From Mameliella sp. MMSF_3455 (GTDB taxonomy: Bacteria; Pseudomonadota; Alphaproteobacteria; Rhodobacterales; Rhodobacteraceae), in the NCBI RefSeq assembly GCF_030733205.1, contig NZ_JASHJL010000051.1, positions 1 through 36,277 of the forward strand: a stretch of DNA of 36,277 bases. Reading direction: 5' to 3'. The notes below the pieces were generated by a model. The model ran no database searches. It had not been told where the DNA came from and saw nothing but the letters and a program-made list of their open reading frames with translations. The translations under genes were made by a program, and so were the position numbers. This document shows, piece after piece, positions 1-36,277 of the stretch (its first letter is position 1; each line of letters opens with the position of its first letter).

Positions 1-77
1 CCCTCTGGCAGCGCGACCTGGAAGGTGGTCTTGGGCTTGCGCGGCCTGGCCTTGGCCTGGGCGGTCTTACCCGTGGG
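1..77. repeat. Left copy of 77-bp terminal redundancy (circular junction)
   Basis: Bases 1-77 are identical to bases 36201-36277. The overlap lies inside one gene, parB, and that gene stays in frame across the junction when the ends are merged (986 + 127 = 1113 bases, 371 codons). The repeat is best read as the overlap left by assembling a circular molecule of 36,200 bp. A length of exactly 77 is also a k-mer size used by common short-read assemblers. Confidence 0.93.
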
Positions 78-986
78 TAAGGTCGCCCCCTCCCCTTGCG
101 CAAAGCCACGCAGGATCTCGACCTCGCGCGCGGCGTCGCGGCGCGGTTCGGCCCGCAGCGCGGCGCTGACCTGCGAGATCAGCGAGGGGTCGTTGTCGAT
201 CCGCCGTTTCAGTTCCACCCCGACATTGCGCGGGATGTCCTGCGGGTGTTCCAGCACCTTTTCCAGCCGGTGCAGCAGTTCCGCAAAGGCGCGGATGTAG
301 CTGCGCTTGACGTAGCTGGCGGATTTGAACAGCACCGCCACCGCCTCTGACACGTCGGTGCAATCGTGGCGCGGATCGGCGGCATAGCGGCGCGCCAGCG
401 TCGCCATCTCGGCAAAGGAAATGTCGCGCCGCACGAGGTTCTCGTCGACCATGCGGCGATAGCTGTCCTCGGTCTGCGGATCGGGCGGCACGATGCCCGC
501 GGGGATCGTGTCGAACCCCGGTTCGCCCGCGTCCCGAAGCGCGCGAAAGGCCATCAGCCGGCGCATCCCCTGGATCAGTTCATAGCGCCCGTCGTCGCGG
601 GTCTCGACGCGGATCGGGTTGGACAGGCCGATCTCTCGGATCGAGTCCCGCAGCTCCTCCAGTTCCTCGTCCTCGCCGGGCTTGCGGTCCCGCAACAGCT
701 TTTCCGTCACCACCTGGTCCAGCGGGATGCGGTCGGTGATCAGCCCGTCGCGCTTCAGGCGCACGAATTCCTGTGCCAGCTTGTCGTTCTCTTCGCGGAT
801 GCGCGCCTCTGCCGCCTGGCGGTCGCGCAGCGAATGGGCGTTTTCCGAAATGGCCGAGGCCATCGGCCCGCGCCGCGCGGCCGTCTCCGGCCCCTTGGGC
901 CGGGGCGTATCGGCGCCCAGGTCGGGGCCGGCGTCGGACCCCACGTCCGGCATGTCGATGTCGAAAATCCTGCGCTTCTTGCTCAT
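1..986 (-). CDS. parB: ParB partition protein, N-terminal 328 codons (continues at 36074-36277)
   Basis: This is the centromere-binding protein of the partition system; ParB binds parS and stimulates the ParA ATPase. The ATG at 986-984 overlaps the parA stop by 4 bp (ATGA), so the two are translationally coupled. The gene runs off the left edge and, on the circle, continues at 36200 and stops at 36074, giving 370 residues. Residues 85-200 carry the ParB N-terminal domain: a variant of the GERR box reads GMRR at about 140-143, and DENLVRRDIS lies near 181-190. A helix-turn-helix-like stretch follows at about 210-235. The lysine-rich N terminus is typical. A parS-like palindrome lies inside the gene and encodes LPTGK at residues 303-307. 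The family assignment is firm; the exact subfamily is not resolved. Confidence 0.93.
   Translation of the reverse strand, partial: MSKKRRIFDIDMPDVGSDAGPDLGADTPRPKGPETAARRGPMASAISENAHSLRDRQAAEARIREENDKLAQEFVRLKRDGLITDRIPLDQVVTEKLLRDRKPGEDEELEELRDSIREIGLSNPIRVETRDDGRYELIQGMRRLMAFRALRDAGEPGFDTIPAGIVPPDPQTEDSYRRMVDENLVRRDISFAEMATLARRYAADPRHDCTDVSEAVAVLFKSASYVKRSYIRAFAELLHRLEKVLEHPQDIPRNVGVELKRRIDNDPSLISQVSAALRAEPRRDAAREVEILRGFAQGEGATLPTGKTAQAKARPRKPKTTFQVALPE
67..80. other. parS-like palindrome, site 1 (inside parB)
   Basis: The sequence TTACCCGTGGGTAA is two 6-bp arms, TTACCC and GGGTAA, around a 2-bp centre. It lies within the parB coding region. Identical arms occur at 1293, 2384 and 36047, all in or beside parAB. 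The clustering and symmetry suggest ParB binding sites; this is inferred, not shown. The copy at 36267-36277 is the same site repeated by the terminal overlap. Confidence 0.75.
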
Positions 987-2290
987 CCTTCAGCCTCCAT
1001 GTTGTCCCAGGCGCCGATCACGGTCGCGCGGAATTCCTCATAGGCCTGGTCGAATGTAGATCTTGCCCTGCGCCAGGTCTCACGGGTCATTTCCCGGTAA
1101 TCCATTTCGTATACCGAGCTGAGGAATCGCCCCGACTGTTCCACCGCGCGGGTCAGTTCCACCGGGTGTTCGGCCAGCTGCTCGCCAAAGACCTTGCCAA
1201 AGGCATCCTGCATCGCGCGGTGCAGGTCGTTGCCCGGTTCGAAGCGGGTCAGCAGGAAACGCACGTCGTGGAACGCCTTGGGCAGGTTGATCTTACCCGT
1301 GGGTAAGGTCCCGTCGAACCCGTGCGACAGATCCTCCAGCGCCTCGGCCAGCTGCCCGATGAAGGAGGTTGTGGAATCGTATTCCCAGTAGCCGGGGCCG
1401 GAGGGCACATAAAGCACGTCCGCCGCAAAGACCGCGTTCATCGACTGGTAGCCGATCGCCGGCGGGCAGTCGAAAAGGATCAGGTCATAGCTGTCGTCGG
1501 GGATCTGGTCGAGGTAGCGCGACACGGCGGCAAAGAACGACCAGTCCGGGTTCAGGTGCCGGTACTGGGCGCTGGCGAATTCCACGAAGGCGGCATTGGC
1601 GCAGCTGGGGATCGCGTCGATGGTCGACCAGCAGGTCGGCTTGATGAAATCGGTGATGCGCAGGTCGCCCAGGCCCAGCTCGGTGATGGCGGCGGGCAGG
1701 TGGCGGCGGGGCAGGGCGGCGCCGCTTTCGGCGCCGACGGGACCGGCGTTCATGCGCTCCGTCTCGCGGATCAGGTCGCGCGCCATGATGCCCCAGACGG
1801 TGTGATCCTCGGCCACGTCGGTCAGGCCCATGGAGTGGCTCAGCGTCGCCTGCGGGTCGAAATCCACCACCAGCACGCGGTAGCCGTCCAGCGCGGCGGC
1901 ATGGGCGAAATGCAGCGCCACGGTGGACTTGCCCGCGCCGCCCTTGAAATTGGCGATGGCCGCGCGCACGGCGCGTTTGCCGGCAGGACGGGTGGGCATC
2001 AGGCTGCGCTTGTTGATGCGCAGGCGGCGGCGCAGCTCGTTGACCTCTTCGAGAGAGAACCAGCGCTGCCGGCCCTCGGGCTCGACCTCGCCGGCGGGCA
2101 GGGTGGGGTCGGCGGCCAGCTTGCCGCGAAAGGTGGACTGGTTGATGCGAAAGATCAGCTCGGACACCTCCCAGGACGAGAAGCGGCGCAGGGTCTTTTC
2201 CATCTCGGGCGAGAAGGTCTGTTGCCGGATCCAGCCCTGCAGTTTCAGCGAGCGGTTTTGAAGGGCGCTCAGGTCCTCATGTGTGAACAT
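983..2290 (-). CDS. parA: ParA partition ATPase
   Basis: This is a 435-residue Walker-type ATPase that moves plasmid copies over the nucleoid together with ParB. Residues 1-105 form an N-terminal region with a helix-turn-helix-like part (WEVSELIFRINQSTFR at about 40-55), as in the larger ParA proteins that also repress their own operon. The deviant Walker A motif KGGAGKST is at 116-123, VVDFDPQATLS follows near 142, and the Walker B-like LILFDCPP comes later. The start ATG at 2290 has AAGGA upstream on the minus strand. It is coupled to parB by an ATGA overlap. A parS-like palindrome lies inside the gene (1293-1306), and another lies just upstream of its promoter, which fits autoregulation. 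Confidence 0.95.
   Translation of the reverse strand: MFTHEDLSALQNRSLKLQGWIRQQTFSPEMEKTLRRFSSWEVSELIFRINQSTFRGKLAADPTLPAGEVEPEGRQRWFSLEEVNELRRRLRINKRSLMPTRPAGKRAVRAAIANFKGGAGKSTVALHFAHAAALDGYRVLVVDFDPQATLSHSMGLTDVAEDHTVWGIMARDLIRETERMNAGPVGAESGAALPRRHLPAAITELGLGDLRITDFIKPTCWSTIDAIPSCANAAFVEFASAQYRHLNPDWSFFAAVSRYLDQIPDDSYDLILFDCPPAIGYQSMNAVFAADVLYVPSGPGYWEYDSTTSFIGQLAEALEDLSHGFDGTLPTGKINLPKAFHDVRFLLTRFEPGNDLHRAMQDAFGKVFGEQLAEHPVELTRAVEQSGRFLSSVYEMDYREMTRETWRRARSTFDQAYEEFRATVIGAWDNMEAEG
1293..1306. other. parS-like palindrome, site 2 (inside parA)
   Basis: This second exact copy of TTACCCGTGGGTAA lies inside parA. As in parB, the reading frame decodes it as LPTGK. The same DNA word in the same codon phase in two unrelated proteins argues for selection on DNA rather than on protein. 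Confidence 0.75.
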
Positions 2291-2330
2291 GCCTCGTTTC
2301 CTTTTCGGACGTTCTTTCGCGACGTTCCTT

Positions 2331-2359
2331 CATTTACGCCCGATTTGCGTTTTTGGCAA
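2331..2359 (-). promoter_or_regulatory. Candidate parAB promoter
   Basis: On the minus strand a -35 box TTGCCA (2359-2354) and a -10 box TAAATG (2336-2331) are separated by exactly 17 bp. Transcription would start about 35 bases before the parA ATG. A parS-like site (2384-2397) sits just upstream of the -35 box. The boxes are imperfect and no other evidence is available. Confidence 0.45.
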
Positions 2360-2383
2360 AAGAATTTATCCTGTGGACGGATC

Positions 2384-2397
2384 TTACCCACGGGTAA
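2384..2397. other. parS-like palindrome, site 3 (upstream of parA)
   Basis: The sequence TTACCCACGGGTAA has the same arms as the other sites, with the two centre bases reversed because the element is read from the other strand. It lies 25 bp upstream of the candidate parAB -35 box, a position suited to both centromere function and control of parAB. Confidence 0.75.
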
Positions 2398-2497
2398 GAA
2401 CCCGCCGTGAAATCAAGCCCCTGCGAATCGGAGTCGATTCGGGGGCAGGGCAGGGGAGGGCGGTCCGCGCCTCGGCCTGGCCCCTTGATGGCCGCGC

Positions 2498-2630
2498 ATG
2501 ATATAGGGGGACACCCCCGGCGCCCAGACGAGCCATAGGGGGACATTTTTGCCCCATAGGGGGACAGACAGGATGTCCCCCATCACCAAGAACTTACCTT
2601 TTTCTTTGAAAATGGATTAGGGTCAGGGGG
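2498..2630. other. Candidate replication origin: three iterons plus AT-rich stretch
   Basis: The 488-bp gap between parA and the replicase (2291-2778) contains three direct copies of ATAGGGGGACA at 2503-2513, 2535-2545 and 2556-2566. A near-copy in inverted orientation (TGTCCCCCAT) lies at 2574-2583. The repeats are spaced 32 and 21 bp apart. They are followed by an AT-rich run at about 2587-2627, the usual layout of iterons plus unwinding element beside a plasmid initiator gene. The rest of the gap holds the parAB promoter, one parS-like site and the possible replicase promoter. Nothing else was recognised there. Confidence 0.6.
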
Positions 2631-2659
2631 CCTTCGATCCAGCGGCAGCGCACGGTCCC

Positions 2660-2689
2660 TTGACAGAATCGTAACTCTGGACGCAAATT
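2660..2689 (+). promoter_or_regulatory. Weak candidate promoter for the replicase gene
   Basis: A consensus -35 box TTGACA is at 2660-2665. The best -10 candidate, CAAATT at 2684-2689 (18-bp spacing), is poor. The distance to the replicase start is about 90 bases. The -35 box is clear; the rest is a guess. Confidence 0.3.
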
Positions 2690-2778
2690 GTTCCCAAGCT
2701 CGGAAAAGCGTTGGCAGCGCGGCAAAACTCGGGCAGATGAGGCGGGATATCCCCGGCAGGACATGAGCGGAGCCTACC

Positions 2779-3462
2779 ATGCAGGCGATCAAACCGGTGG
2801 GGCGCGGTGCGCCCGCCATGAAATACGACATCCTGTCGGCGCTTGGCGTGCTGGCCCTGTCGCTGGACAAGCACAGGCAAAAGCTGATCCTGCGGCTCAT
2901 GGTGCTGATCACCACGCGCTACAACTGGCAAAGCGGCGAATTGAGCATCGGCCGCGCAGAGATCGCGCGGCTGTGGTCGGTGGACGAACGCACGGTGAAA
3001 CGCGAACTTGCCAAGCTCCGCAGCCTCGGCTGGCTGGAGGTCAAGCGCGCGGGCGTCAAGGGCCGGGTCACGGTCTACAGCATCGACCTTGCCGCACTTC
3101 TGGGGGAAACGCGCGAGGTCTGGGAGGTGATCGGCCCGGACGTGGCGGCGCGCCTTGGCGCGCCCGAGCCGGCGCCCGCGGATGACAAGGTGGTGCCGTT
3201 CCAGCCGCGCGCCGCGGCGACAGGCGGGCAGGGGGGCACCTGGGACAAGGCGCTGGCCGCGCTGGAGGCGGGCGACCCGGCGCAGACGCGGGCCTGGTTC
3301 GCCGGGCTGGTCGAGGCGGATTGCACGGGCGGGCGGCTGACCCTCCTGGCGCCCTCGCGGTTCATCGCGGATTACGTCGGCAACCACCATGCCGCCCGGC
3401 TCTTGGCGGTGGTCAGCGGGATCGATCCCTCGGTGCGCGAGGTGCGGGTGGAGGCGCAGTAG
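2779..3462 (+). CDS. DnaA-like plasmid replication initiator
   Basis: This 227-residue protein likely binds the adjacent iterons and starts replication. Residues about 10-110 form a winged-helix region with a helix-turn-helix (IGRAEIARLWSVDERTVKRE near 57-76) and a basic wing ending at about 103. Residues about 155-225 resemble DnaA domain I, including LTLLAPSRFIADYV followed by a helix; this is the oligomerisation and helicase-loading part of DnaA. No AAA+ ATPase or DnaA domain IV is present. This matches the DnaA-like replicase type described for Rhodobacteraceae plasmids, which is usually found beside parAB as here. The start at 2779 has only GGAG upstream; ATG at 2818 is an alternative. 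The family is likely, the mechanism inferred. Confidence 0.82.
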   Translation: MQAIKPVGRGAPAMKYDILSALGVLALSLDKHRQKLILRLMVLITTRYNWQSGELSIGRAEIARLWSVDERTVKRELAKLRSLGWLEVKRAGVKGRVTVYSIDLAALLGETREVWEVIGPDVAARLGAPEPAPADDKVVPFQPRAAATGGQGGTWDKALAALEAGDPAQTRAWFAGLVEADCTGGRLTLLAPSRFIADYVGNHHAARLLAVVSGIDPSVREVRVEAQ

Positions 3463-3473
3463 GGCCCTGGCGG

Positions 3474-4583
3474 TTATTCCGCCGGTTCCCTGGCCGTCTT
3501 GGGCGGCGCATCGCGGTAGGTGAGCGTCGCGCCCTCTGTCGCGGCATGGCCCTGGGCGCGGGCCTGAAGGGCGCCGTGATGGGGGGATTTCACGCAGACC
3601 GGATCGGTCGCGGCGGGGTCCCCCGCAAGCGCCATGGCCTGGCAGCGGCAGCCGCCGAAATCCACGGTCTTGCGTTCGCAGCTGCTGCAGGGCTCTTGCA
3701 TCCAGTCGGTGCCGCGATAGGCGTTGAAGGCGGCGCCGTTGTGCCAGATCTCGGCCAGGGAGCGGTCCTGCACGTTCTCGAACGACAGGTGCGGGATGGT
3801 CTGGGCGGCGTGGCAGGGCAGGACCTGCCCGTCCGGGGCGACGTTCAGCCCGGTGGTGCCCCAGCCGCCCATGCAGCGCTTGGGATAGTCGCCGTGGTAG
3901 TCGGCGGGGACATAGTCGATCACCAGCCTGCCTTTCAGCGCGGCGCGCGCCTCTCCGACGATGCGTGTGGCCTCGGCGGCCTGCTCTCGTGTCGGCATCA
4001 GCGCGTCGCGGTTCTTCATCGCCCAGCCGTGGAACTGCACGGTGGCGACCTCGATCCGGCGCGCGCCCATCTCTTGCGCCATCTCCAGCGCGCGGGGCAG
4101 CTGGTGCAGGTTGCGTCGGTGCAGCACGGCGTTCAGCGTCAGCGGAAAGCCGATCTCTGCGATCCATTGCGCCACCTGCATCTTGCGGGCGAACCCGCCG
4201 CGATAGCCTCCGATCTCGTCTGCCATCTCTGCATCCGTGCCTTGCAGCGATAGCTGGACGTGGTCCAGTCCGGCGGCGTCCAGCTCTTGCAAGCGGCGCT
4301 GCGACAACCCGATGCCCGAGGTGATGAGGTTGGTATAAAGCCCCGCGTCCCGCGCCGCGCGCACCAGCTCGGCCAGGTCGCGGCGCGAGGCCGGTTCCCC
4401 GCCCGAGAGGTGCAGTTGCAGCACGCCCAACTCCGCGGCCTCTTGGAACACGCGGGCCCATGTCCCGGTGTCCAGTTCCGCGTCGATCCGGGCCAGCTCC
4501 AGCGGGTTGGAACAATAGGGACAGGAGAGCGGGCAACGGTGCGTCAGCTCTGCCAGCATGGCGATCGGGGGCGGCGGGGTCAT
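3474..4583 (-). CDS. pqqE: PQQ synthesis radical SAM protein PqqE
   Basis: PqqE cross-links the Glu and Tyr side chains of the PqqA peptide, the first step of PQQ synthesis. The 369-residue protein has the radical SAM motif CPLSCPYC at about 18-25 and a GGEP-type motif (LSGGEPA) near 60. A C-terminal SPASM region provides further cysteines for auxiliary clusters (CMGGWG, LPCHAAQ, CSSCERK, GGCRCQ). Length matches the family. The start overlaps the pqqD stop by 4 bp, so it is the last gene of a coupled pqqABCDE run. The 3' end converges on the replicase gene with an 11-bp gap. Confidence 0.97.
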   Translation of the reverse strand: MTPPPPIAMLAELTHRCPLSCPYCSNPLELARIDAELDTGTWARVFQEAAELGVLQLHLSGGEPASRRDLAELVRAARDAGLYTNLITSGIGLSQRRLQELDAAGLDHVQLSLQGTDAEMADEIGGYRGGFARKMQVAQWIAEIGFPLTLNAVLHRRNLHQLPRALEMAQEMGARRIEVATVQFHGWAMKNRDALMPTREQAAEATRIVGEARAALKGRLVIDYVPADYHGDYPKRCMGGWGTTGLNVAPDGQVLPCHAAQTIPHLSFENVQDRSLAEIWHNGAAFNAYRGTDWMQEPCSSCERKTVDFGGCRCQAMALAGDPAATDPVCVKSPHHGALQARAQGHAATEGATLTYRDAPPKTAREPAE

Positions 4584-4858
4584 CGGCTCACGTCCAGGAA
4601 ACGGCGGTCGCGCAGGGCACCGAGGAAACCGGCGCTGTCCCTGGCGATCTCTTCGGCGGGGGCATTGTATTTCTGCGCCAGGCCCGCGGTGATCTGGGCA
4701 AAGCTGCGGGCGCCGTCGACCTCGGACAGGATGGCATGGCCCACGGCGTCCAGCGTGATGGCGCGTTCGGGCGCCAGCAGCACCCAGGTCTCGCGCACCT
4801 TGTCGTAATGCAGGCGCACGCCGCGGGGCAGGGTGGGGATGTCGGATGGCCCGATCAT
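4580..4858 (-). CDS. pqqD: PQQ synthesis peptide chaperone PqqD
   Basis: PqqD binds the PqqA peptide and presents it to PqqE. The protein has 92 residues, the usual size. It begins with the family pattern of a proline-containing lead (IPTLPRGVRLHYDKVRETWVLL), followed by a winged-helix fold with LDAVGHAILSEVDG near 36-49. ATGA overlaps on both sides, with pqqC upstream and pqqE downstream, fix its place in the operon. Confidence 0.95.
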   Translation of the reverse strand: MIGPSDIPTLPRGVRLHYDKVRETWVLLAPERAITLDAVGHAILSEVDGARSFAQITAGLAQKYNAPAEEIARDSAGFLGALRDRRFLDVSR

Positions 4859-5604
4859 GAGGCGCGTTTCAGCGCCAGCCCCTCGCCCGGTTGCCAGGCG
4901 CCGGGCGGGATGCGCGCGGGGTCGACATAGGCGGCGTGCAGGGCGTCAAGCTGGGACCAGAGCACATCCGTCTTGAAGATCAGGGCCTTGGCGGCCATGT
5001 CCTGCTTTTCCTGCGTGTCGGCATGGTCCAGCACCCAGCCCAGGCCAAAGGCCACGTCCTTGGGCGCCTCCTTCAGCCGGTTGCGAAAGTAGGAGAGCGA
5101 GCTGTCATCCGCGAAATCGTAGTTCTTCAGCAGCCCCTCGATCCGGTTGGCGTGGATCTTGGGGGCGAAAAGCTCTGTCAGCGAGGCGGCCACCGCCTCC
5201 AGCAGGGTCTTGTCGCGGACAAAGCGGACGTAGGCATCGACGGCGAATTTCGTGGCCGGCAGCACGCCCGCGCAGGAGGCGACATAGTCGGGGTCCAGCC
5301 CCACCGCCTCTGCCAGCCGCAGCCAGCGGCGGATGCCGCCCTCGTTGGTGTCGGTGCCGTCGTGATCCTCGATCCGGCTTCGCCAGGCGCGGCGCAGGTC
5401 CGGGTCCTCGACCCGGGACATGAAAGCGGCGTCCTTCATAGGGATCGAATGTTGGTAGTAATAGCGGTTGATGACCCAGGCGCGCACCTGGTCGGGGGTG
5501 CAGCCGCCGCCGTGCAGGAGGTCATGGAAAGGGTGCAGGTCGTGATAGCGTTCGGCGCCGATCTGGCGCAGGCGGGCCTCGAAATCCTCGCGGCTCTGGG
5601 TCAT
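4855..5604 (-). CDS. pqqC: Pyrroloquinoline-quinone synthase PqqC
   Basis: PqqC is the cofactor-less oxidase that performs the final ring closure and eight-electron oxidation to PQQ. It has 249 residues of an all-helical heme-oxygenase-like fold. Visible family signatures include RYHDLHPFHDLLHGG near the N terminus, INRYYYQHSIPMKDAAFMSR, and EDHDGTDTNEGG. The start was placed at ATG 5604, which overlaps the pqqB stop by 4 bp. An open frame extends upstream to 5640, but that part would overlap pqqB and adds nothing family-like. Confidence 0.96.
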   Translation of the reverse strand: MTQSREDFEARLRQIGAERYHDLHPFHDLLHGGGCTPDQVRAWVINRYYYQHSIPMKDAAFMSRVEDPDLRRAWRSRIEDHDGTDTNEGGIRRWLRLAEAVGLDPDYVASCAGVLPATKFAVDAYVRFVRDKTLLEAVAASLTELFAPKIHANRIEGLLKNYDFADDSSLSYFRNRLKEAPKDVAFGLGWVLDHADTQEKQDMAAKALIFKTDVLWSQLDALHAAYVDPARIPPGAWQPGEGLALKRAS

Positions 5605-6497
5605 GTGGTGATCTCCATTCCGTCCTGTCCGATGGTCCACCCGGCGGCCTCGGCCCGGGCGCGTTCATCGGACTCCGGGCGCAGCACGGGGTTGGTGTTG
5701 TTCATGTGGACATAGATCTTGCGGGTGATCCCCAGCCCGTCGAAGGCGGCCAGAGATCCGTCCGGACCGCTCATCGACATGTGGCCCATGCGCTTGCCGG
5801 TCTTCTGGCCAAGGCCCTCTGTGATCATCTCGTCGTCGCGCCAGAGCGTGCCGTCGAAGAACAGCAGGTCGGCGCCCTGCAGGCGCGCGCGCAGGTCGTC
5901 GGTCAGCATGGCGCAGCCGGGAATATAAAGCGTGCGGGTGTCGCCTGTCATCAGTTCGACGCCGACGGTCTGGTCGCCGATCACGTCGGTCTGGACGGTC
6001 TCGCCCTCCATGTAGAGCGGCACCTTGCCGGGCACGGCAAAAAGCGTCGCCGTCAGGCCGGGCAGCAGGTCGAAGGGGCGGTCGAGGTCGATGGCGCTGC
6101 GGGTGACGACCCTGGCGTTCAGCGCGTCGAAAATCGGGTTTTGCGCCAGGACCTCGTGGATGCCCGAGGTGGCGAACAGGGTGAATTCCTGCATCTCGCG
6201 CAGGGTCAGCAGACCGGCGACGTGGTCGATATCTCCATTTGTCACCAGCACGGCGCGCAGGGGGCAGTCACGCAGCCCCGTCGGGAACAGCGCGGGCGTG
6301 CAGGAGAGTTGGTGACGAATGTCGGGGGAGGCGTTCAATATCGCCCAGGTCTGACCGTCTGCTGACACCGCAAGAGAGGACTGGGTCTGGGAGGGAATAT
6401 CCCCGGCGCGGGCGAGGGCGCAGTTGCGACAACCGCAGTTCCACTGCGGCAGGCCACCGCCCGCCGCCGCCCCGAGGATATGCGCGCGGAAACTCAT
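5601..6497 (-). CDS. pqqB: PQQ synthesis hydroxylase PqqB
   Basis: PqqB is a metallo-beta-lactamase-fold, non-heme iron enzyme that hydroxylates the cross-linked Glu-Tyr intermediate. The 298-residue protein begins with the family pattern LGAAAGGGLPQWNCGC. That start carries the paired cysteines C21 and C23 in WNCGCRNC, and a metal-binding TNGDIDHVAGLL lies near 86-97. ATG at 6497 follows the pqqA stop by 22 bp, and the 3' end overlaps pqqC by 4 bp. Confidence 0.96.
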   Translation of the reverse strand: MSFRAHILGAAAGGGLPQWNCGCRNCALARAGDIPSQTQSSLAVSADGQTWAILNASPDIRHQLSCTPALFPTGLRDCPLRAVLVTNGDIDHVAGLLTLREMQEFTLFATSGIHEVLAQNPIFDALNARVVTRSAIDLDRPFDLLPGLTATLFAVPGKVPLYMEGETVQTDVIGDQTVGVELMTGDTRTLYIPGCAMLTDDLRARLQGADLLFFDGTLWRDDEMITEGLGQKTGKRMGHMSMSGPDGSLAAFDGLGITRKIYVHMNNTNPVLRPESDERARAEAAGWTIGQDGMEITT

Positions 6498-6519
6498 GAT
6501 ACCCTCCGCGCGCCGCGCC

Positions 6520-6612
6520 TCAGAACAGGACGCCGTCGTCGTGCTCGGGGCCGTACATGTTGATTTCCATGCCGCATTCGATCTCGCGGATCGCGGGTTT
6601 CTTCCAGGCCAT
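6520..6612 (-). CDS. pqqA: PQQ precursor peptide PqqA
   Basis: This 30-residue ribosomally made peptide is the substrate from which PQQ is cut. It contains the diagnostic E-x-x-x-Y pair: Glu16 and Tyr20 in MEINMYGPE. A strong Shine-Dalgarno AGGAGG lies at 6625-6620 on the minus strand, 7 bases before the ATG at 6612, fitting the high expression of this peptide in other methylotrophs. It opens the pqqABCDE run. The 81-bp gap upstream holds a candidate operator. Confidence 0.96.
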   Translation of the reverse strand: MAWKKPAIREIECGMEINMYGPEHDDGVLF

Positions 6613-6655
6613 TGTCATTCCTCCTTTGACGTGAGTGGCAGTTTGGCCTTTCGAC

Positions 6656-6662
6656 TGTCGCA
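6656..6662 (-). promoter_or_regulatory. TGCGACA motif in the pqqA promoter region
   Basis: TGCGACA lies on the pqqA strand 44 bp before the pqqA start codon. The longer TGCGACAAA recurs upstream of lutA (16613-16621) and between the formaldehyde dehydrogenase gene and its divergent neighbour (26555-26563). A 7-base word is short enough to recur by chance, so this site is weak. Confidence 0.25.
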
Positions 6663-6683
6663 CCCGGCGGCGTGGGCTGACGA

Positions 6684-6699
6684 TTCTTATTTTCTAAGA
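6684..6699. promoter_or_regulatory. 16-bp AT-rich shared element, pqqA copy
   Basis: TTCTTATTTTCTAAGA occurs here and again at 16625-16640. Here it covers the response-regulator stop codon and lies about 72 bp upstream of pqqA. The arms TTCTTA and TAAGAG form an imperfect inverted repeat around TTTTC. In this G+C-rich sequence such an AT-rich exact repeat in two promoter regions suggests a regulator binding site. Confidence 0.55.
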
Positions 6700-7377
6700 G
6701 CCCTCCGCGATTTTCGGGGCGGTTCCGGTGAGGCAAAAACCCTTGTTCCGTATCGTTCTGATTTCAAACAGGAAATCCTGACCGCTCAATTTCTTGCGCA
6801 GATAGCCGATGTAGACGTCTACGACGTTTTCACTAGTCCCCTCCGCCGACCAGAGGTGGTCAAAGATCGCGCCGCGATGCAGCGGGGTGCCCGCGTGTTC
6901 GGCCAAGAGGCACAAGAGGTCGGCCTCGCGCTCGGTCAGGGTGACCTCTCCGGCGGGGCCGGTCAGCACCCGGTCGGGCAGGGTCAGGCGGGCGGATTGC
7001 GGCGCCTGCCGGTCGGCGCGGCGTTCCTGCACCCGCAGCCGGGCCACCAGCTCGTCAAAGGAGAAGGGCTTGACGATATAGTCGTCGGCCCCGGCCTCCA
7101 GCCCCGCGGCGCGGTGTTCGACCTCGGACAGGGCCGAGAGCATGAGGATCGGCAGGGTGGCGCCGCGCGCGCGGGCGGTGCGCACCAGGTCCAGCCCGCT
7201 GTCGGCGCCTAGCATCACGTCGACGATGGCGCCGCGGAACGGCTCTGCCAGCAGCCGGTCCAGCGCGCGATCGGCGCGGTTCTCGGTCTCTGCCGCGTAG
7301 CCGTGCAGCGCCAGCCCCCGGGCCAGGGCCGAGGTGATCTGCGGGTCGTCGTCGACGATGAGAAGGCGCGCGGTCAT
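6694..7377 (-). CDS. OmpR-family response regulator
   Basis: This 227-residue two-domain regulator has a receiver domain (about 4-112) with the acidic pocket DDD at 9-11, the phosphoacceptor Asp53 in IVDVML, and Lys in YIVKPFSF near 103. A C-terminal OmpR/PhoB winged helix follows (about 130-220), with LTEREADLLCLLAEHAG and IRTIRNKGFCL. It lies 9 bp after its sensor kinase and 81 bp before pqqA on the same strand. By analogy with MxbDM and MxaYX systems of other methylotrophs it may control pqq, xox or lut genes; that is inference. A specific symbol cannot be assigned. Confidence 0.93.
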   Translation of the reverse strand: MTARLLIVDDDPQITSALARGLALHGYAAETENRADRALDRLLAEPFRGAIVDVMLGADSGLDLVRTARARGATLPILMLSALSEVEHRAAGLEAGADDYIVKPFSFDELVARLRVQERRADRQAPQSARLTLPDRVLTGPAGEVTLTEREADLLCLLAEHAGTPLHRGAIFDHLWSAEGTSENVVDVYIGYLRKKLSGQDFLFEIRTIRNKGFCLTGTAPKIAEGS

Positions 7378-7386
7378 GGGCGCAGG

Positions 7387-8955
7387 CTACCCCTCCGCAA
7401 GGGGAAGGAGAACCGCGATCTTTGTCCCGGCGGACCCGTCGGGCAGGGGGCTGGTCAGGGCGATCCGCCCGCCCTGTTCCTCGATCACCCAGCGGGCCAG
7501 CGCCAGGCCGATGCCGAACCCCTGGGCATTGGCGGCCTGCCCCTGTGCGAAGCGGTCAAAGATGCGGTCCTGCTCCTGTTGCGCAATGCCGGGGCCATGA
7601 TCGGTGACGGCGATCCCTGCCAGCGCGCCGTCGCGCGCCGGGCCGATCCGCACCAGCCCGCCGGCGCGGGCGTGGCGGATGGCATTGCGCACCAGCCCGG
7701 CCAGAACCTGCCGCAGCCAGTTGGGATCGGCGGTCACCGTCAGGTCGGGGATCTCTTCGAGGCCCAGCCGCATCCCGGCGTTCTCGATCTCGGCGCCGAC
7801 CTCCTCGGCGACCTCTTGGGCGATGCGGGGCAGGGGGGCGGGCTGCACCTCCAGCGCCAGTTGCCCGCTGTCCGAGCGCGCCACGCGCAAGAGGTCGTCG
7901 ATCCGCCGGTTCAGCCGGGCGGCGCGGGATTCGATGGTGGCAAAGGCCTCTGGCGCGGTGCCGGTCTGGCGGCCGATCTGCGCCTCCATCAGGATCACGG
8001 TCAGCGGCGTGCGCAATTCGTGGCTGATGTCGGCGAAAAACCGGCGGCGGTTCTCGTCGACCTGTTCCAGCCGCAGGTTGGCGGCGCTGAGCGCCTCGGT
8101 GCGTTCGGCCACGATCTCGTTCAGGCGGGCGCGGTCGGCGTCGATCTCGGCCTGCCGATCCGCCAGCGCGCGGGCCATGCGGTTGGTTTCGGCGTAAAGC
8201 TGCCCGATCTCGTCGCCCCGGGTGACCGGCAGGGCGACGGCGAAATCCTCTTGCCCGATCTGGCGCGCGGCGGCGCGCAGGCGGTCCAGCCGTCCGAACT
8301 GTGGCCGGATCAATCCGAAGTAGAAGAGCAGGACCAGCGCCAGCGACAGGCCGGCGAGGATGATGGCAGTCAGCGAAAGGCTGCGGCGCAGGTCCTCGAT
8401 GCCTTGCAGGGTCTCGTTGCGGAACCGCGCCTCGGTGCTGACCGCCTGGCTGAGCAGCGGGTCGATGGCGCTGGCGAAACTGTCGGTCTGGGCGCGCAGG
8501 CGGTCGCGGTCCGCCTCTGGATTGGCCAGCGCGGTCACCGTGTTGTCGAGCAGCGCGCGCATCCGCGCGAGGCCCAGCGACTGGGTGGCGTGGCGCGATT
8601 GCTGGTCGATCCCCAGCGCCTCGGCCCGGATCACCGCCTGTTCGAGGTCGCGGTCGAGATCGCTGAAGGTGCGGCGCAACTGGTCGGCCACGGGCGCCAG
8701 CCGGTCGGCCCGCGTGTCGGCGGACATCCCGCTTTGCGCCGCCTCGGTCGCCACCACCAGGAACCCCGAGACCTGCCGCGACAGCGCGGCATAGCGGTTC
8801 ATCCGCGCCTCGGCCGCCAGCGCCGCGTCCAGCCGGTCGGCCACCCGCGTCATGCCGGTATAGAGGACCGCCGCCGCCAGCAGCGTGCCCGCCCCCAAGA
8901 GCGCCGCGCCCAGTCCCAGCCGCAGTTTCAGCGAGAGCGAGGGGATCAGGGGCAC
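7387..8955 (-). CDS. Membrane sensor histidine kinase
   Basis: This 522-residue sensor partners the adjacent response regulator. From the GTG at 8955 it has membrane segment 1 (about 12-34) and a roughly 160-residue periplasmic helical sensor. Membrane segment 2 (about 197-216), a HAMP linker and a short coiled coil come next. The dimerisation box has His312 in DISHELRTPL, and an HATPase domain follows with N, G1 and G2 boxes (NAIRHA, DHGPGI, GFGIGLALA). GTG at 8955 was chosen because GGAAGGAGA precedes it; an ATG at 9021 would add 22 residues of no recognisable kind. The ligand is unknown. Its place beside pqqA suggests methanol, PQQ or metal status. Confidence 0.92.
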   Translation of the reverse strand: MPLIPSLSLKLRLGLGAALLGAGTLLAAAVLYTGMTRVADRLDAALAAEARMNRYAALSRQVSGFLVVATEAAQSGMSADTRADRLAPVADQLRRTFSDLDRDLEQAVIRAEALGIDQQSRHATQSLGLARMRALLDNTVTALANPEADRDRLRAQTDSFASAIDPLLSQAVSTEARFRNETLQGIEDLRRSLSLTAIILAGLSLALVLLFYFGLIRPQFGRLDRLRAAARQIGQEDFAVALPVTRGDEIGQLYAETNRMARALADRQAEIDADRARLNEIVAERTEALSAANLRLEQVDENRRRFFADISHELRTPLTVILMEAQIGRQTGTAPEAFATIESRAARLNRRIDDLLRVARSDSGQLALEVQPAPLPRIAQEVAEEVGAEIENAGMRLGLEEIPDLTVTADPNWLRQVLAGLVRNAIRHARAGGLVRIGPARDGALAGIAVTDHGPGIAQQEQDRIFDRFAQGQAANAQGFGIGLALARWVIEEQGGRIALTSPLPDGSAGTKIAVLLPLAEG

Positions 8956-9063
8956 GGGGGTCTCCTTCCGGGATGACCGGATTCTGGGCGATACGGGCTG
9001 TGCCGCCTGAAATTCATGCATCGCTTTGCGGCAGAGTTGCGCAGCGGGGCAGGGGGTTTCTCG

Positions 9064-9101
9064 AGTCGTAACCGCTTTCGTGGCATGATGGAGTTACGAC
9101 T
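9064..9101. promoter_or_regulatory. Perfect 9-bp inverted repeat in divergent promoter
   Basis: AGTCGTAAC (9064-9072) and GTTACGACT (9093-9101) are exact reverse complements separated by 20 bp. They lie in the 172-bp gap between the divergent kinase gene and the 70-residue protein gene. The layout suits a dimeric regulator acting on one or both genes. Confidence 0.5.
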
Positions 9102-9127
9102 AAAGATGTAATTGACAGAGGTGAACC

Positions 9128-9340
9128 ATGATAGAACTGCTGTTTGTCGCCTGCCTCTCGGGCGCGCCCGATGCGCCCGGAGGCTGCCAGGAGAAGAGCC
9201 TGCTCTTTACCGACGTGACGCCGATGACCTGCATGATGGGCGCCCAGCCGGTGCTGGCCAAATGGGTCGAGACGCACCCCGGATTTGCCATCCGCAGCTG
9301 GACCTGCAAGACGGTGAACCCCGCCGAGCGCGAGGTCTGA
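9128..9340 (+). CDS. Small conserved protein, 70 residues
   Basis: This is a small protein of unknown function. It has four cysteines (LLFVACLS, GGCQEK, MTCMMG, SWTCKT) and a hydrophobic start, but no convincing signal peptide. Small proteins of this look (VACLS, CQEKSLLF, MTCM, ahead of a WV-x-T-HP segment) are common in Rhodobacteraceae. AGAGGTGA precedes the ATG by 6 bases. It is divergent from the sensor kinase, and the promoter region carries a 9-bp inverted repeat. The paired cysteines could be structural disulfides or a metal site; nothing more can be said. Confidence 0.75.
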   Translation: MIELLFVACLSGAPDAPGGCQEKSLLFTDVTPMTCMMGAQPVLAKWVETHPGFAIRSWTCKTVNPAEREV

Positions 9341-9436
9341 GATTGGACACGCGCCCTGACGGGAGGGCCGGTCGCGTGTTCGTTTGTGACTTTGATTTTG
9401 CCATTTTGACGGATTTCATTTCTTGAGAGCGGGGCA

Positions 9437-9455
9437 GGGGGGCTGCGCGCCCCCC
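9437..9455. terminator. Hairpin between converging genes
   Basis: GGGGGGC and GCCCCCC form a 7-bp stem with a 5-base loop. It lies between the end of the 70-residue gene (plus) and the end of lutF (minus). No T-run follows. About 13 bases further on is the stretch ACTCCCCCCCGGAGTATTTC (9471-9490), a type of intergenic sequence recurrent in Rhodobacteraceae. It is a likely bidirectional transcript end. Confidence 0.5.
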
Positions 9456-9541
9456 GTCTCCCTGCGGTCGACTCCCCCCCGGAGTATTTCGGGAGAAAAG
9501 AAGCCGGGCCCTGCGCCTGTGCCGGAGGGGCGCGCGCGGCG

Positions 9542-10333
9542 TCAGGTCTTGCGCTTCATCAGCCCGCGGGCGGGGTCGTAGCCCCAGACGGCGGCGCCCA
9601 TCAGGACGACGACCGAGAGCGACACCCAGCCGAGGGCGGGCAGGTTCAATTGGAGGTAGAGCGCAAAGCGGATCAGCTCGACGGCGTGGGTGAAGGGATT
9701 GACCGCGCAGATGTCGTGCAGGAGCTCCGAGCTTTCGGCCATTTTCCACAAGGGGTAGAGCGCCGAGGAAAGGAAGAACATCGGGAAGATGACGAAGTTC
9801 ATCACGCCGGCGAAGTTTTCCAGCTGGCGGATGAAGCTGGAAAGCACCAGCCCCAGCGCCCCCAGCATCAGCCCCGCCAGCGCCAGCGCGGGCAGGGCGG
9901 CGAGATAGCCCAGGGGCGGCATGGTGATGCCGAAGGCGGCGGCCACCGCGAGGAAGGTATAGACCTGCAGGATGGAAATCGCCGTCGAGCCCAGCAGCCG
10001 CGAGAACAGCAGCCACCAGCGCGGGAAGGGGCTGGTGAGCAGGAGCCGCATGGAGCCCATTTCCCGGTCGTAGACCAGCGACAGCGAGGATTGCATGCCG
10101 TTGAACAGCAGGATCATCCCGCAGAGGCCGGGGACGATGTAGGTCTCGTAGGTGATGTAGGTCTGGTAGGGCGGGATGATCGACAGGCCGAGCGCGGCGC
10201 GAAACCCGGCGGCAAAGACCAGCAGCCAGACCAGCGGGCGCACGAGCGCGGCGATGAACCTTTCGCGCTGGTGGACGAAGCGCAGGAACTCGCGCCCGAT
10301 GACGGCGCGCAGGATGCCCAGGTGTCCCTTCAT
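9542..10333 (-). CDS. lutF: ABC-2 type permease, LutF/PedC family
   Basis: This is the membrane component of the PQQ-alcohol-dehydrogenase-associated ABC transporter. The 263-residue protein has about six hydrophobic segments and a typical ABC-2 layout (REFLRFVHQRERFIAALVRP at the start, then VYDREMGSMRLLLTSPF in the cytoplasmic loop). Its start overlaps the lutE stop by 4 bp. In Methylobacterium (lut) and Pseudomonas (ped) the equivalent system is needed for lanthanide-dependent growth. Older family names call it an alcohol transporter. It is the last gene of the operon starting at lutA. Confidence 0.88.
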   Translation of the reverse strand: MKGHLGILRAVIGREFLRFVHQRERFIAALVRPLVWLLVFAAGFRAALGLSIIPPYQTYITYETYIVPGLCGMILLFNGMQSSLSLVYDREMGSMRLLLTSPFPRWWLLFSRLLGSTAISILQVYTFLAVAAAFGITMPPLGYLAALPALALAGLMLGALGLVLSSFIRQLENFAGVMNFVIFPMFFLSSALYPLWKMAESSELLHDICAVNPFTHAVELIRFALYLQLNLPALGWVSLSVVVLMGAAVWGYDPARGLMKRKT

Positions 10334-11052
10334 GCCGCTGCCCTCGTGCGGCTCAGGAACCAGTCGGAGAGTGGTGTTTCGCCCCGGATCTCTCCGGTCT
10401 GGCCGTCGGCGATGATCCGGCCCCGGTGCAGGACCAAAAGCTGGTCCGCGTCGCGGACCTCGTCCGTCAGATGGGTGGTCCAGAGCACGCAGAGCCCGTC
10501 CGTGCGCGCGAGGTCATGCACCTGCGCGGTGATCGCCATGCGCGATTCCACGTCCAGCCCGACGGTGGGTTCGTCCAGCAGCAGCACGCGCGGGTCATGC
10601 AGCAGCGCCCGGGCCAGCTCGGTGCGCCGCCTGTGGCCGCCGTTCAGCGCGCGGGCCTTTTCGTCGGCGCGTTCGCGCATGCCCAGCCGGTCAAGCGCGG
10701 CGTCGATGCGGGCGGGGACCTGCGCCCGGGGCAGCCCGTGCAGCGCGGCGAAATAGGCGAGGTTCTGGCGCACGGTCAGGTCCAGATCCAGCGTGCTTTG
10801 CTGAAAGACGACGCCAAGCGCCGCCAGCGCGCGGCGCGGGTGGCGGCGCATGTCCTGGCCGGCGACGTGGATGTCGCCGCCCGGCGCCACCAAAAGCCGG
10901 GTCAGCAGCGAGACCAGCGTCGATTTCCCGGCGCCATTCGGGCCGAGCAGGGCGCAGAAGCGGCCCGCGGGCACGGCAAAGCCGACCTCGTCCAGCGCCT
11001 TTTTGGCCCCGTAGTTGAAACTCAGCCCCTCGACACGCAGCCCGTCCGTCAT
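10330..11052 (-). CDS. lutE: ABC transporter ATPase, LutE/PedB family
   Basis: This is the ATP-hydrolysing subunit for the LutF permease. In 240 residues it shows Walker A GPNGAGKST (37-45), Q-loop VVFQQST, a variant signature LNGGHRRRTELARAL in place of LSGGQ, Walker B LLLDEPTVGLD, and the switch His in TTHL. The ATG at 11052 was chosen because the ABC fold begins at once (LRVEGLSFNYG); an upstream ATG at 11097 would overlap the neighbouring ATPase gene. It is 13 bp from the preceding ATPase gene and overlaps lutF by 4 bp. Confidence 0.9.
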   Translation of the reverse strand: MTDGLRVEGLSFNYGAKKALDEVGFAVPAGRFCALLGPNGAGKSTLVSLLTRLLVAPGGDIHVAGQDMRRHPRRALAALGVVFQQSTLDLDLTVRQNLAYFAALHGLPRAQVPARIDAALDRLGMRERADEKARALNGGHRRRTELARALLHDPRVLLLDEPTVGLDVESRMAITAQVHDLARTDGLCVLWTTHLTDEVRDADQLLVLHRGRIIADGQTGEIRGETPLSDWFLSRTRAAA

Positions 11053-11065
11053 CGCATAATCCGTC

Positions 11066-11665
11066 TTATGTTGTTTCTGCCAGCGTGGCCGGCGCACCGT
11101 CCAGCCTCAGGATCCGGTCCGCCAGCCGCTCGGCCTCGGCCCGGTCGTGGGTCACGAAAAGCGTCGCGGGCCGGGTCGTGGCCATCAGGGATTCGGTCAG
11201 GGCCAGCATACGCTCCGCGGTCTCGGGGTCGAGCGAGGCAAAGGGTTCGTCCATGATCAGCAGGTCCGGCGGGGTGGCAAAGCCGCGCGCCAGCGCCAGC
11301 CGCCGTTGCTGGCCCAGCGAGAGCTGGCCGGGAAAGAGCGTTTCCTTGCCCGCCAGGCCGACGCGGTCCAGCGCGGCGCGGGCGCCCGCGGTCCCGAGGT
11401 CGGGATGCACCAGCGTCAGGTTCTGCAAGACGCTGCGCCAGGGCAACAGCGTGGGTTCCTGGAAAACGACGGCCATGCGCTCGGGCCGGTCGACATGGCC
11501 GGTGAATGCCTCGTCGGTTCCGGCGAGGATGCGCAGGACGGTGCTCTTGCCGATGCCCGAGGGGCCGACCAGCGCCACGCATTCGCCCGGCGCGATGTCG
11601 AAATGCACCCGGCCCAGCACCTGCGCATTGCCAAAGTGCTTGTCGTCGATCCGGATGCGGATCAT
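11066..11665 (-). CDS. ABC transporter ATPase, nitrate/sulfonate/taurine type
   Basis: This 199-residue ATP-binding subunit has Walker A GPSGIGKST (34-42), Q-loop VVFQEPTLLPW (the LLPW is typical of SsuB/TauB/NrtD ATPases), signature LSLGQQRRLALAR, Walker B LLIMDEPFASLD, and switch FVTHD. ATG at 11665 overlaps the permease stop by 4 bp. It is somewhat short for the class (usually 230-260), lacking a C-terminal extension. With the permease and binding protein upstream it makes a complete importer embedded between lutB and lutE. The substrate is unknown. Confidence 0.9.
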   Translation of the reverse strand: MIRIRIDDKHFGNAQVLGRVHFDIAPGECVALVGPSGIGKSTVLRILAGTDEAFTGHVDRPERMAVVFQEPTLLPWRSVLQNLTLVHPDLGTAGARAALDRVGLAGKETLFPGQLSLGQQRRLALARGFATPPDLLIMDEPFASLDPETAERMLALTESLMATTRPATLFVTHDRAEAERLADRILRLDGAPATLAETT

Positions 11666-12432
11666 GCCTGCCTCCAGCGCCGGACGCGGCGTTCCCAGGG
11701 TTGCAGCACCAGCCATTCCACCAGCAGCATGACGCAGATGAAGGACAGCGCGTAGACCAGCACCATCGCCACGTCGAACAGCTGGAAATACAGGTGGATC
11801 TGGAAGCCGATCCCCGAGGAGCGGCCGAGGAATTCGACCACCAGCACGATTTTCCAGATCACCGCGATGCCCGACCGGGCGGCGGCGGTGATGAAGGGGG
11901 CCAGCTGTGGCAGCACGATATGGGCCATGCGGCGGCGCCAGCTCATCCGGTAGATCCGCGCCATGGCGTCCAGCTGCGGGTCCATTGCGCGGGCGCCCTC
12001 GCGGATCACGGTGGTCACGTTGGGGATCTTGTTCAGCGTCACCGCCGCGATGGCCGCGGTTTCCGTCAGCCCGATCCAGAGGTAACAGAGCACGATCAGC
12101 ACCAGCGCGGGCAGGTTGAGAAAGATCACCAGCCAGGGGTCCAGCCAGCGGTTCACCGCCTCGGACCGGCCCATGACCAGCCCCAGCGCGATGCCCAGCC
12201 CCATCGCCAGCGCAAAGGCCCAGAGCACCCGGACCACGGTCTGGCCCAGGTGATACAGCAGTTCGCCATTGGCGAGTTCCTGGCGAAAGGGCGCCGCCAG
12301 CGCAAAGGGCGACGGCAGCACCTGCGGGTCCGCCGTCAGCGCCGCGGCCACGACCCAGAGCGCCCCCAGCAGGAGGATCGACAGGACCGTGACCGTGCGC
12401 GGCGAGGTGGCGCGCTCAGTCGAGATCCGCAA
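11662..12432 (-). CDS. ABC transporter permease, SsuC/TauC type
   Basis: This 256-residue binding-protein-dependent permease has about six membrane segments. The EAA loop (EGARAMDPQLDAMARIYRM, then HIVLPQLAPFI) contacts the ATPase. TTG at 12432 was chosen as start: GGAGG lies six bases upstream and it overlaps the binding-protein stop by only 17 bp. An ATG at 12483 would give a 17-residue longer, basic, unconvincing N terminus. It works with the neighbouring ATPase (4-bp overlap) and the periplasmic binding protein. Confidence 0.88.
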   Translation of the reverse strand: MRISTERATSPRTVTVLSILLLGALWVVAAALTADPQVLPSPFALAAPFRQELANGELLYHLGQTVVRVLWAFALAMGLGIALGLVMGRSEAVNRWLDPWLVIFLNLPALVLIVLCYLWIGLTETAAIAAVTLNKIPNVTTVIREGARAMDPQLDAMARIYRMSWRRRMAHIVLPQLAPFITAAARSGIAVIWKIVLVVEFLGRSSGIGFQIHLYFQLFDVAMVLVYALSFICVMLLVEWLVLQPWERRVRRWRQA

Positions 12433-13393
12433 ACAGCCCCTCCGGCACCCTGTCCGCCTTGCCGACAAGATCCGCGCCGCCAAGATCGGCCATGACCTGC
12501 AGCATCTTGTTCGCGGCCTCGATGTTGACCGGGCCGCGCTCGGGGATGCCGCCGATCCAGTCGGTCTTCAGCGTCTCGAACTGGGCGTCGGTCTTGGCGT
12601 TCATGCGCGGGCGGATCGCCTCCCAGGCGGCGGGATCATTGGCCAGCAGGTCCTTGGCGTCGCGGCTGGCCTCGTAAAGCGCCTGCGCCAGCCCCGGGTT
12701 GGCGTCCAGGAAGCTCTCCTTCATGTAATAGCCCAGAAGCGGCGTGTTCGGGTCCAGCCCCAGCGCCTTGCCGGCGGTGTCGACCGAGATCAGCTCTCGC
12801 ATCCCGCCGGCCTTCATCTTGGCCAGGAAGTGCCAGAAGTTGATGGCGCCCGCGTAATCGCCGGACAGGCCGGACTTGAAGATCAGCGGCGGCGCGCCAA
12901 AGACCTGTTCGGTCTCGGCCTTGAGGTCAAAGCCGTGTTCCTGCTGGGCATAGGCGCGCAGGATCAGCCAGGACTTGTCCAGCGGCCCGCCCGCGATGCC
13001 GATCTTGCCGCCGGCGAGGTCCGGCAGGGCCTGCGCCTCGCTGGCCTCGGGGACGAGGATGGCGCCGACCGCGCGGCTGTAGGGGATAAAGACGTAATCC
13101 TTGCCCGCGGCGCGCTGGCGCGCGACCCAGATCCAGTCGGCGACGGCCATGTCGGCCTCGCCGCCCTCGACCGCGATGCGGGTGGCGCCGTTGTCGGCAT
13201 AGCCCTGCACGTCCAGCGCGAAACCGTGTTTCCTGTCAAAGCCCTGTTCGGTGATGGTCGCCAGTTCCCAGTTCACGGTTCCGATTTTCAGTACCGCGGC
13301 GCGGATCGTGGGCACGTCCTGCGCCAGGCTTGGCGTGGCCAGTGTCAGCGCGGTGGCGGCGATGGCGCCGATGCGGCTGAAGATGGTCAGCAT
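12416..13393 (-). CDS. Periplasmic ABC binding protein, NMT1/SsuA type
   Basis: This 325-residue binding protein has a clear signal peptide (MLTIFSRIGAIAATALTLA, then TPSLAQ|D). The mature part has the NMT1/SsuA order: a first beta strand IRAAVLKIGTVNWEL, the hinge segment EGGEADMAVADWIWVARQRA, then LAGGKIGIAGGPLDKSW. Start ATG 13393 has AGGGGAGG upstream; the open frame extends further up but without a signal peptide. It feeds the downstream permease and ATPase. Ligand unknown: small organic acids, sulfonates, or a cofactor or metallophore are all possible. A 171-bp gap with a hairpin separates it from the upstream gene. Confidence 0.9.
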   Translation of the reverse strand: MLTIFSRIGAIAATALTLATPSLAQDVPTIRAAVLKIGTVNWELATITEQGFDRKHGFALDVQGYADNGATRIAVEGGEADMAVADWIWVARQRAAGKDYVFIPYSRAVGAILVPEASEAQALPDLAGGKIGIAGGPLDKSWLILRAYAQQEHGFDLKAETEQVFGAPPLIFKSGLSGDYAGAINFWHFLAKMKAGGMRELISVDTAGKALGLDPNTPLLGYYMKESFLDANPGLAQALYEASRDAKDLLANDPAAWEAIRPRMNAKTDAQFETLKTDWIGGIPERGPVNIEAANKMLQVMADLGGADLVGKADRVPEGLFADLD

Positions 13394-13514
13394 TGTCTGT
13401 CCTCCCCTGTCTCGCCGGACCTCCCTGCCCGGCTTTCCCTTGTCGACCCTAGTGCGCCGCAGGCAGCGCGGCGACTGGTCCAAAGGTCGTGATTCCCGCC
13501 ACGGAAACGGCAAC

Positions 13515-13537
13515 GCGCGGCCCACGGGGGGCCGCGC
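13515..13537. terminator. Strong intercistronic hairpin (attenuator candidate)
   Basis: GCGCGGCCC and GGGCCGCGC make a perfect 9-bp G+C stem with a 5-base loop. It sits in the 171-bp gap between the 85-residue protein gene and the binding-protein gene, all on the minus strand. Only a weak pyrimidine-containing stretch follows, so it may attenuate or protect the transcript rather than stop it fully. Confidence 0.5.
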
Positions 13538-13564
13538 ATCGATTGTGCTCTGCGCCGGTGGCGA

Positions 13565-13822
13565 TCACTCGGCGCGGCGGCCGATCTCGTTCAGGTCGGC
13601 GTCCAGCTCGATGTCGAACTGGTTGCCGCCCTTGCAGATCACGTCGTCGAGTTCATAGCCGCCGTCTTCCATCTCGATGTCGTCCGGGTCCATCTGGCAT
13701 TCCATCTCGGCCAGCATGGCGACGATCTTTTCCACGGTTTCGGCGTCGGGGCCGCCGTGGGCCTCGGCAAAGGCGGGGGCGGCAAGGCCAAGGGTGCAGG
13801 CGAAGGCAAGAGCGTATTTCAT
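13565..13822 (-). CDS. Small acidic exported protein, PepSY-like
   Basis: This 85-residue protein has a signal peptide (MKYALAFACTLGLAAPAFA). The mature part, about 66 residues, carries roughly 20 Asp/Glu against four Lys/Arg, plus two cysteines (MECQM and VICKGG). The C-terminal half follows a PepSY-like pattern (GGYELDDVICKGGNQFDIEL, then an Asp-Ala turn). Its place in a lanthanide-uptake operon, 20 bp after another exported protein, raises the possibility of metal binding. This is inference; no canonical EF-hand is seen. Confidence 0.82.
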   Translation of the reverse strand: MKYALAFACTLGLAAPAFAEAHGGPDAETVEKIVAMLAEMECQMDPDDIEMEDGGYELDDVICKGGNQFDIELDADLNEIGRRAE

Positions 13823-13842
13823 CGGTGGGGTCTCCTCGGGGG

Positions 13843-14286
13843 TTACTGGATGTTGAAGGTGACGCGCTGCGTCTCGCCGGTGGTGCCGGGGATACGCACG
13901 ACGTGGCTGCCGGGCTTGATCGCGATAAAGGACAGGGTGACCGTCCCGGCCTTGTCGAACTCGATGGAATCGATGGCCATCGGGCGGATCTCGATCTTGT
14001 TGATGACGATCTCGTTCATCCAGATCGACCGGAAAAAGCTGGGCCCCTCGATCGCCAGTTCGGCCGAGCCGTCGGCGACGATCTCCAGCTCGTAGTAGGC
14101 GCCCGATTGCAGCACCATGTCCTCGCCCAGCGGTTCGCCCGAGGCCAGCGTCAGGCGGATCGGGTCCTCGGCGCGGTTGCAGGCGGCCAGCAGCCCGGCG
14201 AAACCGAAATCGTCACAGAGCGGCGCGGCAACGGCGGGGGTGGCCAGGGCAGAGGCCAGAAGGCCGGCGGCAAAGAGGTTTTTCAT
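13843..14286 (-). CDS. Exported protein of unknown function, beta-rich
   Basis: This 147-residue protein has a signal peptide (MKNLFAAGLLASALATPAVA) and a mature part that looks like an all-beta domain ending GSHVVRIPGTTGETQRVTFN. The pattern is reminiscent of cupredoxins, but the usual copper ligands are not evident: there is one His near the end and only two Cys, both near the N terminus. It lies 15 bp after lutB and 20 bp before the acidic protein, so it is probably co-transcribed. Exported accessory proteins are common in lut clusters. I do not recognise the family. Confidence 0.8.
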   Translation of the reverse strand: MKNLFAAGLLASALATPAVAAPLCDDFGFAGLLAACNRAEDPIRLTLASGEPLGEDMVLQSGAYYELEIVADGSAELAIEGPSFFRSIWMNEIVINKIEIRPMAIDSIEFDKAGTVTLSFIAIKPGSHVVRIPGTTGETQRVTFNIQ

Positions 14287-14301
14287 GGGATCTCCTGTTG
14301 C

Positions 14302-15288
14302 TTAATTCGGGGTGACGACAACGCCCCAGGGCTGTTGTCCGACCTGGACCGACTTGATCGCCTTTTCGGCCTCGACGTCGATCACGGTGATGTCGTTGGA
14401 ATTGCCGTTGGTGGTCAGCAGGTATTTTTCGTCCGGCGTGAACGCCAGCTGCCAGACCCGCTGGCCAACGATGATGTAGTCAAGCACCTCCAGGCTCTCA
14501 CCATCGATTACCGCAACGCGGTTGGCCGGGCCCAGTGCGACGAAAATACGATTGCCATCCTCCGTGACCTTGACCCCAACCGGTTGCAGCCACTCGGGCA
14601 GGACGCCGGGCACCTCGAACCCGATCTTGGTCACCAGCGTCGGCGCGCCGTCGGGGGCGATGTCCATGACGCTGACCGTGCCGCCGATTTCCGACGAGAC
14701 GAACAGCCGCTTGCCGTCGGCGGTGTACTGGGCGTAGCGCGGGCGCTGGTCGACCAGCACGTTGTGCTTGATCGTGTAATCGCTGGTGTCGATGAAATGC
14801 GCCATGTTGGTGGTTTCCGAGGTGTTCACCACCCACTTGGCGTCCGGGCTCATGCCCATGCCCTCGGGTTCCACGCCCACCGGCACCTCGGCCAGGATCA
14901 CGCCCTTTTCCGTGTCGGTCACGGTGACGAGGTTGTCATCCTCGTTGGCGATGTACAGCCGCTTGCCCGAGGGTTCGATGATGAACAGCTCGGGGTCGGG
15001 ACCAGAGGGCAGGGTGCCCAGTTCCTCGTAGGTCTCGGTGTCAAAGACCCGCACCAGGTTGTCATCCGAGGCGCAGACATAAAGTTTCGTGCCATCCGGG
15101 CTGAGCGTGATGCCGCGCGGGCGGTTGCCGCCGGGAAACTCGGTGATGACCTCCCATGTGTCGGTATCGACCACGGTGATCGTGTTGCCCCGCTCGTTCG
15201 AGACGAAGGCCTTGTTGGCCAGCGCCGGCGTCGCCGCCAAAAGCGCGAGGGCCAGGGCAAGAGGGCGGGTGATGGAAGGTATTTTCAT
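14302..15288 (-). CDS. lutB: PQQ-associated YVTN beta-propeller protein, LutB/PedA2 family
   Basis: This is an exported seven-bladed propeller of 328 residues. A signal peptide (SITRPLALALALLAATPALA) is followed by repeats such as VSNERGNTITVVDTDTWEV, GNRPRGITLSPDG and LYIANEDDNLVTVTDTE. It matches the PQQ-catabolism-associated propeller that always travels with the LutA-type binding protein and the LutE/LutF transporter. ATG 15288 was used; a TTG one codon earlier is equally well placed after GGAG. It lies 15 bp after lutA. A partner role in metal or substrate capture is inferred. Confidence 0.9.
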   Translation of the reverse strand: MKIPSITRPLALALALLAATPALANKAFVSNERGNTITVVDTDTWEVITEFPGGNRPRGITLSPDGTKLYVCASDDNLVRVFDTETYEELGTLPSGPDPELFIIEPSGKRLYIANEDDNLVTVTDTEKGVILAEVPVGVEPEGMGMSPDAKWVVNTSETTNMAHFIDTSDYTIKHNVLVDQRPRYAQYTADGKRLFVSSEIGGTVSVMDIAPDGAPTLVTKIGFEVPGVLPEWLQPVGVKVTEDGNRIFVALGPANRVAVIDGESLEVLDYIIVGQRVWQLAFTPDEKYLLTTNGNSNDITVIDVEAEKAIKSVQVGQQPWGVVVTPN

Positions 15289-15303
15289 CAATCGGAACTC
15301 CGG

Positions 15304-16491
15304 TCAGTTGAAGGCCGAACAGCTGGATTCGGGCCGGTCCAGCCCCAGCGTGTCGAGCGGTGAGACCCGGTGCAGGAACCCGTCCTGCGGGCTGACGCTG
15401 ACGGTGATCATGCCGTCATGCAGAAGGATCGGCTGGCGCAGCTGGCCGTTCCAGTTGCGGAAGGTCACCTTCTGCCCCTTGAAGGCCGCCAGCTCGAAAT
15501 CGTCGGACAGGGCATAGTCGCGGATGCCCATGGCATCGACGGTGCTGGCCCGTGTCACCGCCTCGCCCACCACGCGCAGCGCCAGCCAGACGTTGTAGTC
15601 CGCGGGCTTGACGTAGCGCCCGGCCAGCGCCTCGAACCGGGTCTGGAACTGGGTCGCGCCCCAGGCCTCGTGCGCGGCGTGGAACGTCGTCGGCCAAAGC
15701 CCCGCCGAGCCCATGACAGGCCGCGGCGACCAGTGGTGATAGCCCAGGTAACGGGCGAAATAATCGGTGGCATCGGCGGCGATCAGCAGGTCATGTGCCT
15801 CGGCGCCCTGGGTAAAGACCGGCAGTTGCCGCTGCACCATGACATGCCCGGAGTCGGTGCGCCGCGCGCCGCCTGTGTCCTCAAAGGTCTTTTCGTCGGT
15901 GATCCTGGCGCCGAACTTGCGCGCCGCCTTGCGATAGGCCTCGGCCAGTTCGACATCCGCCGGGTTGGACCCGGAGACCAGGAACCAGCGTTTCCACTGT
16001 TTCCAGACCGCGAATTGCGCCACCGCGTCGGCCATCATGCCGTTCGACGGCGCGACGTGCAGCAGGTTGGCCCGGCATTGATCGTCGCGCAGTGCCACGC
16101 CCGGGGCCTGGGCATTCAGCACCAGCGCCCCCGCCTCTGCCGCGCGGTCGGCCAGGCGCAGCACGTCCGCATCCCGCGCCAGCACCACGATCAGCGTGAT
16201 CCCCTCGGCCAGGATCTCGTCCAGCGCCGCCTCGGCGCCCTCGGGGTCGGTGGCCTTGTGGATCGTCTCGTAGGTATGGCCCAGGAAGCGGCCCGTGGTG
16301 CCGTTGTCCTCATCCGCCAGCATCGCCCCGGCAAAGCCGAGGTCCTCGGCCCGCAGGTCATAGCGCGAGATCGGCAAGAGCGTCTCGTAGTCCACCCGCA
16401 GCACCGCCGCGCGCACGTCCAGCGCCAGCGCGCCCGTGGCGCCCAGCACGGCAAGACAGGCCGCCAGAAGCGGCATCAGAACATATCGCAC
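15304..16491 (-). CDS. lutA: PQQ-associated ABC binding protein, LutA/PedA1 family
   Basis: This 395-residue periplasmic binding protein has the branched-chain-amino-acid type I fold. The signal peptide MRYVLMPLLAACLAVLGA ends near TGALA|LD. Landmarks include EDNGTTGRFLGHTY, LLHVAPSNGMMADAVAQF, KRWFLVSGSNPADVELAEAY and the C-terminal SCSAFN. GTG at 16491 was chosen because GGGAGGAG stands just before it; the frame is open further upstream without a signal. It heads the operon lutAB-x-y-ABC-lutEF and is divergent from 16649. PedA1/LutA homologues are tied to lanthanide uptake; direct metal binding by this protein is not shown by sequence. Confidence 0.9.
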   Translation of the reverse strand: MRYVLMPLLAACLAVLGATGALALDVRAAVLRVDYETLLPISRYDLRAEDLGFAGAMLADEDNGTTGRFLGHTYETIHKATDPEGAEAALDEILAEGITLIVVLARDADVLRLADRAAEAGALVLNAQAPGVALRDDQCRANLLHVAPSNGMMADAVAQFAVWKQWKRWFLVSGSNPADVELAEAYRKAARKFGARITDEKTFEDTGGARRTDSGHVMVQRQLPVFTQGAEAHDLLIAADATDYFARYLGYHHWSPRPVMGSAGLWPTTFHAAHEAWGATQFQTRFEALAGRYVKPADYNVWLALRVVGEAVTRASTVDAMGIRDYALSDDFELAAFKGQKVTFRNWNGQLRQPILLHDGMITVSVSPQDGFLHRVSPLDTLGLDRPESSCSAFN

Positions 16492-16574
16492 TTTCTCCTC
16501 CCTTCGGCCCGTTCTGTCGGTTGCGGGCGCTGTACCGGAGCCTTCCAGATTGCCGCTGATCAGGCGACCGATAC

Positions 16575-16598
16575 CTTTGGCGCGGTTGTATGCCAAAG
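16575..16598. promoter_or_regulatory. Inverted repeat CTTTGGC-N10-GCCAAAG
   Basis: A perfect 7-bp inverted repeat lies in the 157-bp divergent region between lutA and the gene at 16649. On the lutA strand it overlaps a possible -35 box (TTGGCA). It is a plausible operator distinct from the AT-rich element at 16625. Confidence 0.45.
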
Positions 16599-16612
16599 CC
16601 TACCGGATACAC

Positions 16613-16621
16613 TTTGTCGCA
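16613..16621 (-). promoter_or_regulatory. TGCGACAAA motif, lutA promoter copy
   Basis: The word TGCGACAAA on the lutA strand stands 3 bp downstream of the 16-bp AT-rich element. The same nine bases occur at 26555-26563. The match could mark a shared regulator, but the word is short. Confidence 0.3.
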
Positions 16622-16624
16622 CTA

Positions 16625-16640
16625 TTCTTATTTTCTAAGA
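16625..16640. promoter_or_regulatory. 16-bp AT-rich shared element, lutA/16649 copy
   Basis: This is an exact second copy of TTCTTATTTTCTAAGA (first at 6684). With the next base included, the arms TTCTTA and TAAGAA form a perfect inverted repeat around TTTTC. It sits 8 bp before the start codon of the plus-strand gene at 16649 and upstream of lutA on the other strand, so it could control both directions. Confidence 0.6.
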
Positions 16641-16648
16641 ACGGTGCC

Positions 16649-17137
16649 ATGCGACTGATAACGCTGCTTTTTCTTCTCGTGACCGCCAGCGCCGCCGCGG
16701 CGCAGGAAAAGGTGGCCTTCTTCGGGCTGGCGCTGCTGGACAGGTCCTTGCAGACCGCCGAGACCGGCGACCACGGAGAGCGTGCGCGCATCGCCATGCT
16801 GGAAGAAATGGTGCGCGAAAGATTCGCCGAAGAGGGCTATGAGCTGCTCGATCTGGCGCCGATCCAGGAAAGCCTGGACCGCATCGTCAACCCGGCCAAA
16901 TGCTATGGCTGCGACACCAGGATGGCGACGAAACTGGGCGCCGACTATGCGCTGGTGGGCGAGGTCCAGAAGGTCTCGAACCTGATACTGTCCATGAACC
17001 TGCAGATGCGCGATGCCGCGACCGGCCAGATGGTCAAGGGCCGGGTCGTCGATTTCCGGGGCAACACCGACCAGTCCTGGAGCCGCGCCATGCGCTACAT
17101 CCTGAAGACCGCGTTTTTCACCAGGGAGGAAAAATGA
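16649..17137 (+). CDS. Exported DUF3280-like protein
   Basis: This 162-residue exported protein has the signal peptide MRLITLLFLLVTASAAAA. The mature part contains KVAFFGLALLDRSLQT and a CYGC pair near residue 88. The phrase ATKLGADYALVGEVQKVSNL is typical of periplasmic proteins with a TolB-amino-domain-like or CsgG-like fold, which the DUF2380/DUF3280 families share. Function unknown. It overlaps the next gene by 4 bp (ATGA) and opens a plus-strand operon of PQQ-associated periplasmic proteins. The Shine-Dalgarno is weak because the AT-rich element occupies that position. Confidence 0.8.
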   Translation: MRLITLLFLLVTASAAAAQEKVAFFGLALLDRSLQTAETGDHGERARIAMLEEMVRERFAEEGYELLDLAPIQESLDRIVNPAKCYGCDTRMATKLGADYALVGEVQKVSNLILSMNLQMRDAATGQMVKGRVVDFRGNTDQSWSRAMRYILKTAFFTREEK

Positions 17138-17682
17138 AACGACGTCTGTTCCTCGCGGCCACGGCCGCGATCCTTGCGCCCGGCCTTGCGCTGGCGCATG
17201 GGCCGACCCGGCAAAAGATCACCGTGACCGCCGAGGTCGCCGCGCCCCCGGCAGAGGTCTGGGCCGCGATCGGCAATTTCCAGGACATGAGCTGGCACCC
17301 GGCGGTGGTGTCCCAATCCGGCGAGGGCGGAAACGCGATCGACGCCACCCGGCAGCTGTATCTTTCCGACCAGGGCGCCGAGGGGCCGATGATCTCGGAG
17401 ATCCTGTACAAGTACAGCGACGAGAAGATGAGCTATTCCTACCGCATCACCGATGTCGCGGTCGAGGTGCTGCCCGTGACCAATTATTCCAGCCACCTGA
17501 CGGTAAAACCGCTGGAGGGCGGCGGCTCGCTGGTGGAATGGCGCGGCGCCTTTTACCGCGGCTACCCGAACAACGACCCGCCCGAAGAGCTGAACGACGC
17601 GGCCGCCATCGCGGCGGTCACCGCCGTCTACCAGGCGGGCCTCGACGCGCTGGTCGAGCGGTTCGGTGCGCCCGGTTCGTGA
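17134..17682 (+). CDS. MxaD-like SRPBCC protein
   Basis: This is a 182-residue periplasmic protein with signal MKRRLFLAATAAILAPGLAL and a START/SRPBCC fold (ITVTAEVAAPPAEVWAAIGN, then the WHPAVVS loop). MxaD proteins of methanol dehydrogenase clusters have this form and are thought to help the dehydrogenase interact with its cytochrome. GGGAGGAAAA precedes the ATG. It overlaps the previous gene by 4 bp and the next by 17 bp. The family is likely; the role is taken from MxaD work elsewhere. Confidence 0.85.
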   Translation: MKRRLFLAATAAILAPGLALAHGPTRQKITVTAEVAAPPAEVWAAIGNFQDMSWHPAVVSQSGEGGNAIDATRQLYLSDQGAEGPMISEILYKYSDEKMSYSYRITDVAVEVLPVTNYSSHLTVKPLEGGGSLVEWRGAFYRGYPNNDPPEELNDAAAIAAVTAVYQAGLDALVERFGAPGS

Positions 17683-18604
17683 TCTTGCGCTGGCCCTGCT
17701 GTTGCTGGCGGGGCCGGCCGCGGCCGACACGGCCTTTGTCACCTGCCAGAACGGCGAGGTGTTGAGCGTCCTCGACCTCGACACGGGAACGGAACGCGCC
17801 CGCTGGCCCCTGCCCGGCAAACCCGCGGGTATCGCCGTGGGCGCCGGTGCGGTCTATACCGTTTCCCCCGATGACAAGACGGTGCGCCGCCTCTCGCCCA
17901 AGACGGGCGAGGTCCTGGCCCGCGTCACTCTGGACGGTGGGCCCATCGGCGTGGCGCTGGACGCGGCGCGCGGGCTTCTGTTCGTCTCGGACTGGTACAA
18001 CGCCCGGATCTGGGTGCTGGAGGGCGAGACGCTGACGGTCACGGCCGAATTGACGACCGGCGCCGCCCCGGCGGGTCTGGCGCTCTCGCCGGATGGGGCC
18101 TTGCTGGCCTCTGCCGACCGCGATGCCGACCAGGTCTCGATCTTCGACGCCGAGACGCTGGCGCCCCTTGCCCGCGTGGCCGTGGGCACCCGCCCCTTCG
18201 GCCTGCGCTTTGCCCCGGACGGGCGGCTCTTCGTGGGCAATGTCGGCAGCAATGACGTGACGGTGATCGACCCCGCGCAGGCGCAGGTGCTGGCCACCGT
18301 GCCCGTCGGCGCCCGGCCCTATGGCGTGGGCTTTGCCCGGGGCCGCGCCTTTGTCACCAACCAGTATGCCGACACGGTCAGCGTCATCGCGCTGGAGACC
18401 CTGGCCCCCGAGGCGCTGATCAGCGTCGGCGAATACCCCGAGGGCATTGACACGTCGGCGGACGGCCAGCGTATCCTCGTCGCCAACTGGTTCGAGAACA
18501 CGGTCAGCGTGATCGACGCCGCGACGCTGCAGGTGATCGCCGAGATCGAGACCGGCGACGGCCCGCGCGCCTTCGGGACCTTTGTCATGACGGAGGATGG
18601 ATGA
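17666..18604 (+). CDS. Exported YVTN beta-propeller protein (second copy)
   Basis: This 312-residue exported propeller starts at GTG 17666, directly ahead of a short signal peptide ending at GPAAAD. Repeats include VTCQNGEVLSVLDLDTG, GAAPAGLALSPDGALLASAD, VGTRPFGLRFAPDG and VANWFENTVSVIDAATLQV. It is related to but clearly different from lutB in this window. Propellers of this kind are common in quinoprotein clusters. Their ligand is not known. The gene is coupled at both ends (17-bp and 4-bp overlaps). Confidence 0.87.
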   Translation: MRPVRDLALALLLLAGPAAADTAFVTCQNGEVLSVLDLDTGTERARWPLPGKPAGIAVGAGAVYTVSPDDKTVRRLSPKTGEVLARVTLDGGPIGVALDAARGLLFVSDWYNARIWVLEGETLTVTAELTTGAAPAGLALSPDGALLASADRDADQVSIFDAETLAPLARVAVGTRPFGLRFAPDGRLFVGNVGSNDVTVIDPAQAQVLATVPVGARPYGVGFARGRAFVTNQYADTVSVIALETLAPEALISVGEYPEGIDTSADGQRILVANWFENTVSVIDAATLQVIAEIETGDGPRAFGTFVMTEDG

Positions 18605-19407
18605 TGATCCGATACGGTGTTGCCGCGTTTCTTTTGGGCGCAACCGCCCTGCCCGCCCTTGCCGCCGAAAGCTGGGACCAGATCCGCGATGAGCTTTACG
18701 GAGACCGCCCGCTGCTGGACGGGGCGCAACTGATCGCGCTGGACGTGCCCTACCGGACGCCCAACGACGCCCGCACCCGGATTGCCGCGCATGTGGTGGC
18801 GCCCGAGGGCGGGCAGATCGCCCGCGTCTCTGTCATCCTCGATGAAAACCCCATGCCGGTTTCGGCTGTCTTTGCGCTGGACAGGCCGCAGGAGAGTTTC
18901 TTCTTTGACGTCACCATGCGCGTCAACGGCCCCACCCCGCTGCATGTCGTGGCCGAAACCGGCGACGGGCGGCTCTTCGTGACAGAGGCATTCGTCAAGA
19001 CCTCGGGCCAGGGCGCCTGCGCCGCGCCGCCGGGCAGCGACCCCAAGGAGGCGCTCAAGACCCTGGGCAAGATGGCGCTGAGCCTGGCCGAGGCCGAGAC
19101 CGCGCGCGACCGTCTGGCGGGTCTATCGGCGCGGTTGCGGCAGTTGGACGTGGACATCTCGCACCCGTCGCATTCGGGGATGCAGATGGACCAGATTTCG
19201 CTGCTGTTTATCCCCATGCGCTATGTCGAGGACCTGGAAATCGACCTGGACGGCGCGGGCTATGTCGATGTGACCGGCTCGATCTCCCTGTCGGAAAACC
19301 CGCGCCTGGGGGTTTCCATCCCCGCGCGCACGCGATCGGTGGACGTGACCCTGACCGACACCAGCGGCACGGTCAGCCACGCGCACAAGTCGCTGGCGGG
19401 GTATTGA
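18601..19407 (+). CDS. Quinoprotein-associated SoxYZ-like carrier, copy 1
   Basis: This 268-residue exported protein fuses a SoxY-like and a SoxZ-like domain. The signal peptide ends near LAAES. The first domain (about 30-135) closes with a flexible cysteine arm, GQGACAAP, with the single Cys near residue 140, the position at which SoxY carries its substrate. The second domain (about 190-265) begins with ISHPSHSGM. The protein therefore looks like a thiol carrier for a quinoprotein relay. No SoxAX, SoxB, SoxCD or relay metallohydrolase is encoded here. The start is ATG 18601 or 18604. A paralogue lies at 28026. Confidence 0.88.
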   Translation: MMIRYGVAAFLLGATALPALAAESWDQIRDELYGDRPLLDGAQLIALDVPYRTPNDARTRIAAHVVAPEGGQIARVSVILDENPMPVSAVFALDRPQESFFFDVTMRVNGPTPLHVVAETGDGRLFVTEAFVKTSGQGACAAPPGSDPKEALKTLGKMALSLAEAETARDRLAGLSARLRQLDVDISHPSHSGMQMDQISLLFIPMRYVEDLEIDLDGAGYVDVTGSISLSENPRLGVSIPARTRSVDVTLTDTSGTVSHAHKSLAGY

Positions 19408-19469
19408 GGCGCCTCAGAATCTCCACGATCGGTTCCTAGTCTGCCCGAAAGATCTTTGGAGGCAGGGTA

Positions 19470-20174
19470 ATGAGTCGAATCTTGAAGGCGGCAGTCTTGG
19501 CCTTGGCGTTGGGCCTGTCGGCCCAGGGCGCGGTGGCGCAGGATTTCAACGCGGGGGCAGACGCCTATGCGGCGGGTGACTATGCCACCGCCCTGAAGCA
19601 ATGGCGCCCGCTGGCCGAAGCGGGGGATGCCGGAACGCAGTTCATGTTGGGGTGGATGTACGCCGACGGAAAGGGCACTGCACAGGACTATGCCGAAGCG
19701 GTCCGCTGGTTACGAAGGTCTGCCGCGCAGGGCGATCCGAGGGGCCAAGTGTATCTTGGACAGATGTATGACAAGGGAACGGGCGTCACAAAGGACTATG
19801 TCGAAGCGGTCCGGTGGTATCGCAAGGCCGCCGCGCAGGGCGATCCGAGGGGGCAAGCCTATCTTGGAAAGATGTATGACAGCGGAACGGGTGTCATCAA
19901 GGACAACGCCGAAGCTGTCCGATTGTATCGCAAGGCTGCGGAACAAGGGTACTTCAAAGCCCAGTTCGCCCTGGGGCGTATGTATCTGAACGGCAACGGT
20001 GTTCTTCAGGATTACATAACCGCCCACATGTGGATGAACATCGCCGCAGCAACCGGAGCCACGTTCGCCAAAAACGGTCGCGACGCCGTTGCCGCCCTTC
20101 TCTCCCCCCAGGACCTGACCCGCGCGCAACAAATGGCGCGGGCCTGCGTGGCGCGGGACTTCAAGGACTGCTAG
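19470..20174 (+). CDS. Exported Sel1-repeat (TPR-like) protein
   Basis: This 234-residue protein has a signal peptide ending near GAVAQ|D, an N-terminal TPR-like part (GADAYAAGDYATALKQWRPL), then about four Sel1 repeats of 36 residues (GWMYADGKGTAQDYAEAVRW and variants). The repeats are recent at DNA level: 22 bases starting at 19723 recur at 19831, exactly 108 bp later. Codon choice in this stretch is more A+T rich than in neighbours. GGAGG precedes the ATG. It converges on the CXXCW gene, and the two stop codons overlap by 4 bp. A scaffold or protein-protein role is likely; no direct C1 role is known. Confidence 0.87.
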   Translation: MSRILKAAVLALALGLSAQGAVAQDFNAGADAYAAGDYATALKQWRPLAEAGDAGTQFMLGWMYADGKGTAQDYAEAVRWLRRSAAQGDPRGQVYLGQMYDKGTGVTKDYVEAVRWYRKAAAQGDPRGQAYLGKMYDSGTGVIKDNAEAVRLYRKAAEQGYFKAQFALGRMYLNGNGVLQDYITAHMWMNIAAATGATFAKNGRDAVAALLSPQDLTRAQQMARACVARDFKDC

Positions 20175-20716
20175 GGCTGCGGTTCCAGCGGTGTGACCCG
20201 TTCCAGCGGGTAGTCCCAGAGCACCCAGCCGTCCGTGCCCTCGGGCAGCCAGTAGACGGTCTCGTACCCCCATTCGAGGGCGCGCTTGGCGGCGTTCCAG
20301 CTCATCCAGCAATCCTCGAGGCAGAAGAACAGCACCGGGCGGGTGGTGTCGCCGCCGGTCGCCTGGTCCAGCCCGCGGCGGAAATAATCCGCTGTCACCT
20401 CGGCGATCGCGCCATAGCCCACGTTGGGCAGCCAGAGCGCACCTGGGATCGTGTCGCGGGGCTTGTCGCGCCAGATCGTGCCCTCGGGCAATCCGGCGGG
20501 TTTCGGCGCCTGCGGCAGCACGTCGATGAAGGCCACCTCGCCCGAGGTCCAGAGGTCATGCGCCGCCTCCGGCCCCACCACGATCCCGCCTTTCAGGGTG
20601 CCGGGCACGGGTGCGCGGTAGTGGTCCATGCGATAGTCGTCGGGTTCGGGCACCGTCTGGGCAAGGGCAAGCCCCGGCAGCACCGCAAGCGCGATCACTG
20701 CCAGGGCGCGTCTCAT
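20171..20716 (-). CDS. PQQ-associated CXXCW-motif protein (rhodanese-like)
   Basis: This 181-residue exported protein has signal MRRALAVIALAVLPGLALAQ and a rhodanese-like fold with the family signature CLEDCW at 132-137, followed by MSWNAAKRALEWGY. The motif is in fact C-x-x-x-C-W, as in the family description despite its usual name. A redox or cofactor-handling role is supposed but unproven. The ATG overlaps the xoxJ stop by 4 bp, making it the last gene of the xox run. Confidence 0.92.
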   Translation of the reverse strand: MRRALAVIALAVLPGLALAQTVPEPDDYRMDHYRAPVPGTLKGGIVVGPEAAHDLWTSGEVAFIDVLPQAPKPAGLPEGTIWRDKPRDTIPGALWLPNVGYGAIAEVTADYFRRGLDQATGGDTTRPVLFFCLEDCWMSWNAAKRALEWGYETVYWLPEGTDGWVLWDYPLERVTPLEPQP

Positions 20717-21558
20717 TGCGTGACCTCGATCACCTCGTCGCCCAGGTCGGAGATCAGCGGCACGCCGGCCTCGGCCAGCAGCGCGTTGATTTCCCCCTGG
20801 TTGCGGCGGATCAGCGAGTTCAGCTTGCGTTGCCAGACCTTCTCGCCGTTCCGCACGCCCATGGTGATGCGATAGAACATCTTGGGCGGCAGGGTCTCGT
20901 TCAGCAGGGGGATGACCTTCATCCCCGGGTAGTCGGACTTGACCAGCGGCCCGCCGATGGGCCCCCAGATCACCGCGCCGTCGATCTCTCCGGTCTTGAG
21001 GTCGTCCAGCATGTCGATGGCGGGGTCTTCATGCCGCCGGTCGACCACCAGGTGATAGGGCTTGGCCTTGCCGATCAGCCCGTTGCGCGCCATGTGCGTG
21101 GCCGGCGGGCTGCCGGCGATCACGCCCAACCTTTGCCCCTTGAGCCGGTCATCGGCCAGCCCCTCGACCCCGGCCAGCGGGCCGTCCTCGGGGACGATCA
21201 GCACGAAGGCGGAGGTCAGGTAGTGGTTGGTGTTCAGCACCAGTTCGTGCCCCTGGGCATAGCCCACCACCAGGTCGCATTTCTTGGCCTTCAGCGTGTT
21301 GCGGATGAACCCGGTGGCCATCGGATACCAGGTATAGGTCACCGGCAGGTCCAGCTTGTCGCCGATCAGCTCGGCCAGGGCGTTTTCATAGCCGGTGCCG
21401 TCGCGGTTCGACATCGGCGAATTGGCCGGGTCGGCGCAGACCCGCAGGGCCGTCTTCGACACCAGGTCAGAGGTCTGGGCCTGCCCCACCTGCGCGGTGA
21501 GGGTCAGGCCCAGCAGGGCCAGCGCCAAGGCGCCGGCAAGATCAGCCCATGCACGCAT
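20713..21558 (-). CDS. xoxJ: XoxJ periplasmic binding-like protein
   Basis: This 281-residue protein of the type II binding-protein fold accompanies XoxF and XoxG. The signal peptide runs from ATG 21558 (MRAWADLAGALALALLGL) to GQAQ. The mature start LRVCADPANSPMSNRDGTGY is the family hallmark, and GTGYENALAELIGDKL follows. XoxJ/MxaJ is thought to help activate or assemble the dehydrogenase. ATG 21558 overlaps the xoxG stop by 17 bp; the open frame continues upstream but would run through xoxG. Confidence 0.95.
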   Translation of the reverse strand: MRAWADLAGALALALLGLTLTAQVGQAQTSDLVSKTALRVCADPANSPMSNRDGTGYENALAELIGDKLDLPVTYTWYPMATGFIRNTLKAKKCDLVVGYAQGHELVLNTNHYLTSAFVLIVPEDGPLAGVEGLADDRLKGQRLGVIAGSPPATHMARNGLIGKAKPYHLVVDRRHEDPAIDMLDDLKTGEIDGAVIWGPIGGPLVKSDYPGMKVIPLLNETLPPKMFYRITMGVRNGEKVWQRKLNSLIRRNQGEINALLAEAGVPLISDLGDEVIEVTQ

Positions 21559-22081
21559 CTTCCATCTCGCGCACCAGGTCCGATTTGGGTTCCTTCTTGC
21601 CCGGGCGGCCACGCGGGATGGCCTCCATGCCGCGGGCGGCAAGATAGACGTAGATGTCGTTGAGATAGCACATCACGTTCGGGTTGTCGCCGAAGTGGGG
21701 CATCACCGAGTTGCCGTTCTTGCGGCCGTTCACGACCACGTCGTAGAAATCGTAATAGCCCATGTGGACGGCGGAATTCTTGATTTTCGGCGCATAGGTG
21801 GACCCTTCGCCGTCGGGACCGTGGCAGACGTGGCATTCGGCGTGATAGCGGCGGAACCCGGAAAAGGTCGGCCAGTCCACGGTGCCGTCGTCCTGCACGT
21901 TGTAGGTCACGATGTCTTCGGCGTTGTAGTAGATCCCGTCGTCATCATAGGCGGCGTCGAACTCGCCCTCGTGCTTGGCGGGGTCCACCGGCTGGTCGCT
22001 CCAGCTCTGGGCCAGGCCCATCACGGGCAAAAGCGCACAAGCCGCGGCGGAAAGAAGGGTTCTGGATGCGGTCAGCATCAT
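21542..22081 (-). CDS. xoxG: XoxG cytochrome c, electron acceptor of XoxF
   Basis: This 179-residue periplasmic class I c-type cytochrome has the heme site CHVCH at 83-87 and a distal Met in NSVMPHFG, and belongs to the methanol-metabolism cytochrome family. The signal peptide ends near GLAQ|S. The acidic stretch DAAYDDDGIYYNAED before the heme domain is typical. A second cysteine pair (MCYLND and EDACMG) could form a disulfide; the related family name refers to four cysteines. It accepts electrons from XoxF. The gene is 82 bp after xoxF with a strong hairpin between. Confidence 0.94.
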   Translation of the reverse strand: MMLTASRTLLSAAACALLPVMGLAQSWSDQPVDPAKHEGEFDAAYDDDGIYYNAEDIVTYNVQDDGTVDWPTFSGFRRYHAECHVCHGPDGEGSTYAPKIKNSAVHMGYYDFYDVVVNGRKNGNSVMPHFGDNPNVMCYLNDIYVYLAARGMEAIPRGRPGKKEPKSDLVREMEDACMG

Positions 22082-22111
22082 AGGGTCTCGCCTTTCGGGT
22101 TATTCGTTGTC

Positions 22112-22147
22112 GGGGGCACCGGCGCAGCGCATGGCTGCGCCGGCCCC
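22112..22147. other. Strong hairpin between xoxF and xoxG
   Basis: CCGGCGCAGC (22119-22128) and GCTGCGCCGG (22134-22143) form a perfect 10-bp stem with the loop GCATG. The flanking GGGG and CCCC extend the stem past one bulged base. It begins 16 bp after the xoxF stop on the transcribed strand, with no T-run after it. It probably protects or partly terminates the abundant xoxF message. Confidence 0.65.
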
Positions 22148-22163
22148 TGTCATGCTGCGCGGA

Positions 22164-23966
22164 TCAGTCCGGCAGGGCAAAGACGGTCAGCTGACCGCCA
22201 AGCGCGGTGTAGTCGCTGAGGGCCGAATAGCCGCCGACGGCGCCAAGACCGTCGTTCGGGTTGGTCAGGCCGGCCGCAAGACCGATCCCGGCCCAGCCGC
22301 CGACACCCGAGAGAACGCCGATGTACTGCTTGCCCTCGTGTTCGTAGGTCATCACGTTGCCGATGATGCCCGAGGGGGTCTTGAAGCGGTACAGCTCGTC
22401 GCCGGTATTGGCGTCGATCGCCTTCAGGTAGCCTTCGAGCGTGCCGTAGAACACCACGTCACCGGCGGTGGCCAGGGCCCCGGACCAGACCGAGAACTGC
22501 TCGGGGATGGACCACTTGATCTCACCCTTGAGGTTGTCCCAGGCGATGAAGTTGCCCATGCCGCCGTGGCTGTCCGGCGCCGGGTACATCGCCAGCGTCG
22601 CGCCGACGTAGGGCTGACCGGCGGTATAGGCCACGCGGAACGGCTCGTAGTCCATGCAGACGTGGTTGGTGGGCACGTAGAAGGTTTCCGTGCGCGGCGA
22701 ATAGGCTGCCGGCTGCTGGTCCTTCGAGCCAAGCGCCGCCGGGCAGATGCCCGTCGAGTTGACGTCCTCGCCGTTGTACTCGGTCGAGTACTCGGCCACC
22801 ACGGCCGGGCGGCCATAGGTGTCGGACTCGGGGTCCATGTCGACGCCGGTCGTCCAGTTCACCACCGGGTCGAACTTCTCGGCCACCAGCAGCTCGCCGG
22901 TGACGCGGTCCAGGGTGTAGCCTAGGCCGTTCCGGTCAAAGTGGGTGAGCAGCTTGCGCATCTCGCCGTCGATTTCCTGGTCGGTCAGGATCATCTCGTT
23001 GACGCCGTCGTAGTCCCACTCGTCATGCGGGGTCATCTGGTAGACCCATTTCGCCATGCCGGTGTCGATGTCGCGCGCCATGATGGTCATGGACCAGCGG
23101 TTGTCGCCGGGACGCTGCGCCGGGTTCCAGGTCGAGGGGTTCCCGGTGCCGTAGTAGACCAGGTTTTCCTCCAGATCGACCGAGTACCAGCCCCAGGTGG
23201 TGCCGCCGCCGATCATCCACTGATCGCCTTCCCAGGTGTTGATGCCCGAGTCGGGGCCGACAGGCTTGCCCAGGTGGGTGGTGTTTTCCGGGTCCATCAG
23301 GATGTCGGAATCCGGGCCCATCGAGTAGGCGCGCCAATCGACTTCGCCGGTTTCCATGTTGTAGGCGGTCACATGGCCGCGGACGCCGAATTCACCGCCC
23401 GAGATGCCGACGATCACCTTGTCCTTGACCGGCAGCACGGTCGCGGTGTTGGTCTCGCCGATCGAGGGGTCGCCGTTCACGGCCTCCCACAGCACTTCGC
23501 CGGTGTCGGAATCCAGCGCCACGACCTTGGTGTCGGCCTGGTGCAGGAAGATCTTGCCGTCGGCATAGGCCACGCCGCGGTTGACCGTGTCACAGCACAT
23601 CACCGGGATCACGTCCGGGTCCTGCTTGGGCTCGTACTTCCACTTGATCTTGCCCTCGTCGGCAAGGTCCAGCGCGTAGACGATGTTGGGGAACGGCGTG
23701 TGGACATACATCGTGTCGCCCACGACCAGGGGCGAGCCTTCGTGGCCGCGCAGAACGCCGGTCGAGAAGGTCCAGGCAACCTGAAGGTCACCGACGTTGC
23801 CGGCGTTGATCTGGTCCAGTTCGGAATAACGCTGGTTCTCGTAGTCGCCGGTCTGGATCGCCCATTGAGCGGGGTCGCTCATCTGCTTGATCAGATCGTC
23901 GTTTGCATATGCCGCCGTGGCAACGCAAAGCGCGAGTCCAGATGTGAAAAGCGATAGCTTCTTCAT
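22164..23966 (-). CDS. xoxF: Lanthanide-dependent methanol dehydrogenase XoxF
   Basis: This is the PQQ-containing periplasmic methanol dehydrogenase; it oxidises methanol to formaldehyde. The 600-residue precursor has a signal peptide ending near AAYA|ND, the vicinal disulfide Cys124-Cys125 (PVMCCD), and the eight-bladed propeller with W motifs. Metal ligands visible are Glu192 (GGEFGVRG), Asn276 ([10 protein letters not shown]), catalytic Asp318 and the extra Asp320 in DEWDYDG. Asp320 is Ala in calcium-type MxaF, so the enzyme should need a lanthanide. The sequence resembles the XoxF5 group. GGGAGGAAATTCCTA leads to the ATG. The cistron is flanked by hairpins. Confidence 0.97.
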
Positions 23967-24014
23967 TAGGAATTTCCTCCCGTTGGGTGGCCGCAGGGGC
24001 CATGCTGGTGACCG

Positions 24015-24031
24015 CCGCCCGCGCCGGGCGG
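24015..24031. other. xoxF leader hairpin, near
   Basis: CCGCCCG and CGGGCGG form a 7-bp stem with a 3-base loop, about 50 bases before the xoxF start on its strand. It is part of a structured 148-base leader between the cytochrome c gene and xoxF. Confidence 0.45.
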
Positions 24032-24043
24032 GGGTCGTCTTAC

Positions 24044-24079
24044 CCCGGTCCGCTGGTCTCTCCTCCCCAACGGACCGGG
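24044..24079. other. xoxF leader hairpin, far
   Basis: CCCGGTCCG (24044-24052) and CGGACCGGG (24071-24079) are exact 9-bp inverted arms with an 18-base loop. On the transcribed strand the loop reads TTGGGGAGGAGAGACCAG, which contains a Shine-Dalgarno-like GGAGGAG with no start codon after it. It may be an RNA structure or an operator for a separate xoxF promoter. Confidence 0.5.
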
Positions 24080-24114
24080 CACCGGCGTTCCCAGACGGGA
24101 GCGCCGTGATCCGG

Positions 24115-24519
24115 TTATTCGGAAGCCTCGGTAAAGGTCGCCAGGTAGGCGATCACGTCGTTCCGGTCATCCTCCTTGCGCAGGCCGGCAAAGGCCATCT
24201 TGGTGCCCTTGGCATAGCTGCGCGGCTTTTCCAGGAAGGCCGCCAGTTCCTCGGGGGTCCAGGTCTTGCCTTCTTCCGCCAGGCTTTTCAGCGCGCCCGA
24301 ATAGTCGAACCCCTCGACAGAGGCCGGGGCGCGGCCGACGATGTCGTTCAGGACCGGGCCGACGCGGTTCTTGGCGTCGGGGCCGACCTGGTGACAGGCC
24401 TTGCACTTGCGGAACACCTTTTCGCCGGCCTCGGGGTCGCCGGCCATCGCGTGGCTTTCGGCGGATGCCACGACGGGCAGCAGGGTCAGGCAAGTGACGG
24501 ACAGGAATTTCTTGATCAT
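24115..24519 (-). CDS. Periplasmic class I cytochrome c
   Basis: This 134-residue c-type cytochrome resembles cytochrome c550/c2. The signal ends near VVASA|ES, the heme site CKACH is at 39-43, the conserved [11 protein letters not shown] follows, and a distal Met lies in [10 protein letters not shown]. It probably carries electrons from XoxG toward the oxidase, as c550 does in Paracoccus. GGAGAG precedes the ATG. It is 25 bp after fghA and 148 bp before xoxF. Confidence 0.93.
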
Positions 24520-24544
24520 TGGTTGCTTCTCTCCGGTGGTCTTT

Positions 24545-25369
24545 TCAGTTCAGCCGCTCGGCATGCCAGGCCACATGGTCGCCGGCAAAGGAGTTCACGA
24601 AGAAATACGAATGGTCGTATCCTCGGTGAATCCGCACCTGACCGGGCTGGCGCCGACGCGCCATACTGTCAGCAAGTACTTCCGGTTTCAAAAGGTCAAG
24701 GAACTGATCACTGGCACCTTGGTCCACTAGCAGATCGCCTTTCCATCCGAACTCGTCCAGCAGCAGCGCCGAATCATGCTGCGACCAGGCGCTTTCGTCG
24801 TCGCCGAGATAGGCGCTGAGCTGCTTGCGGCCCCAGTCGGACCGTGTCGGGTTGGCGATCGGGGCAAAGGCGGACAGGGATTCGAACAGGCCGTGATTGC
24901 GGATCGCCATGGTCATCGCGCCATGCCCGCCCATCGAATGGCCGGTGATGCCGTGGCGGTCCTGCACCGGCAGGTTGCCCAGCACCTCGGCGCGCAGTTC
25001 GGTCAGGATATAGTCGTACATCCGGAAGTTCTGCCGCCAGGGATCGCGGGTGGCGTTGACGTAGAACCCCGCCCCCTGCCCCAGGTCATAGGCCTCGTCG
25101 TCGGCCACGCCCTCGCCGCGCGGCGAGGTATCCGGAAACACCACCGCCAGCCCGTGCCGCGCCGCGTGTTCCTGGAAACCGCCCTTGGTCATGGCGTTTT
25201 CATGGTTGCAGGTCAGCCCCGAGAGATACCACAGCACGGGCACCGGCGCGTCCTGCGCCTGTGGCGGCAGGTAGACCCCAAAGGTCATCTCGCAGCCGCA
25301 GGTGTTCGACGAATGCCGATAGACGCCCTGCACGCCGCCAAAGCTCCGGTTTTCTGACACGATCTCCAT
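24545..25369 (-). CDS. fghA: S-formylglutathione hydrolase
   Basis: This 274-residue esterase-D-type hydrolase cleaves S-formylglutathione to formate and glutathione, the last step of the pathway. The catalytic Ser145 lies in GHSMGGHG, with Asp221 in GASDQFLD and His253 in YDHSYFF completing the triad. The conserved LSGLTCNHENAM is at 50-61. It starts 3 bp after the dehydrogenase stop. Codons in the last quarter (about 24590-24760) are noticeably more A+T rich than the rest, possibly a recombined segment. Confidence 0.96.
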   Translation of the reverse strand: MEIVSENRSFGGVQGVYRHSSNTCGCEMTFGVYLPPQAQDAPVPVLWYLSGLTCNHENAMTKGGFQEHAARHGLAVVFPDTSPRGEGVADDEAYDLGQGAGFYVNATRDPWRQNFRMYDYILTELRAEVLGNLPVQDRHGITGHSMGGHGAMTMAIRNHGLFESLSAFAPIANPTRSDWGRKQLSAYLGDDESAWSQHDSALLLDEFGWKGDLLVDQGASDQFLDLLKPEVLADSMARRRQPGQVRIHRGYDHSYFFVNSFAGDHVAWHAERLN

Positions 25370-25372
25370 GGA

Positions 25373-26485
<1,113 letters not shown>

Positions 26486-26554
26486 TCTCTGTCCTCCCAC
26501 GGCGCCGCACAGGTTTTTCCGGCGCCTCTTGCGGTAAAGTATTGATGAGCCCCC

Positions 26555-26563
26555 TGCGACAAA
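26555..26563 (+). promoter_or_regulatory. TGCGACAAA motif between adhI and 26648
   Basis: This is the same nine bases as at 16613-16621, here inside the 162-bp divergent region. It is bracketed by a 6-bp inverted repeat GTATTG (26539-26544) and CAATAC (26569-26574). It is a possible regulator site for formaldehyde genes. Confidence 0.3.
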
Positions 26564-26647
26564 ACAACCAATACAATGGTGGGTATACCGCTGCATGGAC
26601 TCGTTCCGCGGCCCCGGGCATAGTCCGGAAACGGGAGGACAGAGATC

Positions 26648-27265
26648 ATGAAAGCCCTTAGGATTTTCGCCGTTCTGGCCGTTTTCGGCCCGCTCGGCCC
26701 CGCCCAGGCGGCCGATTTCTCGGACCCGACCTGGCCCTGCATTCAGCGCAAGGTTGACCGGATGTCGATGGGCCTGATGTGGCCGATCATGCCCGACGAA
26801 AACGTCACCCCCGACGCGGCGGCGCAGGCGGACATCACCGAACTGGCCGAGCTGCTGGCCCTGCGCCGGATCGAGGTCGCCGACCTGGAGGACGAGGTTG
26901 CCGGTTTCGCCGCCACCTACGAGGGCGATCCGCAGATCCTGACCCGCGTCTTTGCCGAGGTCTTCGACACGCTGGCGCAGCGGCGCAGCCGGATCATCGA
27001 GGGCATCGCGGAATTCTCGCTCAGCCAGATCGAACTGTCGGAAAAGATCGATTCGGACCGCGGCGAGATGGACCGCCTGCTGGCCGCCGAGGATCCGGAT
27101 TTCGACCGGGTCGACGCGCTGGAGGAACAGATCGACTGGAACCAGACGATCTATACCGACCGCCAGCAATCCATCACCTACCTCTGTGAAACCCCGACCC
27201 TGCTGGAAAAGCGGCTCTATGCCGTTGCCCGCCTGTTGCAGGCCCAGATCCGCGAGGACGGCTGA
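26648..27265 (+). CDS. Exported helical protein of unknown function
   Basis: This 205-residue protein has a signal peptide ([21 protein letters not shown]) and a mature part that is almost entirely helical, with long charged heptad-like stretches from about 60 to 185. One Cys lies in TWPCIQRK near the N terminus and one in YLCETP near the C terminus, which could pair. I do not recognise the family. It is divergent from adhI, sharing a 162-bp promoter region, so it may respond to methanol or formaldehyde. GGGAGGACAGAGATC precedes the ATG. Confidence 0.8.
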
Positions 27266-27308
27266 CCGCCCGCCCCCCGGAACAGGCCCTTTGGACATGC
27301 GGCGCCAA

Positions 27309-27325
27309 TTGGCATATATTGCCAA
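27309..27325. promoter_or_regulatory. parDE operator/promoter candidate
   Basis: TTGGCA and TGCCAA form a perfect 6-bp inverted repeat around TATAT, 22 bp before parD. The AT-rich centre could also serve as the -10 region. Antitoxins of this type repress their own operon, so this is the expected operator position. Confidence 0.55.
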
Positions 27326-27347
27326 TACCAAGTCACAGGAGCCTGAC

Positions 27348-27590
27348 ATGGCCACCCGCAACGTTGTGCTGACCGATCCGCAATCGCGCTTCATCGACGA
27401 TCTCGTCGCCTCGGGGCGCTACCAGAACGCTTCCGAGGCGCTGCGCGCCGGGCTGCGCCTGCTGGAACGCGAGGAAATCGAGCTGCAGGACATGCGCGCC
27501 CGGCTGATGCGTGGCGTCGAACAGGCCCGCAACGGCGACCTGGCCGAGGGCACGGGCGAAGAGGTCCTGCGCCGCGCCTTCGGTCTCTGA
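27348..27590 (+). CDS. parD: Type II antitoxin, ParD family
   Basis: This 80-residue antitoxin has a ribbon-helix-helix N terminus ([20 protein letters not shown], then [18 protein letters not shown]) and an acidic, flexible C terminus that would wrap the toxin. AGGAG lies 6 bases before the ATG. It is immediately upstream of the toxin and carries the usual operator palindrome. On a plasmid the pair would favour retention by killing plasmid-free cells. Confidence 0.93.
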
Positions 27591-27596
27591 CCCCGC

Positions 27597-27926
27597 TTGC
27601 GCCCCTTTGTCCTCACCCGGCAGGCGGAAACCGCCCTGCAGGACATCGCCCGCTGGACGGCCGACACCTTCGGCCCCCACCAGGCCCGCCTCTACGGGCA
27701 AGAGCTGATCGACGGCTGCACCGCGCTGGCCGGGGGCCGCGCCCCGTCGCGGCCCTGCCGCCGCCTGATCGACCCCGCCCTGCCCGAGGATCTGCGCTTT
27801 GCCCGCGTCGGCCAGCATTTCATCGTCTTCATCGACGCGCCCGAACGCATCACCATCGTCGACGTGCTGCATGTCCGCGCCGACCTGCCCCGCCGGCTGG
27901 CCGCGCTGGGGGACGACGCCCCCTGA
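27597..27926 (+). CDS. parE: Type II toxin, ParE family
   Basis: This 109-residue RelE/ParE-superfamily toxin shows the family pattern LTRQAETALQDIARWTADTFG at the start, LIDGCTALA in the middle, and the C-terminal strand RFARVGQHFIVFIDA followed by ITIVDVLHVRADL. ParE proteins typically poison DNA gyrase. The start is TTG 27597, 6 bp after the antitoxin stop; no better start is available. Confidence 0.92.
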   Translation: MRPFVLTRQAETALQDIARWTADTFGPHQARLYGQELIDGCTALAGGRAPSRPCRRLIDPALPEDLRFARVGQHFIVFIDAPERITIVDVLHVRADLPRRLAALGDDAP

Positions 27927-28025
27927 CCCCCTGCCCGCGCGCGCAAAAGTGACCGGGGCAGACTTTCCGCTGAGTTCGCAGACCGGCCCCGCTGTGGCAG
28001 ACTGCACGCGGGAGGAACCATCACC

Positions 28026-28826
28026 ATGAGACATGCCATCCTTGCGGCCGCCTGTATCGCGCTGCTGTCGTCCCCTGCCCCGGCGCAGGACAATCCGCTG
28101 ACCGACAGTCCCACCTGGCAGGACATGAAACTCGACGTGCTGGGCGACCGCCCGGTGTCACAGGCCCCTGCCCCCTTCGCGGTCGAGGCGCCCTATCGCG
28201 CCACGGACGCGGCCATGGTGCCGCTGGAGATCACCCAGACCGACGCCTCCGTCCCGATCAGCGCCGCCACCATCGTCATCGACGAGAACCCGGCCCCCGT
28301 CGCGGCGCGGCTGGAATTCTCACCGGCGATGCTGCCGCTGGACTTTGCGCTGAACCTGCGGGTGAACCAGTATTCCAACGTCCGGGTGATCGGCGAGACG
28401 CCGCAGGGCCTCTACATGGCCGGGCGCTTCGTCAAGGCCTCGGGCGGCTGTTCGGCGCCGGCCGGGGGCGACGCGGCGCAGGCAATGGCGGCGATGGGCC
28501 AGATGCGGCTGGACATGGCCGACAGCGGGGCGCGGGTCTCGACCCCGCGGCGCACGGCGGAAATCATGATCCGGCACCCGATGTATTCCGGCCTGCAGCG
28601 CGACCAGGTCACGCAGCTGTTCATCTCGGCGCATTTCATCGACCACCTCGAGGTCTGGCAGGGCGACGAGATGCTGTTCAGCCTCGACGGCGGGATTTCC
28701 GTCTCCGAGGACCCGGTGTTCCGCTTTGCCTATACCGAGAACGGCGCGCCGACGCTGAAGGTCATCGCCACCGACACCGAGGGCAACACCTTTGCCCGCG
28801 AGCTGCCGAAACTGGCCGAGGGCTGA
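28026..28826 (+). CDS. Quinoprotein-associated SoxYZ-like carrier, copy 2
   Basis: This 266-residue exported SoxY-SoxZ fusion is a paralogue of the protein at 18601. The signal peptide ends near PAPAQ|D. Shared landmarks are WQDMKLDVLGDRPV (compare DELYGDRPLL), IVIDENPAPV, the swinging-arm Cys142 in ASGGCSAPAGG, and the second domain starting IRHPMYSGLQRDQVTQLFIS. GGGAGGAACC precedes the start. The Gly-Gly-Cys arm is closer to true SoxY than in copy 1. It stands alone between parE and a convergent gene pair. Confidence 0.88.
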   Translation: MRHAILAAACIALLSSPAPAQDNPLTDSPTWQDMKLDVLGDRPVSQAPAPFAVEAPYRATDAAMVPLEITQTDASVPISAATIVIDENPAPVAARLEFSPAMLPLDFALNLRVNQYSNVRVIGETPQGLYMAGRFVKASGGCSAPAGGDAAQAMAAMGQMRLDMADSGARVSTPRRTAEIMIRHPMYSGLQRDQVTQLFISAHFIDHLEVWQGDEMLFSLDGGISVSEDPVFRFAYTENGAPTLKVIATDTEGNTFARELPKLAEG

Positions 28827-28855
28827 CACCCGGAACGCAGGATTGGGCGAAAGCC

Positions 28856-28872
28856 GCGCGTCGCAGACGCGC
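28856..28872. terminator. Bidirectional hairpin between converging genes
   Basis: GCGCGTC and GACGCGC form a perfect 7-bp stem with a 3-base loop, placed between the stop of the second SoxYZ-like gene (28826) and the stop of the minus-strand gene at 28885. There is no T-run. Confidence 0.5.
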
Positions 28873-28884
28873 CCCCTGCCCTGC

Positions 28885-29229
28885 TCAGAAACAGACCAGT
28901 TCCGCCTCGACCTGGGCGCGGCGCATGTCGTCGACGATATGCGCCGCCGCGACAGAGCTGTTGAAGACCGCCATGCGTTCGCCGCCCACGCGGCGCATCG
29001 ACAGCACGGTTTCCGCCCGCTCGTAGGCCTCGAACGGCAGGATCGAGGCGATCTCGTCGATCGAGCAGGCGCATTTTTCCAGCGCGACGCGGGTCTGCCC
29101 GTTCACCGCCATGCAGGCAAAGATGTAATCCGCCCGCGCCACGGTGGGATAGTCGTTCAGCCGCTGCGCCGCGCTTTGCGCCAGCACCGCGCCCGGCAAC
29201 AGGGTCAGGATCAGCGCCAGCGCCCTCAT
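28885..29229 (-). CDS. Small exported protein of unknown function
   Basis: This 114-residue protein has the signal peptide MRALALILTLLPGAVLAQ. The mature part has four cysteines (IFACMAV, KCACSID, LVCF-end) and a helical look. Similar small exported proteins accompany quinoprotein clusters, but I do not recognise this one. Its ATG overlaps the preceding gene's stop by 4 bp, placing it last in the regulatory operon. Disulfide bonding in the periplasm is likely from the cysteine content. Confidence 0.8.
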   Translation of the reverse strand: MRALALILTLLPGAVLAQSAAQRLNDYPTVARADYIFACMAVNGQTRVALEKCACSIDEIASILPFEAYERAETVLSMRRVGGERMAVFNSSVAAAHIVDDMRRAQVEAELVCF

Positions 29230-29888
29230 TCCTCCACCCCTTCAAACCGCACTTCGGAGCGATACACCGTGGCCGTCTCGGGTCCGGAGGTCTCGGCGGT
29301 CAGCGACAGATACCAGCCCGGCACCTCTTCGGACATGACGACGCGCATCTCCAGCTCGCCAAAGCCCTTCATCCGCGCCCTGTTCGGATCCTCGGCAAAG
29401 GGATGCAGCCGCACGATGCGCACCGGCACGCTGCGGCCGTCGAAGGTGGCTTCGCCCTCTTCGACCTCGGTCGGGGCAACCAGCGCCTCCTTGACGCGGT
29501 TGCGGATGTAATAGGGGCTGCCGCCCGCCGCCTCGGCCATGTCGCGGATCACGCTTTCGTAGAAATACATGATCATCGGGTTGCCGACGCTGGCCGGGAA
29601 ACGGCCCAGCCCGCGGTGCCTGTCATTCTTGCGGAATTCCAGCCGGGCCAGCGGATCGTCCGTGGCGCCCAGCGTCAGGGCGATGTCGCCGCTGTCGCGC
29701 TCTGCCGCCTCGGGCGACAGCGCGTTGGTGACGGCGCGCGAATAGATCAGCGTCGCCTCGGCGCCGATCCCGTCCAGCGTGCCCTTGCGGAACAACAGGT
29801 CATAGTGTTCGCCCGGCTCCACCGGCGTGGCCTGCACCGGCGCGGTGGCAAGGGCCGCGGCAATGCAGATCGCGGATAGAAGTTTCAT
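29226..29888 (-). CDS. Exported protein of unknown function
   Basis: This 220-residue protein has a signal peptide ending near TAPVQA|T, then a beta-rich mature part (GEHYDLLFRKGTLDGIGAEA, GNPMIMYFYESVIRDMAE, YYIRNRVKEALV). It has no cysteine in the mature part and no recognised motif. It overlaps the hybrid kinase gene by 4 bp and the 114-residue gene by 4 bp, so the three are translationally coupled. It may be a periplasmic partner of the regulatory system or of XoxF; neither is shown. Confidence 0.8.
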   Translation of the reverse strand: MKLLSAICIAAALATAPVQATPVEPGEHYDLLFRKGTLDGIGAEATLIYSRAVTNALSPEAAERDSGDIALTLGATDDPLARLEFRKNDRHRGLGRFPASVGNPMIMYFYESVIRDMAEAAGGSPYYIRNRVKEALVAPTEVEEGEATFDGRSVPVRIVRLHPFAEDPNRARMKGFGELEMRVVMSEEVPGWYLSLTAETSGPETATVYRSEVRFEGVEE

Positions 29889-32263
29889 GTGATGTGCCTC
29901 CCTGCGCCCAGAGTATTCCCCTGCGTCTCGCTGTCATGGCCGACTTTTGTCTGTGCCCGTTCATGGGCCTGTTCCTGTGCCTGTTCCCGGGGCTGATCAT
30001 GGTCCTGATCCGGGTCCTGCGCCCCGCCCTCCAGCACCGGGCCCGGCGATTGCCAGCGGATCTTCCATTCGATCAGCGGCCGCAGCTTGGACAGCTGCAC
30101 CGGCTTGTGCATCACGGTAAAGCCCAGCTCTGCCCCCTGCCGCCGGATCTTTTCGCGCCGGTCGGCGGTGATCACGATGGCGGGCACATGCACCCCGGTT
30201 TCGCGCCGGATCTCGGTGATGGCGCGCACGCCGGTGTCGTCGCCGTCCAGCTGGTAATCCGCCAGAACGATGTCCGGCGCCAGCCCCATGTCCCGCACAT
30301 GCATCAGGGCCTCTGCGGTCGAGGGCGCGGCCAGCACGCTGGCGCCCCAGTGTTCCAGTTTCTGGGTCATGGCAAACAGCACGTCCGGGTCGTTCTCGAT
30401 CACCAGGATGATGCGCTCCAGCTCCAGGTCGGTGTCCGCCGGCGCCACTGCCTGCGCCTCGGCCGGGACACGGCGGCCCGGCACCCGGTCCAGCTCGATG
30501 CAGAACAGCGAGCCGACCCCGGGTTTCGACCGCACCCACAGCCGATGGCCCAACAGTTTGCAGGCCCGGTCCACCACCGACAGGCCCAGCCCCACGCCCG
30601 AGGCGAGCGAGACGTTTTCCGCCCGGGCGAATTCCTCGAAGATGCGTTTCTGATCCTTCAGCCCGATGCCGATGCCGGTATCCCAGACCTGCAACACCAC
30701 CTTGTTGCCGCGGCGGCGGCAGCCCACCAGCACCCTGCCCCCCGGTTCGGTGTACTGGATCGCGTTGACGACAAGGTTCTGGATCGACCGCAGCAGGTAG
30801 ACCGGATCGGAACAGACCAGCACGTCCGAGGGCACCACCGACAGGCGCACGTTCTTCTGTTCGGCCAGCGCGGTCTGGTCCTCGTAGATGCCCTGCATCA
30901 GCACGCCCAGGGAAATCTCGCTGGGGGTGACGGCGCTGGGATCGGCGCTTTCGAGGCGCGAGATGTCCAGCAGCGAATGCAGCAGTTGCTCGGTGGAGCC
31001 GAAGGCCCCGTACAGCCGTTCCACCGTGGCCGCGAATTCCGTGCCTCGCGTGCGTTCCTTGAGCGTCGCCAGCAACAGCTTGGCCGCGTTCACCGGCTGC
31101 AAGAGGTCATGGCTGGCCGCCGCCAGGAACCGCGTCTTGGACGAGACCGCCGCCTCGGCCCGTTCCTTGGCCAGGCGCAATTCCTCCTCCACCCGGGCCT
31201 TTTCCTCGTATTGTTCGGTCAGGCGGCGGTTGGCCTCTGTCAGTTCGGCGGTGCGTTCCTGCACCCGGTTTTCCAGGATCTCGGTGGCGCGGCTTTCCAG
31301 CGTCACGTCGGTCAGTTCCACGAGGAACCCGTCATCCGGAAGCCGGTTGACCTGCAATTCCAGCACCCGGTCGGTGCCGTGGCGGATGCGCTTGCGCAGC
31401 CAGCCTTCCTGTTGCAGGTGCCGCCGCCAGGCCTCGACCCGCAGGTCGGCATCCTCGGCCACCAGCGCGTGATTGCGCATGAAATCCAGCAGCCGGCTGA
31501 GGGTCGTGCCCTTTTGCAACAGGGTAAAGGGCAGGCCCAGCAATTGCCGGAACTGCCGGTTGTACATCATCACCTCGCCCGAGGAGGAAAAGGTGCAGAC
31601 GCCGGATGTCATGTCCTCGAAGGCGGCCTGGATATAGGCCGCCTGCCGGTCGATCAGGTGTTCCTTCTCGGATCGGTTCTGCCGCACGATCGAGGTGATT
31701 TCCGTCAGCAGAAGCACCACGTTCGACGAGGCCGTGCGCTGTTGGCTGAGCTGGTACCAGCGGTCGCCGCGCAGCTCGATCACCGCCGAGCGGACAGAGG
31801 CGCCGGCGCGGTCCTCGGGGGCGAAAATGCGGTTGATGCCGCGGTCGGTCGAGACCAGCGCGCGGCTTTGCATCATGTAATCAAGATAGTCTTCCAGCCG
31901 CAGCCCCTTGCGCACGCGAAAGGCCACGTCGGGCAGGAAGGTGCGGAACAGCACGTTGCAGATGTCCAGCCGCCCGCCGGTGAACAGGGCGAACCCCTCG
32001 CCCATCGCCGACAGCGCATCCTCCAGCGTGCGGCGGGCGCGCTCGCGGTCGTAGCGGACGCTTTCCAGCTCTGTCGCGGCGCGTTCCAGGTCGCGGGTCT
32101 TGGCCGCCACCTGCGCCTGCAGCTCGATGGCCGACTGAAAGGCGCTGTAGGCCGAAACGCCGACATCGTTGCTGCGGTTGGCGCGGCGCATCAGCGCGTC
32201 GATGATCTTGGCCTGCCGGGCGATCTGTTCCTCGGGCGGGGCGTTTTCGTCGACCAGGCTCAT
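29885..32263 (-). CDS. Soluble hybrid histidine kinase (PAS, HisKA, HATPase, receiver)
   Basis: This 792-residue cytoplasmic kinase lacks membrane segments. It has an N-terminal coiled coil (about 15-85), two PAS-like domains (about 80-195 and 205-325), and a coiled coil ending in HisKA with His385 in AAASHDLLQPVNAA. An HATPase (NLVVNAIQYTEPGG near 475) and a receiver domain (about 580-700, Asp in LADYQLDG) follow. The closing tail is rich in Gln, Glu, Asp and His. The SHDLLQPVNAA box places it in the NahK/ErcS-type group. ATG 32263 overlaps the FIST gene stop by 4 bp. Paracoccus FlhS is a functional parallel, regulating formaldehyde dehydrogenase. Confidence 0.92.
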   Translation of the reverse strand: MSLVDENAPPEEQIARQAKIIDALMRRANRSNDVGVSAYSAFQSAIELQAQVAAKTRDLERAATELESVRYDRERARRTLEDALSAMGEGFALFTGGRLDICNVLFRTFLPDVAFRVRKGLRLEDYLDYMMQSRALVSTDRGINRIFAPEDRAGASVRSAVIELRGDRWYQLSQQRTASSNVVLLLTEITSIVRQNRSEKEHLIDRQAAYIQAAFEDMTSGVCTFSSSGEVMMYNRQFRQLLGLPFTLLQKGTTLSRLLDFMRNHALVAEDADLRVEAWRRHLQQEGWLRKRIRHGTDRVLELQVNRLPDDGFLVELTDVTLESRATEILENRVQERTAELTEANRRLTEQYEEKARVEEELRLAKERAEAAVSSKTRFLAAASHDLLQPVNAAKLLLATLKERTRGTEFAATVERLYGAFGSTEQLLHSLLDISRLESADPSAVTPSEISLGVLMQGIYEDQTALAEQKNVRLSVVPSDVLVCSDPVYLLRSIQNLVVNAIQYTEPGGRVLVGCRRRGNKVVLQVWDTGIGIGLKDQKRIFEEFARAENVSLASGVGLGLSVVDRACKLLGHRLWVRSKPGVGSLFCIELDRVPGRRVPAEAQAVAPADTDLELERIILVIENDPDVLFAMTQKLEHWGASVLAAPSTAEALMHVRDMGLAPDIVLADYQLDGDDTGVRAITEIRRETGVHVPAIVITADRREKIRRQGAELGFTVMHKPVQLSKLRPLIEWKIRWQSPGPVLEGGAQDPDQDHDQPREQAQEQAHERAQTKVGHDSETQGNTLGAGRHIT

Positions 32264-33417
32264 CCCAGCGCCCTGCCCGCCGGGTCGAAGAAGGCGACGC
32301 CGACAAAGGTCTGGTTCATGTGCACCCCGCAATGCTGTTCGCCATAGGTGTTGAAGCCCAGCACCCTGTGCGCCCGGAACAGCGCCGAGGCATCGGCGCC
32401 CAGCTGTTTCTGCTCGATCTCCAGCTTGCGCAGCACGCAGTCGAAGCCAAGGATGAAATCCGGCGTCAGCCCGCCGGGGCCCGAGACGCTCAGCCCCGCC
32501 TCCAGCGTCTTGATGATCTCGGTGCCCTTGCCCAGGGTCAGCACCACCCCGTCGTCGATGGCGGCCAGAAAGGACAGCGCCTGCCCGTCCTTCACGCTGC
32601 TGATGGCGCGGACGTAGTAATTCTGGTTGTAGCGCACCAGGATCGGGTTCTCGGCAAAGATCTGCGGCGACAGGTCCGCGACCCCGCAGCCCACCAGCCG
32701 GGCATATTCCTGCGCCGCCGGGGCGCCGTTGATCTCGTTCACCAGCCGTTCCTCGGGGTCGGCATCGGTGATCACCAGTTGCGTCTCCGTGGGCAGGAAA
32801 TGGTCGAAGCCGATGCCCTGGAACTGCAGGTCGGTTTCCAGCAGCATCAGCAGCGCCACGTTGCTGCGGAACTGCCCGTTGTGCAGGATGTAGGTTTCCC
32901 CGAAGGACAGCCCGTCCCCGGCCGAGCCGCCGAAGACCGGCAGGTCGTCCAGCACCGTTTCCAGCGTCGAGATCAGCAGGTCTTCCTGTTTCGACAAGCC
33001 GTCCGACAGGATCAGCGCCAGCCGGTTCCAGCCGGCGGTGCGCTGGAACCGCACCGCGTGGCGTTTCGCCTGCGCCGCGATCTCGGTGATCGAGATCGGC
33101 TTCAGCGGTTCGATCAGCAGCGAGGCACAGCGGAAATGTTCGCGCGGAAAGGCGATCAGCTGCAACGCGCCGGTTTCATAGCCGCGCGCGGTAATCTGCC
33201 CGGCGGTGGTGCAGCCAAAGACCGGCACGCCCCCCATGCGGCGGGTCAGTTCCTGCGCCATCACCTCGCGGTCGAAACTCTGCGGCATCAGCGCCAGCAC
33301 GAAACAGGTGTCGCGCGGGTCGATACAGGCCGATGCCTCGCGCACGGCGGCGGCCGTGTCCGCCTGCGTCGAGACGCCGACCCGCACATGGGCCGGAGAG
33401 ATGTCGTCGTCCCGCAT
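32260..33417 (-). CDS. FIST-domain sensor protein
   Basis: This 385-residue protein has FIST_N (about 10-210, with VFGCTTAGQITARGYETGAL and LPVFGGSAGDGLSF) and FIST_C (about 220-365, with VNEINGAPAAQEYARLVG and HCGVHMNQTFVGVAFF). There is no signal peptide or membrane segment. In Pseudomonas a FIST protein, NosP, is encoded beside the hybrid kinase NahK and acts as its heme-based nitric oxide sensor. Here the pair is coupled by a 4-bp overlap. The ligand here is unknown and could be a C1 compound rather than NO. Confidence 0.92.
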   Translation of the reverse strand: MRDDDISPAHVRVGVSTQADTAAAVREASACIDPRDTCFVLALMPQSFDREVMAQELTRRMGGVPVFGCTTAGQITARGYETGALQLIAFPREHFRCASLLIEPLKPISITEIAAQAKRHAVRFQRTAGWNRLALILSDGLSKQEDLLISTLETVLDDLPVFGGSAGDGLSFGETYILHNGQFRSNVALLMLLETDLQFQGIGFDHFLPTETQLVITDADPEERLVNEINGAPAAQEYARLVGCGVADLSPQIFAENPILVRYNQNYYVRAISSVKDGQALSFLAAIDDGVVLTLGKGTEIIKTLEAGLSVSGPGGLTPDFILGFDCVLRKLEIEQKQLGADASALFRAHRVLGFNTYGEQHCGVHMNQTFVGVAFFDPAGRALG

Positions 33418-33418
33418 C

Positions 33419-34138
33419 CTACCGGCTCAGGAACGCCTGCGCCTCCGGGTCCAGCCCCGCGGCACCGGACATCGCGTTTTCCATCATGACGGCGGCCTGG
33501 GTGCGGTTCTGCACCCCCAGCCGGCGCAAGAGCGCGGTGATATGCGCCTTGACCGTGGCCTCTGCCAGCGACAGTTCATAGGCGATCTGCTTGTTCGGCT
33601 TGCCGGCGCAGATCAGCTTCATGATGCGTTTCTGCTGCGGCGTCAGCTCGGCAAAGCGGGGGTTCATCTCGGCGGCATCGCCGGGATCGCTGGGCTGCGG
33701 CGCCGATTGCAGGATGTCCTTGGGGAAATATTTCCGCCCCGAGGCGATTTCCGTCAGCACCGAGGCCAGCACCTTGGCCGAGGCGTCCTTGGGCAGAAAG
33801 CCCGCCGCCCCCTCGCGCATCAGCGTGCGCACCAGTTCCACCGAGGCCAGCGAGGAAATCACCAGGATCGGCGTGCTGGCCATGCGGTCGCGCAGCTCCA
33901 GAAAGCCGGAAATCCCGGTCACGTCCGGCAGTTTCAGGTCGAACATCACCAGGTCCGGTTCCAGCCCGCCTTTCAGCAGGGCCATCGCCTCTTTCAGCGT
34001 GCCGGCCTTCTGCACGGCGCAATCCGCAAAGACGATGCCAAGCGCGGCGGCCAGCGCGTCACTGTATAGCGGGTGGTCGTCAACAATGAGAACGGATGAG
34101 AAACATCCATCCGGCACGGCGCCCGTGTCTTGATACAT
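33419..34138 (-). CDS. NarL/FixJ-family response regulator
   Basis: This 239-residue regulator has a receiver domain (about 15-135) with IVDDHPLYSD and phosphoacceptor Asp67 in MFDLKLPD, then a LuxR-type helix-turn-helix (about 170-230: LTPQQKRIMKLICAGKPNKQ, then ATVKAHITALLRRLGVQNRT). It stands 1 bp before the FIST gene and so belongs to the kinase operon, comparable in role to FlhR/EraR. ATG 34138 (MYQDTGAV) was chosen because AGGAAAGG precedes it; the frame runs open to 34189. Confidence 0.93.
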   Translation of the reverse strand: MYQDTGAVPDGCFSSVLIVDDHPLYSDALAAALGIVFADCAVQKAGTLKEAMALLKGGLEPDLVMFDLKLPDVTGISGFLELRDRMASTPILVISSLASVELVRTLMREGAAGFLPKDASAKVLASVLTEIASGRKYFPKDILQSAPQPSDPGDAAEMNPRFAELTPQQKRIMKLICAGKPNKQIAYELSLAEATVKAHITALLRRLGVQNRTQAAVMMENAMSGAAGLDPEAQAFLSR

Positions 34139-34219
34139 TTGCCTTTCCTCCCAGGTTCCGAAGATACCCGAAGATCGCCCCTTGTCCATTTTTTCCGTGA
34201 CGCTGACGGCTTTGCGCGA

Positions 34220-34234
34220 TGCCCCGCCGGGGCA
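34220..34234. terminator. Hairpin after gfa
   Basis: TGCCCC and GGGGCA form a 6-bp stem with a 3-base loop, in the 122-bp gap between gfa and the response-regulator gene. There is no T-run directly after it, so read-through into the regulator operon is possible. Confidence 0.4.
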
Positions 34235-34260
34235 CCGCGCCGCCGCCCGGCCGAGAGGGC

Positions 34261-34899
34261 TCAGGCCAGGGCGCCTTTCTGCTTGGCGACATGGGTGGCG
34301 ATCACGTCCATCAGGGCCGGCGACAGGCAGTCGTAGGGCGGCAGCCCCAGTTCCGTCAGCCGGCCGCGGATCTCGTCCATGCGGTCGGGCGGAACCCCCG
34401 ATTCGATGATCGACGAGACGAAGGCGGCGAATTCCGGCGCCGCCCAGCCGGTCTTGTCCGACAGTTCCGTGTGCACGAAATCCAGCCCGTGGAACGGGTG
34501 GCCGGTGTTCTCGACCCGGCCATACATGTGCACGCCGCAGTCGCGGCAGGCGTGGCGCTGGATCGCCGCCTCGGTGTCGATGATGTCCAGCTTGTCGGCG
34601 TTCTCCGTCACCTTGACGTGGTCACGCCCGACCACCGCGACCTGGCTGAAGATCGCGCCGTCCGGCTTCCAGCACTTGGTGCAGCCGCAGACGTGGTTAT
34701 GCGCGGTCTGGGCCCCGACCTCGACCTTGACCGGGTTGCTGGAACACTTGCAGGTCAGCGTCCCGCCCGAGAAACCCGGCGCCGTCGGCGGGATGCCGTT
34801 GTCCACCTGGGGGTGGATTTTCACATGGGTGTATTTCGGGGCTGGCGGGTCCGTGTCCGCGCTGTCTCCGCCCCCAAAGAGCTTGTCGAGAAGTGCCAT
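34261..34899 (-). CDS. gfa: S-(hydroxymethyl)glutathione synthase (Gfa)
   Basis: Gfa is the glutathione-dependent formaldehyde-activating enzyme; it speeds the condensation of formaldehyde with glutathione ahead of AdhI. The 212-residue protein has the family's zinc cysteines: [22 protein letters not shown] and [13 protein letters not shown]. Length is slightly above the usual 190. ATG 34899 with GGGAGGAACGG was chosen; an upstream ATG at 34926 adds nine unlikely residues. An inverted repeat (34921-34936) lies just upstream. It sits ahead of the response-regulator operon on the same strand. Confidence 0.96.
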
Positions 34900-34920
34900 T
34901 TCCGTTCCTCCCAATGATGA

Positions 34921-34936
34921 CGGCATGAAAATGCCG
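34921..34936. promoter_or_regulatory. Inverted repeat upstream of gfa
   Basis: CGGCAT and ATGCCG are exact arms around GAAA, 21 bp before the gfa start. It could be an operator or a leader hairpin. Only the symmetry supports it. Confidence 0.4.
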
Positions 34937-35008
34937 CATCCTTCACAGCGTGAGGCACGAGGGGGGAGTCTGGCAATTCAGCCGATGGTATCGGCCTTGG
35001 CGCGGGCC

Positions 35009-35917
35009 TCAGCCGGGTCCGGGACCGCACTCCGGCGCCAAGAGCGGCGCGTTCGCCGGGTCCGCCATGCTGACCCGCGCGCGCTGCGCGAGGTCGTCAA
35101 AGGCGCGGTCGATATAGTCGAGAAACCCCGCCTCGTTGGTCTGCTCGACCGGCGCGCGGGCCACGGCGTGCATCATGAACAGGTCAAAGGCGCACAGCCC
35201 GCGCGGGTTGGACTGCAGCAGGGCGCGCATGAACTCCGGCGAGCCCCAGCGCAGGCGCGACAGGTCGGTCGGCACCTCCTGCAGCTTGGACAGGAAACCG
35301 CCCTGCCGGTCGAATTGCAGCACGTCCATGCCAAAGGTGAAGGCCTGGAACAGTTCCTCGATCAGGATCGAACGGTAAAAGGCCCGCGCCAGCGCATCCG
35401 CCGGGCGGTATCCCTCTTGCTGCACCATGATATGCGTGCCCGTCCCGCGCCGCCCGAAAAAGGTCTGCGCCATGCCGGGCGACAGCACCGGGTAGTGCCG
35501 GCCGCCGGGCAGGCCCAGGGCGTAGACCTCGTTCAGGCGGGCGATGTCGCGGGTCAGCGCGGCGTCGGGCGGATCGCCGGAATAGAGCCGCAGGACCACG
35601 GTGCGCCCGGTGCCGCAGGCGCGCGCCGATGGCCCGGCATAGCGGCTGGGCAGGCCCTTGCCATGCACCTGCGCGGCAAGGTTGCCAAAGGCGGCGATCA
35701 CCGCGCGCGTGTCCTCTGACGGCGGGTCGCCCACGATGCAGAGCGCCGCCCCCGCCAGGTCGCGCCCGTTGATATGCACCGGGATGTCCCGGCGCATCCG
35801 GCGGTCGCGCAATTCATACAGCCAGCCCTTTTCCGCCAGCGCCAGGTAGGCGGCGCGATCGTCGGCGGCGGCGGCGCAGGTCATGGCCAGAAGGGCGGCA
35901 AGGATCAGGCGGACCAA
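35009..35917 (-). CDS. Exported protein of unknown function (possibly DUF2927-like)
   Basis: This 302-residue protein has the signal peptide MVRLILAALLAMTCAAAA followed by a mature domain with segments VVLRLYSGDPPDAALTRDIA, GRRGTGTHIMVQQEGYRP, YRSILIEELFQAFTFGMDVL and LCAFDLFMMHAV. The EELFQAF block and the segments after it loosely recall DUF2927 proteins of Rhodobacteraceae; this is weak. TTG 35917 was chosen as start since AGGAG lies seven bases before it and the signal peptide begins there; the upstream in-frame ATG at 36031 yields a long basic lead. It precedes gfa by 109 bp. Function unknown. Confidence 0.78.
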   Translation of the reverse strand: MVRLILAALLAMTCAAAADDRAAYLALAEKGWLYELRDRRMRRDIPVHINGRDLAGAALCIVGDPPSEDTRAVIAAFGNLAAQVHGKGLPSRYAGPSARACGTGRTVVLRLYSGDPPDAALTRDIARLNEVYALGLPGGRHYPVLSPGMAQTFFGRRGTGTHIMVQQEGYRPADALARAFYRSILIEELFQAFTFGMDVLQFDRQGGFLSKLQEVPTDLSRLRWGSPEFMRALLQSNPRGLCAFDLFMMHAVARAPVEQTNEAGFLDYIDRAFDDLAQRARVSMADPANAPLLAPECGPGPG

Positions 35918-36046
35918 GGGGGAACTCCTTTTGGGTGGAGTTAGCCCCGCCCGCGGGGGCGTCCACGCGCCGCGCGGGCTTTCTTGGCAAATGCTTGTCA
36001 GGAAAGGGTTTTCAGGGGTCTTACCCGGCAAGCCGGCAAGGGGACC

Positions 36047-36060
36047 TTACCCGTGGGTAA
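36047..36060. other. parS-like palindrome, site 4 (downstream of parB)
   Basis: TTACCCGTGGGTAA lies 13 bp beyond the parB stop codon. A half-site, TTACCCGG, stands at 36021-36028. On the circle this site opens a 2.5-kb cluster of four that spans all of parAB. Confidence 0.75.
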
Positions 36061-36073
36061 GGCCCCTGCCCCG

Positions 36074-36277
36074 TCAATCCTCGTCCAGCGCGGCGTAGAA
36101 CGCGGCCACCGCGCGTTCCAGGTTGCGCCGGTCGATGGCCGAGAAATCGCGGTCGTCGCGCAGCTCCAGCCGGCCCTGCGAGGCGTTGCAGCGCGCGATC
36201 CCCTCTGGCAGCGCGACCTGGAAGGTGGTCTTGGGCTTGCGCGGCCTGGCCTTGGCCTGGGCGGTCTTACCCGTGGG
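36074..36277 (-). CDS. parB: ParB, C-terminal part (joins 1-986 on the circle)
   Basis: This is the remaining part of parB. Bases 36201-36277 repeat bases 77-1 of the same gene, so the unique portion is 36074-36200, encoding the last 42 residues and ending NLERAVAAFYAALDED. The C-terminal helix would be the ParB dimerisation end. The frame joins exactly with the left-edge portion when the overlap is merged. Confidence 0.92.
   Translation of the reverse strand, partial: PTGKTAQAKARPRKPKTTFQVALPEGIARCNASQGRLELRDDRDFSAIDRRNLERAVAAFYAALDED
36201..36277. repeat. Right copy of 77-bp terminal redundancy
   Basis: This stretch is identical to bases 1-77 and lies inside parB. It should be counted once; the true replicon length is then 36,200 bp. 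Confidence 0.93.

What the first reader, a model, noticed from the sequence alone, without database searches (positions are those of the whole stretch)
3474..35917. A self-contained methanol-to-formate module on a small stable plasmid
Nearly every gene outside the maintenance block belongs to one pathway: PQQ synthesis (pqqA-E), lanthanide uptake homologues (lutABEF), XoxF with XoxG and XoxJ, Gfa, AdhI, FghA, cytochrome c and two regulatory systems. These gene sets are usually chromosomal. Their collection with parAB and parDE on 36 kb makes a transferable methylotrophy unit that is not filled with unrelated cargo.
Basis: partly seen in the sequence, partly recalled or inferred. Interest (0 to 1): 0.85.

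Follow-up and report, generated by a model that had tools for sequence, protein, structure and literature searches.

The report
Small plasmid dedicated to methanol oxidation
A bacterium, probably of the marine genus Mameliella, carries a 36-kb circular plasmid that is almost nothing but a rare-earth-dependent methanol-to-formate pathway built around its own replication genes, and that holds the only complete-looking set of PQQ-cofactor genes found for this cell.

Summary
The contig closes as a 36,200-bp circle: its 77-bp ends are identical and parB reads through the joint. It carries a DnaA-like replicon, parDE, pqqA-E, lut-like genes, XoxF/G/J, FlhA, FghA, Gfa and two regulatory systems. The rest of the 5.7-Mb assembly gave no second XoxF and no second PqqE over cut-off. 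Another genome of the same genus has the same plasmid as its own 34,378-bp circle.

The interpretation needs correcting. 'Transferable' is unsupported (no relaxase or T4SS match in the ORFs scanned). 'Self-contained' is too strong: formate dehydrogenases and a second FlhA lie on other contigs. Related clusters are often plasmid-borne.

Further results: (1) Alloyangia and Salipiger plasmids have repABC at the same joint, between pqqE and gfa; Mameliella alba pKUB257 has the module beside repABC with scars of both ends of the DnaA-like replicon. The cluster has sat on exchangeable replicons, as published for photosynthesis clusters. (2) All six genomes of the genus searched have a second, ethanol-dehydrogenase-like quinoprotein, but PqqE only where the plasmid is (2 of 6). 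(3) parDE stands where relatives have a SoxH-like hydrolase. New variant of a known kind. The genus name is inferred.

The parts
1..986 (-). parB (start codon side); the gene continues across the circle joint to 36074, 370 aa
36074..36200 (-). parB (stop codon side), the same gene across the joint
36201..36277 (.). 77-bp duplicate of window 1-77 (assembly overlap that closes the circle)
983..2290 (-). parA (RepA-type partition ATPase)
   Evidence: dN/dS 0.019 against G005
66..81 (.). parS-like motif CTTACCCGTGGGTAAG; further copies at 1292-1307, 2383-2398, 36046-36061
   Evidence: 4 sites, 0 expected; 4 copies of the core motif in G005 C249 too
2501..2566 (+). three iteron-like repeats CATAGGGGGACA, candidate origin
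   Evidence: 3 found with up to 1 mismatch, 0.02 expected
2779..3462 (+). DnaA-like replication initiator (DnaA N-terminal domain, HTH below cut-off), 227 aa
   Evidence: PF11638 25.4 bits, cut-off 24.6; 53.5% identical to the homologue on the 285-kb plasmid typed DnaA-like I
3474..4583 (-). pqqE
4580..4858 (-). pqqD
4855..5640 (-). pqqC
5601..6497 (-). pqqB
6520..6612 (-). pqqA
6694..7377 (-). response regulator beside pqq
7387..9021 (-). HAMP sensor histidine kinase beside pqq
9128..9340 (+). small ORF, 70 aa, no family match; a 213-nt ORF is annotated at the same place in KU6B and Sagittula stellata
9542..10333 (-). lutF-like permease (TIGR03861)
10330..11097 (-). lutE-like ATPase (TIGR03864)
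11066..13525 (-). second ABC transporter (Ssu/NMT1-like ATPase, permease, binding protein)
13565..14286 (-). PepSY protein and 147-aa protein without family match
14302..15291 (-). lutB-like beta-propeller (TIGR03866)
15304..16596 (-). lutA-like periplasmic binding protein (TIGR03863); KU6B annotation suggests a later start
16436..17682 (+). DUF3280 protein and SRPBCC protein (two ORFs)
17666..18604 (+). YncE-like beta-propeller
18601..19407 (+). SoxYZ-like carrier 1 (TIGR04557)
19470..20174 (+). Sel1-repeat protein; absent from the two close relatives
20171..20716 (-). PQQ-associated CXXCW protein (TIGR03865)
20713..21642 (-). xoxJ-like (TIGR03871)
21542..22081 (-). xoxG-like cytochrome c (TIGR03874)
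22164..23966 (-). xoxF (XoxF5 type), WDYDG motif at residue 317
24115..24519 (-). cytochrome c (c550-like)
24545..25369 (-). fghA, S-formylglutathione hydrolase
25373..26485 (-). flhA/adhI, glutathione-dependent formaldehyde dehydrogenase, 370 aa
26648..27265 (+). 205-aa protein, no family match, recurs in related clusters
27348..27590 (+). parD antitoxin
27597..27926 (+). parE toxin
28026..28826 (+). SoxYZ-like carrier 2 (TIGR04557)
28885..29888 (-). two hypotheticals (114 and 220 aa) that recur in related clusters
29885..32332 (-). NahK-like PAS hybrid histidine kinase (below the NahK cut-off)
32260..33417 (-). NosP-like FIST-domain sensor protein (356.9 bits, NosP cut-off 450)
33419..34189 (-). 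response regulator (ErdR-like, below the ErdR cut-off)
34261..34926 (-). gfa
35009..36031 (-). protein of unknown family; in KU6B, not in C249

Best explanation
The contig is a complete circular 36.2-kb DnaA-like plasmid of a roseobacter, probably Mameliella, whose cargo is one cluster for lanthanide-dependent methanol oxidation. Shown by sequence: circularity, gene content, no second XoxF or PqqE in the host assembly, the same circle in a second genome of the genus, sequence conservation typical of selected genes. Inferred: PqqA-E make PQQ; XoxF with PQQ and a lanthanide oxidises methanol (perhaps ethanol) in the periplasm with help of XoxJ; electrons go to XoxG and cytochrome c; formaldehyde is trapped by Gfa and glutathione, oxidised by FlhA and released as formate by FghA; host formate dehydrogenases on other contigs finish to CO2. 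Lut-like proteins handle the metal. The DnaA-like protein fires the origin at the iterons; ParAB with four parS-like sites and ParDE keep the plasmid in the line. The replicon joins the two outer ends of the cluster (gfa side and pqqE side). On the way to pKUB257 of M. alba this replicon was broken and a repABC backbone took over.
For: Circle. Same circle in G005: 34,455-bp contig C249 with its own 77-bp overlap, opened inside xoxF instead of parB, 91.3% identical over 34.2 kb. Genes. One XoxF and one PqqE over cut-off. Conservation: 35 of the 43 genes compared with C249, pooled dN/dS 0.122, highest 0.402; 34 with KU6B, pooled 0.140, highest 0.36. Replicon type. Host formate dehydrogenases. 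Scars in pKUB257: the last 50 residues of the DnaA-like protein at 83795-83944, and window 54-119 with a parS copy at two mismatches at 116233-116296, beside repABC at 116811. repABC between pqqE and gfa in three other plasmids. XoxF5 essential for methanol growth in another roseobacter (PMC5934484, section 15).
Against: No growth, enzyme, copy-number or read data. Circularity rests on assembly overlap plus gene continuity, not on a long read. The DnaA_N match is only just over cut-off. Low dN/dS does not exclude recent decay: the broken DnaA-like piece in KU6B also scores 0.069. The SoxH-like hydrolase that most relatives keep in the cluster is missing, so the relay could be impaired. Many roseobacters with xoxF5 do not grow on methanol or were not tested (PMC5934484, section 15).
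Confidence: 0.85

Rival explanations
1. The contig is a segment of a chromosome or larger plasmid between two copies of a 77-bp repeat, so the circle is an assembly illusion.
For: Only a k-mer-sized overlap links the ends; in M. alba KU6B the module is part of a 256-kb plasmid.
Against: The end stretch gave no other place in the own assembly (40 of 313 candidates scored); parB is whole only across the joint; an independent assembly of another genome is also a circle of nearly the same content, opened elsewhere.
Confidence: 0.04
2. The plasmid is a recently acquired mobile element passing between species.
For: 2 of 6 genomes of the genus have XoxF; the KU6B version sits on a plasmid typed conjugative. 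Plasmid identity G000-G005 (91.3%) exceeds two of three other loci (87.3 and 87.5%) and equals the third (91.0%).
Against: No relaxase or T4SS match in the ORFs scanned; the three clusters of the group form one branch next to Sagittula, so no distant donor; 271 of 293 plasmids with this kind of replicase are typed non-mobilizable.
Confidence: 0.2
3. The ancestral replicon was repABC (as in Alloyangia and Salipiger) and the DnaA-like module is the newcomer in this genus; pKUB257 then regained a repABC.
For: repABC lies at the same joint in 3 plasmids of the Alloyangia/Salipiger group; RepA of KU6B is 85% identical to theirs.
Against: RepB at 61% and RepC at 41-43% are far apart; no DnaA-like scar was found in Salipiger or Alloyangia, so the order cannot be read there; the two groups are separate in the cluster tree. 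This concerns the deep history only: in the KU6B line the DnaA-like form came first.
Confidence: 0.35
4. The plasmid serves ethanol, other alcohols or formaldehyde detoxification more than methanol.
For: XoxF5 of strain La 6 is needed for methanol and ethanol (PMC5934484, section 15); no assimilation gene matched on the plasmid.
Against: The whole Gfa-FlhA-FghA route is attached and conserved, which fits a formaldehyde-producing substrate.
Confidence: 0.15

Closest known systems
Mameliella alba KU6B pKUB257 (NZ_AP022338), 256 kb
   Same: Same module, same order, 93.2% identical over 31.8 kb
   Different: repABC plasmid typed conjugative, with about 224 kb besides the module; DnaA-like replicon reduced to two scars in the 75 kb read; extra parDE beside pqqE. 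Its genome report has no match for methanol or PQQ (PMC7206491, term search)
repABC plasmids of Alloyangia pacifica (205 kb, two strains) and Salipiger sp. CCB-MM3 (281 kb)
   Same: Cluster with the replication module at the same joint between pqqE and gfa
   Different: repABC instead of DnaA-like; the cluster is a small part of the plasmid; SoxH-like gene annotated in CCB-MM3 and Alloyangia YSBP01
Photosynthesis gene cluster plasmids of Rhodobacteraceae (PMC6052148, part of abstract and passages)
   Same: Whole energy pathway on a plasmid whose DnaA-like I replication module sits at one fixed place inside the cluster and was replaced by RepB-III in one strain
   Different: Photosynthesis, not methanol; that paper has no match for 'methanol'
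Sinorhizobium meliloti pSymB 28.5-kb region (PMC12628762, passages)
   Same: XoxF, glutathione pathway, lanthanide uptake and PQQ genes together on an extrachromosomal replicon
   Different: 1.7-Mb megaplasmid; coupled to the Calvin cycle
Bacillus methanolicus pBM19, 19 kb (PMC8119897, PMC4342826, PMC3602061: abstract starts in a search listing)
   Same: Small natural plasmid on which methylotrophy depends
   Different: NAD-dependent dehydrogenase and ribulose monophosphate genes; absence of PQQ and lanthanide parts recalled
Paracoccus aminovorans pAMV1 (title seen only in the reference list of PMC9025767)
   Same: Described in that title as a lifestyle-determining extrachromosomal replicon of a methylotroph
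   Different: Not examined here

Membership tests
DnaA-like plasmid of Rhodobacterales | DnaA-like replicase | tested here: met
   PF11638 just over cut-off; 293 plasmid records with a homologue; 53.5% identical to the homologue on the 285-kb plasmid that PMC3910543 types DnaA-like I
DnaA-like plasmid of Rhodobacterales | parAB operon next to and divergent from the replicase | tested here: met
   Same layout beside that homologue
DnaA-like plasmid of Rhodobacterales | Compatibility group | not tested
   No tree of replicases was built
DnaA-like plasmid of Rhodobacterales | Autonomous replication | not testable with these tools
   Needs a replication test
XoxF5 lanthanide methanol dehydrogenase | PQQ alcohol dehydrogenase family over cut-off, closest to solved XoxF | tested here: met
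   TIGR03075; best PDB match 6oc5 XoxF, 1080.9 bits; 87.5-97.2% identical to 9 PLSDB entries, 4 of them named XoxF5
XoxF5 lanthanide methanol dehydrogenase | Extra active-site Asp that predicts lanthanide use | tested here: met
   DYD aligned with DFD of 6oc5; rule from a passage of PMC12628762, motif position recalled
XoxF5 lanthanide methanol dehydrogenase | Methanol dehydrogenase activity with lanthanide | not testable with these tools
   Needs an enzyme test
Glutathione-linked formaldehyde oxidation | Gfa, FlhA, FghA present | tested here: met
Lut lanthanide transport | LutA, B, E, F-type proteins | tested here: inconclusive
   TIGR03863, 03866, 03864, 03861 over cut-off, not compared with Methylorubrum Lut proteins
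Lut lanthanide transport | TonB receptor LutH | tested here: not met
   No TonB receptor match among the plasmid ORFs scanned; the host was not searched for it
Conjugative or mobilizable plasmid | Relaxase or type IV secretion genes | tested here: not met
   No match among the ORFs scanned; oriT not tested
ParDE toxin-antitoxin | ParD and ParE side by side | tested here: met
   ParE matched Pfam only

The most novel reading that the evidence does not exclude
The plasmid is a minimal methylotrophy circle with its replicon built into the cluster, and it acts as a cofactor donor. All six genomes of the genus that were searched have a PedH/ExaF-like quinoprotein (in G000 beside a cytochrome c, binding proteins and a SoxH-like hydrolase), yet PqqE was found only on the plasmid, in 2 of the 6. 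Acquiring the plasmid would then give methanol oxidation and at the same time switch on a resident apo-dehydrogenase for ethanol and other alcohols.
Probability: 0.4. Interest if true: 0.75.

Novelty: new variant of a known kind. Interest (0 to 1): 0.62.

Why it matters
It gives a small natural cassette with which lanthanide methylotrophy might be gained or lost in one step, so the question 'what must a heterotroph acquire to oxidise methanol' becomes directly testable by curing and transfer. The shared replicon position and the replicon replacement caught in pKUB257 extend to a second energy pathway what was reported for photosynthesis clusters in this family. Dependence of a resident quinoprotein on plasmid-made PQQ would be a testable case of cofactor supply by an accessory replicon.

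Tried and rejected
Assembly artefact: rejected. FlhA fusion protein (673-aa ORF): rejected; KU6B and C249 have a 370-aa gene and the stretch upstream is occupied by genes on the other strand in KU6B. Decaying relic: not supported, though that test cannot exclude recent decay (the DnaA-like scar in KU6B also scores low). A pKUB257 relative without the module in the other genomes of the genus: searched with 10 kb of its left flank; only short matches, but this found the DnaA-like scar. DnaA-like scars in Salipiger/Alloyangia: none. Sel1 protein as a recent copy of the one beside the other quinoprotein: best segment 34% over 89 residues, so no. Promoter and terminator scan of the origin region: 0 promoter-like sites and 2 terminator-like sites against 0.2 and 0.8 expected. 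Paper searches: xoxF, plasmid, Roseobacter, methanol dehydrogenase (6 papers); Mameliella alba, plasmid; extrachromosomal, xoxF, Rhodobacteraceae; plasmid-dependent methylotrophy (12 listed); methylotrophy, plasmid, Rhodobacteraceae, methanol oxidation, replication; xoxF, megaplasmid (12 listed). In what I saw (listings, and passages of those opened) none describes a small xoxF plasmid or a fixed replicon position in the methylotrophy cluster; the library holds open-licence papers only. A search on exogenous PQQ gave one unrelated paper. Not done: structure prediction, a replicase tree, the rest of pKUB257 (60-135 kb was read), the Sagittula MA-2 joint, a host search for PqqA-D, LutH or assimilation genes.


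Full report
WHAT IS THERE. The window is contig C59 of a 5.71-Mb assembly of 111 contigs. Its first and last 77 bases are identical. A search of the assembly with window 1-3000 gave that stretch only at the two ends of C59; 40 of 313 candidates were scored. When the duplicate is removed and the ends are joined, parB becomes a complete 370-aa gene whose stop lies at 36074. The molecule is best read as a 36,200-bp circle. G+C is 66.8%, against 64.4-66.1% in four 20-kb stretches of other contigs.

REPLICON. Window 36046-36200 plus 1-3468 holds parB, parA and, divergent, a 227-aa protein with a DnaA N-terminal domain (just over cut-off) and a helix-turn-helix (below cut-off). Homologues occur in 293 plasmid records; 271 are typed non-mobilizable, 15 mobilizable, 7 conjugative. 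One of them, at 53.5%, lies on the 285,395-bp plasmid of Leisingera methylohalidivorans, which its genome paper types DnaA-like I (PMC3910543, passages); the layout parB-parA / replicase is the same. The 16-bp motif CTTACCCGTGGGTAAG occurs four times, each in or beside the replicon (0 expected); I read it as parS. Three copies of CATAGGGGGACA, one with a mismatch, lie between parA and the replicase; I read them as iterons. Both readings are inference.

CARGO. From pqqE (3474) to gfa (34926) the genes belong to one system: PqqA-E, a two-component pair, LutF/E-like, a second ABC transporter, LutB/A-like, accessory proteins, XoxJ, XoxG, XoxF, cytochrome c, FghA, FlhA, and a NahK/NosP/ErdR-like regulatory set next to Gfa. 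XoxF matches solved lanthanide XoxF best and carries the DYD motif. The Sel1 gene 19470-20174 is absent from both close relatives.

HOST. No second XoxF was found: the one other hit is 38% identical and closest to quinoprotein ethanol dehydrogenases 6zcv/6zcw. No second PqqE passes the cut-off; three weak hits do not. The host has a second FlhA at 86% and three formate dehydrogenase alpha subunits over cut-off on other contigs. PqqA-D were not searched genome-wide.

A SECOND GENOME HAS THE SAME PLASMID. Of the 6 genomes of the genus held (own included), 2 have XoxF. In G005 it lies on a 34,455-bp contig with its own 77-bp end overlap, opened inside xoxF, with the same replicon and module and without the Sel1 and 35009-36031 genes. 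Identity is 91.3% over 34.2 kb. Three other 20-kb loci of the same two genomes are 87.3, 87.5 and 91.0% identical, so the plasmid is not clearly younger or older than the genomes. Of 43 genes, 35 were compared (left out: parB, pqqA, pqqD, the 70-aa ORF, DUF3280, SRPBCC, Sel1, the 340-aa gene): pooled dN/dS 0.122, maximum 0.402. Against KU6B 34 genes gave 0.140, maximum 0.36; the DnaA-like scar is among them and also scores low (0.069), so the test shows conservation but cannot exclude recent decay.

REPLICON EXCHANGE. In M. alba KU6B the module lies on the 256-kb repABC plasmid pKUB257, typed conjugative, 93.2% identical. Both ends of the DnaA-like replicon are still visible: the last 50 residues of the replicase at 83795-83944 (86%), and window 54-119 at 116233-116296 (85%), where one parS copy remains with two mismatches. 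repABC starts 515 bp further on. The right scar looks like a deletion between the parS copies at 36046 and 66 (inference). Hence in this line the DnaA-like arrangement preceded the present one. I read 60-135 kb of pKUB257, so a displaced DnaA-like core elsewhere is not excluded.

FIXED POSITION. PLSDB holds 9 records with XoxF at 87% identity or more. I looked at the joint in 8 (not Sagittula MA-2). In 3 of 8 (Salipiger CCB-MM3, Alloyangia YSBP01 and T6124) repABC lies between pqqE and gfa, the place of the DnaA-like module here; KU6B is a fourth, looser case, with repABC on the gfa side and the long backbone between. Not so in Sagittula stellata, Sagittula P11 and Ruegeria AD91A (in the stretches read), and not seen in the stretches read of Salipiger abyssi. 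In a quick maximum-likelihood tree of four proteins the three clusters of this group form one branch next to Sagittula, and Salipiger/Alloyangia are separate. So either the closed circle is old and its replicon was changed, or the two outer ends of the cluster were joined by a replicon twice. The published parallel is the photosynthesis cluster, where DnaA-like I modules sit at one position and RepB-III replaced one (PMC6052148, part of abstract and passages). My paper searches found no such statement for methylotrophy (open-licence papers only; listings and passages).

COFACTOR. A quinoprotein 38-40% identical to XoxF occurs in all 6 genomes of the genus; in G003 it lies on a 4.7-Mb contig. 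In G000 it sits with a cytochrome c, binding proteins, a beta-propeller and a Sel1 protein and, 14 kb away, a SoxH-like hydrolase; gene content was annotated in G000 only, while the surroundings align in all 15 pairs over 5.8-19.0 kb at 79.6-93.0%. PqqE passes the cut-off only in G000 and G005, in both on the plasmid. So 4 of 6 have the enzyme without a recognised PqqE. This is wider: in 120 genomes of the family (drawn evenly, own included), 38 have a PQQ alcohol dehydrogenase over cut-off, 28 have PqqE, 26 have both, and 12 of the 38 have no PqqE (cross-count mine). They may use outside PQQ, as is known for Escherichia coli glucose dehydrogenase (recalled).

TOXIN-ANTITOXIN INSIDE THE PATHWAY. 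parDE lies between the 205-aa gene and soxYZ2. In 19 related loci where these genes and flhA could be placed, none has a ParD or ParE match at E 1e-8 and 18 have 1.1-2.1 kb there. In 5 of 6 gaps examined the longest ORF is a metallo-hydrolase by eye (in L067 another frame was longest). The one tested is TIGR04559, quinoprotein relay system zinc metallohydrolase 2. No genome of the genus has TIGR04559 over cut-off (0 of 6; related paralogues score up to 169 of 280 bits). Other plasmid copies carry other toxin-antitoxin genes inside or beside the cluster: Xre-RES in Alloyangia YSBP01, Phd-VapC in S. abyssi, HipA with an HTH gene in CCB-MM3; none is annotated in the stretches read of the Sagittula and Ruegeria plasmids. 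Embedding such a pair would punish loss of the cluster itself; that is inference.

MECHANISM AND LIMITS. Enzyme roles are taken from families and from experiments elsewhere: XoxF5 essential for methanol and ethanol growth in roseobacter La 6 (PMC5934484, section 15), lutE and lutF needed for La-dependent growth in Methylorubrum (PMC7391723, passages). I saw no expression or growth evidence for this strain.

VERDICT. Observation confirmed; interpretation partly supported; a new variant of a known kind (plasmid-borne methylotrophy).

Noticed in passing
related loci L026-L105; genomes G125-G138: In 28 of 80 loci the contig ends in flhA just upstream of xoxF (24 inside the matched gene, 4 within 26 codons before fghA). 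In 9 of 14 such genomes the same flhA end recurs on two or more contigs. Of 8 pairs aligned, 6 matched at 89-99% over about the flhA piece only; 2 gave nothing (one pair was two different ends, one was wrongly paired from two genomes). Suggests recurrent gene conversion or duplication of flhA.
   Followed up: partly
Family census: 12 of 38 genomes of the window's family with a PQQ alcohol dehydrogenase over cut-off have no PqqE over cut-off: orphan quinoproteins are common.
   Followed up: partly
window 27348-27926 and loci: Different toxin-antitoxin genes lie in or beside the plasmid-borne methylotrophy cluster in different lineages; here parDE stands where relatives have a SoxH-like hydrolase.
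   Followed up: partly
window 19408-20172: A 765-bp stretch with a Sel1-repeat gene, G+C 61.6%, absent from both close relatives.
   Followed up: partly
window 35009-36031: 340-aa protein with a signal-peptide-like start (by eye) and no family match; present in KU6B, absent from C249.
   Followed up: no
window 26648-27265, 28885-29229, 29226-29888, 13843-14286: Four proteins without family match recur in place in many related clusters.
   Followed up: no
G047:C16:453708-454757 and G106:C44:270461-272059: A PqqE-like frame with two TAG stops inside and a PQQ alcohol dehydrogenase frame with one TAA inside: possible decay or assembly error in those genomes.
   Followed up: no
L069 (Arenimonas MAG), L033 (Geminicoccaceae MAG): Methylotrophy clusters that group with Ciceribacter and with roseobacters in the tree: misbinned contigs or transfer.
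   Followed up: no
KU6B pKUB257 83956-84499: A second, distinct parDE (ParD 36%, ParE 26% identical to the first) lies between pqqE and the replicase scar.
   Followed up: partly
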